64,000 nucleotides of DNA from Ianthella basta. Taxonomy: Eukaryota; Porifera; Demospongiae; Verongiida; Ianthellidae. Below, in pieces: positions 1-64,000 of this stretch. The notes below the pieces were generated by a model. That model saw only the letters and a list, made by a program, of their open reading frames with translations, did not search any database and had not been told where the DNA came from. The translations under genes were made by a program, and so were the position numbers. The stretch is taken from positions 1,225,302 through 1,289,301 of the forward strand of contig OZ025876.1 of NCBI GenBank assembly GCA_964019415.1. The letters are read 5' to 3'. Numbering within the stretch: position 1 is the stretch's first letter; every line of letters begins with the position of its first letter.

Positions 1-1227
1 CCAGGTTCAGTTTGCGTACCCCATGACTATCACATATCCATCAAACACTTCTATTAGGTAGAATATACCTAAGGATTGCCTAAGTGGGTTTGTAGCAACA
101 TCCATCATATGTAACTTTGTACACAATAAATATATAGCTACGTAGCTAATGATTCAACCATTGGCTCCTTTGGGGGTCATAAGGAAATGAATACCATTAA
201 TGTAACTAAGGTATATGTAATAGAGAAAAGTAAATTACCTTGCCTTACTTGGCCTTACTACATAGTGTGTACAAAGCTATGATGAATGAGCTTCCTAGCC
301 ACTAAGGCTTTACCAACAGGTTTTAGTACTAGCTCTGAAGAGGAGGACCAGATCACTCAACACCGGCCATGCATGCCCCCTTGGAAACATCTCACTCACC
401 CCCAATTAGATGATTCTTTGTATTTCTCTTGCCTCCCGCATAATACTCAGATCCTCAGTTCGGCTTTGCTGAAGATGCTTCTAAGCTTAGCACTAAGCAT
501 GCTTGTGTACAATGGTAGGTGTGCATGTGCATGTGTGCATGTGTATGTATATGTATGCAGTGGCAGTGGGTGTACTCCTGTTCCCATTCACTGCACTACA
601 TCACTGTACCCACAGGGCGGCCTGTCAATGAGGCACTGGTGAGGAAGAAGGATGCCAACATCAAGAAGAATTCTTCCTTTGTAAAGAAACTAATATTGGT
701 GAGCCTAGTGTGTGGTTACATTTGTACTGTAGCCACAAGTGTGTTTTTGTATAAGGGTGTAATGGTGTGTGTGTCTGGTCTGTCTGCACATGTGTTCAGA
801 GGACTCTCACTGAACAGCAGAGAGATTCACTTAGTGCTGACTTTGAATCTGTCTAACTCAACCTTAACTATACATACCTCCATCTGGTGTACAACTGCTG
901 GTCTGGTCATCAGATTATATACGTATAATTATATGCAGGTACACTGTACAAGCAGGTAGGTTGTTTACTGCAAAGACGAGCCTCCTCTCTATGAGGGAAG
1001 ACCTCATGAATTTCTTTGTGATAAAATGGATTTCTAATGACTCTGCATGTCTTGTTTATCTGTGGGTGAGGCATTGACCCCACATCCTTTGGGTTCATTA
1101 GGATCAAAAAACATCGTGAATACCATGAATATGAAAAAATAAATTACTTCATGCGTAAGTCCCTGGTTTCCCCTTGTGGTAGTGTCTCCACCCACACTGC
1201 ATGCATTGCTGTAGTTACACTGTGGCA
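1..1227. repeat. Large duplicated unit, first copy (flank block)
   Basis: Matches 21352-23550, 33020-34135 and 38660-39890 over its whole length, differing by scattered substitutions and the insertions listed separately. Apart from the UPF2 fragment at 616-880 it holds only intron- or flank-like sequence. The frame at 286-642 (SFLATKALPTG...) recurs in all four copies but in no other context and has no recognisable domain. Confidence 0.8.
616..880 (+). pseudogene. UPF2 exon fragments (GRPV and RTLTEQQ exons)
   Basis: 616-698 copies the UPF2 exon at 60816-60892 (GRPVNEALVRKKDANIKKNS) with acceptor 'cccacag' and a donor shifted six bases. 800-880 copies the exon at 60992-61072 (RTLTEQQRDSLSADF), then diverges. 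The rest of UPF2 is absent. The frame of the first part is open, but it has no partner exons. Confidence 0.7.
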
Positions 1228-1388
1228 CAGGGTTTTCCAAATGGTTGTTTCAAACGTTATTCGACTCACGACTCACCTTTCAACTTTGACCTTAAACTTT
1301 AGGTGCTATTACATTAAGGTTCAAAGTTCAGAGGTGAGTCATGTGCGTGAGTCGAGTGACGGTCGCAACAACCATTTTGCAAAACCTG
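1228..1388. mobile_element. Fold-back MITE at the edge of a FReD fragment
   Basis: Two arms of about 60-70 bp (from CAGGGTTTTCCAAATGG and to CCATTTTGCAAAACCTG; inner part TCGACTCACGACTCACC) form a long imperfect hairpin with a loop of about 20-25 nt. Copies: 23553-23682 (centre deleted), 34136-34296, and 39893-40819 (containing the 757-bp element). Confidence 0.65.
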
Positions 1389-1566
1389 TCATTGTCCCTG
1401 TCATATGTTGAAAATGCCATTATCCCATCATGACTTATATTATCATTACAACCCAGTGCATCTCCTGCACTGCCACTGTATGCTCCAATGTCCAGTCTGT
1501 AGTTGGTGAGGTTGTTGTTGACAGAGAAGAAGTTGTACTGTGCATTCTTCTTGTTGCCATCAAAGC
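1389..1566 (-). pseudogene. FReD internal fragment next to a fold-back MITE
   Basis: Encodes only FDGNKKNAQYNFFSVNNNL... to GDALGCNDNISHDG and YDRDNDR, with no start, signal exon or 3' end. One edge is the MITE at 1228-1388 and the other an abrupt switch to 'gcctcctctagctgggg'. The same fragment recurs at 23683-23854, 34297-34470 and, in a longer version, 40820-41133. All share the GCNDNISHDG loop, which no full-length copy in the window has. Confidence 0.7.
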
Positions 1567-1799
1567 AGCCTCCTCTAGCTGGGGTCATGGGGAAGACCTC
1601 ATGAATTTCATTAAGATGATTTAATTTGTGGATAAGATTGATTTTCTAGTCACTCAGTCTTGTGTATCTGCATTTGTGGCATTGACCCCACCTCCTCTGG
1701 TGTCATGGGGATATGAATGCTGTTAAGATAACTACATTTAGTAGAATGTAGTCTGCTTTGTCAGTCTCTGACTCCTCCTTGTGGTGTCTTTGTGTGGGT

Positions 1800-2284
1800 C
1801 AGTACACAACTTTGGACTCAGGTCAGATAAAGTACTCTGGTGTCATGGTGTTGACACAGTATTGTGAAATCTTTGCAGCTGGTCATGTTCCAGGTTCAGT
1901 TTGCGCACCTCATAACTATCAATACAGTCATTGTACAAGTTGTGAGTTGTCTCATCCTGCTCCAACTTAGGCCAATGGGGTTGTTCTGTGTTTCTTGTGG
2001 TGTGTGTAAATAGTCTGTTGTTGTTTTCCAGTCATGAGCTGTACTGAGTTGTTTCATGTATGTTACGAGTGGTGTCCACTCTTTAGTGCATCTCTAGTGT
2101 CTGCACACTCTCATGTCACTCCACTTACCGTTACCCACTACACGCTAAGTGGACATTGTCCTCACTACATCAGAAAGACCCGTGTCCCTTCACATTAACC
2201 GTAATACACTGATAGTCTATTGCCTAATCTTACATTGTACTTATGTCATGCTGTTCAACTGTTACCAGTGATGTGCTGGTTGTA
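1800..2284. repeat. FReD upstream block (recurrent 'P block')
   Basis: 'gtactctggtgtcatggtgttgacacagtattg...' with the following 110 bp recurs upstream of nearly every FReD exon 1: about 1829, 5310, 7778, 10721, 21295, 24127, 26745, 27137, 36148, 38599, 42480, 45114, 54665 and 58621. On the minus strand many copies keep a short open frame ending NLEHDQLQRFHNTVSTP and stop. Function unknown. Confidence 0.7.
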
Positions 2285-2759
2285 CAGTGGCAGGAGCCTC
2301 AATCTATAATGGACTCCTTTGGGGACCAGCTGTCTGTACTCATTAGAGAGATGTCCTTAATTCTGAGGTGTACCAGTAGGTTGGTATACATTTCTATGTG
2401 CTGTCATAACAGGCAGTGTTCTCATTATAGAGGTTTCAATATTGCGAGCTTTCCTGATTCAGGGTGTCAGAGAATGGCCATTTTTTGACAGCTGTTCAGA
2501 ATGTCCGGATTATTGGGTGACTTTTATAGAGTTGTATAGGGCGGTGTACAGGGCGCTGTCCGCAATACAAAATAACGGGGTGTCCGCATTTCAAGGGGAA
2601 CTTTGTACAGGTAGCATAGGGCCAATCGTTGGGATGTCCGCATAATTGAGGTGTCCACTTTTCAGGGGTGTCCACAAGGCAGGGTTCCACTGTATAGAGA
2701 TTTCATCTATTGTGAGCTATCCTTATTCAGGGTGTCCTTTATAGAGAGGTACCACTGTG
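2285..2759. mobile_element. MITE with CAGTGG / CCACTG ends, nested copy inside
   Basis: Left end TACAGTGG...ATAATGGAC; right ends '..GGTTCCACTGTA' at 2692 and '..GGTACCACTGTG' at 2757. The inner segment 2460-2692, rich in 'tgtccgcat' motifs, looks like a second related element inserted in the first. The copy at 24568-24760 lacks it and is truncated. Confidence 0.6.
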
Positions 2760-3126
2760 CGATACGTATACCCTGTTTGCTTGATAGTGCTATCCTATCT
2801 TGTCCCTGACCAGAGTGAACTGTGCGTTTGTGGTGGTACGATGAGGAGGGAGACAGTGTGTCTGTCCACCAGTCTGCAATGCACACACACTCTCTTGTTG
2901 GTGTTGTGTGTTAATTAAGTGGTGAGAAGAGTACCACCACTGTGCCTCCATCTGGTGTACAACTGCTGGTCTGGTCATTAGATAGTGGTGCATTGATTAG
3001 CAGTGGACTAGCACTAGTTGTGATTTTTGAGGTTTCACATGTTTTGCTATTACTGCAAATGTACAGTACGTTGTTTGTTAGCTAGATGTCACTGTCACAT
3101 GTTATGCGTACATATATACCTCTAGT

Positions 3127-3290
3127 CCATTCAGAACTGTACACTGGCAGACATATGTAGTAACGTACCATAATCATGCATAGCTGTCACTGTGTCTGCA
3201 TGTCATTGTCCCTGTCGTATGATGAAAATATCATCCCATCATTTTATATGTAGCACAACAACCAGCCACCCCTTACACTGAGATACACCT
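3127..3290 (-). pseudogene. Decayed FReD relic 3' of FReD-1
   Basis: Aligns by eye to the 3' part of FReD exon 2: 'gtccattcag', 'acactggcag', 'tgtcattgtccctgtcgtatg' and 'catcccatcat' occur in order and with gene-like spacing, but the frame is lost and no GWWY codons remain. Similar relics are at 15075-15260, 15525-15690, 19330-19520 and 24820-25010. Each is followed by a G-rich stretch and a 'ttcagggtacc' repeat. Confidence 0.55.
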
Positions 3291-3299
3291 AGCCACCCA

Positions 3300-3350
3300 C
3301 TTCTAGGATACTTGGGGTGAGGGGAGGTGGGAGGGTGGGGTGGGGTGCAC
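3300..3350 (+). repeat. G-rich tract with quadruplex potential
   Basis: 'cttggggtgaggggaggtggg...' contains more than four runs of three or more G within 40 bases. A similar tract is at 15708-15736 in another relic unit. Confidence 0.5.
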
Positions 3351-3673
3351 AAACGGTTCCGCTGCCTATGGATAGATACATATCATTTATAGCTAGTTAT
3401 TCTTCATTCAGGGTACCCTACAGTATAATTATTGACTAGGTTCCTTTCTCAGGGTACCCCATATACTGTATATAGTGGGCTCCTTGTTCAGGGTGTCCTT
3501 CATAGAGAAGTTCCATGCACAGTATGAACACATTTCACATGTACTTCATCACTGTATTATTGATCACACTATACACTACAATTGTAGACTACATATCATT
3601 GGTTAACTCAATATCCTTGTGTGATTCTAGTGCTGTGTCTGTAGCTAAACTGTGTTCAGTGATGGACACTTGA

Positions 3674-4883
3674 CTAGTCTCTGGTGCGGAGCTTCATTTC
3701 AATGCTTTTGTGGCTGTGGGCAAACCCAGCCCATTGGTTGTCTCCATTGTATGGTCCATTTAGACCTGCATACCGGCAGGCAATGTACCACCATCCAGCA
3801 GAGTGTGACTGAGCACAACTGTATTTATTGTCCCTGTCATACGTTGTAAATGCTGCCCCATCATGGGTAGAGCCTCTGCAAATCTCCCCTTGCAGTGCAT
3901 CCCCTGCAGTGCCACTGTATGCTCCAATGTCCAGTCTGTAGTTGGTGAGGTTGTTGTTGACAGAGAAGAAGTTGTACTGTGCATACTTCTTGTTGCCATC
4001 AAAGTCACCCAAGTCCACTCTCAGCTCTGCCCTGAACACTGCTGCAGTTAGACAGTGGATCTTCTCCAGACCCAACCAGTATTCCCATTTAGGGTCACCA
4101 AACCCATTGACATACTCCGACCATCCCCTAGTGAAGTTGACTTCTCCATTCTTTCGTTTCTGGAAGACCACCCACTGTCCATTGTCCATATCACACCACA
4201 CATTGAATGGTTTGATGTGAGGGCACTGTGGGTCAATGGTGTAGACACCAGACGTGGTGCACCCTCTCTGGTACACCTCCCTGCAGTCACAGGGGAGACC
4301 AGGGCCTTGTGGAGTGCCTGGGGAGGGGAGAGGAGAGAGTGAGCCGTTATGGTACTTGCTAGATAAAGGGTCTGAGAGAGAGGAATTACTTATTTTTTCA
4401 GTGCAGCACATATGTGGAGAAGGACAATGCTCAGTATAGAGCACTTGACTTCACTCAGAACATTACCATGTAGATTTTCAACCATGAATGTTAGATATTT
4501 GACTGTGACACAAGATGTCTTCATTTTCAACCACCATGGTTGACCTTTCATGGCTTGAACTTCTCACTTCATGCCTGTGCTTCAACATTTCTCATGTAAC
4601 TTGTGTGTGTGTGGTCAAACCATCTTAGCCTTACTATGTTAAGGATTGACCAATTTTGAATGGTTTACATACGTACACATTGAATGAAGTAGTTGAATCA
4701 GTAGCCGACTATTATGTCATGACTGAACTTTTAATAATCCTCCACATCCTAATACTTCTGATCCCTTACCACTATTCTACTACTCCCCAGTGTGTAGCTG
4801 CTGGTATGTGTGTGTAACTCACATGAATACCCCAAGCTGATAAAGGTTGCAGTGAGAACTAGTGTGCTCACAAGTGGAGTCAT
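3674..4883 (-). CDS. FReD-1: secreted fibrinogen-related lectin, two exons, intact
   Basis: Exon 1 is 4883-4823 (61 nt, 20 codons plus one base, hydrophobic signal peptide starting MTPLVSTLVL and ending GYS). The intron is 4822-4318 (donor gtgagt, acceptor ccccag, phase 1). Exon 2 is 4317-3674, ending TAG. The joined frame is 705 nt, 234 aa. Exon 2 encodes a whole fibrinogen C-terminal domain: CREVYQRGC at the start, VWCDMDNGQWVVFQKR, the GF(G)DPKWEYWLGLE core, DRDNK in the calcium loop, CAQ..SAGWWY..C and LNGPYNG. By family knowledge (ficolins, tachylectin-5, FREPs) such domains bind acetylated sugars on microbes; that role is inferred here. The start is chosen because the same exon 1 precedes every full copy. 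The variable loop after DAL reads QGEICRGST, and the Cys usual two residues before LNG is Tyr (CRYAGLNG). Confidence 0.85.
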
Positions 4884-5782
4884 TCTCTTGGACTGTGTTC
4901 ACTGTCACTGGTGCAGTAGGTATACTGTTGACAAAACCTTGTGACTTGTTTCTCTAAAGCAGGCTCTATTCCTAGGAAAGTAGGTTGTTTACTGTGAAGA
5001 CAGGCCTCCTTTTTATAGCATCCTCCTCTGGGGTCATGGGGAGGACCTAATGATGTCTTTAAGATGACTCAATTAGTGGACAAAACAGATTATTATGTAA
5101 TATTCTGTGATTCTGTCATGTGAATCTGTGCAGGTGGCATTGACCTTGTCTCCACTGGGGTCATGGGGATAGACCTATAATACTATTAAAACAACTTCAT
5201 TAGTAGAAAGTTAATTACTTAATAATTGCAATATCCCTAACTCTCCCTTGTGGTGGTGTATCTGTGTGGGTCACTGTGCTGCTGCATTGTGGTGGTAAAC
5301 AGGTTTAGAAGTACTCTGGTGTCAGGGAGTTGACACAATATTGCAAAATCTTTGCAGCTGGTCATGTTCCAGGTTCAGTTTACAAATACCCCATAACTAT
5401 CAATGTAGTCATTGCACAAGTTGAATGTTGTTTCATCCTGCTCCAACTTGGGCCAGTGGGGGTACTTTGCATTTCTTGTAAGTAGTGTTTGTTAATATAT
5501 TAATTGCTACAACTGTTGTTGTCTAGTCATGAGTTGTGTACTGGATTGTGTCATGTACAGTATGTTATGAGTGGTGTGCACCATTTAGTACATCACTAGT
5601 GTCCACACAAACTTATCTAACCATTGCCCAATACAATAGGTGGACTTGGTCCTCATTACATAAAAGGGAATTGTGCCGATCCCTTCACATTAACCATACT
5701 ACACTGATAGTCTACATATTACTTCATCTTACATTCTTCTTATGTCAACCCTTCCAACTGTTACCAAGTGATATGTTGGTTG
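4884..5782. other. FReD-1 upstream flank
   Basis: Holds the FReD-1 promoter (TATA 5011-5017), the recurrent P block at 5310 and repeat-unit sequence shared with 35.8-36.6 and 42.3-42.9 kb. No gene seen. Confidence 0.6.
5011..5017 (-). promoter_or_regulatory. TATA box of FReD-1
   Basis: TATAAAA on the minus strand about 130 nt upstream of the FReD-1 ATG. Equivalent TATAAAA motifs precede exon 1 of FReD-3 (10420-10426), of the truncated copy with exon 1 at 14440-14500 (14616-14622), of FReD-6 (18878-18884) and of the copy at 35.7 kb (35850-35856). FReD-7, -8 and -10 carry TTTAAA-type variants instead (21005-21012, 26455-26462, 38308-38315). No clear TATA is seen before FReD-2 or FReD-17. Confidence 0.5.
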
Positions 5783-5999
5783 CACAGTGGAACATCAATC
5801 TATAATGGACACCATGGGGACCAGCTGTCTGTCCTCATTATGTATACAGAGGTATTCTTATTTGAGAAGTATTCTGGTATAGGTTGGTTATACTGTATAT
5901 CTCTACGTGCTATCACAGCTGGCTGTGTTATAGAGGTTTCATTCATAGTGCATGAGCTATCCTCATTCAGGGTGTTCTTTATAGAGAGGTACCACTGTG
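5783..5999. mobile_element. MITE, 217 bp, CACAGTGG termini
   Basis: Terminal inverted repeats of about 28 bp (CACAGTGGAACATC... and ...GAGAGGTACCACTGTG). Same family as 2285-2759. Further copies at 36626-36820 and 42951-43169 occupy the same position in their duplication units. Confidence 0.65.
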
Positions 6000-6399
6000 T
6001 GGTATGCATGTGCATTGTTTGTTGGCTAGTGCTGTCCTACCTTGTCCCCTGAACAGAGTGAACTGTGTGCTTGTGGTCATGTGGTGAGGACGGATGGAGA
6101 CAGTGTGCCTGCATGTTCCTATGTCCACAGTGTACGTACACTTTCTTGTTGATGGTTGTTATGCTGAGTGAGAGGAGTACCACCACTGTACCTCCATCTG
6201 GTGTACAACTGTTGGTCTGGTCATTAGATTATATACGTATGTACACTGTATGAACACATTTTACATGTACTTCATCACTGTATTATTGATCACACTATGC
6301 ACTACAATTGTAGACTACAGATCATTGGTTAACTCAATATCCTTGTGTGGTTCTAGTGCTGTGTCTGTAGCTAAACTGTGTTCAGTGATGGACACTTGA

Positions 6400-7406
6400 C
6401 TAGTCTCTGGTGTGGAGCTTCATTTCAATGCTTTTGTGGCTTCTGGTGAACCCAGTCCAGCGGGTGTCACCATTGTATGGTCCATTTAGGTGTGCACAGT
6501 AGCAGCTATTGTACCACCATCCAGATGATGCACAATTACCATCACTGCTCCTGTCATTGTCCCTGTCATATGTTGTAAATGCCATCCCATCATGATTTGC
6601 AGGCTAACTGCACCCCACCCAATGCAGTGCATCCCCTGCATTGCCACTGTATGCTCCAATGTCCAGTCTGTAGTTGGTGAGGTTGTTGTTGACAGAGAAG
6701 AAGTTGTACTGTGCATATTTCTTGTTGCCATCAAAGTCCCCCAAGTCCACTCTCAGCTCTGACCTGAACACTGCTGCAGTTAGACAGTGGATTTTCTCTA
6801 GACCCAACCAGTATTCCCATTTGGGGTCACCAAACCCATTGACATACTCCGACCATCTCCTGTTGAAGTTGACTTCTCCATTCTTTCGTTTCTGGAAGAC
6901 CACCCACTGTCCATTGTCCATATCACACCACACCCTGAATGGTCTGATGCGAGGGCACTGTGGGTCAATGGTGTAGACACCAGACGTGGTGCACCCTCTC
7001 TGGTACACCTCTCTACAGTCACGGGGGAGACCAGGGCCTTGTGGGGTGCCTGGGGTGAGGGGGTGGACTGGACAATTATGGTATACTTGCTAGATAAGGG
7101 TTTGTGAGAGAGAAGTATTGTCTGCATTGTTGCAGTACATTTGTGGAAAATATAATGGGCTTGGCTTGTGGAAAATATAATGGGCACCTTTCTCAGACTA
7201 TTTCCTGTGGAGAACTCTGGCTGTACTGCATAGCTCCCCCCTTCCGCACCACACCAACACACACATTCTATATAGTGCTTCTGTTCCCTTACCACCATTC
7301 TACTACTCCCCAGTGTGTAGCTGTTGGTGTGTGTGTGTAACTCACATGAATACCCCAAGCTGATGAAGGCTGCAGTGAGAACTAGTGTGCTCACAAGTGG
7401 AGTCAT
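6400..7406 (-). pseudogene. FReD-2: fibrinogen-related lectin gene with one in-frame stop
   Basis: Exon 1 is 7406-7346, the intron 7345-7050 (296 bp) and exon 2 7049-6400. The total of 711 nt keeps frame throughout, but codon TAG at 6606-6604 interrupts it in the variable loop just after VGCS. Downstream the frame is clean: [35 protein letters not shown], stop. The lesion falls in the most variable part, so the copy may be a recent pseudogene, a null allele or a base-call error. The product without it would be 236 aa. The terminal motif is KLHTRD rather than the usual KLRTRD. Confidence 0.75.
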
Positions 7407-7964
7407 TCTCTTGGACTGTGTTCACTGTCACTGTAGCAGTAGGTATACTGTTGACAACACCTTGTGACTTGTTTCTCTGAAACAGGCTCTGTTACTAGGA
7501 AAGTAGGTTGTTTACTGTGAAGACAAGCCCTCATGAATTTCTTTAAGGTGATTCAATTAGTGGATTAAATTGATCACTCTGTCTTGCATATGCATGTGGC
7601 ATAGACCATGCCTCTACTGAGGCCACAGAGATGGACTTGTGAATACCATTAAGATAACTGAATTAGTAGAAGGTAGACTACCTCATATGTCCCTAACTCC
7701 TCCTTGTGGTGGTGTCTCTGTTTGGGTCACTGCACTGTGGTGGCAAACAACATTGGACTAATGACTGATAATTTGTACTCTGGTGTCATGGTGTTGACAC
7801 AGTATTGTGAAATGTTTGCAGCTGGTCATGTTCCAGGTTCAGTTTGCACACCTCATAACTGTCAATACAGTCATTGTACAAGTTGTGAGTTGTCTCATCC
7901 TGCAAGTAAACAAGTAGACTACATAGAGAATGATTGTAGTCAAATACAGTGTCTAAGTGCCTGC
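7407..7964. other. FReD-2 upstream flank
   Basis: Shared almost exactly with 58250-58740 (FReD-17 upstream). Contains a P block at 7778. No TATA and no further gene seen. Confidence 0.6.
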
Positions 7965-8960
7965 AATAGTTCACGGCCTGTTGTTTGCAGTCTTCCATCA
8001 AAGAAAGCACTTCTTGCTAAGCTCAGGATGTAGCTGTATTATAACATGGCAGTCAGACATTGCAGTATATAGAGTCTAAACATTTGGGTTTGAATTCTGC
8101 AATTAATTGACTGTTCATTAATTTTATTCCTTGTGTGTGTATACATTGCTGGAGATGGGTTGTACATACAATAGGCAATACCCGTTGATTATATATATTT
8201 CAACTTCTTTGAAAGGTATACGTAAATGTTTCCTCTTCTGTATGTGTCACGTGCACTACCACATTGCCTAATAAGTATCCGTAACTGCCAAACACTTAGC
8301 TAACACGTCACATAGCTAAGGACTGCCTAAGAACTAGGTTTTAGTACTAGTCCGGAAGTGAAGATCACTCATCCCCAGTGAACGGCCCTGGCCCCTTTGG
8401 CTAAATCTCCCCTCTTCCTTCACTAAGTTACTTAGGTATTTAGTTCTGCCCCTCCTCCCCTCCTCACACACACACCCGCATCCATGTCACTCAGACCCTC
8501 AGTTCAGCACTGATGCATGCATATGTGTATGTATACAGGTGCATGATGTAATCACTGAGCCCCAGATCAATGGATAGCTACACTGTACATATGGAGATAG
8601 TGGGTGTACTCTTGTTCCCATTCACCACACTACATCACTGTACCCACAGGGCAAACTGTCAATGAGTTACAGGTGAGGAAGAAGGATGCCAACATCAAGA
8701 AGAACTCTTCCTTAGCAAAGAACCGATGAGCAATGCAGTGTAGGGTGGCATACATATGTACTGAATCCACTACTGTGTTTGTGTATAGAGGTGTAATGGT
8801 GTGTGTATCTGATTAGTCTGTGTGTTCAGAGGACTCTCACTGAACAGCAGAGGGATTCACTTAGTGCTGACTTTGAGGGACTGAATCTCTCTAACCAGAC
8901 ACAAACTGTACCTCCATCTGGTGTACAATTGTTGGTCTGGTCATTAGATTACATACACAT
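7965..8960 (+). pseudogene. UPF2 head fragment between FReD-2 and FReD-3
   Basis: Contains a degenerate UPF2 exon 2 ('cacggcctgttgtttgcagtc' at about 7973), intron-like sequence similar to 60.38-60.44 kb, a GRPV exon copy from 8650 (GQTVNEL...KKDANIKKNSS) and an RTLTEQQ exon copy from 8830 that continues as GLNLSNQT... past the real exon's divergence point. Not translatable as one frame. Confidence 0.6.
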
Positions 8961-9119
8961 GTACACTGTATGAACACATTTCACATGTACTTCATCACTG
9001 TATTATTGATCACACTATAAACTACAATTGTAGACTACATATCATTGGTTAACTCAATATCCTTGTGTGGTTCTAGTGCTGTGTCTGTAGCTAAACTGAT
9101 TTCAGTGATGGACACTTGA

Positions 9120-10294
9120 CTAGTCTCTGGTGCGGAGCTTCATTTCAATGCTTTTGAGGCTTCTGGTATACCCAATCCAGCCGTTTTCTCCATTGTATGG
9201 TCCATTAAGATTTGCACACCAGCAGGCTTTGTACCACCATCCAGCAGAATGACGCTGAGCACAGTTGTCACTACTCCTGTCATTGTCCCTGTCGTATGTT
9301 GAGAATGTCATCCCATCATGAAGCCAGGGATGGTTCCCAGTAGCACAAGTCACCCCATGCAGTGCATCCCCTGCATTGCCACTGTATGCTCCAATGTCCA
9401 GTCTGTAGTTGGTGAGGTTGTTGTTGACAGAGAAGAAGTTGTACTGTGCATTCTTCTTGTTGCCATCAAAGTCACCCAAGTCCACTCTCAGCTCTGACCT
9501 GAACACTGCTGCAGTTAGACAGTGGATTTTTTCTAGACCCAACCAGTATTCCCATTTAGGGTCACCAAACCCATTGACATACTCCGACCATCCCCTAGTG
9601 AAGTTGACTTCTCCATTCTTTCGTTTATGAAAGACCACCCACTGTCCGTCGTCCATATCACACCACACCCTGAATGGTCTGATGCGAGGGCACTGTGGAT
9701 CAATGGTGTAGACACCAGACATGGTGCACCCTCTCTGGTACACCTCTCTGCAGTCACGGGAGAAACCAGGGCCTTGTAGGGTGCCTGGGGAGGGGGTGGA
9801 GTGAACAGTTATGGTACACTTGCTAAATGAAAGTTCTGTGCGAGAGAAGATTTGTCTGTACTGCTGCAGTACATTTAAGGAGAATGGAAAGAGCTTGGTG
9901 CTTCACACAGAACAGTTGCTACATGCAGCATGCAGCTGTTTCTACCACAAATGCCTTTGTTTGACATGATGACAAGGTGTTTAGATGGTACACATGAATT
10001 CAGGTACTGCACTTTGCACAGGTAGGTGGCACCCTCTTTCACACCCAATCATCCACTAGCCACTTTACAAGACCAATGATCCAGGCCAGTGCACCCTTCT
10101 TAGACTATTTCCTGTGGAGATCACTGGCTGTAATACATAGTTACCCCTCCTCACCCACACCCTAGTGCTTCTGTCCCCTTACAACCATTCTACTTCACCC
10201 CAGTGTGTAGCTGTAGGTGTGTGTGTAACTCACATGAATACCCCAAGCTGATGAAGGCTGCAGTGAGAACTAGTGTGCTCACAAGTGGAGTCAT
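9120..10294 (-). CDS. FReD-3: secreted fibrinogen-related lectin, two exons, intact
   Basis: Exon 1 is 10294-10234 (signal peptide), the intron 10233-9785 (449 bp) and exon 2 9784-9120; 726 nt, 241 aa. This copy has one of the longest variable loops: after DALHG comes VTCATGNHPWL before HDGM. The calcium loop DRDNDRSSD is complete, followed by NCAQRHSAGWWY and CANLNGPYNG. It also has unusual substitutions near the start (TLQGPGFSRDC) and FHKRKNG in place of FQKRKNG. A TATA motif lies at 10420-10426. Secretion and a lectin role are inferred from signal peptide plus domain. Confidence 0.83.
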
Positions 10295-11043
10295 TCTCTT
10301 GGACTGTGTTCACTGTCACTGTAGCAGTAGGTATACTGTTGACAACACCTTGTGTCTTGTTTCTATGAAGCAGGCTCTGTTCCTAGGAAAGTAGGTCGTT
10401 TACTGTGAAGACAAGCCTCTTTTATAGAGCCTCCTCTGTGGTCATGAGGAAGAACCTCATGAATTTCTTTAAGTTGACTTAATTAGTTCTTATAACAGAT
10501 ATATGACTCTGTCTTGTTGATCTGTGCATGTGGCATTGACCCTGCCTCCTGTGGGTCAAGGGATAGGCTTACAGTACCATTGAGATTAGTGAATTAGCGG
10601 AAAGTTAACTACCTTATAATTGTACGTATGTCCCTAACTCCGCCTTGTGGTGGTGTCTCTGTGTGGGTCATTGCATTAGTTGCACTGTGGTGGTAAACGG
10701 GTTTGGGCTCAGGTCAGATAAAGTACTCTGGTGTCATGGTGTTGACACAGTATTGTGAAATCTTTGCAGCTGGTCATGTTCCATGCAATTAGCACACCTC
10801 ATAACAATCAATACAGTCATTGTACAAGTGGCATACAGTATACATGTTGTCTCATCCTGCTCCAACTTGGGCTAGCGGGATTGCTTTATGGTACACTTCT
10901 TGTAGTGTATGTATGTAAGTATTATGCTGCATCAGTTACTTCATGTCATGAGTTGTGTGCTGGATTGTGTCAGGTACAGTATGTTATGAGTGGTGTGCAC
11001 CCTCAGGTCAGATAAAGTACACTAATTAATCACTTTCCTCCAG
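10295..11043. other. FReD-3 upstream flank
   Basis: TATA at 10420-10426, P block at 10721, then a breakpoint into the inverted UPF2/RBM junction fragment. Confidence 0.55.
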
Positions 11044-11289
11044 GGAAGACTGCAAACAACAGGCCATGAATGACGCATGCATGCATGCATTTTAGAGAGA
11101 ATGCTTAGCTACATTGACTCCTCATGATCAGTTCATCGCAATCGCTTACACATCTCTTACCTTCTCCATCCTGCAGTTTGCATGTGCATGGGTACGTGCC
11201 ATCACGTAATTGCAAAGTAACCAGTGAAATACCAATACAATATGTGGAACAACCAAGACCCGAATAGAAAAGTTATTATTGTGTGGATA

Positions 11290-11362
11290 TGTTATTTGTT
11301 GTCTTCCATTGCAAAATTTTCCATCTTGCAGCTGTCATCCTCTTCACTGCCATCATGTGCAT

Positions 11363-11365
<3 letters not shown>
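11290..11365 (-). pseudogene. Inverted RBM last-exon fragment
   Basis: On the minus strand reads HDGSEEDDSCKMENF..., matching the 3' part of the last RBM exon. It lies beside a (CA)n tract. An inverted piece of UPF2 exon 2 ('gggaagactgcaaacaacagg') lies nearby at 11043-11070. An inverted RBM-UPF2 junction fragment is thus embedded in this unit. Confidence 0.55.

Positions 11366-11417
<52 letters not shown>
11364..11417. repeat. (CA)n microsatellite
   Basis: About 27 uninterrupted dinucleotides. Confidence 0.95.
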
Positions 11418-11419
<2 letters not shown>

Positions 11420-11463
11420 GTGCATACTGAGCCAATACTGAGCCTGTACTGTGTGAGGTCAAT

Positions 11464-11770
11464 GGGCAACCTGTCAACAGTTTAAGGCACTGGCGAGGAA
11501 GAAGGAATGCCAACATCAAGAAGAACTAGACTAAGTACCCTTCCTTTGTAAGGGTCCTTGGTGAGTTCTGACAGTGGGGTGGCATTAGTACTGAAAACAC
11601 TTACTGTGTTTTTGTATAAGGGTGCAATGGTGTGTGTGTCTCATCAGTCTGTGTGTTCAGAGGACTCTCACTGAACAGAGGGATTCACTTAGTACTGACT
11701 TCAAGGGACTGAATCTTTCTAACCAGACACTAACTGTACCTCCTGGTCCATCTGGTGTACAACTGCTGGT
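11464..11770 (+). pseudogene. UPF2 exon fragments, third copy
   Basis: Degenerate GRPV exon ('gggcaacctgtcaac', then 'aagaaggaatgccaacatcaag' with a one-base insertion) and an RTLTEQQ exon copy from about 11660 lacking a Gln codon. Both are frame-damaged. Confidence 0.6.
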
Positions 11771-11955
11771 CTGGTCATTATAGATTACATACACATGTAC
11801 ACTGTATGAACACATTTCACATGTACTTCATCACTGTATTATTGATCACACTATACACTACAATTGTAGACTACATATCATTGGTTAACTCAATATCCTT
11901 GTGTGGTTCTAGTGCTGTATCTGTAGCTAAACTGTGTTCAGTGATGGACACTTGA

Positions 11956-12085
11956 CTAGTCTCTGGTGCGGAGCTTCATTTCAATGCTTTTGTGGCTGTT
12001 GCTAAACCCATACCAGCGGTTGTATCCATTGTATGGTCCATTCAGGTTTGCACACTCACAGCTATTGTACCACCATCCAGCAGAC
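11956..12085 (-). pseudogene. FReD 3' fragment
   Basis: Only the last 43 or so codons of a FReD exon 2 remain, from SAGWWYNSC through CANLNGPYNG to the usual KLRTRD and TAG. Homology stops abruptly at about 12085, where an unrelated 'gaccaatgaagg' junction leads into duplicated upstream-type sequence. No exon 1 is attached. Confidence 0.75.
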
Positions 12086-13491
12086 CAATGAAGGGGAAGG
12101 ACCTCATGAATGTCTTTAAGATGATTTAATTTGTGGAAAAGATTGATTTTCTAGCAGGCTCTGTTACTAGGAAAGTAGACTATTTATTGCACAGACAAGC
12201 CTCCTTTAAATAACCCCCTCTACAGTCATGGGGAATAGGACCTCATGAATTCTTTTTAAAATGTACTACTTATTTAATTAGCAGATATAAATGTTACGTG
12301 CATATACGCATAACATCATATGTTATATAATACATAACTGTTTTGTTTATTTATGCATGCATGTAGCATTAACCCCACTTCCTTTGGGGTCTTGAGGAAA
12401 GACATCATGAATTTCTTTAGATGTCATAATTGGGAGGCAAGCCTGCATTAGCGAGCCCTACTCTGGTGTGTAGTCTAGCTCGGGGTTGGGATGAACATGT
12501 GATCTGTATGTGGTGCGCTACTATGGGTGGGTGTGAAACTTGTTGGTGTCTCTCTTTAGCCAGACCATGAGATGGTAGATGGGACTACCAACAATTTGCT
12601 GCAGATTCATGCTAAAGGTCCTTAGAATACCAAAATGGTGGGCAAAGAACCAGAGTAACTTCCAATTTGCAAAATAATAAAAATTCTCTACAAAAATTGT
12701 AAGGATGTAGGGATGGCATAAAAGGGACAGAAACAAGTAAAGGCTGTTACACAGTGGAGCATTATCCATGGTCCCTACATGCAAGAATGTTGCACTTTAT
12801 AGTTCTACATCCTTGAATGTAGGGACGATGGTTAATGCTCCACTGGTCCTTCTGGTTTGTGTGCTACAGCTGTCAGAGAAGAATAAGAGGAATAAGAAGA
12901 ATAAGAAGACGAAACGTGGGTAGTATCGAGGACGCTAGCTCTCTACCTGTAGCCGCACCTTCGCTGTGAAGTAAGGTTAGTTATGTGCACTGTTCAGTCC
13001 CCGCTTCGTCATGGTAAGCTTTGTTTGCCGGTTTTCGGTCCTGTTTAGGAGTAGCGTGACTTTTCGTTTGTATTACAGTATACAAACAACCACTGCCATC
13101 CCTACATAGACAGCACTACTGTGCTGTCTGATAGAGGGTGATGGTATGCTACAGATTCATGGTGTACTAGCTCGATGAAGTGAACAGAATGGATGAATGT
13201 GTGGCTGGTTCATTCTGTGTTAGGGATTCGGTCCTTTGGACATCAGGATTGGCTGCTTTGCACATATGCCACTTGTGGGACATTTGTTGGTAGTCAACAG
13301 ATTTCTATCTACTGTAAGATGTAAACCTCTAACAGTATGTATTGTTTTATCTGCGTATTGCCCTTCATCAAAGGCAGTCCTCAGATTGTATACTAAGTGC
13401 CACTCATCTTGTCTAAAATTATTGTATGTCTGTCCTTCGCTGCCTTGTGGTGTGTGTCACTGTGTATGTATGTGCATGTGTCTCTCTATGT
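12086..13491. other. Mixed repeat flank and a low-copy stretch
   Basis: 12090-12430 is duplicated flank. 12430-13490 is not repeated elsewhere in the window, contains a hairpin at 12752-12845 and a short Lys-rich frame near 12870-12925 ending TAG after a possible acceptor ('tgctacag'). I cannot assign a gene. Confidence 0.45.
12752..12845. repeat. Long hairpin, 34-bp arms
   Basis: Arms 12752-12785 and 12812-12845 (CAGTGGAGCATTA...CTACAT.CAAG) pair at about 31 of 34 positions around a 26-nt loop. It could be a small fold-back element or a structured RNA; the arm ends CAGTGG also recall the MITE termini at 2285. Confidence 0.7.
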
Positions 13492-14500
13492 GATCTTCTC
13501 TAGACCCAACCAGTATTCCCATTTAGGGTCACCAAACCCATTGATATACTCTGACCATCCCCTGGTGAAGTTGACTTCTCCATTCTTTCGTTTCTGGAAG
13601 ATCACTCACTGTCCATTGTCCATATCACACCACACCCTGAGTGGTTTGATGTGAGGGCACTGTGGGTCAATGGTGTAGACACCAGACGTGGTGCATCCTC
13701 TCTGGTACACCTCTCTGCAGTCACGGGGGAGACTAGGGCTTCGTGGGGTGCCTGCAGATACAGGTGAGTAGGTGCACATTATGTTTGTGTCAAGTGATTG
13801 CTTGTAATATATAGAAGTGCATTGATTGGTCTTGCAGGGAGCTTGGAGTTGTGTTATTGTGTACACTAATTAGGTATTTGGGTGACCTGAGAAGACATGC
13901 CAGTGTTCAATATTGAATTTTGGTCTGTGTAACAGACACAATGCACCATAATGCTGGACACACCCTGTTTTAGGAAACCCAACAATTGCTGAGGAGGCAA
14001 ACTGTCTTAAACAACACAAGTGACCGGGTCATGTGGTTGCTTCATTTAGTATCTTCAGACTTCATTTGCTGTGTAAAGATACAGATCACCAACAGTGTAT
14101 CACAGTGTCTTTACACATTTGCACTGCTCTACAGTGCCCTATCACTATCATTTCAGATAGTTGGCCATTGTGGTAATTGGCCGTGGTCACAAGATACACT
14201 TTAAGGCATCTCTTTCTTTGATTTTGTTGTTTCATCTTTATATACCAATCAGGAAGACAGATTTGCATGAAAGTGTGCACAGATTGTGTCAGTTTAACTC
14301 ATTGTATGGAATTGTTGTGTACACCAGCCACAGCTATTTGTCAGTTGTCTGTGTGTTCGTGGGTGAATGAAAGGGAGGTCAGTTCTCATCACTGTGTGTG
14401 CTCCTTTCGCTACTCTTCCCACTGTGTACAGTAACTCACATGAGTGGCCCAAGCCAATGATGGCTGCAATGAGAAGGAGTACACTCATCACTGGAGTCAT
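13492..14500 (-). pseudogene. FReD truncated gene with type-B signal exon
   Basis: Exon 1 is 14500-14440 (61 nt, starting MTPVMSVLLL and ending GHS, donor gtgagt). Exon 2 is only the 5' part, 13751-13492, running from the acceptor to WLGLEKI, then breaking into unrelated sequence. Codon TGA at 13608-13606 replaces the Trp of GQWVV, a second disabling change. The 'MTPVM' signal exon is shared only with FReD-6, so this is the remnant of a paralogous subfamily. A TATA motif is at 14616-14622. Confidence 0.75.
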
Positions 14501-15074
14501 TCTCTCTTGGATGACCTTCTGCTTCTGCTCTATGTCAGTTGGAGGGATCCTTGCTGTATGTAGTATGTACGCATAGTCCCCTGAAGTACTATAGTCTGTG
14601 GGTAAGGACCTCTCCTTTTATACCTGCTTGTTATTGCCTTGTGGCTGTGGCCTGAAGTATGTGGTGGCACACATATATAGCATACATCGGTTCTCTTTAA
14701 GGCTTCTTGAAAATTGCTTTGTGTACGTATGTATTATGCTATTAGTGCATTTTCAATAACAATAATAGCAATACTAATGGCTTGAGTTAGAATTCACTGA
14801 GAGAATGATGTTCATTGCTGGATGAAACTCTGAGCAAGACCAGAGTTACAGCAGTGCATGTGCTTTGACGACTTCAGCACTCTTCAAGTGTAATCTTAGT
14901 GATTGTCTATATTGATTGCCCAGTGGTACGTATATGAACAGGAGAGTTACTAAGCAATGGACTAGCACTAGTTGTGATTTTTGATGTGTTACATGTTCTG
15001 TTAGTACCTGTGAATGTACAGTACGTTAACGTTGTTTGTTAGCTATTGTAGATGCCACTGTCACATTTTATACA
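14501..15074. other. Upstream flank of the type-B FReD remnant
   Basis: TATA at 14616-14622. The sequence matches 18778-19330 upstream of FReD-6, confirming a duplicated type-B unit. No other gene seen. Confidence 0.6.
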
Positions 15075-15690
15075 TATGTACCTCTAGTCCATTCAGAACT
15101 GTACGCTGTCAGACATACGTAGCAACAGACCATAACCATGCATACATAGCTATCACTGTGTCTGCATGCCATTGTCTCTGTCGTATGATGTAAAATACTA
15201 TTCCATCATTTCATATGTAGCAAGACAACTGGCAACTTCTTGCACTGAGGCTGAGATACACTCAGCCCCCACCCACTTCTAGGAAACTTGGGATGGGCCA
15301 GGAGTGTGTGCATACATGGTTTTGACACCTATGTTAGGTATCATTCATAGCGAGTTATCCTTCATTCAGGGTACCCTACAGTATAATTATTGTGTAGGTT
15401 CCTTTCTCAGGGCACCCCATATGGAGTGGGCCCCTTGCTCTGGCTGGCCTTCATAGAGTGGTCTCCATGTTCAGGGTGTCCTTCATAGAGAGGTCCCATG
15501 CACAGTATGATCACATTTCACATATACTGTACACTGGCAGACATACGTAGTAACGTACCATAATCATGCATAGCTATCACTGTGTCTGCATGTCATTGTC
15601 CCTGTCGTATGTTGTAAATACCATCCCATCATTTCATTTTATATGTAGCACAACAACCGGCCACCCCTTACACTGAGATACACCTAGCCA
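15075..15690 (-). pseudogene. Two decayed FReD relics in tandem
   Basis: 15075-15260 and 15525-15690 both carry the degenerate 'tccattcagaactgtac', 'gtcattgtc(c/t)ctgtcgtatg' and 'catcatttcat' landmarks of the FReD 3' part. The frame is destroyed. Between them lies a 'ttcagggtacc/gtcc' repeat as at 3.4 kb. Confidence 0.5.
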
Positions 15691-15787
15691 CCCACTTCAA
15701 ATGAACTTGAGGTGGGGGGAGGGGGGGGAGGGGGTGCACATGGTTCTGACGCCTATGGGTAGGCATTATTTATAGCAAGTTATCCTT

Positions 15788-16845
15788 CACTAGCTGAATG
15801 CCCGCCCTTCGGGCAGGTTCTCAGCTTATCGCAAGCCAGTGAGTCGGTACCTTGCTAGTTTTGATCTATCTGCACAGGCAGCAACAGAGGCTGGCTGCTA
15901 TAATGTCGGTAGAGTTTAATTCGAACGGGATTCACTATGTTCACCAATGTTGAAGTACGGAAGTAATTTTAGGATGCACGTGACATGACTATATTCTACA
16001 CTGTATAAATTCCGTTACTTACCCAGTCCCTAAGTAACAAGTATAAAATACTGTTGCTCACATGCAGTGGCGGGTTGGTTTTGGCGGTTCGTTCTGGTGG
16101 TTCGCTTGGTCGACTGCTTGCTGCCTTTCCTGGCTTGTTTAGCTACGCTGTCGCAATAGGGTAGGACGGGAGCAGTTGAGTTTGGTGGTACCATTACCGT
16201 TACCGTTCGCTGTCCTCGCTGGTGGCTCGCTTGGAATCTACTCATCTGGCTTGCCCCCACTGGGGTTAGCTCGCTCGGCCACTGGGGCTAGCACGCTCGG
16301 CCACTGGGGTTAGCTCGCTCGGTCAATGTGCTTAGCATGCTTGGCCAATGTGCTTAGCATGCTTGGATTTTAGGGTTAGGGTTATGGCTGGTTTTATTTG
16401 TAGTCTCTTCTCTACATTTAGTCATCCTATATGGTAGGCCTGGTATACCTAGGCATTTGTTTGCCCTAGGACTGCTGTCCATGACGTCACGGTAGCTCTG
16501 ACATCCGAAATTTTGCTCACCCCGTATACGTAGAAGAGTGCTTGCGCAACATCTAGTCACGTGCGTCCTATTTCCGTACTTCAACATTTGTGAACATAAC
16601 AACTAATACGATTTTCCGTAGCCGGAAGTCCTAGAGACAAATAATTAAAAATGGCGTCTCGGCCCGCGAAAAAGGAAGCGCGCTCTTCGGCTGCAGGGCA
16701 GCTAGGCGAACGGCACCCCGCTAAGAACATGGCCCCCCAGTCCCTTAATTGGCACGGAGCGTCTCGAGCCGATTCCCTGCAACGCGCCGATTTTATGGCT
16801 GAACAAACATACATAAAAATTCTAGATCCCGTGAATTATAGTAAG
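15788..16845. mobile_element. CpG-rich insertion of unknown class
   Basis: Splits a 'ccttcattcagggtaccc' sequence that is continuous in other units (3.4, 25.1 kb). Starts 'actagctgaatgcccgcccttcgggc' with a GCCCG/CGGGC hairpin. Base composition is clearly more GC- and CpG-rich than its surroundings. It includes five 22-bp tandem repeats (16258-16367) and an 80-codon frame at 16651-16893 that matches nothing I recognise. Confidence 0.55.
16258..16367. repeat. Five 22-bp tandem repeats
   Basis: Units of the form CACTGGGGTTAGCTCGCTCGGC: three close copies, then two diverged ones (CAATGTGCTTAGCATGCTTGG). A short TTAGGGTTAGGG run follows at 16370-16386. Confidence 0.85.
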
Positions 16846-17093
16846 ATTCATGGTACCCTACAGTATAGTTATTTAGTAGGTTCACACATATAGAGAGGTC
16901 TCAATGTTCAGGGTGTCCTTCATAGAGAGGTCCCATGCACAGCATGACCACATTTCACATGTACTTCATCACTGTATTATTGATCACACCATACACTACA
17001 ATTGTAGACTACATATCATTGGTTAACTCAATATCCTTGTGTTGTTCTAGTGCTGTGTCTGTAGCTAAACTGTGTTCAGTGATGGACGCTTGA

Positions 17094-18777
17094 CTAGTCT
17101 CTGGTGCGGAGCTTCATTTCAACGCTTTTGTGGCTGTCGGTAAACCCAACCCAGCGGTTGAGCCCTCTGTATCGTAAATTCAGGTTTCCACACTGGCAGT
17201 TATTGTACCACCATCCAGCGGCATATGACTGAGCACAGTTGCCTCTAGACCTGTCATTGTTCCTGTCATATGTTGAGAATGCCATCCCACCATGGTTCCT
17301 GTGTGTACCACAACCTACCCCATGCAGTCCATCCCCTGCATTGCCGCTGTATGCTCCAATGTTCAGTCTGTAGTTGGTGAGGTTGTTGTTGACAGAGAAG
17401 AAGTTGTACTGTGCATACTTCTTGTTGCCATCAAAGTCACCCAAGTCCACTCTCAGCTCTGCCCTGAACACTGCTGCAGTTAGACAGTGGATCTTCTCTA
17501 GACCCAACCAGTATTCCCATTTTGGGTCACCAAACCCATTGACATAATCCAACCATCTCCTGGTGAAGTTCACTTCTCCATTCTTTCGTTTCTGGAAGAC
17601 CACCCACTGTCCATTGTCCATATCACACCACACATTGAATGGTTTGATGCGAGGGCACTGTGGGTCAATGGTGTAGACACCAGACGTGTTGCACCCTCTC
17701 TGGTACACCTCTCTGCAGTCACGGGGAAGACCAGGGCCTCGTGGGGTGCCTGAGGAGAGGAGAGGGAGAAAGGGAATATTGAGCATAGAGGTAGTGATGT
17801 ATCATGTGTAGAATAGCCTCATACAGGTGGGTAGGTGTACATTGCATTTGTGTCAAGTGATTGCTTGTAATAGAAGTGCATGGTTGTTCTTGTAGGGAGC
17901 CTGGAGTTGTGTTAACGTGTACACCACTGAGGTGTTTGGGTGACCCAAGAAGACATGCCAGTGTTCAATATTGAATTTTGGTCTGTGTAACAGACACAAT
18001 ACATCACAATTATGGACACACCCTGTTTCAGGAAACCCAACAATTGCTGAGGAGGTAAACTGCATGTCTTCACCCAGCACACAGTGCAATGATGTATATA
18101 GCACTTATAATTACCTCTGGGCTACTGCTCACTTCTCTGTAGTTAAACTATACCTATTTGTATGTGTACGTATACAAGACTCTGGTTTCATTTCAGTAAC
18201 ATGCATGGAAACAAGTACTTTTAGTGCCCATTCACTTAATGTATGCTCACTGGAAGATGGGTAAGTGTATGTTAATGTAGGGAGGAGGTGTGTCTTAAGC
18301 AACTCAAGTGACTGGGTCATGTAGTACTACGTACATTTAGTATCTCCAGGCTTCATTTGCCATAATATACAATATGCACATGTGCCCATAATAACGCCAA
18401 CAGTGTCTTTACTCATTTTTTGCTCTACAGCCCTGCATCATTTCAGTTATAGTGGGCCACTGCAGTAATTGACTGTGGTCACAAGGTACAGTATATACGC
18501 ACACTTTAAAGCACCTCTTACTTTGATCTTGTTGTTTTGTACATGAAAATCAGGAAGATTTATTTGAAAGTGTGCACAGATTGGGTCGGTTTAACTTGTT
18601 GTATGGAATTGTTGTGTACACCAGCCACAGCTACGTATTTGTCAGTTGTGTGTGTGTGTCTTCGTGCATGAATGAAAGGGCGGTCAGTTCTCATCACTGT
18701 GCTGTGCTGTGTAACTCACATGAGTGTCCCAAGCCAATGATGGCTGTAATGAGGAGTGCCCTCATTACTGGAGTCAT
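17094..18777 (-). CDS. FReD-6: divergent fibrinogen-related lectin with type-B signal exon
   Basis: Exon 1 is 18777-18720 (58 nt, 19 codons plus one base, starting MTPVMRALLI). The intron is 18719-17750 (970 bp, the longest of the set). Exon 2 is 17749-17094; 714 nt, 237 aa. The domain is complete, but the usually fixed NLNGPYNG reads NLNLRYRG and the flanking Cys pair is CQCG. The variable loop is VGCGTHRNHGG and the calcium loop DRNNDRSRGN. With the truncated copy at 13.5-14.5 kb it forms a second subfamily sharing signal exon, intron and TATA (18878-18884). An extra exon inside the long intron cannot be excluded. Confidence 0.8.
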
Positions 18778-19897
18778 TCTCTCTTGGATGACTTTCTGCT
18801 TCCACTCCATGTCAATTGGAGAGATCCTTGCTGTATGTAGTCCCCTGAAGTACCAGTTTGTGGGTAAGGACCTCTCCTTTTATACTTGCTTGTTATTGCC
18901 TTGTGGCTGTGGCCTGAGGTATGTGGGGGGACACAAATACCTACATCTGTTCTCTTTAAGGCTTCTTGAAAATTGCTTCGTGTACGTAAATATGTATTAT
19001 GCTATTGGTGCATTTTCAATAACAATAATAGCAATACTAATGGCTTGAGTTAGAATTCACTGAGGGAATGATGTTCATTGCTGGATGTAACCTTGAGCAA
19101 GACCAGAGTTGTAGCAATGCATGTGCTTTTACAAATTCAGCACTCTTCAAATGTAATCTTATTGTTTGTCTGTTGATTGCCCAGTTGTGCATGAACAGGA
19201 GCAGTTACTTACAGTATAGCAGTGGACTAGCACTAGTTGTGGTTTTTGACGTGTCACATGTTTTGTTAGTACCGTGAATGTGCAGTACATTGTTTGTTAG
19301 CTGGATGCCACTGTCACATTTTATACATACGTGGATCCATTCAGAACTGTACACTGGCAAACAAACGTAGTAACAAACCATAACCATGCATACGCAGCTG
19401 TCACTGTGTCTGCATGTCATTGTCCCTGTATTATGTTTATTGTAAATACTATCCCATCATTTCATATGTATCAAGACAACTGCGGCCACCCATGCACTGA
19501 GGCTGTGATACACCTAGCCCCCCACTTAATTCTAGGAAAATTGGGGTGGGGGTGTGGTGGATGGGGTGCACACATGGTTCTGACGCCTATATATGGATAG
19601 GTATTATTTACAGCGAGTTATCCTTCATTCAGGGCACCTATATGCAGCATAGTTATTGAGTAGGTTCTTTCTCAGGATACCCTATATACTGTATATAGTG
19701 GGCTCCTTGTTCAGGGTGTCCTTCATAGAGAGGTCCCATGCACAGCATGACCACATTTCACATGTACTTCATCACTGTGTTATTGATGCACACCATGCAC
19801 TACAATTGTAGACTACATATCATTGGTTAACTCAATATCCTTGTGTGGTTCTAGTGCTGTGTCTGTAGCTAAACTGTGTTCAGTGATGGACGCTTGA
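18778..19897. other. FReD-6 upstream flank and FReD-7 3' flank
   Basis: TATA at 18878-18884, then type-B unit sequence, the relic at 19330-19520, a G-rich stretch (19545-19575) and the conserved FReD 3' untranslated block from 19740. Confidence 0.6.
19330..19520 (-). pseudogene. Decayed FReD relic 3' of FReD-7
   Basis: Same degenerate landmarks ('gatccattcagaactg', 'tgtcattgtccctg', 'atcccatcattt') as the relic at 3.1 kb, without an open frame. Confidence 0.5.
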
Positions 19898-20873
19898 CTA
19901 GTCTCTGGTGCGGAGCTTCATTTCAATGCTTTTGTGGCTGTTGGCATGTCCGCCAGTCCAGCGGGTGTCTCCATTGTATGGTCCATTCAGGTGTGCACAG
20001 TGGCAGTAATTGTACCACCATCCACCAGAGTGTGACCGAGAACAGCTATAATTATCCCCCCTGTCATTGTCCCTGTCATATGTTGAGAATGCCATCCCAT
20101 CATGATTTCCAGCCCAACCAGCGCACCCCACCCCATGCATTGCATCCCCTGCATTGCCGCTGTATGCTCCAATGTTCAGTCTGTAGTTGGTGAGGTTGTT
20201 GTTGACAGAGAAGAAGTTGTACTGTGCATACTTCATGTTGCCATCAAAGTCACCCAAGTCCACTCTCAGCTCTGCCCTGAAAACTGCTGCAGTTAGACAG
20301 TGGATCTTCTCTAGACCCAACCAGTATTCCCATTTGGGGTCACCAAACCCATTGACATACTCCAACCATCCCCTGTTGAAGTTGACTTCTCCATTCTTTC
20401 GTTTCTGGAAGACCACCCACTGTCCATTGTCCATATCACACCACACATTGAATGGTTTGATGTGAGGGCACTGTGGGTCAATGGTGTAGACACCAGACGT
20501 GGTGCACCCTCTCTGGTACACCTCTCTGCAGTCACGGGGGGAGACCAGGGCCTCGTGGGGTGCCTGCATGAAGGCAAGAGAGGGGGTGGACTGTTATCAG
20601 GTATTCTTGCTAGATGTATACGTATGGAAGAAGGTGTATAATATTGCAATACTTGCGATTGTGGAGAAGGGAAAGACTCGATTATCTGAGCACTCATAAC
20701 AATTGCCTGAAGTTTCGATACCCCTCTACATCCAAGTGTATGCTTCCATCTGATCTCTTACCACCATTCTACTTCACCCCAGTGTGTAGCTGTTGGTGTG
20801 TGTGTAGCTCACATGAATACCCCAAGCTGATGAAGGCTGCAGTGAGAACTAGTGTGCTCACTAGTGGAATCAT
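19898..20873 (-). pseudogene. FReD-7: lectin gene with 1-nt frameshift in a G run
   Basis: Exon 1 is 20873-20813 (starts MIPLVSTL, donor gtgagc), the intron 20812-20564 (249 bp) and exon 2 20563-19898. The joined length is 727 nt, one base too many. A run of six G at 20536-20541 stands where the other copies have five or fewer, so the exon-1 frame meets TGA within four codons. The rest of exon 2 is open to its stop. A homopolymer error in the assembly is possible; otherwise it is a recent pseudogene. Its 3' third is nearly identical to FReD-17, 37 kb away (WAGNHDGM, NYSCSRSHSGGWWYNYC, WTGGHANSH). Confidence 0.75.
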
Positions 20874-21965
20874 TCTCTTGGACTGTGTTCACTGTCACTG
20901 TAGCAGTAGGTATACTGTTGACAACACCTTGTGACTTGTTTCTCTGAAGCAGGCTCTATTCCTAGGAAGGTAGCTAAGGTTGGTTACTGTGAAGACTGGC
21001 CTTGTTTAAATAACCTCCTCTTGAGAAGGAACTCATGAATATCTTTGGGATAGAATTAATTTTTAATGTCTCTGCATGTCTTGTTTATCTGTGCATGAGA
21101 CATTGACCCCGCATCATTTGGGTTCATAAGGAAAGACCTCATGAATTCCATTAATATAACTAAGGTATATGTCATAGATAAAAGTAAATTACCTTGTATG
21201 TCTCTGGCTGCTCCTTGTGGTGGTGCCTCTGTGTGGGGGACTGCATTAGGTGCACTGTGGTGATAAACAAAAGTTTTGGATTTATTCAGATGAAGTACTC
21301 TGGTGTCCTGGTGTTGACACAGTATTGTGAAATCTGTGCAGCTGATCATGTTCCAGGTTCAGTTTGCATACCTCATGACTATCACATATCCACCAAACAC
21401 TTCTATTAGGTAGAATATACCTAAGGATTGCCTAAGTGGGTTTGTAGCAACATCCATCATATGAAACTTTGTACACAATAAATATATAGCTAGCTAATGA
21501 TTCAACCATTGGCTCCTTTGGGGTCATAAGGATGAATACCATTAATGTAACTAAGGTATATGTAATAGAGAAAAGTAAATTACCTTACCTTACTTGGCCT
21601 TACTAGATAGTGTGTAGAAAGCTATGATGGATGAGCTTCCTAGCCACTAAGGCTTTACCAACAGGTTTTAGTACTAGCTCTGAAGAGGAGGATCAGATCA
21701 CTCAACACCGGCCATACATGCCCCCTTGGAAAAATCTCACTCACCCCCAATTAGATGATTCTTTGTATTTCTCTTGCCTCCCGCATAATACTCAGATCCT
21801 CAGTTCGGCTTTGCTGAAGATGCTTCTAAGCTTAGCACTAAGCATGCTTGTGTACAATGGTATGTGTGCATGTGCATGTGTGTATGTGTATGTATGTATA
21901 TGTATGCAGTGGCAGTGGATGTACTCCTGTTCCCATTCACTGCACTACATCACTGTACCCACATG
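20874..21965. repeat. Large duplicated unit, second copy
   Basis: FReD-7 promoter region (TTTAAATA 21005-21012), P block at 21295, and the same block as 1-615 from 21352. No independent gene recognised. Confidence 0.7.
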
Positions 21966-23190
21966 GCGGCCTGTCAATGAGGCACTGGTGAGGAAGAAGC
22001 AGGGGCGTAGGAACACTTTCAAAACTAGGGGGGCCGAAGATAGCAGGTACACCAGAGGTAGATTCGCGAGCGAAAAAATTTTTGAGGCTAATTAAATTTA
22101 GTAGGGAAATGAGAGTGTGAACCTCACGAGCTCAGTAACTGTTACAGATCTGCATACTCCTCTATTATATAGTAATTTACATTTCATTAACAGCTATGAT
22201 GCCAAAAGCAATGCCACCTGTTGGTTGCATTGCTTTTTCTTCTCTTTGCTGGCTTTTCCAGAAAACTTAGGAGAGATTGCTGAGACAAACAAATATTATA
22301 GCGCGGTAGGATATTATATTCATACTAGCAGAGTGGCCCGCCTTCGGCGAGCTACGGCATCCAATGCCTGTACCCCGATGCTCTCAGCAACCATGTTACT
22401 GCTACAGCTAAAAATAATGATTATCGGTTTAAATTCGAACGTAGGACGACAGCGAATCAACTGGTAAAAACCGGAAATCGGTAACAATAATTAGAAAATG
22501 GCCGTCGTCCGCGAAGGAAAAAGCGGAAATGGACGGATAACTCTGTCAACCGCAAGACGAGCGACGTCAACCCCGCTATAACCTGACCCCCGATGCCCCC
22601 AGCAACCACAGCGAGTTTGAGGGCGACGGAGCAAGAAACGCGCGCGCGTATCGCGAACACACACACACACACAGACACGGTCGGCTCTATATATTAGATT
22701 CAGGTAATGTGTCAATTGCGCAATCAATAACATGGCTTCCTAGCAAGCCACTAAACCAGAATTTTGAACAACAGGTTTTGTTGGATATAGATCCGAACGA
22801 AAATGCTGCGGACTCTTTCTGTATACTTTGGTGAGAGGGCCTGAGCATTTGCTAGCATTTACTAATCAAAGATTGCAGAGGTGAGACTGGGCTAAACATC
22901 TATGGGGGCCTGGTCCCCCCCTTGTGAAATCTGGGGGGGCCATGGCCCCCACGGCCCCCATGGTTCCTACGCCTATGAGAAGGATGCCAACATCAAGAAG
23001 AATTCTTCCTTTGTAAATAAACTAATATTGGTGAGCCTAGTGTGTGGTTACATTTGTACTGTAGCCACAACTGTGTTTTTGTATAAGGGTGTAATGCTGT
23101 GCTGTGTGTCTGGTCTGTCTGTGTGTTCAGAGGACTCTCACTGAACAGCAGAGGGATTCACTTAGTGCTGACTTTGAATCTGTCTAACTC
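21966..23190 (+). pseudogene. UPF2 exon fragment split by a hAT-like insertion
   Basis: The GRPV exon copy starts at about 21966, where 'cacatgg' has lost the acceptor AG. It is interrupted after KK by the element 22000-22977 and resumes with DANIKKNSSFVNKL. The RTLTEQQ copy follows at about 23130. This is the counterpart of 616-880 in the second duplicated unit. Confidence 0.65.
22000..22977. mobile_element. hAT-like non-autonomous element, 978 bp, with a nested insert
   Basis: Ends CAGGGGCGTAGGAAC and GTTCCTACGCCTATG form imperfect inverted repeats, with 'agaag' on both sides (21995-21999, 22978-22982). Homologous sites elsewhere are uninterrupted. Inside, from about 22325, is a CpG-rich segment starting 'actagcagagtggcccgcc', similar to the start of the insertion at 15.79 kb. 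No coding capacity is recognised. Confidence 0.75.
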
Positions 23191-23682
23191 AACCTTAACT
23201 ATACATACCCCCATCTGGTGTACAACTGCTGGTCTGGTCAGTAGATTATATATGTATAATTATATGTACGTACACTGTACAAGCAGGTAGGTTGTTTACT
23301 GCGAAGACGAGCCTCCTCTCTATGAGGGAAGACCTCATGAATGTCTTTGGGATAAAATGGATGTCTAATGACTCTGCATGTCTTGTTTATGTGTGGGTGA
23401 GGCATTGACCCCACATCCTTTGGGTTCATGAGGATCAAAAGACATCATGAATACCATGAATATGAAAAATCATTTACTTCATAAGTCCCAGGTTTCCCCT
23501 TGTGGTAGTGTCTCCACCCACACTGCATGCATTGCCGTAGTGCACTGTGGTACAGGGTTTTGCAAATGGTTGTTTCAAATGTTATTCGACTCATGACTCA
23601 CCTTTCAACTTTGACCTGATACTAGAGGTGGGTCACGTGCATGAGTCGAGTGATGATCGCTGCAACCATTTTGCAAAACCTG

Positions 23683-23854
23683 TCATTGTCCCCGTCATAT
23701 GTTGAAAGTGCCATCCCATCATGACTTATATTATCATTACAACCCAGTGCATCCCCTGCATTGCCACTGTATGCTCCAATGTCCAGTCTGTAGTTGGTGA
23801 GGTTGTTGTTGACAGAGAAGAAGTTGTACTGTGCATACTTCTTGTTGCCATCAA
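23683..23854 (-). pseudogene. FReD internal fragment, second copy
   Basis: Same FDGNKKYAQYN...GCNDNISHDGM...YDGDNDRFC fragment as at 1.4 kb, within the second large duplicated unit. The reading frame is open, but there is no start exon and no domain end, so it is not a gene on its own. Confidence 0.7.
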
Positions 23855-24819
23855 AGCAGCCTCCTCTAGCTGGGGTCATGGGGAAGGACCTCATGAATTT
23901 CATTAAGATGATTTAATTTGTGGATAAGATTGATTTTCTAGTCACTCAGTCTTGTGTATCTGCATTTGTGGCATTGACCTCACCTCCTCTGGTGTCATGG
24001 GTGCATGAATGCTGTTAAGATAACTAGTTTAGTAGAATGTAAACTGCTTTGTCAGTCTCTGATTCCTCATTGTAGTGTCTTTGTGTGGGTCAGTACACAA
24101 CTTTGGACTCATGCAGATCAGATGAAGTACTCTGGTGTCATGGTGTCAACACAGTATTGTCATGTGGTCATGTTCCATGTTCAGTTTGCACACCTCATAA
24201 CTATTAATACAGTACAAGTTGTGAGTTGTCTCATCCTGCTCCAACTTGGGCCAATGAGGTTGCTTTGTGTTTCTTGTAGTGTGTGTAAATAGTCCACTAC
24301 ATCTGTTGTTGTCCAGTCATGAACTGTGCACTGAATTGTGTCATGTATGTTATGAGTGGTGTCCACCCTTTAGTGCATCTCTAGTGTCTACACACTCTCA
24401 TGTCACTCCACTTACCGTTACCCACTACACACTAAGTGGACATCGTCCTCACTACATCAGAAAGACCCATGTCCCTTCACATTAACTGAAAAACACACTG
24501 ATAGTCTATTGCCTAATCTTACATAGAACTTATGTCATGCCGTTCAACTGCTACCAGTGATGTGTTGGTTGTACAGTGGCAGGAGCCTCGATCTATAATG
24601 GACACCTTTGGGGACCAGCTGTCTGTACTCATTAGAGAGATGTCCTTAATTCTGAGGTGTACCGGTAGGTTGGTATACATTTCTATGTGCTGTCATAACA
24701 GACAGTGTTCTCATTATAGAGGTTTCATTTATTGCGAGCTATCCTGATTCAGGGTGTCAGTTAATTAAGTGGTGAGAAGAGTACCACCACTGTGCCACTG
24801 TCATATGTTATGCATACGT
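23855..24819. repeat. Duplicated flank with P block and MITE fragment
   Basis: Matches 1567-2960. P block at 24127; truncated MITE at 24568-24760. A minus-strand frame at 24366-24181 (VHDWTTTDVVDYL) is open here but broken in the paralogous copy at 2.0 kb. Confidence 0.6.
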
Positions 24820-25010
24820 ACCTCTAGTCCATTCAGAACTGTACACTGGCAGACATACGTAGTAACGTACCATAACCATGCATATATAGCTGTCACTGTG
24901 TCTGCATGTCATTGTCCCTGTCACATAATGTATATATAAATACCATCCCATCATTTCATATGTAGCACAACAACCAGTTACCCCTTACGCTGAGGCTGAA
25001 ACACATCTAG
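24820..25010 (-). pseudogene. Decayed FReD relic 3' of FReD-8
   Basis: Degenerate FReD 3' landmarks ('tagtccattcagaactg', 'tgtcattgtccctgtcac', 'accatcccatcattt') with no coding frame; it is in the same relative position as the relics at 3.1 and 19.3 kb. Confidence 0.5.
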
Positions 25011-25367
25011 CCACCCACTTCCAGGAAACTTGGGGTGGGGTGCACAAATGATTTTGACGCCTATGGATAGGTATGTATCATTATAGCTAGTTATTCTTCA
25101 TTCAGGGTACCCTACAGTATAATTATTGACTAGGTTCCTTTCTCAGGGCACCCCATATACTGTATATAGTGGGCTCTTTGTTCAGGGTGTCCTTCATAGA
25201 GAGGTTCCATGCACAGTATGAGCACATTTCACATGTACTTCATCACTGTGTTATTGATTACACTATACACTACAATTGTAGACTACATATCATTGGTTAA
25301 CTCAATATCCTTGTGTGGTTCTAGTGCTGTGTCTGTAGCTAAACTGTGTTCAGTGATGGACACTTGA

Positions 25368-26323
25368 CTAGTCTCTCGTGCGGAGCTTCATTTCAATGCT
25401 TTTGTGGCTGTTGGTAAACCCAGTCCAGCGGTTGTCTCCATTGTATGGTCCATTTAGACCTGCACACTGGCAGGCAATGTACCACCATCCAGCAGAGCTG
25501 GACCGAGCACAACTGTATTTATTGTCCCTGTCATATGTTGTAAATCCCACCCCATCATGGGTAGAGCCTCCACACCCCACCCCATTCAGTGCATTCCCTG
25601 CATTGCCACTGTATGCTTCGATGTCTAGTCTGTAGTTGGTGAGGTTGTTGTTGACAGAGAAGAAGTTGTACTGTGCATACTTCGTGTTGCCATCAAAGTC
25701 ACCCAAGTCCACTCTCAGCTCTGACCTGAAAACTGCTGCAGTTAGACAGTGGATCTTCTCTAGACCCAACCAGTATTCCCATTTCGGGTCACCAAACCCA
25801 TTGACATACTCCAACCATCCCCTGGTGAAGTTGACTTCTCCATTCTTTCGTTTCTGGAAGACCACCCACTGTCCATTGTCCATATCACACCACACATTGA
25901 ATGGTTTGATGCGAGGGCACTGTGGGTCAATGGTGTAGACACCAGACGTGGTGCACCCTCTCTGGTACACCTCTCTGCAGTCACGAGGGAGACCAGGGCC
26001 TCGTGGGGTGCCTGCATGAAGGCAAGAGAGGGGGTGGACCATTATCAGGTATTCTTGCTAGATGTATACGTATGGAAGAAGGTGTATAATATTGCAATAC
26101 TTGCGATTGTGGAGAAGGGAAGGACTCGATTATTTGAGCACTCATAACAATTGCCTGAAGTTTCAATACCCCTCTACATCCAAGTGTATGCTTCCATCTG
26201 ATCTCTTACCACCATTCTACTTCACCCCAGTGTGTAGCTGTTGGTGTGTGTGTGTAACTCACATGAATACCCCAAGCTGATGAAGGCTGCAGTGAGAACT
26301 AGTGTGCTCACAAGTGGAATCAT
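25368..26323 (-). CDS. FReD-8: secreted fibrinogen-related lectin, intact
   Basis: Exon 1 is 26323-26263 (starts MIPLVSTL), the intron 26262-26012 (251 bp) and exon 2 26011-25368; 705 nt, 234 aa. The variable part reads NALNGVGCGGST, then [24 protein letters not shown]. It resembles FReD-1 in having DRDNKYSC and the GWWYIAC segment, while its intron and upstream flank are almost identical to FReD-7 and FReD-10. The pocket region and the flanks therefore have different histories, as recombination or gene conversion would produce. A TTTAAATA motif lies at 26455-26462. Confidence 0.84.
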
Positions 26324-26610
26324 TCTCTTGGACTGTGTTCACTGTCACTGTAGCAGTAGGTATACTGTTGACCACACCTTGTGACTTGTTTCTCTGAAGC
26401 AGGCTCTGTTACTAGGAATGTAGCTAAGGTTGGTTACTGTGAAGACTGGCCTTGTTTAAATAACCTCCTCTGGAGAAGGACCTCATGAATATCTTTGGGA
26501 TAGAATTAATTTTTAATGTCTCTGCATGTCTTGTTTATCAATGCATGAGACATTGACCCTGCCTCCTTTGGGTTCATAAGGAAAGACCTCATGAATACCA
26601 TTAATGTACC

Positions 26611-27327
26611 TAAGGTATATGTAATAGAGAAAAGTAAATTACCTTGTGCGTCTCTGGCTGCTCCTTGTGGTGGTGCCTCTGTGTGGGGGACTGCATTAGG
26701 TGCACTGCGGTGATAAACAAAAGTTTTGGATTTTATTCAGACGAAGTACTCTGGTGTCATGGTGTTGACACAGTATTGTGAAATCTTTGCAGCTGGTCAT
26801 GTTCCAGGTTCAGTTTGCATACCTCATGACTATCACATATCCACCAAACACTTCTATTAGGTAGAATATACCTAAGGACTGCCTAAGTGGGTTTGTAGCA
26901 GCATCCATCATATGTAACTTTGTACACAATAAATACATAGCTAGCTAATGATTCAACGATTGGCTCCTTTTGGGGGTTCATAAGGAAATGAATACCATTA
27001 ATGTAACTAAGGTATATGTAATAGAGAAAAGTAAATTGCCTTGTATGTCTCTGGCTGCTCCTTGTGGTGGTGCCTCTGTGTGGGGGACTGCATTAGGTGC
27101 ACTGCGGTGATAAACAAAAGTTTTGGATTTTATTCAGACGAAGTACTCTGGTGTCATGGTGTTGACACAGTATTGTGAAATCTTTGCAGCTGATCATGTT
27201 CCAGGTTCAGTTTGCATACCTCATGACTATCACATATCCACCAAACACTTCTATTAGGTAGAATATACCTAAGGACTGCCTAAGTGGGTTTGTAGCAGCA
27301 TCCATCATATGTAACTTTGTACACAAT
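26611..27327. repeat. Tandem duplication of a 397-bp upstream block
   Basis: 'taaggtatatgtaatagag' begins at 26611 and again at 27008, and the sequence between repeats almost base for base. The second copy is cut by the LTR element at 27327 and resumes at 33020. Other units have one copy. Confidence 0.85.
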
Positions 27328-27595
27328 TGTACCGTTGTCGTGGGCACGGGGTACATGGGACAAGTCCAGACAGCGAGGACAGGGTAAGGGACAGGCACTA
27401 CGCGAACGGACACTGGTAACGGGAATCAGGGAGCTTTATTGAACAACAACAGCAGCAGTTACAGAGGGAGGAAGTGATCTTTTATAGATGCATGTGTCGA
27501 AAGTTCTAGACAAAGTGGCACTACACATTGTTACATGACACATTGTTACATGACAGCAGGTGATCGGAGCCTCTGGGAGACATGCCTTCACAACA
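27328..27595 (-). repeat. 3' LTR of the Gypsy element
   Basis: 268 bp, nearly identical to the other LTR. It is preceded on the minus strand by the purine tract AAGGAGGGGAGAG (about 27608-27596), the expected polypurine tract. Confidence 0.9.
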
Positions 27596-27635
27596 CTCTC
27601 CCCTCCTTAACTTCACACTGGGTTTGGTTCCTCAA

Positions 27636-28640
27636 TCAACTGTGATAACGATCAGGAGGGCGTCTGGTCCGACTGCTCCTTCTCAGTTGGCTTGATGAGT
27701 CCCTAGGTACTGAATCAGCCTGAGGATCAGTAGTGGTGCAGGGCGCTGAAATTGTTTGCTCCTGGGCCCGGAACCAGGTTGGAGGGCTAGCCCCAGTATA
27801 GCTCCACAGTCTATTTCTGTGAACCACTTTTGGCTTTGCAGTTGGACTGAGCTTGATCCTGTAGACTACATCATTGATCCGTTTAATGACGGTGAAAGGG
27901 CCCTGCCATGGGCGTTGAAGCTTAGGGGAAAGGCCTTTAGTCCGCTGTGGGTTGTGGAGCCAGACTGCGTCACCTGGTTGCAGCCTGTGACACTCCGGTG
28001 ACGAGTCGTACCTCTGCTGCATTCTGTCCGTCACCAGCTTGAGATGGTTTCTGGCAAAGTCATGGACCCTCTCAAGTCGCTCGTGCAGGGCATTGGTGTA
28101 CTCCACAGTTGTCTGAGGCTCCTCTTCTTCAGGTCTAGCAAATGTCAAGTCAACTGGCAGAGTCAGTTCTCTCCCCATCATCAGCTTGGCTGGAGAGCAA
28201 CCAGTACTCTCATGGACGGCTGAACGGTAGGACATTAGGAGAATCTGGAGGTGCTCGTCCCAGTCCTTCTGGTTGTGATCAACGAACTTAGAAAGTAAGG
28301 CTTCCAAGGTCCTATTGAATCGTTCAACCATGCCATCTGACTGTGGATGGTAGGGAGTTGTTCTGGTCTTCTGGATGTCTAGTAACTTGCACATCTCAGC
28401 AAATAAAGCTGACTCAAAATTTCGCCCCTGGTCAGTGTGAATTATTAACGGCATCCCAAACCGGCTGATAAATTCCTGGACCAGTAGTTCTGCTATGGTC
28501 CCCGCTTCTTGATTGACCATTGGATAGGCTGGATTGGATAGATAAGTAATCCGCAATGACAAGGATATACTTGTTGCCTGCTTCTGTAGGGGGTAGTGGG
28601 CCCAGTACATCGATGGCTATGCGCTCCAAAGGGGATCCCA
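27636..28640 (-). pseudogene. Integrase core and C-terminus of the LTR retrotransposon, frameshifted
   Basis: 28640-28535 carries the start of the catalytic core (IAIDVLGPLPPTEAGNKYILVIADY). The frame then shifts between about 28550 and 28525, and the rest (IIHTDQGRNFES, TPYHPQSDGMVERFNRTLE, GPFTVIKRINDVVYRIK) is read in another frame down to 27636. The D,D and E of the catalytic triad are present. The shift plus the upstream stops make the element non-autonomous as sequenced. Confidence 0.85.
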
Positions 28641-28710
28641 CATTGTATGTCCTCAGCGGGGCTTTAGGTTTTCTCTGAGGTCCTCTCTTCTGTGCACACA
28701 GATCACAGCT

Positions 28711-30402
28711 TCAACACCACTCCTGGACATCACGTCTACACTGGAGCCAATAGAATCTCTCCCTGACACGACTGAGGGTCTTAGCCATGCCCAAGTGTCC
28801 TGAAGTTGGGGCATTGTGCAACTCCTGCAGAACCTCCCTTCTCAGGGACTTGGGGAGCACCAGCTGCCTGACAGTGGCATCTCCAGACGGTGTCTCCCAG
28901 AGTCGATACAACACTCCATGGAAGATTTTCAAACTCTCCCACTGGGCACAATAAACGTTTGTGGCTGGAGGGTGGGATGCAGTCTCCTCCCATGAAGGCT
29001 TGTCCTTACTTCTCTCCATCCATTCTAACACTGGCTTGATCTCTGGATCACACAGCTGGGCTTCTCTCAGATTCTCCCAAGACCTGCCTCCAGTGGGTTC
29101 TGGTCCACTCAAGGCAAGCGTGGCTACCTGTGGTACATCTTGACCAGTTATACGGTCATGAGGCTTGTTCCCCCACTCTCGTGACTCCAATCGTTCACAG
29201 TGCTTACAAGTATCTCTCAGGCACGGCCGTCTTGAGAGTGCATCTGCATTGGTATGTTGAACACCGGGCCTGTGCTCCACTGAGAAATCATACTGCTGGA
29301 GACTCTCAATCCATCTGGCAGTCTGGCCCTCTGGGTGCCGGAAGTTCAACAACCAACGAAGAGCTGAATGATCAGTGCGAAGCTGAAACTTCCTACCATA
29401 CAGGTAAGCATGAAAGTGCCTGATTGCCTTCACCATGGCCAGTAGCTCTTTACGGGTCACACAATAGTGGCGTTCTGGTGCTTTCAAGGCGCGACTGAAA
29501 TAAGCAACCACCCTCTCTTGTCCATTAACCTGCTGTGAAAGAACAGCACCGATGCCAGTGCTACTTGCATCGGTGTCAAGCACAAACTCAACATCCAGTT
29601 GCGGATAGGCAAGAATAGGGGACTCTGTCAGCATCTGCTTTAGTTTGCTGAAGGCATCATCAGCTTCCTGTGTCCACTCAAAAGGAGAGACTGTGGCACT
29701 CTGATGTAGGGGGTGTGCAATGTCGGCAAAGAAACTGATGAATCGCCGGTAGTAGGAGCAAAGGCCCAGGAAGCTCTTCACTTCGGTAGCCGTAGTAGGC
29801 TTAGGCCAGAACTTGACTGCCTCAACCTTGCAGGGGTCTGGGGAGATGCCCTTTTCATTGACTACATGACCCAAGTAGTTCACTTCCTTCTGGAAAAGAG
29901 TGCACTTCTTTGGTGACAACTTCAGTTTAGCCTCCCTCAGCCGTTCAAACACTTGTCTCAGGTTGGCAAGCTCCTGGGAAAAGGTACGTCCAGGTACAAG
30001 GATGTCATCCAGGTAAACGAGGGCTATGGATGTGGGTAGCCCAACTAGAACCTGTTCCATCAACCGTTCAAAGGTGGCCGGGGCATTGCAAAGTCCAAAC
30101 GGCATAACCTTGAACTGCCATAGCCCACTCCCAGTTGAAAAGGCAGTTTTTTCTTTGGAGTTGTCATCCAGTTGAACTTGCCAATAACCGCTCTTGAGAT
30201 CAAGTGCAGAAAACCACTTTGCTCCTGATAAGGCCTCAAGAGTGTCATCTATTCGTGGCAATGGATAGGAGTCCTTGTGTGTGACATCATTCAACTTGCG
30301 GTAATCAACACAAAACCTCATACCTCCATCTTTCTTTTGTACGAGCACAATAGGTGATGACCAGGGACTTGCGGATGGCTCAATTACATCTCGCTCTTTC
30401 AT
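28711..30402 (-). CDS. Reverse transcriptase-RNase H and integrase N-terminus of the LTR retrotransposon
   Basis: 563 codons: RT with VDYRKLN (about residue 33), LDLKSGYWQ and YLDDIL (130-135); RNase H with DTDASSTGIGAVL (about 275) and TDHSALRWL; then an integrase zinc region H...GHLG...C around 530-563. The frame ends at TGA within the zinc-binding Cys segment, one codon after WC. The sequence downstream stays in frame, so this too looks like a single point change. Confidence 0.88.
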   Translation of the reverse strand: MKERDVIEPSASPWSSPIVLVQKKDGGMRFCVDYRKLNDVTHKDSYPLPRIDDTLEALSGAKWFSALDLKSGYWQVQLDDNSKEKTAFSTGSGLWQFKVMPFGLCNAPATFERLMEQVLVGLPTSIALVYLDDILVPGRTFSQELANLRQVFERLREAKLKLSPKKCTLFQKEVNYLGHVVNEKGISPDPCKVEAVKFWPKPTTATEVKSFLGLCSYYRRFISFFADIAHPLHQSATVSPFEWTQEADDAFSKLKQMLTESPILAYPQLDVEFVLDTDASSTGIGAVLSQQVNGQERVVAYFSRALKAPERHYCVTRKELLAMVKAIRHFHAYLYGRKFQLRTDHSALRWLLNFRHPEGQTARWIESLQQYDFSVEHRPGVQHTNADALSRRPCLRDTCKHCERLESREWGNKPHDRITGQDVPQVATLALSGPEPTGGRSWENLREAQLCDPEIKPVLEWMERSKDKPSWEETASHPPATNVYCAQWESLKIFHGVLYRLWETPSGDATVRQLVLPKSLRREVLQELHNAPTSGHLGMAKTLSRVRERFYWLQCRRDVQEWC

Positions 30403-30405
30403 CTC

Positions 30406-32727
30406 TCAGACAGCTTTCTCTGCTTCTTCTCTCTTCGCTAGGGGAAGTCGTCTGGGTGGTTGGCGCACCGGTGCGGCTTGGCCAGTATTGATGTGGTGCT
30501 TAACCAGGTCAGTACACCCAATATCTTCTGGACCTGTGGAAAAGACATCGGAATAACAACATAAGAGCTGGTGCACTTCTGGGTGCTTTGCTTCTTCCAG
30601 CCCTAGGATACTGCGGTTATACAGGTCCCTCAGGTGGGTGGGTAAGATTTCCACTGATCTGGTTCTCCGAACATTCTCCATAGGTTCTTCACAGCTAATG
30701 GTCTCGTCTGGAACAATAATGGCACTGACCAGATTGCAATGTGCCACCTCAGTCTCCTTCTTGAGAGTTAGTGGCTGATGGGAGAGGTTCATTACTCTCA
30801 AAGGGACCCTGTCTTTTTCCAGGTCAACAAGTGTCCTCCCCACCAGTAGGCTCCCAAAGGGTGATGGCTGGGTCTGCTCCAGGAGCCCCACTCTGTAGTC
30901 GGTGTGGACTGGGTCTACTTCCACAGGGACAATTGCCTCTGCCAGTGGGGCCAAACAAACTTTCTTTGTCAACACAACCCTGCAGCAGTTTGGTCGTGGA
31001 CTGGTTGATGGCTTCCTCAAGGGAAACTCCTCATCACCAATGACCAGGGCTTGGTCTCGAAGGTTTACCTGACATCCATTTGACTGCAGGAAGTCAAGTC
31101 CAAGGATACACTCGTCATGTATGTCTGCAACCCAGAGCTCCTGCTGGACTACAAGGGATCCAATGCCAAGGTGTAACAGTCCCTTTCCATGGATAGGGGC
31201 TCTTTCCCCAGTTACGGTTCTGAGACAGCTGCTAACAGGATGTATCAGGTTATGGTTAATTCCTCTGAGTATGTCAGGTCTGACAATAGAGATGTTACTA
31301 CCAGTATCAACAGTCAACTCACAGGGTCTCCCATTGATGGTTCCCGGAACTGTCAGGCTGTCTCCTCCGCTGTTAATAGATCCCGTCTTGAAGATGTCAA
31401 ATTCTACTATGGGGGCTGTAGATGTCCCAGCCGAGCTTTGCCCCGCAAGCCCGGCTACTGCCCGTTTCCCGGACGGGACACTGTATCCCCCCCCCTGTTG
31501 CTTCTTCTGCAGCCGAGGGCACTCTTGTCTAAGGTGGCCTTTCTCCCCACACTCCCAGCAAGTCAAGGCATTTCCTCTGCCTGGTTTCCTTCTGAATGGG
31601 AGTGAGCTTGCATCACCACGAATAGCATCTACCAGTTGCTGTAGGATGTCTTCCCTGGCTGTAGCTGTGGACACCTGCTGTTGCACTGCGTATCCATCCT
31701 CCAGCGACTGGGCTTCTCTCACGTATTTCACTCTTTGCCTGCTGGCTAGTTGATAAGACTCTAGTTCCAGAGCAATCCTCAAGGCGTCACGCAATGTCAC
31801 TGGCTTGTTCTGGCGAATACGAAGCCTCACGTCCTCTTCCACCAAAGCATCTACGAATTGGTCTTGTGCAAGAACCTGGATCATGTCTTCGGTTGCTCCT
31901 GGGTATGCAAGGCGTGTAAGGCGTTCAACATCTTCTGCCAGCTCAGCCAAGGTCTCATCTCTGTGACGGGTTCTGGACTTGAGGCGCATCCTGTTCAGTT
32001 CAGTCTGGTGTGTCGCACCAAATCGGGAGTCCAGTGCTGTAGTCAGGGCTGCATAGTCATGGCGCTTCTCCGGAGGGAGGTTTGTCAGTACGGTGGCTGC
32101 AGCCCCTTTTAGACTGATGGCCAGATAAGTGGCCTTCTCTGAGCGGTCCCACCCATTCATTTCTGCCAACAACTCAAATTGGGCATGGTAGGCGTCCCAA
32201 GCAAGCGTCCCATCGAATGGTGCAGGGTGCTGTTGTACCACACTCGGGGTGAGGGGTGTCCTGCCCGCTGCACTGGTGTCCTCAACCCGATTAGTCTGCC
32301 CTCCAATTGCTTCTGTATTCGGGTTCGAAGGCGTGAAGGGGCGCGCAGCAGGGCGAAGACCGGGTGTAGCTCTAAGCTCCCGTAGTAGTTCCACGCGAAG
32401 TTCCTGCTTCAGTGACTCGCGGCTTTCTCCGACCTCGATGCGGAGCTGATTCGTCAGTCCTGATACTGAGCTCTCCATTGCACTCAGCCGACCCTCAACG
32501 GTCAGCTTTACGGAGCTCAAATCTCCTGCGATGGCACTGACTTCCTGTTCAGTCTCCTTTTGCTTCTGGGCGATACCGTCTACTCGTTCCGACTGCTGCT
32601 GACTCAGCATCCTCAGATGCTCACTAATTTGCTCCGACTGCTCGTCCATTCGCCGGAATATCTTTTCGTTCTGCTGGATCACCTCCTCAAGAAGAGCCTC
32701 CATCTTGGTTGTCGCTCTGGTACTCAT
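30406..32727 (-). CDS. Gag-protease polyprotein of the LTR retrotransposon
   Basis: 773 codons starting 25 nt inside the 5' LTR-proximal leader. Residues 1-115 are a Gln/Glu-rich coiled coil; 165-335 a retrotransposon Gag (capsid-like) region with PFDGTLAWDAYHAQFELL; 390-403 a CCHC zinc knuckle (CWECGEKGHLRQEC); about 473-480 the aspartic protease site VDTGSNIS. It ends at a TGA (30408-30406) lying in the same frame as the RT region immediately downstream, so the stop is either a nonsense mutation or a readthrough stop. Confidence 0.88.
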   Translation of the reverse strand: MSTRATTKMEALLEEVIQQNEKIFRRMDEQSEQISEHLRMLSQQQSERVDGIAQKQKETEQEVSAIAGDLSSVKLTVEGRLSAMESSVSGLTNQLRIEVGESRESLKQELRVELLRELRATPGLRPAARPFTPSNPNTEAIGGQTNRVEDTSAAGRTPLTPSVVQQHPAPFDGTLAWDAYHAQFELLAEMNGWDRSEKATYLAISLKGAAATVLTNLPPEKRHDYAALTTALDSRFGATHQTELNRMRLKSRTRHRDETLAELAEDVERLTRLAYPGATEDMIQVLAQDQFVDALVEEDVRLRIRQNKPVTLRDALRIALELESYQLASRQRVKYVREAQSLEDGYAVQQQVSTATAREDILQQLVDAIRGDASSLPFRRKPGRGNALTCWECGEKGHLRQECPRLQKKQQGGGYSVPSGKRAVAGLAGQSSAGTSTAPIVEFDIFKTGSINSGGDSLTVPGTINGRPCELTVDTGSNISIVRPDILRGINHNLIHPVSSCLRTVTGERAPIHGKGLLHLGIGSLVVQQELWVADIHDECILGLDFLQSNGCQVNLRDQALVIGDEEFPLRKPSTSPRPNCCRVVLTKKVCLAPLAEAIVPVEVDPVHTDYRVGLLEQTQPSPFGSLLVGRTLVDLEKDRVPLRVMNLSHQPLTLKKETEVAHCNLVSAIIVPDETISCEEPMENVRRTRSVEILPTHLRDLYNRSILGLEEAKHPEVHQLLCCYSDVFSTGPEDIGCTDLVKHHINTGQAAPVRQPPRRLPLAKREEAEKAV

Positions 32728-32751
32728 CTAGATCCCACTTCTGACACCAAT

Positions 32752-33019
32752 TGTACCGTTGTCGTGGGCACGGGGTACATGGGACAAGTCCAGACAGCGA
32801 GGACAGGGTAAGGGACAGGCACTACGCGAACGGACACTGGTAACGGGAATCAGGGAGCTTTATTGAACAACAACAGCAGCAGTTACAGAGGGAGGAGGTG
32901 ATCTTTTATAGATGCATGTGTCGAAAGTTCTAGACAAAGTGGCACTACACATTGTTACATGACACATTGTTACATGACAGCAGGTGATCGGAGCCTCTGG
33001 GAGACATGCCTTCACAACA
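32752..33019 (-). repeat. 5' LTR of the Gypsy element
   Basis: 268 bp. Carries a TATAAAA motif (32910-32904) as a likely promoter for the element. Just inside lies a primer-binding-like site starting TGGTGTCAGAAGTGGG (32749 downward). Confidence 0.9.
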
Positions 33020-33516
33020 CAATAAATACATAGCTAGCTAATGATTCAACCATTGGCTCCTTTGGGGGGTCATAAGGAAATGAATACCATTAATGTAACT
33101 AAGGTATATGTAATAGAGAAAAGTAAATTACCTTACCTTACTTGGCCTTACTAGATAGTGTGTAGAAAGCTATGATCATATGGATTAGCTTCCTAGCCAC
33201 TAAGGCTTTACCAACAGGTTTTAGTACTAGCTCTGAAGAGGAGGATCAGATCACTCAACACCGGCCATGCATGCCCCCTTGGAAAAATCTCACTCACCCC
33301 CAATTAGATGATTCTTTGTATTTCTCTTGCCTCCCGCATAATACTCAGATCCTCAGTTCGGCTTTGCTGAAGATGCTTCTAAGCTTAGCACTAAGCATGC
33401 TTGTGTACAATGGTAGGTGTGCATGTGCATGTGTGTATGTGTATGTATGTATATGTATGCAGTGGCAGTAGATGTACTCCTGTTCCCATTCACCGCACTA
33501 CATCACTGTACCCACA

Positions 33517-33770
33517 GGGCGGCTTGTCAGTGAGGTACTGGTGAGGAAGAAGGATGCCAACATCAAGAAGAATTCTTCCTTAAGTTTGTAAATAAACTAA
33601 TATAGGTGAGCCTAGTGTGTGGTTACATTTGTACTGTTACAGTAGCCACAACTGTGTTTTTGTATAAGGGTGTAATGGTGTATGTGTCTGTTCTGTCTGT
33701 ATATTCAGAGTACTCTCACTGAACAGCAGAGGGATTCACTTAGTGCTGACTTTGAATCTGTCTAACTCAA
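33517..33770 (+). pseudogene. UPF2 exon fragments, fifth copy
   Basis: GRPV exon copy (GRLVSEVLVRKKDANIKKNSS, then a four-base insertion) and RTLTEQQ copy with S in place of the first residue. Nearly identical to 39267-39520. Confidence 0.65.
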
Positions 33771-34296
33771 CCTTAACTATACATACCCCCATCTGGTGTA
33801 CAACTGCTGGTCTGGTCATTAGATTATATACGTATAATTATATGTACGTACACTGTACAAGCAGGTAGGTTGTTTACTGCAAAGACGAGCCTCCTCTCTA
33901 TGAGGGAAGACCTCATGAATTTCTTTGGGATAAAATGGATGTCTAATGACTCTGCATGACTTGTTGATCTGTGGGTGAGGCATTGACCCCACATCCTTTG
34001 GGTTCATGAGGATCGAAAACATCGTGAATACCATGAATATGAAAAAAATAAATTACTTCATATGTAAGTCCCTGGTTTCCCTTTGTGGTAGTGTCTCCAC
34101 CCACACTGCATGCATTGCTGTAGTGTACTGTGGTACAGGGTTTTGCAAATGGTTGTCTGAAACGTTATTCGACTCACGACTCACCTTTCAACTTTGATCT
34201 TATACTTTAGGTGCTATTACATTAAGGTTCAAAGTTCAGAGGTGAGTCATGTGCGTGAGTCGAGTGACGGTTGCGACAACCATTTTGCAAAACCTG

Positions 34297-35723
34297 TCAT
34301 TGTCCCTGTCATATGTTGAAAATGCCATCCCATCATGACTTATATTATCATTACAACCCAGTGCATCTCCTGCATTGCCACTGTATGCTCCAATGTCCAG
34401 TCTGTAGTTGGTGAGGTTGTTGTTGATAGAGAAGAAGTTGTACTGTGCATTCTTATTGTTGCCATTAAATTAAAGCAGCCTCCTCTAGCTGGGGTCATGG
34501 GGAAGACACCTCTCTGCAGTCACGGGGAAGACCAGGGCCTTGTGGGGTGCCTGGAGGCAAGAGAGGGAGTGGACCATTATCAGGTATTCTTGCTAGATGT
34601 ATATACATATGGAAGAAGGTGTGTATAATCATTGCAATACTTGTGATTGTGGAGAAGAGAAGGACTCAGAGTAATATTATTATCAGAGCATTCATACTAA
34701 TTACCTGAAATTTCGCTTCCCCTCTACATTCAAGTGCATGCCTCAATCTGTTCCCTAACCACCATTCTACTATTCCCCAGTGTGTAGCTGTTGGTGTGTG
34801 TATCAATCAATCAATCAATCAATCATACACAGCTTTGTCTCCGATGCTGGAGGTCGCTGGAATTATTTTCTAACAGTTCTGTGCAAGAAATAGTTCACAT
34901 CATGCTGTACTAAATAGTTCAATAATTAACTGTTCAATTTACTTTCAGATCATCAGCCCATCTTTTCCTTGGTCTTCCCCTCGGTCGCTTTCCGGGCACA
35001 TTCTCCATATACACCTTCTTTACCATCCTGTCATCTGTCATTTCTTCCATCTTCTTTAACCATTCTGTCTTCTTGTTCTCTACTCTTGATACCACTGCCA
35101 CCTGTCCCAGTCTTGATCTAATATCAACATTCCTCACTTTGTCCAACATAGTCACTCCTTCCACTCTCCTCAGGCATCTCATTTCAAGGGCTTGTATTCT
35201 GCTCTTGTGTCTCTCTAGCAGGGTCCAGGTCTCACATGCATACAACAGAGTTGGCATCACCGTGGCATTGATCACTCTAAGTTTTGTTGCCTTGCTCAGT
35301 TCTCTTCGATCAATTATCTCTTTTCTCATAGCTCCAATCACTTTGGATGCTGCTCCTATTCTGTGGTCTACCTCTGCTTCACATGATCCCTCTTCATCTA
35401 ACATGGCTCCTAGATACTTCATTGTCTTCGCATTTTCTATCTCCACTCCATTTACTGTAATGTTGCATGTGCCTCCTCCTCTCTTCACCATGCACCATTA
35501 CCTTTGTCTTTCCCCAATTGATTGTCATTCTCCATTTCATCATCACTTCATCCAGCACCTTCACATTTCTTTCTGCATCCTCATCTCTTTCTGTCACTAA
35601 CATTAGGTCATCGGCAAACAAGAGAAGCTGTATTATGGTGTATTATGGTGTGTGTAACTCACATGAATACCCCAAGCTGATGAAGGCTGCAGTGAGAACT
35701 AGTATGCTCACAAGTGGAATCAT
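34297..35723 (-). pseudogene. FReD remnant: signal exon, exon-2 start and internal fragment, split by a LINE
   Basis: Exon 1 is complete at 35723-35663 with donor gtgagt and a TATA motif (35850-35856). Only the first 45 or so bases of exon 2 follow (34550-34504), joined by a deletion to the internal GCNDNISHDG fragment (34470-34297). The intron is split by a LINE (34803-35646). Not functional as it stands. Confidence 0.7.
34803..35646 (-). mobile_element. 5'-truncated non-LTR retrotransposon (LINE) fragment
   Basis: On the minus strand it encodes the reverse-transcriptase active site FADDLMLV (about 35620) and, in a shifted frame, the RT C-terminal part (KYLGAMLDEEGSCEAEV, RVINATVMPTLLYACETW, GKRPRGRPRKRWADDL). 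The 3' end is a short (TTGA)n tail (34803-34826). A 10-bp target duplication GGTGTGTGTA flanks it (34793-34802 and 35647-35656). It sits inside a FReD intron. The exact clade is not assigned. Confidence 0.85.
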
Positions 35724-37212
35724 TCTCTTGGACTGTGCTCACTGTCACTGTAGCAGTAGGTATACTGTTGACAACACCTTGTGACTTGTTTCTCTGAAAC
35801 AGCTCTGTTACTAGGAAAGTAAGTTCTTTACTGTGAAGACAGGCCTCCTTTTTATAGTATCTTCCTCTGGGGTCATGGGGAGGACCTAATGATGTCTTTA
35901 AGATGACTCAATTAGTGGACAAACAGATTATTATGTAATATTTTGTGATTCTGTCATGATGTGAATCTGTGCAGGTGGCATTGACCTTGTCTCCACTGGG
36001 GTCATGGGGATAGACCTATAATACTATTTAAATAACTACATTAGTAGAAAGTTAATTACTTAATAATTGCAATATCCCTAACTCTCCCTTGTGGTGGTGT
36101 ATCTGTGTGGGTCACTGTGTTGCTGCACTGTGGTGGTAAACAGGTTTAGAAGTACTCTGGTGTCATGGTGTTGACACAGTATTGTGAAATCTTTGCAGCT
36201 GGTCATGTTCCAGGTTCAGTTTGCACACCTCATAACTATCAATTCAGTCATTGTACAAGTTGCATGTTGTCTCATCCTGCTCTCACTTGGGCCATTGGGG
36301 GTGCTTTGCATTTCTTGTAAGTAGTGTTTGCATATATTAATTGCTACAACTGTTGTTGTCTAGTCATGAGTTGTGTACTGGATTGTGTCATGTACAGTAT
36401 GTTATGAGTGGTGTGCACCATTTAGTACATCACTATATAGTGTCCACACAAACTCCTCTAACCATTGCCCAATACAATAGGTGGACTTGGTCCTCATTAC
36501 ATTATAAAGGGACTTGTCAATCCCTTCACGTTAATCATACTACACTGATAGTCTACGTACGTATTACCTCATTACATTCTTTTTATGTCAATTCTTCCAA
36601 CTGTTACCAATTGATATGTTGGTTGCACAGTGGAACATCAATCTATAATGGACACCATGGGGACCAGCTGTCTGTCCTCATTATGTATACAGAGGTATCC
36701 TATATTTGAAAAGAACTTTGATATAGGGTGGTAATACTGTGTTATCTCTACGTGCTATCACATCTGGCTGTGTATTAGAGGTTTCATTCAGGGTGTCCTT
36801 CATAGAGAGGTACCACTGTGTGATATGTATGTGCGTTGTTTGTTGGATAGTGCTGTCCTACCTTGTCCCCTGAACAGAGTGAACTGTGTGTTTGTGGTAA
36901 TGTGATGAGGGCAGATGGAGACAGTGTGCCTGCATGTCCACAGTGAACATACACTTTCTTGTTGATGGTTGTTATGCCGAGTGAGAGGAGTACCACCACT
37001 GTACCTCCATCTAGTGTACAACTTCTGGTCTGGCCATTAGATTATATACATATGTACACTGTATGAACACAATTCACATGTACCTCATCACTGTATTGTT
37101 GATCACACTATACACTACAATTGTAGACTACATATCATTGGTTAACTCAATATCCTTGTGTGGTTCTAGTGCTGTATCTGTAGCTAAACTGTGTTCAGTG
37201 ATGGACACTTGA
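35724..37212. repeat. Flank between the LINE-bearing FReD remnant and FReD-10
   Basis: TATA 35850-35856, P block 36148, MITE 36626-36820, then the conserved FReD-10 3' untranslated block from about 37060. Same order as 4.9-6.4 and 42.3-43.5 kb. Confidence 0.65.
36626..36820. mobile_element. MITE copy, CACAGTGG termini
   Basis: Same termini and flanks as 5783-5999, so it was inherited with the duplicated unit rather than inserted separately. Confidence 0.6.
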
Positions 37213-38176
37213 CTAGTCTCTGGTGCGGAGCTTCATTTCAATGCTTTTGAGGATGTTGGTAAACCCTGTCCAGCCATTAGTGTTGTATCCATTGTATGGT
37301 CCATTTAGGAGTGCACACCAGCAGTTATTGTACCACCATCCAGCAGAATTGGACCGAGCACAGCGGGCACCATTGTTTCTGTCATATGTTGCGAATGCCA
37401 TCCCATCATGGCTCACAAAACGACGACAACTCACCCCATGCAGTGCATCCCCTGCATTGCCGCTGTATGCTCCAATGTTCAGTCTGTAGTTGGTGAGGTT
37501 GTTGTTGACAGAGAAGAAGTTGTACTGTGCATACTTCTTGTTGCCATTAAGGTCACCCAAGTCCACTCTCAGCTCTGACCTGAACACTGCTGCAGTTAGA
37601 CAGTGGATCTTCTCTAGACCCAACCAGTATTCCCATTTCGGGTCACCAAACCCATTGACATACTCTGACCATCCCCTGTTGAAGTTAACTTCTCCATTCT
37701 TTCGTTTCTGGAAGACCACCCACTGTCCATTGTCCATATCACACCACACCCTGAATGGTCTGATGCGAGGGCACTGTGGGTCAATGTTGTAGACACCAGA
37801 CATGGTGCATCCTCTCTGGTACACCTCTCTGCAGTCATGGGGAAGACCAGGGCCTCGTGGGGTGCCTGCATGGAGGCAAGAGAGGTGGTGGACCATTATC
37901 AGGTATTCTTGCTAGATGTATATGTATGAAAAAAGTGTATAATATTGCAATACTTGCGATTGTGGAGAAGGGAAGGACTCGATTATTTGAGCACTCATAA
38001 CAATTGCCTGAAGTTTCGATACCCCTCTACATCTAAGTATATGCTTCCATCTGATCTCTTACCACCATTCTACTTCACCCCAGTGTGTAGCTGCTGGTGT
38101 GTGTGTGTAACTCACATGAATACCCCAAGCTGATGAAGGCTGCAGTGAGAACTAGTGTGCTCACAAGTGGAATCAT
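37213..38176 (-). CDS. FReD-10: secreted fibrinogen-related lectin, intact, altered calcium loop
   Basis: Exon 1 is 38176-38116, the intron 38115-37866 (250 bp) and exon 2 37865-37213; 714 nt, 237 aa. The calcium loop is YDRNNGARCARS instead of the common YDRDNDR...C, so the second acidic residue is replaced. The pocket side reads WYNNCWCALLNGPYNGYNTNGWTGFTNILKS, with a three-residue insertion relative to FReD-8. The variable loop is VSCRRFVS. Framework residues match the other copies. Whether the domain still binds calcium cannot be judged from sequence. Confidence 0.84.
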
Positions 38177-39266
38177 TCTCTTGGACTGTGTTCACTGTCA
38201 CTGTAGCAGTAGGTATACTGTTGACCACACCTTGTGACTTGTTTCTCTGAAGCAGGATCTGTTCCTAGGAAGGTAGCTAAGGTTGGTTACTGTGAAGACT
38301 GGCCTTGTTTAAATAACCTCCTCTGGAGAAGGACCTCATGAATATCTTTGGGATAGAATTGATTTTTAATATCTCTGCATGTCTTGTTTATCAATGCATG
38401 AGACATTGACCCTGCCTCCTTTGGGTTCATAAGGAATGATCATGATGAATACCATTAATGTACCTAAGGTATATGTAATAGAGAAAAGTAAATTACCTTG
38501 TGCGTCTCTGGCTGCTCCTTGTGGTGGTGCCTCTGTGTGGGGGACTGCATTAGGTGCACTGCGGTGATAAACAAAAGTTTTGGATTTTATTCAGACGAAG
38601 TACTCTGGTGTCATGGTGTTGACACAGTATTGTGAAATCTTTGCAGCTGGTCATGTTCCAGGTTCAGTTTGCATACCTCATGACTATCACATATCCACCA
38701 AACACTTCTATTAGGTAGAATATACCTAAGGACTGCCTAAGTGGGTTTGTAGCAGCATCCATCATATGTAACTTTGTATACAATAAATACATAGCTAGCT
38801 AATGATTCAACCATTGGCTCCTTTGGGGGGTCATAAGGAAATGAATACCATTAATGTAACTAAGGTATATGTAATAGAGAAAAGTAAATTACCTTACTTG
38901 GCCTTACTAGATAGTGTGTAGAAAGCTATGATGGATGAGCTTCCTAGCCACTAAGGCTTTACCAACAGGTTTTAGTACTAGCTCTGAAGAGGAGGATCAG
39001 ATCACTCAACACCGGCCATACATGCCCCCTTGGAAAAATCTCACTCACCCCCAATTAGATGATTCTTTGTATTTCTCTTGCCTCCCGCATAATACTCAGA
39101 TCCTCAGTTCGGCTTTGCTGAAGATGTTTCTAAGCTTAGCACTAAGCATGCTTGTGTACAATGGTAGGTGTGCATGTGCATGTGTGTATGTGTATGTATG
39201 TATATGTATGCAGTGGCAGTAGATGTACTCCTGTTCCCATTCACCGCACTACATCACTGTACCCAC
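38177..39266. repeat. Large duplicated unit, fourth copy
   Basis: FReD-10 upstream region, P block 38599, and the block matching 1-615 from 38660. No independent gene seen. Confidence 0.7.
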
Positions 39267-39520
39267 AGGGCGGCTTGTCAGTGAGGTACTGGTGAGGAAG
39301 AAGGATGCCAACATCAAGAAGAATTCTTCCTTAAGTTTGTAAATAAACTAATATAGGTGAGCCTAGTGTGTGGTTACATTTGTACTGTTACAGTAGCCAC
39401 AACTGTGTTTTTGTATAAGGGTGTAATGGTGTATGTGTCTGTTCTGTCTGTATATTCAGAGTACTCTCACTGAACAGCAGAGGGATTCACTTAGTGCTGA
39501 CTTTGAATCTGTCTAACCCA
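39267..39520 (+). pseudogene. UPF2 exon fragments, sixth copy
   Basis: Same arrangement and the same lesions as at 33517-33770, including 'ttccttaagtttgtaaat', so the two were copied after these changes arose. Confidence 0.65.
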
Positions 39521-40034
39521 ACCTTAACTATACATACCCCCATCTGGTGTACAACTGCTGGTCTGGTCATTCGATTATATACGTATAATTATACTGTATG
39601 TACGTACGTATACACTGTACAAGCAGGTAGGTTGTTTACTGCAAAGACGAGCCTCCTCTCTATGAGGGAAGACCTCATGAATGTCTTTGGGATAAAATGG
39701 ATTTCTAATGACTCTGCATGTCTTGTTTATGTGTGGGTGAGGCATTGACCCCACATCCTTTGGGTTCATGAGGATCAAAAGACATCGTGAATACCATGAA
39801 TATGAAAAATCATTTACTTCATAAGTCCCAGGTTTCCCCTTGTGGTAGTGTCTCCACCCACACTGCATGCATTGCCGTAGTGCAATGTGGTACAGGGTTT
39901 TGCAAATGGTTGTTTCAAATGTTATTCGACTCACGACTCACCTTTCAACTTTGATCTTATACTTTTGGTGCTATTACATTATGGTTCAAAGTTCAGAGGT
40001 GAGTCACGTGCATGAGTTGAGTGATGGTCGCGAC

Positions 40035-40791
40035 CAGGGGGGTCGGTCAAGGTCACGTGTGTCCGCAAAATGGCCGACGCGGCTGCTCTTTACTGTGTAT
40101 TTTACCTATACTAGCAAAGAGCAGACATATTTCGAGAAACACGTCGCATCGCTTGTTTCTTTGCTTCTGAGCACACAGTTGGACAAAGGCTATCAGAAAA
40201 TGGACCCTTCCCCGCCCTTCTCCAGTATCTAGGTAGGTTTTGCGAGCATTTTCCAACACCGGTGTACGAGTGTTCGCTGCTGCTGGCTACGAGGCAGATG
40301 AAGCCTAATCTGGAGTACTGAGCAAGTGCTCCTGTGGAAGTGACTCCTTAGAAGCTGGTAGCGAGTCCTCATTGATCACTTCAGGACTGCAAGACTGATA
40401 GGTTGACTGCTTCTGCAATGGGAGTGCAATCGGCAGCCCCGTCCTTGCAATCGTCTTGGTTCTGTACACGATTTGTCACATTCGATAGCAGGGATGCTAG
40501 AAATGGCTTAAGCGTGCTGGCAATCCTGAGGAAACGCTGCGATAACTTGCAAAACTAAATCGTGAAAGCGGTCAGACAATTAAGCCCAATCCACCGTATG
40601 GCTCCTTGGCTACGTACGTACGGGTCATACCAGGGGCGCGAATGCAGTACAAGGCCCTGCCATGGCTCAGGGTATGCACATTCGGCCTTGGAGCACAGTC
40701 AGCTAACATATGGATACGCGATTGGAATGTCAGGAATGCAATTATTGAGGTGCTGGTATTGCGCAATCCCAGGACTTGTCCGACCCCCCTG
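40035..40791. mobile_element. 757-bp TIR element with 9-bp target duplication
   Basis: Perfect 12-bp terminal inverted repeats CAGGGGGGTCGG / CCGACCCCCCTG. The flanking 9-mer GGTCGCGAC occurs at 40026-40034 and 40792-40800. Paralogous sites at 1.37, 23.66 and 34.27 kb lack the insert. No transposase domain is recognisable. The 9-bp duplication fits Mutator-like (8-11 bp) better than hAT (8 bp), but superfamily is uncertain. Confidence 0.85.
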
Positions 40792-40819
40792 GGTCGCGAC
40801 AACCATTTTGCAAAACCTG

Positions 40820-42262
40820 TCATTGTCCCCGTCATATGTTGAAAATGCCATCCCATCATGACTTATATTATCATTACAACCCAGTGTATCTCCTGCATTG
40901 CCACTGTATGCTCCAATGTCCAGTCTGTAGTTGGTGAGGTTGTTGTTGACAGAGAAGAAGTTGTACTGTGCATACTTCTTGTTGCCATCAAGGCCACCCA
41001 AGTCCACTCTCAGCTCTGCCCTGAACACTGCTGCAGTTAGACAGTGGATCTTCTCTAGACCCAACCAGTATTCCCATTTAGGGTCACCAAACTCATTGAC
41101 ATACTCCGACCATCTCCTGGTGAAGTTGACTTCTAATAATCTGTTTTGTCCACTAATTGAGTCATCTTAAAGACATCATTAGGTCCTCCCCATGACCCCA
41201 GAGGAGGATGCTATAACAAGGAGGCCTGTCTTCACAGTAAAGAGCTTACTTTCCTAGGAACAGAGCCTACTTCAGAGAAACAAGTCACAAGGTGTTGTCA
41301 ACAGTGTACCTACTGCTACAGTGACAGTGAGCCGCAGTCCAAGAGAATGACTCCACTTGTGAGCACACTAGTTCTCACTGCAGCCTTCATCAGCTTGGGG
41401 TATTCATGTGAGTTATACACACACCAACAGCTACACACTGGGGTGTAGTAGAATGGTGGTAAAGGAACAGTGGCATTAGGTGTGGCCTGGAGGGTTATCA
41501 AAAGTTCAGACATTGACATAATAGACTACTGATTCAACTACTTCATTCAATGTGTACCACCTACATATTATGTAAATCCAATCCAGATAAACCCATCCTT
41601 AACACTGTACATGCATGTAAGGCTAAGATGGTCTGACCACACAAATATTAGTAATGTAGAAGCACAGCTGCAGGTATAAAATGGATTGTTCAAGAAAGGG
41701 CTGGTTCTCCAATACCAGCTTCACAACAGGGTTGAAAACCTTGCCAACATTTCGACCAGAGCAGAAGCTGGTATTGGAGAACCAACCCTTTCTAATGCCT
41801 GAGCCAGCTGAGAAGCCCTCACTTCATGGAATGTTCAAGCCATGAAAGATCAACCATGGTGGTTGAAACTGAGGACATCTTGTGTTAAATGAAGTGAAAT
41901 ATCTACAGTAACTTTCATATAGTTAAACATCTACACGGTAATGTTCTGTGTGAAGTCATGAGCTTTACACTGAGCTTTGTCCTTCTCCACATATGTGCTG
42001 CACTGAAAACGTATGTAATTCCTCTCTCACAGACCCTTCATCTAGCAAGTATCATAATGGTTCGCTCTCTCCTCTCCACTCTACAGGCACCCCACAAGGC
42101 CCTGGTCTCCCCCGAGACTGCAGGGAGGTGTACCAGAGAGGGTGCACCATGTATGGTGTCTACACCATTGACCCACAGTGCCCTCGCATCAGACCATTCA
42201 GGGTGTGGTGTGATATGGACAATGGACAGTGGGTGGTCTTCCAGAAACAAAAGAATGGAGAA
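40820..42262. pseudogene. FReD gene broken by an internal 1.1-kb inversion
   Basis: On the minus strand, 41133-40820 encodes WSEYVNEFGDPKWEYW... to DRDNDRFC. Then 41134-42262 is inverted: on the plus strand lie exon 1 (41347-41407, MTPLVSTLVL..., donor gtgagt at 41408) and the 5' part of exon 2 (42087-42262, acceptor ctacag, reading to QKQKNGE). The two exon-2 parts meet exactly at the same point of the domain (between VNF and KNGE codons), so one inversion explains the layout. The domain end is missing beyond the MITE at 40819. Confidence 0.8.
41695..41791. repeat. Long hairpin, 28-bp arms
   Basis: Arms 41695-41722 and 41764-41791 (AAGGGCTGGTTCTCCAATACC...) pair at 27 of 28 positions around a 41-nt loop. 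It lies in the intron of the inverted FReD copy. Confidence 0.8.
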
Positions 42263-42950
42263 TTATGTAATATTCTGTGATTCTGTCATGTGAATCTGTG
42301 CAGGTGGCATTGACCTTGTCTCCACTGGGGTCATGGGGATAGACCTATAATACTATTAAAACAACTTCGTTAGTAGAAAGTTAATTACTTAATAATTGCA
42401 ATATCCCTAACTCTCCATTGTGGTGGTGTATCTGTGTGGGTCACTGTGTTGCTGCATTGTGATGGTAAACAGGTTTAGAAGTACTCTGGTGTCATGGTGT
42501 TGACACAATATTTTGAAATCTTTGCAGCTGGTCATGTTCCAGGTTCAGTTTGCACACCTCATAACTATCAATTCAGTCATTGTACAAGTTGCATGTTGTC
42601 TCATCCTGCTCCAACTTGGGCCAGTGGGGGTGCTTTGCATTTCTTGTAAGTAGTGTTTGTTAATATATTAATTGCTACAACTGTTGTTGTCTAGTCATGA
42701 GTTGTGTACTGGATTGTGTCATGTACAGTATGTTATGAGTGGTGTGCACCATTTAGTACATCACTAGTGTCTACACAAACTTATCTAACCATTGCCCAAT
42801 ACAATAGGTGGACTTGGTCCTCATTACATTAAAGGGACTTGTGCCGATCCCTTCACATTAACCATACTACACTGATAGTCTATGTATTACCTCATCTTAC
42901 ATTCTTCTTATGTCAACCCTTCGAACTGTTACCAAGTGATATGTTGGTTG
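42263..42950. repeat. Flank to the right of the inversion
   Basis: Continues exactly where the uninverted copies at 5.09 and 35.93 kb read 'tgtaatattctgtgattctg'. Contains a P block at 42480. Confidence 0.7.
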
Positions 42951-43169
42951 CACAGTGGAGCATCAATCAATAATGGACACCATGGGGACCAGCTGTCTGT
43001 CCTCATTATGTATACAGAGGTATCCTTATTTGAGAAATATTCTGGTATAGGTTGGTTATATACTGTATATCTCTATGTGCTATCACAGCTGGCTGTGTAT
43101 TAAAGGTTTCATTCATAGTGCATGAACTATCCTCATTTAGGGTGTCCTTTATAGGGAGGTACCACTGTG
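42951..43169. mobile_element. MITE copy, CACAGTGG termini
   Basis: Same termini and flanks as 5783-5999, inherited with the unit. Confidence 0.6.
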
Positions 43170-43572
43170 TGATATGTATGTGAGTTGTTTGTTGGATAGT
43201 GCTGTCCTACCTTGTCCCCTGAACAGAGTGAACTGTGTGCTTGTGGTAATGTGGTGAGGGCAGATGGAGACAGTGTGCCTGCATGTTCCTATGTCCACAG
43301 TGTACGTACACTTCTTGTTGATGGTTGTTATGTTGAGTGAGAGGAGTACCACCACTGTACCTCCATCTAGTGTACAACTGCTGGTTTGGTCATTAGATTA
43401 TATTCATATGTACATGCACTGCATGAACACATTTGACATGTACTTCATCACTGTATTATTGATCACACTATACACTACAATTGTAGACTACATATCATTG
43501 GTTAACTCAATATCCTTGTGTGGTTCTAGTGCTGTGTCTGTAGCTAAACTGTGTTCAGTGATGGACACTTGA

Positions 43573-44665
43573 CTAGTCTCTGGTGCGGAGCTTCATTTCA
43601 ATGCTTTTGGGGCTTCTGGTAAACCCATACCAGCGGTTGTATCCATTGTATGGTCCATTCAGGTCTGCACACTCACAGTAGTTGTACCACCATCCAGCAG
43701 AGTGTACCCAGCACAGTTGTAACTACTGCCCCTGTCATTGTCCCTGTCATGTGTTGAAAATGCCATCCCATCATGGTTCCTACCACCATCACAACTTCCA
43801 TGCAGTTGATCTCCTGCATTGCCACTGTATGCTCCAATGTCCAGTCTGTAGTTGGTGAGGTTGTTGTTGACAGAGAAGAAGTTGTACTGTGCATACTTCT
43901 TGTTGCCATCAAAGTCACCCAAGTCCACTCTCAGCTCTGACCTGAACACTGCTGCAGTTAGACAGTGGATCTTCTCTAGACCCAACCAGTATTCCCATTT
44001 CGGGTCACCAAACCCATTGACATACTCTGACCATCCCCTGGTGAAGTTGACTTCTCCATTCTTTCGTTTCTGGAAGACTACCCACTGTCCGTTGTCCATA
44101 TCACACCACACATTGAATGGTTTGATGCGAGGGCACTGTGGGTCAATGGTGTAGACACCAGATGTGGTGCACCCTCTCTGGTACACCTCTCTGCAGTCAC
44201 AGGGGAGACCAGGGCCTCCTGGAGTGCCTGTGGATAGGTAGAGGTAGCCATAATGTTAATTGCTAGATGACGAATATGTGTGAGAGAGATTGTGTCTGTA
44301 CTGCAGTGGAGAGATGGGAATATCTTGTACCATTCTACTGCACCCCAGTGTACATCAACATTACTCATATATGTGTGGTCAGACCATCTTAGCCTTACAT
44401 GTACAGTGTTAGGGATGGACCTACTGTATCTGGATTGGTTTTACATAATATGCAGGTGGTACACATTGAATGAAGTAGTTGAATCAGTAGTCTTATGTCA
44501 ATGCCTAAACTTTTGATAACCCTTCACATCTTAGTGCTTCTGATCCCTTACCACCATTCTCCTTCACCCCAGTGTGTAGCTGTTTGTGTGTGTGTGTAAC
44601 TCACATGAATACCCCAAGCTGATGAAGGCTGCAGTGAGAACTAGTGTGCTCACAAGTGGAGTCAT
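43573..44665 (-). pseudogene. FReD-13: lectin gene with 1-nt deletion before the WW motif
   Basis: Exon 1 is 44665-44605, the intron 44604-44228 (377 bp) and exon 2 44227-43573. The joined length is 716 nt, one base short of a multiple of three. The frame is correct up to YNCAG; a base missing near 43711 then shifts it, ending in TVSVQT and a premature stop. The usual GWWY..C..LNGPYNG..KLRTRD and terminal TAG remain in the shifted frame. The variable loop is SCDGGRN. Confidence 0.78.
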
Positions 44666-46126
44666 TCTCTTGGACTGTGTTCACTGTCACTGTAGCAGTA
44701 GGTACACTGTTGACAACACCTTGTGACTTGTTTCTATGAAGCAGGCTCTGTCCCTTGGAAAGTAGATTGTTTACTGTCAAGACACACACCTTCTTTTAAA
44801 GCAGCCTCCCCTAGGGTCATGGGGAAGGACCGAATGAATGTCTTTAAGATGATTTAATTTGTGGATAAGATTGATTCTCTAGTCACCCAGTCTTGTGCAT
44901 CTGTATATGTGGCATTGACCCCACCTCCTCTGATGTCATGGGGATAGACTTATAATCTATGAATTTCATTACAATTACTACATTTAGTAGAATGTAGACT
45001 GCCTTGTCTGTCCCTGACTCCTCCTTGTGGTGTCTCTGTGTGGGTCAGTGCACTGTGGTGATAAACAACTTTGGAGCAATGACCAATAATTGGACTAATG
45101 ACTTATAATTTGTACCCTGGTGTCATGGTGTTAACACAGTATTGTGAAATCTTTGCAGCTGGTCATGTTCTAGGTTCAGTTTGCACACCTCATAACTATC
45201 AATACAGTACAAGTTGTGAGTTGTCTCATCCTGCTCCATGCAACTTAGGCCAATGGGGTTGCTTTGTATTTCTTATAGTGGGTGTGTCCTGTCATGAGTT
45301 GTGTACTGGATTGTGTTGTGTATGTAATGAGTGGTGTGTGCACCATTTAGTACATCACTATAGTGTGCACACACTCTTATGTCACTCCACTCACCATTGC
45401 CCACTACACACTAGGTGGACATGGTCCTCACTGGATCAGATGGACATTAACCATAGTATACACTAATAGTCTGTTACATATTTACCTGAGAAGTGTCCCT
45501 TTAGTGCAGATGCAGGCACTTCTGAAGCTAGTGCTTTTGAAACAAAGCACTTTCAATCTTAGCTACCAAGTAATGGCTACAGCATGAAACCTATACTGAG
45601 GGAGTGTAAGTTAGAGTAGCCGCTTTCACTCTCACAAGAAGACGCTTTCCTCTATATAGCCTATATACAGTATGTCACTCACCATCTTCTACTGCAAGCT
45701 ATAATGATAGCAAAAAGCCGTTGCACCATCTCCCAAGGAGGAGTTTTGTAACAACCAAATGTGCTGCAAATTCCATAATCAAGTTCGCTTTCCTTCGTAA
45801 AACAAAGATGGTGTCCCATAGTAGTGTATGGCAAGTTGGAGCAAAACCTTCATTTTGCAAACCTTCACTAAAACATTCCATCGAGGACACCCTCCGGATA
45901 GCACTTAGAAGGTAGGACCATGTTCGCTGTGAATTCTTTGGTGGATTTCAGAGATTAGTGTGACCGCAATATCAATCAGCCTAGCTCCATTACATTAAGA
46001 TTCGCCTTCTACCAGTGATGCATTAGTAGTATATACAGTATAGCCTCAATCTCGCTCACTCTCCTGTTCACCTACCTTCACCTCCTCCTTTCTTCTTCCC
46101 TCCCCAATTCCCACCCCTCCCATTAG
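44666..46126. other. FReD-13 upstream flank and low-copy region before the RBM-like locus
   Basis: 44.67-45.45 kb is repeat-unit flank with a P block at 45114. 45.5-46.1 kb is not duplicated in the window. A frame at 45721-45915 ending before 'gtaggacc' could be an exon, but neither it nor its antisense matches a family I know, and I see no N-terminal RBM exons. Confidence 0.45.
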
Positions 46127-46314
46127 TCCTCATTCTAATGGGATTGGACCACCACACATCAGAGGAGAGTGTGCATCAAGCTCTGCAGGCAGTAACCTCC
46201 CTCCCCATCCAGGACATCCGAGTCATTAAGGATAAGATCTCTGGGATGGGAAGAGGATTCTGTTTTGTGGACCTTGCTTCAATTGAGGTAAGTGTTGTGG
46301 CCAGGGGTGGCTGT

Positions 46315-46315
<1 letters not shown>

Positions 46316-46390
<75 letters not shown>
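46316..46390. repeat. (GT)n microsatellite where an RBM exon is missing
   Basis: About 37 dinucleotides in the interval where the second half of the RRM would be expected. Confidence 0.95.
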
Positions 46391-46391
<1 letters not shown>

Positions 46392-49372
46392 ATTTGCTAG
46401 GTAGGTTAGTGCCAGTGTGCATTACCTGTTACCTTTCAGTGTTGTACTTGTGCCCCACCCTCCACGCACACCCACAGGAGCAGTGATCCATCTCCCAGCA
46501 ACATACTCACTAGACACAACTTCAGGCTACTACTACAACTCAGCCACTGGACTCTACTACGACCCAAATTCAGGAGTATGTCTGTTTGCTGACTGTGACT
46601 CTATGTGTGACCACCTCTAATGGATGGCAATAGCAGATTGGGCATAGTACATACATGTGATGATATAGTGAGGGATAGCTTGCTCTGTTGCTGTCAGTAG
46701 TGAGGGAGATGCACATACATGAATGTATTCGATGCTGCCCTGTTTGAGTCTCACTCATGATACGTCCACTACCGCCCCTTCCTCCTTTCATCTCTTTGCT
46801 ATGGCTTCCTCTCACCACCTGTCGGACGTCCAGTATTACTACAACAGTTCAACCAGTCAGTACTGTTATTATGACGCTGCTACCCAGCAGTATGTGCCGA
46901 TTGACAAGTGAGTGTTTGTATGCACTCACATAAGTACAGCACTGTGCGTGTGTGTATGTGCATGTGTGTACACATGTGTGCATGCATGTGTCTGTGTGTA
47001 ATGTGTACACTGTGGGTAGGTGTACATATATGAAACACGCTACCTCCCTCTCACCACTTGTCTGCTATGATATTGTGTACACTGTGTTTTGTATAGCACT
47101 GCCAGTGGTAGTGCAGGACAAGAGGAGGGAGAACAGCAGTTGGAAGGAGGCCAGAAGAAGAAGAAGAAAGAGAAGGAAGTTGCCGTCACAATGTCTAGTG
47201 GCACACCAAGTGCAAAGAAGGTTTGCAGTGTTAGCCAAGCACATACGCATGCACACAGACAGATGCACAAACATTGTAACTGAAGGAAATGGCTGTTGTA
47301 CTCTCTCTTCTCCCTCCTCTTCCAACTGATACCAGATCATGAAGGACATGGAGCGCTGGGCCAAGAAGCAAGAGAAACAAAGCAAGTCTCTTCAGCCACA
47401 GCCGGAGCAAGTGAAGGAAGTGGAAGAGGTTGAGACTGTGAAGCCAGGTATGGGTTCACACAGAGTGTGTCACTACCAAAGAACCCATCTCTCCTCACAA
47501 CTGGTAGTGCAGAAAGCGACCTGATGGTAGGTGGGGGTTGTGTGTGTGTGTGTCAGTGTTGACAGCAGTCTGTGTCTTTGTCATGTGGGATTGATGTGTT
47601 ACTGTTGTGTTGACAGCATTGTGTGTGACTTTGTGTGACTTTGTCACTTCTGTTGCCTTGTCAGCAATTGGAGGTGCCCAATCTATTAGCAGACACAGTT
47701 GTTGAGCCAGCACTAGGTGAGTGTGGAAGGCAGAGCTGCTCTTGCTATGTGAGATGTTTGTGGTGTGTGTCACTAAGCTTGTCATGTAGAAGGTGACATG
47801 TACCCTGCATGTGGTATCAACAGCTGTAGTCACTCTACACTGTGTACAGTGGAATACAGGGACTTTCTGTGATGTTGCAAATGAACTGAAATCCATACAC
47901 AGTGTGATGTGTCTATACATAGTGATTGGTCCATGTGACTGTCACATGGTGTACTGATTTCAGCTCATTTCACAACATCATGGAAAGTCCCTGTACTGTT
48001 TGGGGAATTAGTAGATCCTCTAGAGAGTGAGAGGCAGTGAGTTGAGTCACTGTGACCTAGTGGTTCACTTCCCCCTCCCTTCCTGACTGCGGTAGACTCG
48101 AGTCTCCCACCTGGTGCAGACCCTGACCCCACCCACACAGACTGGAGCTAACTTGCTTGTCTCTTGTGCAAGAGAAAGTTTGAGAGTAAGGACAAACTTG
48201 TCAAACATCAGCAGTTCTCGAGTCTTCACAAGGTGTGTGTGTGTGTGTGTCTGTGTGTGTGTAGTGTGCGTGCGTGTGTGCGTATGTGTGCGTGCATGTG
48301 CTGTACTTTCATTGTGTGGTGTTTGTCTTTGTGTTGATGGTGCTTTCCATCTTTGAAACCCACACCTCGACCCACACATGCACTCAATTCTGTCAATATC
48401 TTGTGCAGGAAAACTTAGAAAAGGAACAACGGCCAAAGCCTTCAGTCTCTGCAGAGGTGAATGTAATGACCATCGCTGATCTTATGGTGGCTAATGATTG
48501 TCTGTATTGGTGAATACACAAAGGCACAGATGGTATGTGTGTTCTGTCCTCCTTTTCAGGTCAAGTACCGAGACCGAGCCAAAGAGAGGAGGGAAAAACA
48601 CAGTCAAATTGAACCCATCATCCCTAAGTGGAAGAGAGACTATGACGAAGAACGAATAGACAGCAGGTGAGAATGCTCCTCTGTTTGGTTAGCTAAATGG
48701 AATGTACGTAATAGTAGCTCCATTGTACCCTAGCTAAGATATGTGATGGGGCACTGGGTGTCCCTTGTACGTATGCGCTTTCCCTTATGTATTACCACTT
48801 GCCGTTCATTCCATTTTGTCCATGTAGTAGTGGCGTGAATGTCATAGAGACCGTGTCTGTTCCAAAGGAGGCTCCAGTTGCTGAGAACAAAGGGAACAAG
48901 TTGTTGCATGTGAGCCTGGCAACCTCTAATTGACATTGCAGACAGACTCTCACTAACATTGTGAACCTGTTTATTAAGACCACTCTTGGACTGCCTTCAG
49001 TAGTATCAACCTGATTATTAAGACCACTCATTGTAGGACTGCCATTAGGTAACTGTAGGAGGTGCTCTGTGAGCATACAATGTGTGCTCAGTCATGCACA
49101 TGGCACTGAGGTGAAGTCCCTGCACACTTCAGGAGTTCTTCGCTCTTTAGAAGTCCTCGTGTGCATCCACTGTCCAGTGTACAGTGGAGACTTATTTCAG
49201 CAATTGATCCACTGTTACACTAATACATGCATAGTGCAATAGCATGGTCAGTGTTGCTGTGTTCAATTTGGAGTGTTAGTGCTTGTTGTCTTCATGTTGC
49301 TGCAGGCAATGGGCTGGTCTGAAGGTCAAGGTCTTGGAAGAAACAACCAGGGCATCACGGCACCTATAGAGG

Positions 49373-49440
<68 letters not shown>
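49373..49440. repeat. (GT)n microsatellite at the G-patch exon donor
   Basis: Starts at the 5' splice site; about 33 dinucleotides. Confidence 0.95.
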
Positions 49441-49444
<4 letters not shown>

Positions 49445-49664
49445 CATACGTGTATGTGTGCTTGTGTGTGTGCTAGCACTTTTATACAGTACAACTTGAT
49501 TAACCTCTGTACACTGCCCCCACTGTCTTGTCCTGCAGGTTGACAGAAGGCAGAGGAGTGTGGGGCTGGGTAGCAAATCACTGGACTACGAACTGACAGG
49601 TGTGCACATACATGACGGCAGTGAAGAGGATGACAGCTGCAAGATGGAAGATGTTGGAAGATGA

Positions 49665-50053
49665 CAAATAGGACATGTGCATGCACAATAACATTTGCCT
49701 TTTGTTTGGATTGTTCTGCAAATTGTATTGTCATTTCATTGGATACTTTGAAGTGACATAAATGGCACCCAAACTGGGACTGTGAATTTAATAATTGTGT
49801 GACAAATTAACACACAAACTGCAGGATGGTAAGAGTTGCGTAGGGAATTCATGAACTGCTGAGTGGATGTAGCTAAGTATTCTTTAAAGTGCCTGCATAT
49901 CATACATGGCCTGTTCACATGTACTTCATCACTGTATTATTGATAGCACTATACACTGCAATTGTAGACTACATATCATTGGTTAACTCAATATCCTTGT
50001 GTGGTTCTAGTGCTGTGTCTGTAGCTAAACTGTGTTCAGTGATGGACACTTGA
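49665..50053. other. RBM 3' flank with a UPF2 exon-1 relic, then FReD-14 3' flank
   Basis: The 3' flank of the last RBM exon runs into sequence like the UPF2 leader ('caaactgcaggatggtaagag' near 49817). At about 49917 it switches to the conserved FReD 3' untranslated block. Confidence 0.6.
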
Positions 50054-50941
50054 CTAGTCTCTGGTGCGGAGCTTCATTTCAATGCTTTTGGGGCTGTAAT
50101 TAAACCCAATCCAGCGGGTGTTCCCATTGTATGGTCCATTCAGGTTTGCACACTGGCAGTTATTGTACCACCATCCAGCAGAGTTTAACTGAGCACAATT
50201 GTGATTGCTCCTGTCATTGTCCCTGTCAAATGTTGTAAATGCCATCCCATCATGGTTCCCACCACCACCACAACTTCCATGCAGTGCATCCCCTGCATTG
50301 CCACTGTATGCTCCAATGTCCAGTCTGTAGTTGGTGAGGTTGTTGTTGACAGAGAAGAAGTTGTACTGTGCATACTTCTCGTTGCCATCAAAGTCACCCA
50401 AGTCTACTCTCAGCTCTGCCCTGAACACTGCTGCAGTTAGACAGTGGATCTTCTCTAGACCCAACCAGTATTCCCATTTAGGGTCACCAAACCCATTGAC
50501 ATACTCCAACCATCGCCTGTTGAAGTTGACTTCTCCATTCTTTCGTTTCTGGAAGACTACCCACTGTCCATTGTCCATATCACACCACACATTGAATGGT
50601 TTGATGCGAGGGCACTGTGGGTCAATGGTGTAGACACCAGACATGGTGCACCCTCTCCGGTACACTTCTCTGCAGTCACGGGGAAGACTAGGGCCTTGTG
50701 GGGTGCCTGGGGAGAGGGAGAGGAGAGAGTGAACCATTATGGCACTTGCTAGATGAAGGGTCTGTGAGGGAAGTTCTGTCTGCACTGCTGCAGATACATT
50801 TGCCGAATGGAATGGGCTTCTGCCCTTACGACTATTCTACTACTCCCCAGTGTGTAGCTGTTGGTGTGTGTGTAACTCACATGAATACCCCAAGCTGATG
50901 AAGGTTGCAGTGAGAACTAGTGTGCCCACAAGTGGAGTCAT
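50054..50941 (-). CDS. FReD-14: secreted fibrinogen-related lectin, intact
   Basis: Exon 1 is 50941-50881 (signal peptide with the variant MTPLVGTL), the intron 50880-50707 (174 bp, the shortest) and exon 2 50706-50054; 714 nt, 237 aa. The variable loop is SCGGGGN, the calcium loop FDRDNDRSNHNC, and the pocket side GWWYNNCQCANLNGPYNGN. The tail before KSIEMKL reads NYSP instead of NSH. The gene lies on the opposite strand just beyond the 3' end of the RBM5/10-like locus. Confidence 0.85.
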
Positions 50942-51309
50942 TCTCTTGGACTGTGTTCACTGTCACTGTAGCAGTAGGTATACTGTTGACAACACCTTGT
51001 GACTTGTTTCTCTGAAGCAGGCTCTGTTCCTGCATATATTGTATATTGTTTACTGTGGCTCCTTTAACCAACCTACATTAGAGGTCTTTAGTCCATTATT
51101 GCATGACCATTTCATAGTCATGAGCTGTGTACTGGATTGTGTCATGTATGTTATGACTGGTGTGCTCACTTTAGTGAATGCCACGTGTCCACACATTTTC
51201 ATCTCTCTCCGCTCACCATTGCCCATGGTCCTCATTACATTAGAGGGACCTGTGTCCACTCACATTAACTGCATTACACACTGAAAGTTTATTGCACACC
51301 TCAAATCTA
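50942..51309. other. FReD-14 upstream flank
   Basis: Short duplicated promoter region, then diverged repeat-unit sequence. No gene seen. Confidence 0.5.
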
Positions 51310-51406
51310 ACCTCCCTCCCCATCCAGGACATCAGTCATTAAGGATAAAATCTCTGGGATTGGGAGAGGCTTCTGCTTTGTGGACCTTGCTTCGAATTCA
51401 ATCGAG
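51310..51406 (+). pseudogene. Duplicate fragment of the RBM RRM exon
   Basis: Copies the 3' two thirds of the exon at 46127-46287 ('ccatccaggacatc...gtcattaaggata', 'gggattgggagaggcttctg', 'tggaccttgcttc') with a three-base loss and a six-base insertion before 'tcgaggtata'. It lies 260 bp upstream of an intact copy of the last RBM exon, so a second partial RBM tail was duplicated here. Confidence 0.65.
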
Positions 51407-51667
51407 GTATATAAGCATTGTGGCCAGGTATCCAGTGTGTGTGTGTGTGCACATGCATGTGCGTGTGTGTGTGGTGTGCTGTGTGGGGGAAGGGTGTTGA
51501 GATGGTATGCATCCTGCATTCTTCATTGTACAGATATAGCCATTGTACACTCTCACTGCATGTGTACAGTGTGAATAGATTTATTTGTATGTGTTTAGAT
51601 GCGTATCATGGCATATTGGATACCCATGTGATGTTAAGTACACTGCCCCCACTGTCTTGTCCTGCAG

Positions 51668-51802
51668 GCTGAGAGAAGGCAGAGGAGTGTGGGTTTGGGT
51701 AGCAAATCACTGGACTATGAACTGACAGGTGTGCACACATACATGATGGCAGTGAAGAAGGTGACAGCTGCAAGATGGAAGATGTTGGAAGATAACAAAT
51801 AG
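51668..51802 (+). pseudogene. Second copy of the RBM5/10 last exon, with intact frame
   Basis: Preceded by 'tcctgcag', this 135-nt exon reads AERRQRSVGLGSKSLDYELT, then GVHTYM..VKKVTAARWKMLEDNK and TAG. The Lys/Arg-rich helical end resembles the C-terminus of RBM5/10 much better than the shifted tail at 49539-49664. The phase (0) matches the G-patch exon ending at 49371, so it could serve as an alternative terminal exon about 2.3 kb further on. Confidence 0.6.
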
Positions 51803-52199
51803 AACATGTGCATGCACAATAACATTTGCCCTTTCTTTGGATTGTTCTGCAAATACACCACTAATAGTATACATAGATGTAACATTTAAATAAGAAACAA
51901 ACTGTCTAATAAATAATGATACATTACTGGAATAAATAATCGATCCAATGATCATAAATAGAATAATGGCGGAAAATTTAAATTAATGAATGATTAATGA
52001 GAAATTTTAATAAATAAATTAACAATATAATTGAACATAAATTCGAACATGCAGAAAACGCAGCAAACTCATCTAATCCTAAGAATCATGCAACTAGCTC
52101 GTATTGAGCAGCAGAGTCCCTCTCTGCAGTCCCGAGGATGGCTGCTGCATTGCCACGTTGGACTGCCACTGCCACCCGCTGCAAGAGATATTGATGTGA
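51803..52199. other. AT-rich stretch after the second RBM last exon
   Basis: 51.84-52.08 kb is an AT-rich insertion ('aataaataatgat', 'ttaaattaatgaatg') splitting RBM 3' flank homology that resumes at about 52205 ('gttctgcaaattgtattgt'). No gene seen. Confidence 0.5.
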
Positions 52200-52935
52200 A
52201 TTGATGCGAATGTGTTCTGCAAATTGTATTGTTATTTCATTGGATACTTTGAAGTAACATAAATGGCACCCAAACTGGGACTGTGAATTTAATTGATTCT
52301 GCAATCATACAATACAATCAAACTGCAAGATGAAGACGATAAGAGATGTACGTGTATAAGCAATATGAACTGAGAATGGATAACCCTTACCCTAACCCTA
52401 ATCCTCCCTAACCCTAAACCTTTATATATTGTTCACAACCTGTTGTTTGCAGTCTTATAAACCTCCAAGAAGGTGATTTGTGTAAACCTCATGAGATAAG
52501 TTGCAACACAGTAATCAGACATCACTTAAGCTAGCTTGATTGGGTAAGTACAGTACATTAACCATACCTTGCAGTATGATTAAGTGTGCATGTGTATGAT
52601 TAACACAATGTGTGTATACTGAGCACCCACTGACTGCTACACTGTGTACATTGATAGTACTAGTGGGTGTATAGCTAGTTGTTCCCATCTACTGTACAAC
52701 ACTACTTCACAGGGCAGGGCAGACAATTTACAGCACCATGAGGAAGAAAAATGCCAACATCAAGATAAAGTACTCTCCTTTTGTATGAAACCTGGTGAGC
52801 CTGACAGTGGGGTGACACTAATACTGTGTGTGCTTGTTCTGAATGTGTGTTCAGAGGACTCTCACTGGACAGCAGAGGGTTTCACTTAGTGCTGACTTTG
52901 AGGGACTGAATCCTAACGTTAACCCAATCTTAACT
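52200..52935 (+). pseudogene. UPF2 head fragment between the RBM tail copy and FReD-15
   Basis: In order: sequence matching the UPF2 5' flank ('ggatactttgaagtaacataaatggcacccaaactgggac'), a decayed exon 1 ('gcaagatgaagacgataaga'), exon 2 (from about 52441), the GRPV exon ('aggaagaaaaatgccaacatcaag') and the RTLTEQQ exon (from about 52856, with SLDSRG-type changes). Then FReD-15 sequence begins. Confidence 0.65.
52381..52420. repeat. Interstitial telomere-like repeats
   Basis: About five CCCTAA-type units with variants (CCCTTAC, CCCTAAT). It lies inside a UPF2-head fragment. Confidence 0.75.
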
Positions 52936-53147
52936 GTGCCTCCATCTGGTGTACAACTGCTGGTCTGGTCATTAGATTGTATACGTACGTACACTGTATG
53001 AACACATTTCACATGCACTTCATCACTGTATTATTGATCACACTATACACTACAATTGTAGACTACATATCATTGGTTAACTCAATATCCTTGTGTGGTT
53101 CTAGTGCTGTGTCTGTAGCTAAACTGTGTTCAGTGATGGACACTTGA

Positions 53148-54382
53148 CTAGTCTCTGGTGCGGAGCTTCATTTCAATGCTTTTGTGGCTGGTGGCAAACC
53201 CAGTCCAATGATTGTTTCCATTGTATGGTCCATTCAGATTTGCACAGTAACAGGCATTGTACCACCATCCAGCAGAGAGTGACTGAGCACAGTAAACACC
53301 GTTCCTGTCATATGTTGAGAATGCCATCCCATCATGGTTCCCAGGACTAATACAAGTCACCCCACGCAGCGCATTCCCTGCATTGCCACTGTATAATCCA
53401 ATGTCCAGTCTGTAGTTGGTGAGGTTGTTGTTGACAGAGATGAAGTTGTATTGTGCATACTTCTTGTTGCCATCAAAGTCACCCAAGTCCACTCTCAGCT
53501 CTGCCCTGAACACTGCTGCAGTTAGACAGTGAATCTTCTCTAGACCCAACCAGTATTCCCATTTAGGGTCACCAAACCCATTGACATACTCCGACCATCC
53601 CCTGGTGAAGTTGACTTCTCCATTCTTTCGTTTCTGGAAGACCACCCACTGCCCATTGTCCATATCACACCACACATTGAATGGTTTGATACGAGGGCAC
53701 TGTGGGTCAATGGTGTAGACACCAGATGTGGTGCACCCTCTCTGGTACACCTCTCTGCAGTCACGAGGGAGACCAGGGCCTCGTGGGGTGTCTGGGGAGG
53801 GGAGAGGAGAGAGTGAACCATTATGGTACTTGCTAGATGAAGGGTCTGTGAGAGAGGAATTACATACATTTTCAGTGCAGCACACAGCACACAGCAGTGC
53901 ATGTGGAAAAGCACAAAGCTCAGTGTAAAGCTCACAACTTAACACAGCACATTACTGTGATAGATGTTTCAACCATGAATGTTAGATATTTGAATTTGAC
54001 ACAAGATTTCCTCAGTTTCAACCACCATGGTTGACCTTTCATGGCTTGAACATTCCATTTTATACCTGCAGCTGTGCATCAACATTACTCATATATGTGT
54101 GGTCGGACCATCTTAGCCTTACATGTACAATGTTAGGGATGGGTCTATCTGGATTGGTTTTACATAATATGCAGGTGGTACACATTGAACGAAGTAGTTG
54201 AATCAGTAGTCTTATGTCAATGCCTAAACATTTGATAACCCTCCACATCCTAGTACTTCTGTTCCCTTACCACCATTCTCCTTCACCCCAGTGTGTAGCT
54301 GTTGATGTGTGTGTAACTCACATGAATACCCCAAGCTGATGAAGGCTGCAGTGAGAACTAGTGTGCTCACAAGTGGAGTCAT
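53148..54382 (-). CDS. FReD-15: secreted fibrinogen-related lectin, intact, shortened calcium loop
   Basis: Exon 1 is 54382-54322, the intron 54321-53792 (530 bp) and exon 2 53791-53148; 705 nt, 234 aa. The exon starts with A rather than G, so the junction codon is TAC (Tyr) instead of TGC (Cys). The loop reads YDRNGVYCAQSLSAG: four residues shorter than [11 protein letters not shown] and lacking the second and third acidic positions. FFSV is FISV here. The variable loop is VTCISPGN. The intron is related to that of FReD-1. Confidence 0.83.
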
Positions 54383-55642
54383 TCTCTTGGACTGTGTTCA
54401 CTGTCACTGTAGCAGTCGGTACGCTGTTGACAACACCTTGTGACTTGTTTCTCTGAAGCAGGCTCTGCTCTGTATAGGAAAGTACACTGCTTTAAATTCC
54501 TTAATTTGCAGACAAGCCTCCTTTAACCAGCCCTCCATGGAGTCATGGGGAAGGGCCTCATACATGGATTTCTGTAGGGGCATGTGCTTTGTGGCTGAAC
54601 TAGATCTTCTTATCACTCTGTCTTGTGTATTCATGCAAACAGGTTTGGACTCAGGTCAGATAAAGTACTCTGGTGTCATGGTGTTGACACAGTATTGTGA
54701 AATCTTTGCAGCTGGTCATGTTCCAGGTTCAGTTTGCACACCTCATATATATAACTATCAATACAGTCATTGTACAAGTTGCATGTTGTCTCATCCTGCA
54801 AGTAAAGACCTAAACTATATATGGAATGACTGTAGTTAAAGACAGTGTCTAAGTGCCTGCGATAGTTCACGGCCTGTTGTTTGCAGTCTTCCCTCAAAGA
54901 AAGCATTTCTTGCTAACCTCAGGATGTAGTTGTATCATAACATGGCAGTCAGACTTGCAGTACATCATTGAGTCTATGTATAAACTGTGCACCTATTTAC
55001 TGTAGCTATGGATTAATAATCCTTGCAGTCATGTACATTGCTGTAGATGGGTTGTGCAGTACATTCAGTGTAGGTATGGACATTGGCTGTATATAAATTT
55101 CAACAGCTTTGATAGTTACCTTTGTCTCTTCTGCATGAGCTACTACTGTGTGACATCGCCTAATTTCATGGTACCAAACACTACATAACCTATTACAGTA
55201 CCTATGAAACTGAAGACTGTCTAAGGCGGCTTGCAATACTGTGTAGTCCTGAAGAGGAGGAGGAAAGCACTAATCCTCAGTGCCCCTTTGGTAAATCATT
55301 CCCCTTCCTGAAATCACTCATAATCAAGTATTGAATTTTTACCTCTCCATCCCCGTACATCTCAGATCTACAGTTTAGCATTGATGCATGTGTACATGTG
55401 TTATGTGTATGTAAATATTAAGTAATTTGATATGTACTGAGCCCAAAACCTACATGGTACATGTGGAGATATTGGGTGCACTCTTGTTCTCATTCACCAC
55501 ACTGCACACTTCATTATTGATCACTGATACTATATATTCACTACAATTGTAGATAGACTACATATCATTGGTTAACTCAATGTCCTTGTGTGGTTCTAGT
55601 GCTGTGTCTGTAGCTAAACTGTGTTCAGTGATGGATGCTTGA
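54383..55642. other. FReD-15 upstream flank and decayed UPF2-unit sequence
   Basis: P block at 54665, UPF2 exon-2-like sequence at about 54875, then diverged sequence similar to 8.0-8.55 kb. No intact gene. Confidence 0.55.
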
Positions 55643-56114
55643 CTAGTCTCTGGTGCGGAGCTTCATTTCAATGCTTTTGTGGCTGTTGGTAAACCCATAC
55701 CAGTAGCTGTTTCCACTGTATGGTCCATTCAGATCTGCACAGTAGCAGTAGTTGTATATACCACCATCCAGCAGAGTTTAACTGAGCACAATTGTGATTG
55801 CACCACCACTGTTCCTGTCATGTGTTGAGAATGCCATCCCATCAAGGTTCCCAAATGTACCACAGCTCCCATGCATTGCATCCCCGGAATTGTATGCTCC
55901 AATGTCCAGTCTGTAGTTGGTGAGGTTGTTGCTGACAGAGAAGAAGTTGTACTGTGCATACTTCTTGTTGCCATCAAAGTCACCCAAGTCCACCCTCAGC
56001 TCTGCCCTGAACACTGCTGCAGTTAGACAGTGGATCTTCTCTAGACCCAACCAGTATTCCCATTTAGGGTCACCAAACGTATTGACATACTCCGACCATC
56101 CCCAGTTGAAGTTC
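55643..56114 (-). pseudogene. FReD 5'-truncated copy fused to an RBM tail fragment
   Basis: The 3' three quarters of a FReD exon 2 ends normally at TAG (55645-55643). It has lost two codons in the AYSGNAGDA segment (AYNSGDA) and carries a frameshift in the calcium-loop region, so the frame from DGMAFST runs into a stop at ITIVLS. Homology ends at about 56114, where the plus-strand sequence turns directly into an RBM5/10-type last exon. It is a clear chimeric breakpoint. Confidence 0.75.
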
Positions 56115-56222
56115 TGGGTAACAAATCACTGGACTATGAGCTGACAGGGGTGCACACGTACATGACGGCAGTGAAGAGGATGACAGCTGCAAGATGGAAG
56201 ATGTTGGAAGATGACAAATAGA
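56115..56222 (+). pseudogene. RBM last-exon fragment fused to FReD
   Basis: Begins inside the exon (LGNKSLDYELTGVHTYM...) without an acceptor, directly abutting a truncated FReD, and reads to TAG (MLEDDK end). It is followed, as elsewhere, by a UPF2-head fragment. Confidence 0.65.
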
Positions 56223-56239
56223 ACATGTGCATGCACAAT

Positions 56240-56955
56240 AACATTTGGCTTTTGTTTGGATTGTTCTGTAAATTGTATTGTCATTTCATTGGATAATTGC
56301 AATTATGGAAATGGTACCCAAATTGGGACTGTAAATTCAATTAATTGTGCTATATATTAACACACAAACTGCAGGATGGAGATGTAAGAGTTGTGTAGGC
56401 AATTCATGAACTGATGAGTGGATGTAGCTAAGTATTCTTTAAAGTGCCTGCATATCACATGGCCTGTTGTTTGCAGTTCCCTTGAAGAATTAAGGCAATT
56501 CATTTGTGTTAACCTGAAGAGGCATAGAAATTACAACACTGTATATAGTCAGACGTATGTACATTGAGATAATATAATTGTACTTAAATGAACCATACAG
56601 ATTCTTGTGCGCATACTGAGCCCATACAAACTGATACACTGTGTTTGGTGGCAGTGGGTGTACTCTTAAGCTGTTCCAATTTACAACATTACTTCACCAC
56701 AGAAGCCTGTTTAATAATTAGAGCACCAGTGTGGAATTAAGAAGGATGCCAACATCAAGAAGAACAAGCTCTCTTCGTTTGTAAGGGACCTCAGGCTGGT
56801 GAACCTGACACTGTTAGCACTTTCTGTTTGTGTATAAGGATGCAATGCCGTGTGTGTGTGTGGTCTGTCTGTGTGTCCAGAGGACTCACCCTAGCTGAGT
56901 AGCAGAGGGATTCTCTTCTGACTTTGGGGGACTGAATCCCTCTAACCTAACCTAT
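56240..56955 (+). pseudogene. UPF2 head fragment between the RBM tail copy and FReD-17
   Basis: UPF2 5' flank, decayed exon 1 (about 56371), exon 2 (from about 56477, 'ttcccttgaagaattaagg'), GRPV exon remnant (about 56700-56780) and RTLTEQQ remnant (about 56878-56950, with an in-frame TAG-type change). All frames are lost. Confidence 0.6.
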
Positions 56956-57179
56956 AGCTACGTAACTGTGCCTCCATCTATTGTACAATTTCTGGCCTGG
57001 TCATTAGATTATATACGTATGTACACTGCATGAACACATTTCACATGTACTTCATCACTGTATTATTGATCACACTATACACTACAATTGTAGACTACAT
57101 ATCATTGGTTAACTCAATATCCTTGTGTGGTTCTAGTGCTGTGTCTGTAGCTAAACTGTGTTCAGTGATGGACGCTTGA

Positions 57180-58249
57180 CTAGTCTCTGGTGCGGAGCTT
57201 CATTTCAATGCTTTTGTGGCTGTTGGCACGTCCGCCAGTCCAGCGGGTGTCTCCATTGTATGGTCCATTCAGGTGTGCACAGTGGCAGTAATTGTACCAC
57301 CATCCACCAGAGTGTGACTGAGAACAGCTATAATTATTCCCCCTGTCATTGTCCCTGTCATGTGTTGAGAATGCCATCCCATCATGATTTCCAGCCCAAC
57401 CAGCGCACCCCACCCCATGCAGTGCATCCCTTGCATTGCCACTGTATGCTCCAATGTTCAGTCTGTAGTTGGTGAGGTTGTTGCTGACAGAGAAGAAGTT
57501 GTACTGTGCATACTTCTTGTTGCCATCAAAGTCACCCAAGTCCACTCTCAGCTCTGACCTGAACACTGCTGCAGTTAGACAGTGGATCTTCTCTAGACCC
57601 AACCAGTATTCCCATTTCGGGTCACCAAACCCATTGACATACTCCGACCATCCCCTGTAGAAGTTGACTTCTCCATTCTTTCGTTTCTGGAAGACCACCC
57701 ACTGCCCGTTGTTCATATCACACCACACATTGAATGGTTTGATGCGAGGGCACTGTGGGTCAATGGTGTAGACACCAGACGTGGTGCACCCTCTCTGGTA
57801 CACCTCTCTGCAGTCACGGGGGAGACCGGGGCCTCGTGGGGTGCCTGGGGAAAGCAGAAAGAGTGGACCATTGGTACAGTATGTAGGTACATGCTAGATG
57901 AAGGGTACGTATGTGTGAGACAAACTGCATCTTTACTGCAGTACATGTATTATGGAGATGGAAGAAGCATGTCGCTAAACACACAGCACACTTATTAGCT
58001 AGCAGATCTCAACTGCGAATAACAGTAAGATAAGATGTCTCAGTATCAACCACTTAATTAAGGCTGTTAAGCTTCGGTTGATGAAGATCTTCCATATGGT
58101 TGAACCATCTCCTATTGTACCTCTTCTTCCCACACACAAAGTGTCTACTGCTCCCCAGTGTGTAGCTGTTGGTGTGTGTGTAACTCACATGAATACCCCA
58201 AGCTGATGAAGGCTGCAGTGAGAACTAGTGTGCTCACAAGTGGAGTCAT
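57180..58249 (-). CDS. FReD-17: secreted fibrinogen-related lectin, intact
   Basis: Exon 1 is 58249-58189, the intron 58188-57845 (344 bp) and exon 2 57844-57180; 726 nt, 241 aa. The variable region is VGCAGWAGN, the calcium loop DRDNDRGNNYSC, then [36 protein letters not shown]. Apart from a few substitutions this matches FReD-7. It also shows FFSVSNN and a MNNGQW variant. It is the last FReD gene before UPF2. Confidence 0.85.
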
Positions 58250-58919
58250 TCTCTTGGACTGTGTTCACTGTCACTGTAGCAGTAGGTATACTGTTGACAA
58301 CACCTTGTGACTTGTTTCTCTGAAACAGGCTCTGTTACTAGGAAAGTAGGTTGTTTACTGTGAAGACAAGCCCTCATGAATTTCTTTAAGGTGATTCGAT
58401 TAGTGAATTAAATTGATCACTCTGTCTTGCATATGCATGTGGCATTGACCATGCCTTTACAGAGGCCACAGAGATAGACTTGTGAATACCATTAAGATAA
58501 GAAGAAGGTAGGTAGAAGGTAGACTACCTCATATGTCCCTAACTCCTCCTTGTGGTGGTGTCTCTGTGTGGGTCAGTGCACTGTGGTGGCAAACAACTTC
58601 GGACTGATAAGCGATAATTTGTACTCAGGTGTCATGGTGTTGACACAGTATTGTGAAATCTTTGCAGCTGGTCATGTTCCAGGTTCAGTTTGCACACCCC
58701 ATAACTATCAATAGAGTCATTGTACAAGTTGTGAGTTGTCTCATTTTGCTTCAACTTGGGACAGCGAGGTTGCTTTGCATTTCTTGCAGCTATAGTGTCT
58801 ATATACAGACAGAAGTTGCTTGGCATATAGCTACCAGTCATGCATGTTGATTACAGTCAGATACACCGACACTACCAAAAATAGCTGTTCATTGCTGCTA
58901 TCCAATATGGAGTCATACA
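58250..58919. other. FReD-17 upstream flank
   Basis: Near-copy of 7407-7900, with a P block at 58621. No gene seen. Confidence 0.6.
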
Positions 58920-59236
58920 CAGGCCCGTATGCAGCTCCAAGACTGCATGGGGGATACCTCTGCTTTGAAAGTGGAACTCATCGTATAGATTAAGATGTAG
59001 CACAACTCTCGTGTCTGCAAGGGGAATGTCCAGCTTGTGCTCGCTAGCAGCTAAGCTAGGTGTTTTCAAGCTTAACAGGGTTTTGAGTGGCACTGTCCAT
59101 TATAAGACTACTCTATAGTAGTACAACTCAGATTCCGTACAGCTAAAATGCTATAGGAGTTGCTTCTCAGGCGGAACTCCTAGGCAAGTGGGGGGGATTC
59201 TTTCGAACCCCCCAACCCTCCCTGTATACGGGCCTG
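58920..59236. mobile_element. 317-bp TIR element (CAGGCCCGTAT ends)
   Basis: Ends CAGGCCCGTATGCAG and CTGTATACGGGCCTG are inverted repeats with one mismatch. The interior has no long frame. A clean target duplication is not visible. Probably a non-autonomous hAT-type element. Confidence 0.6.
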
Positions 59237-59863
59237 ATGCATTTAATTGACAGCATAAATGACAAGCAACAAACTGACGGCAGACAATTAAGACTGACTA
59301 TTTGAAGCACTCACTTATTCCCTGTGTGCATTCGCATGGGGTGATCAGTTGTTGCATGCGAGATTGTCCACTTCTAGATGGCATGCAGTACATACAGAAT
59401 ATCACTAACATTGTGAACCTGTTCATTAAGACCACTCTTGGGTTACCTTCAGCAATACAAATGTACCAAATGTCCTTCTGTCAACCTTATAATTAGGACT
59501 GCTTATTATTATTATTATCATTATGTACCCTAGGATTGCTTTTAAGTAGCTTTAGGCAGTGCACAATATGTGCTCATTCACATTCATGGAGCTGAGGTGA
59601 AGTCACCGTAAGATTGAAGAGGTCTTTATTAGCAGGTGTCTCATAGAGCTGTATAGCTAGCTATGTAGCTATCGAGCTACCCACCTTTGACCTTCAGACC
59701 AGCCTAATGATTGCAGCAGCATGAAAACAGTAAGCAAACCACCCTCCAACCAGAACATAGCAACATTGACCATGCTACAATGGATTGAACAGCTGTATGA
59801 GTACTATGGTAGCTAGCTACCTACATCTAGGTAGATAACAGATTAGCTAAGCTTGTCCTGCAG
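59237..59863. other. Low-copy stretch before the RBM tail copy
   Basis: Similar in part to 48.95-49.10 kb ('cattgtgaacctgtt.attaagaccactcttgg'), so it is RBM intron sequence flanking the duplicated tail. No exon seen. Confidence 0.5.
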
Positions 59864-59950
59864 GCTGAGAGAAGGCAGAGGAGTGTGGGGCTGGGTAGCA
59901 AATCACTGAACTATGAGCTGACGGGTGCACACATACATGACGGCAGTTAA
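59864..59950 (+). pseudogene. RBM last-exon copy just upstream of UPF2
   Basis: With acceptor 'tcctgcag', reads AERRQRSVGLGSKSLNYELTGAHIHDGS, then TAA, because of a small deletion in 'gtgcacaca'. Homology to the other copies continues through 60000. It sits 186 bp before the UPF2 start codon, showing the ancestral tail-to-head arrangement of the two genes. Confidence 0.6.
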
Positions 59951-60135
59951 GAGGATGACAGCTGCGAGATGGAAGATGTTGGAAGATGACAAATAGCACA
60001 CACACACAAATACATTCCCGATTATGTTGGGATTATTCCGTATACTGTATTAGTAATTCACCGGATACTTTGCCATTAAATGGCGTCCGAACTGGGACTA
60101 TAAATTGACTCTGCAGTGTACGCCCAAACTGCAAG

Positions 60136-63834
<3,699 letters not shown>

Positions 63835-64000
63835 GTGAGAGAGAGGCAATCCAGATCCACTTGGGTTCTGAATATTGCTACTGATAGTACTGTATGTACA
63901 CTGCAAATCATGTGAATTAACAAAATTCCACAGTTTACAAGTACATACATATCCTACCACACCTCACACTAAGTATGTAACTGCAAATTGACTGCATGTC

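Follow-up and report, generated by a model that had tools for sequence, protein, structure and literature searches.

A sponge array of putatively secreted fibrinogen-domain genes with a nearly constant frame and a putatively exchanged pocket cassette

A tandem array of two-exon FReD genes

The window, a stretch of 64,000 nucleotides from the demosponge Ianthella basta, contains 11 two-exon genes encoding a putative signal peptide and a fibrinogen (FBG) domain (FReD genes); mitochondrial evidence likewise points to a demosponge. Virtual splicing placed all 11 on the minus strand, with GT-AG introns of 174-970 nt and a phase-1 donor in 11/11 full copies. Exon 1 is 61 nt long in 10 copies and 58 nt in copy d; by inspection, its product is a hydrophobic stretch of about 20 residues, a putative signal peptide, which is followed in the spliced products by about 10 residues and the FBG domain. 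The architecture given by the earlier note for at least 11 full secreted-type genes (exon 1 of 58 or 61 nt, phase-1 intron, single FBG exon) was thus recovered in every one of them, and eight copies, the number that it described as open, proved to be so: a, c, d, f, g, i, j and k have products of 234-241 aa. Copy b has an in-frame TAG and copy h a frameshift; in copy e, one extra nucleotide is inserted in a run of C where exon 2 begins. A profile search located seven partial FBG matches among the full copies, one of them on the plus strand, in agreement with the claims that partial copies are many and that nearly all copies lie on one strand. The features are listed below in window coordinates, the cassette being the segment of about 200 bp considered in the next section.

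3674..4883, minus strand: FReD gene a; exon 1 4883-4823, exon 2 4317-3674; open, 234 aa; cassette about 3898-3716
6604..7406, minus strand: FReD gene b; exon 1 7406-7346, exon 2 from 7049; in-frame TAG, broken
9120..10294, minus strand: FReD gene c; exon 1 10294-10234, exon 2 9784-9120; open, 241 aa; cassette about 9365-9162
17094..18777, minus strand: FReD gene d; 58-nt variant exon 1 18777-18720, exon 2 17749-17094; open, 237 aa
19898..20873, minus strand: FReD gene e; exon 1 20873-20813, exon 2 from 20563; frameshifted; apparent chimera
19940..20143, minus strand: cassette of e; 98% identical to the k cassette
25368..26323, minus strand: FReD gene f; exon 1 26323-26263, exon 2 26011-25368; open, 234 aa
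37213..38176, minus strand: FReD gene g; exon 1 38176-38116, exon 2 37865-37213; open, 237 aa
43659..44665, minus strand: FReD gene h; exon 1 44665-44605, exon 2 from 44227; frameshift in the cassette
50054..50941, minus strand: FReD gene i; exon 1 50941-50881, exon 2 50706-50054; open, 237 aa
53148..54382, minus strand: FReD gene j; exon 1 54382-54322, exon 2 53791-53148; open, 234 aa; exon-junction Cys replaced by Tyr
57180..58249, minus strand: FReD gene k; exon 1 58249-58189, exon 2 57844-57180; open, 241 aa; cassette about 57425-57222
1376..1564, minus strand: FBG relic; profile positions 100-163
13489..13728, minus strand: FBG relic; N-terminal part with stop
23667..23855, minus strand: FBG relic; profile positions 100-164
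34281..35723, minus strand: relic; FBG fragment 34281-34472 and intact-looking exon 1 from 35723
40807..41133, minus strand: FBG relic adjoining the inverted piece
41178..42262, plus strand: inverted partial copy; FBG 5' part 42110-42262
55661..56116, minus strand: FBG relic with TAA

Copy j, scanned alone, matched the Pfam profile Fibrinogen_C (PF00147) with an E value of 1.2e-58 and 199 bits (cut-off 22). The genome-wide search with the FBG profile, which the earlier note had proposed, placed every full array copy over the cut-off (h over a shortened span) and returned at least 141 such stretches (150 of the 178 candidates scored), 75 of which cover at least 187 of the 221 profile positions and are stop-free. 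Three further full copies lie 0.5-18 kb to the left of the window, so the array extends past the span first described. It belongs to a set of several arrays in which demosponge FReD genes have this minimal, putatively secreted form. The earlier note had named an assembly artefact of one gene as a possible refutation. Over the 91 pairs of 14 copies, the mean difference is 50% in the 300 bp before exon 2 and 54% in the DNA beyond the 3'UTR, and the cassettes differ by 2-31%. Since introns, 3' flanks and cassettes all differ between copies, the array is not a single gene falsely multiplied.

Frame and cassette divergence

Across copies, near-identity extends over three segments: exon 1 together with the block upstream of it, the domain's first 130 codons, and the 3' end. 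Most introns and flanks, in contrast, are near random, and one cassette of about 200 bp, on the predicted ligand-binding face, is highly diverged, synonymous sites included. Diversity was 0.02-0.04 from 80 bp before the ATG through exon 1 (13 copies, d being left out of the upstream alignment) and, over 14 copies, ranged over 0.03-0.08 for the frame, 0.12-0.31 for the cassette and 0.01-0.10 for the tail and 3'UTR, rising to 0.38-0.63 in the intron upstream of exon 2 and past the 3'UTR. The codon and protein sets comprised 12 copies, without b and h; copy e, despite its frameshift relative to exon 1, was included in its own frame from the Asp of DCREVY onward. Over the 66 pairs, mean protein identity was 93.5% in the frame and 70.5% in the cassette plus tail, with dS values of 0.107 and 0.251, respectively, and a frame dN/dS of 0.29. 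At codons whose amino acid is invariant in all copies, dS was 0.093 in the frame (98 codons) and 0.294 in the cassette plus tail (13 codons), a ratio reached by 45 of 2000 codon shuffles.

Inspection places the start of the homogenised blocks near a TATA/initiator-like site and their end soon after an AATAAT-like signal, with most of the intron excluded; roughly the first 45-50 bp of the intron are likewise conserved.

The independent cluster C2:10.05M displayed the same jump in dS from frame to cassette (3 of 2000 shuffles; nine of the ten full matches were fetched first, the codon tests included seven, two with in-frame stops being left out, and the tenth was a held-out copy). In C2:12.2M (15 rows in the dS profile, drawn from 16 retrieved sequences among about 20 full-length matches), dS was already high from codon 60, with no clean jump at the cassette. 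In all four held-out copies, the frame was far less diverged than the cassette with respect to their mates. The prediction that each of these copies would carry a new pocket largely failed, because the cassettes were shared: three had nearly one cassette and the fourth had that of a mate.

The contrast between frame and cassette might be expected of an ordinary birth-and-death tandem family, with purifying selection on the frame strong enough to reach silent and UTR sites, a less constrained cassette and no special exchange. The frame dN/dS accords with this explanation, and the frame is less diverged than the cassette between chromosomes too: in the comparison of 12 copies of the array studied here (C9) with five C2:15.1 copies, dS was 0.18-0.24 in the frame and 0.33-0.56 in the cassette. 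Homogenisation within arrays does not by itself predict this difference, which needs cassette lineages that predate the clusters, interchromosomal exchange or silent sites that change more slowly in the frame. However, two features of the cassette, its genealogy and its pattern of constraint, are at odds with a birth-and-death family, as described below, and we consider such a family unlikely as the explanation.

Mosaic copies and cassette exchange

Copies e and f differ by 2.7% in the intron, 3.1% in the frame, 3.7% in the 3'UTR and 20.6% in the cassette, whereas e and k differ by 2.4% in the cassette and 57% in the intron; one genealogy cannot yield both patterns. In 60-bp windows, the cassette of e is 58-88% identical to those of f and g, as against 87-100% for the upstream region, exon 1, intron and frame. 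Within 20177-19789, 41 of the 44 informative sites of e are k-like, versus 3 of 15 outside, and none of 2000 shuffles was as extreme. Judged from these comparisons, copy e is a chimera, with an f-like upstream region, intron and frame and a k-like cassette. The intron of copy f resembles those of e and g, and its cassette and downstream sequence resemble those of a; copy g has an intron resembling those of e and f and a downstream region resembling those of b and h. Frame identity and cassette identity were uncorrelated (Spearman -0.13, 66 pairs). In C2:10.05M (nine copies in the mosaic comparison, C2:10046010 being left out for too little downstream sequence), C2:10077418 combines the intron of one mate (6.6% different) with the cassette of another (2.7%). 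Segments with different closest relatives, the mark of a multigene family diversified by gene conversion, are therefore found in e and C2:10077418, while patchiness within each block is weak (the observed sum was reached by 59/1000 and 18/1000 shuffles). These alignments indicate that cassettes have been swapped between copies by recombination in two clusters, and gene conversion is the simplest form of such recombination.

Targeted hypermutation, that is, a raised mutation rate in the cassette with divergence in place, would also raise cassette dS along with dN, as observed, and would suit e, f and g, which are recent duplicates and yet have very different cassettes. In C2:10.05M, moreover, most 20-codon windows of the cassette have a dS of 0.5-1.0, above the raw diversity of the upstream flank (0.22-0.40 in most windows), and single copies may have mutated in this way: over most of the g cassette, the best match elsewhere in the genome reached 77-78%, and none was higher than 78%. 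Mutation would not, however, bring the cassettes of e and k to 98% identity when their introns are unalignable, and in C9 the cassette divergence (mean 0.22) is no higher than that of the alignable upstream flank (0.22-0.33). We therefore regard hypermutation as improbable.

Conversion templated by spliced transcripts, which would homogenise only the segments of the mature mRNA, appears still less probable. It would account for the extent of the homogenised blocks, from initiator-like site to AATAAT-like signal with most of the intron omitted, but not for the conserved 5' end of the intron, nor for the introns common to e, f and g. In addition, the exon 1 region of copy d differs from the others (about 78% identical to that of j), while its exon 2 frame matches the other copies.

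Relics were also considered as cassette donors and not retained: they appeared among the seven best listed matches for four of the 12 C9 cassettes, at 72.7-81.2% only. Relic matches to the e cassette are short (42-52 bp at 90-96%, and one of 72 bp at 88%), which decides the matter neither way.

Selection at the pocket and a candidate lectin repertoire

Pocket positions were mapped from the cysteine spacing in an alignment with ficolin-1 and from FIBCD1 numbering (PMC3908420); AlphaFold2 gave no usable model for nine window copies (pLDDT 31.6). According to that source, the acetyl-pocket residues of FIBCD1 include Tyr405, Asn413 and His415. In the cassette, model M2a was favoured over M1a (2dlnL 36.95; w2 4.3 for 24% of sites), and all three pocket positions were flagged; the frame yielded 5.71. 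The cassette value fell to 33.26 when e was removed and to 19.69 when the set was limited to the eight intact window copies. These site models were implemented in-house, with the trees kept fixed, and tests of this type can be inflated by recombination. By these codon models, the amino acids of the putative pocket are under positive selection. The Cys, Trp and some Gly residues of the cassette are invariant in the 12 copies beside sites with w2 of about 4, so the cassette is not merely relaxed, contrary to the birth-and-death explanation. The test was weaker in the cassette of C2:10.05M (14.53), where the three flagged sites exclude the pocket columns.

Among the 188 columns common to five clusters with at least three copies each (C2:2.2M, most of C16 and C19 lie outside the set; C2:12.2M contributed 14 rows, 13 of them reaching the cassette, without C2:12274092), the equivalents of Tyr405, Asn413 and His415 had the three highest mean variability percentiles. 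No random triplet was as variable (0/20000, and again 0/20000 within the 66 columns of the C-terminal part). In the 12 copies, the Tyr405 equivalent (LYRHHYHSNNLH) and the His415 equivalent (YQERWQHQWQYH) are the two most variable positions. The equivalents of Cys401 and Cys414, a putative disulphide, are present in 12/12 copies with the 13-residue spacing kept, and in the DxD motif, a putative calcium site, the first Asp is found in 12/12 and the second in 9/12 (Asn in d, g and j). The S1 pocket of acetyl lectins (Tyr405, His415, Tyr431 and Ala432) is not conserved here. The loop expected to hold its last two residues, Tyr431 and Ala432, appears shorter by inspection, so these were left unmapped.

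Taken together, these results suggest that the germline encodes a repertoire of secreted lectin-like proteins in which a homogenised frame is combined with an exchangeable binding cassette under selection, probably for the recognition of microbes or symbionts; we give this reading a probability of about 0.7. Each gene would consist of a near-constant frame (the signal exon, the first 130 or so FBG codons, the last 12 or so codons and the 3'UTR) enclosing a cassette of about 200 bp for the calcium/ligand face of the FBG domain. Conversion would hold the frames alike, and these near-identical frames would serve as homology arms for cassette exchange. The proteins would be secreted, fold as FBG domains and bind, depending on the copy, different glycans or other microbial or symbiont ligands, and selection for a broad recognition set would maintain the diversity of the cassettes. 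The earlier note proposed an expanding recognition-lectin family undergoing turnover: pocket-centred selection and diversity, broken copies and relics favour this view, but the copies are mosaics rather than uniformly diverging duplicates, and this mosaic of homogenised frame and apparently exchanged pocket cassette would be the main feature that it missed.

An immune role is suggested by analogy. Sponges have allorecognition, and hypervariable secreted binding proteins would suit self-recognition or cell adhesion (aggregation) as well as microbial recognition; mosaicism and selection could be real with such a function. We consider this rather unlikely, since ficolins and other FReDs are the solved structures that the sponge sequences match best, and the expression of fibrinogen-domain genes in another demosponge shifts after microbial cues (PMC6208332).

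How animals without antibodies or rearranging receptors produce many binding specificities is an open question, and the array suggests a route to a varied recognition set in such an animal. A single genome of an early-branching animal displays the variation of the binding site, its boundaries and its apparent movement between genes; the variation lies in the putative lectin pocket itself, with high ranks for the same positions in all five clusters, and the pattern singles out exact residues and copies. We more tentatively raise the possibility of a dedicated 'framework plus cassette' system in several chromosomal arrays, in which gene bodies act as homology arms and pockets are continually swapped, such that individuals, and perhaps cells, differ. 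If true, a system that diversifies genes in the germline, and possibly in somatic cells as well, would exist at the base of animals.

In clustered protocadherins, MHC and conotoxins, one part of the family is concerted or conserved and the binding or active part is diverse, but the folds and the animals differ from those considered here. The SpTransformer (185/333) genes are tandem and mosaic and are not known to encode a folded lectin domain with a known pocket. These sea urchin genes likewise form a diversified family, which is reported to be immune-responsive. Among the matches listed in a search of open-licence PubMed Central titles and abstract starts, there was no description of FBG pocket cassette exchange between sponge FReD genes. 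Ficolins, tachylectin-5A (TL5A) and FIBCD1 have the FBG domain in common with the sponge copies (ficolin-1, E 4e-42), which keep the Cys401-Cys414 pair with its spacing and, in 9/12, both Asp residues of DxD. Ficolins have a collagen-like N-terminal region, whereas the sponge two-exon models include no collagen or membrane part, and Tyr405 and His415, S1 positions conserved in FIBCD1, TL5A, L-ficolin and M-ficolin (PMC3908420), are the most variable in the sponge. The FREPs and sFReDs of the snail Biomphalaria also form large FBG families, and gene conversion accounts for part of their diversity: PMC7588048 gives 73 FReD genes in B. glabrata and FREP3.2 variants produced by conversion and point mutation. 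However, snail FREPs contain IgSF domains, for which the sponge two-exon models leave no room, and in the snail, according to the same source, FBG is better conserved (median identity 67%) than the more variable IgSF domains, whereas in the sponge the diversity lies inside the FBG pocket.

Family architecture and surrounding sequence

Virtual splicing of the window, which covers C9:1225302–1289301, yielded eleven full two-exon FReD genes (a–k) on the minus strand, of which 8/11 read open (all but b, e and h), bearing out the copy count and the two-exon architecture proposed in the earlier note. Exon 1 is 61 nt long (58 nt in d), the introns span 174–970 nt, and exon 2 is a single FBG domain in all eleven genes. 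The exon-junction codon encodes a Cys right behind the hydrophobic stretch in 10 of the 11 copies, and a Tyr in j. Three further full copies lie to the left of the window. A profile search of the genome (209 Mb, 96 contigs) returned 141 FBG stretches, 75 of them almost complete and stop-free, with family clusters on contigs C2 (2.2, 10.05, 12.2 and 15.1–15.3 Mb), C6, C9 (the array of the window), C16 and C19, and some singles. On C19, matches occur on both strands. Very long open frames (1771–1977 aa) containing FBG pieces were found at C16:5210784, C2:2281419 and C19:607918, possibly as larger FReD proteins or insertions.

Other elements in and beside the array (window positions)
27324–33020: LTR element between f and the relic (partial FBG match) near 34 kb; 273-bp LTRs 99.6% identical
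26591–27327: tandem duplication, 397-bp unit, 98% matches, directly upstream of gene f
46030–46404, plus strand: possible RRM exon inside the array; Pfam 16.5 bits, below the threshold of 20.7
60953–61707, plus strand: exon-like frames; no Pfam match
34934–35497, minus strand: reverse-transcriptase-like fragment among array relics; no Pfam match
52381–52421: CCCTAA repeats resembling telomeric sequence, a short interstitial run inside the array

The LTR element has long gag-, RT- and integrase-like frames, is presumably of the Ty3/Gypsy type, and is a recent insertion into the array. The tandem duplication holds two copies of a piece of array upstream sequence. We take the reverse-transcriptase-like fragment to be of the non-LTR type, the possible RRM exon to be RBM5/10-like and the exon-like frames to be UPF2-like in appearance; the array seems to end next to a housekeeping gene.

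Contig C96 (21.2 kb) is mitochondrial. Its ATP6 match includes two TGA codons, it encodes an atp9-like frame of 78 codons, and its gene order is cox2-K-atp8-atp6-R-cox3-Q-W-nad2 (protein genes named from translations; the tRNA with anticodon tca, called SeC by the software, read as Trp). The mitochondrial atp9 and this gene order presumably indicate a demosponge. Similar peptide strings recur between the genes, which suggests repeated elements.

Divergence and exchange of the cassette

Protein and codon comparisons covered 12 C9 copies (b and h excluded). Mean identity was 93.5% over the first 130 domain residues, which belong to the near-constant gene body (frame), and 70.5% over the remainder; dS was 0.107 in the first part and 0.251 in the remainder, and dN 0.031 and 0.189. 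At amino-acid-invariant ungapped codons, dS was still 0.093 (98 codons) vs 0.294 (13 codons) in C9, a ratio reached by 45 of 2000 shuffles, and 0.135 (108 codons) vs 0.481 (21 codons) in C2:10.05M, reached by 3 of 2000. Selection on amino acids alone is therefore not the cause.

Diversity along the DNA was 0.02–0.04 from about 80 bp 5' of the ATG to the end of exon 1 (by inspection, this conserved block takes in some 45–50 bp of the intron 5' end), 0.38–0.59 in the 300 bp ahead of exon 2, 0.12 in the initial 30 bp of exon 2, 0.03–0.08 across the frame, 0.12–0.31 within the cassette (the stretch encoding the ligand face), 0.01–0.05 in the 3' tail and the 3'UTR except for its final block (0.10), and 0.43–0.63 beyond. 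A second, smaller variable patch was seen in the C2:10.05M frame at domain codons 40–59 (dS 0.49, dN 0.17; adjoining windows dS 0.12 and 0.16), where the site model flags codons 50 and 54; in C9, columns 28 and 52 are flagged by the model for the frame, and column 52 corresponds to this patch.

Genes e, f and g arose by recent duplication of about 2 kb. In 60-bp windows, f and g are 87–100% identical to e from upstream through exon 1, intron and frame, drop to 58–88% in the cassette, and rise again in the tail. In these windows the cassettes of e and k are 95–100% identical; elsewhere, k matches e at 21–61% in the intron and 37–65% upstream (blastn upstream alignment, 77%). In exon 2 and the 3'UTR, f and k are distinguished at 59 sites for which e carries the state of one or the other; e was k-like at 41/44 inside window positions 20177–19789 and 3/15 outside, with none of 2000 shuffles as extreme. 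Genes e and f differ by 2.7% in the intron and 18% downstream, and e and k by 61% downstream. The f intron differs by 2.7–3.7% from those of e and g, and f shares its cassette (12.4% different) and downstream region (9.9%) with a; g is 8.7–8.8% different from b and h downstream. When 14 copies were compared pairwise (91 pairs), the distances in six regions (intron, frame, cassette, tail, 3'UTR, downstream) were weakly correlated with one another (Spearman −0.27 to 0.27). In C2:10.05M, one copy combines an intron 6.6% different from that of one mate with a cassette 2.7% different from that of a second mate, from whose intron its own differs by 51%. These mosaic copies show that cassettes have been exchanged between genes in two clusters. 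Since e is f-like on both flanks of its k-like tract, we infer conversion rather than paired crossovers.

For four held-out copies the predictions were set in advance, the first part of L033 being already in previously read sequence. Silent divergence from earlier-read mates was, as predicted, lower in the frame than in the cassette in 4/4: 0.142 and 0.582 in L032 (C2:10.05M, 7 mates), 0.090–0.104 and 0.497–0.572 in L033–L035 (C2:15, 2 mates). The prediction of new pocket residues in these four largely failed, because the three C2:15 copies carry nearly one cassette (dS among themselves 0.03–0.05, frame 0.04–0.05) and the fourth has the cassette of a mate. L033–L035 (C2:15109200–15302000) lie up to 190 kb apart; L035 has a Trp in place of a variable-loop Cys.

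Selection at the pocket positions and possible function

M2a was favoured over M1a in the C9 cassette, with 12 copies and 65 codons analysed (2dlnL 36.95; w2 4.26 in 24% of sites); the value was 33.26 when e was left out and 19.69 for only the eight intact window copies; the frame gave 5.71. In C2:10.05M, the values were 14.53 for the cassette and 4.01 for the frame. According to passages of PMC3908420, FIBCD1 binds acetyl groups through Tyr405, His415, Tyr431, Trp443, Ala432 and the cis peptide Asn413-Cys414, which the disulphide Cys401-Cys414 connects to the calcium site. The C9 copies have the same 13-residue Cys spacing as ficolin-1, so Tyr405, Asn413 and His415 could be placed gap-free. 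Their equivalents rank 2, 9 and 1 in entropy among 204 columns (12 copies, with ties). These positions were picked after the C9 variation had been noticed by eye; the other clusters are a fairer test, though their sequences had also been viewed beforehand. Ranks there, ties included, were 6–18 of 208 (C2:10.05), 14–30 of 206 (C2:12.2), 1–23 of 229 (C2:15.07, three copies) and 1–16 of 213 (C6). In the five-cluster mean the three positions come out highest among 188 columns, matched by 0/20000 random triplets, and by 0/20000 drawn within the 66 C-part columns only. By the codon model, the pocket positions are under positive selection; the FBG domain is intact and the frame constrained.

The products are probably secreted, and binding of glycans or other ligands, and recognition of microbes or symbionts, would be consistent with this family. 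Sections of PMC6208332 describe altered expression of fibrinogen-domain genes upon microbial signals in Dysidea avara and a ficolin-like gene reported up on symbiont reinfection in Cliona varians, and part of PMC8242945 includes fibrinogen-like domains among LPS-responsive genes of Halichondria panicea. Allorecognition is a live alternative as the function of the family.

Judged from sequence comparison, the lectin-like family combines a constant frame with a selected, exchanged pocket cassette, a stronger result than copy count and architecture. Among the literature matches listed, no report describes a constant frame with a selected, exchanged cassette inside the FBG pocket in a sponge; precedents exist for each ingredient singly.
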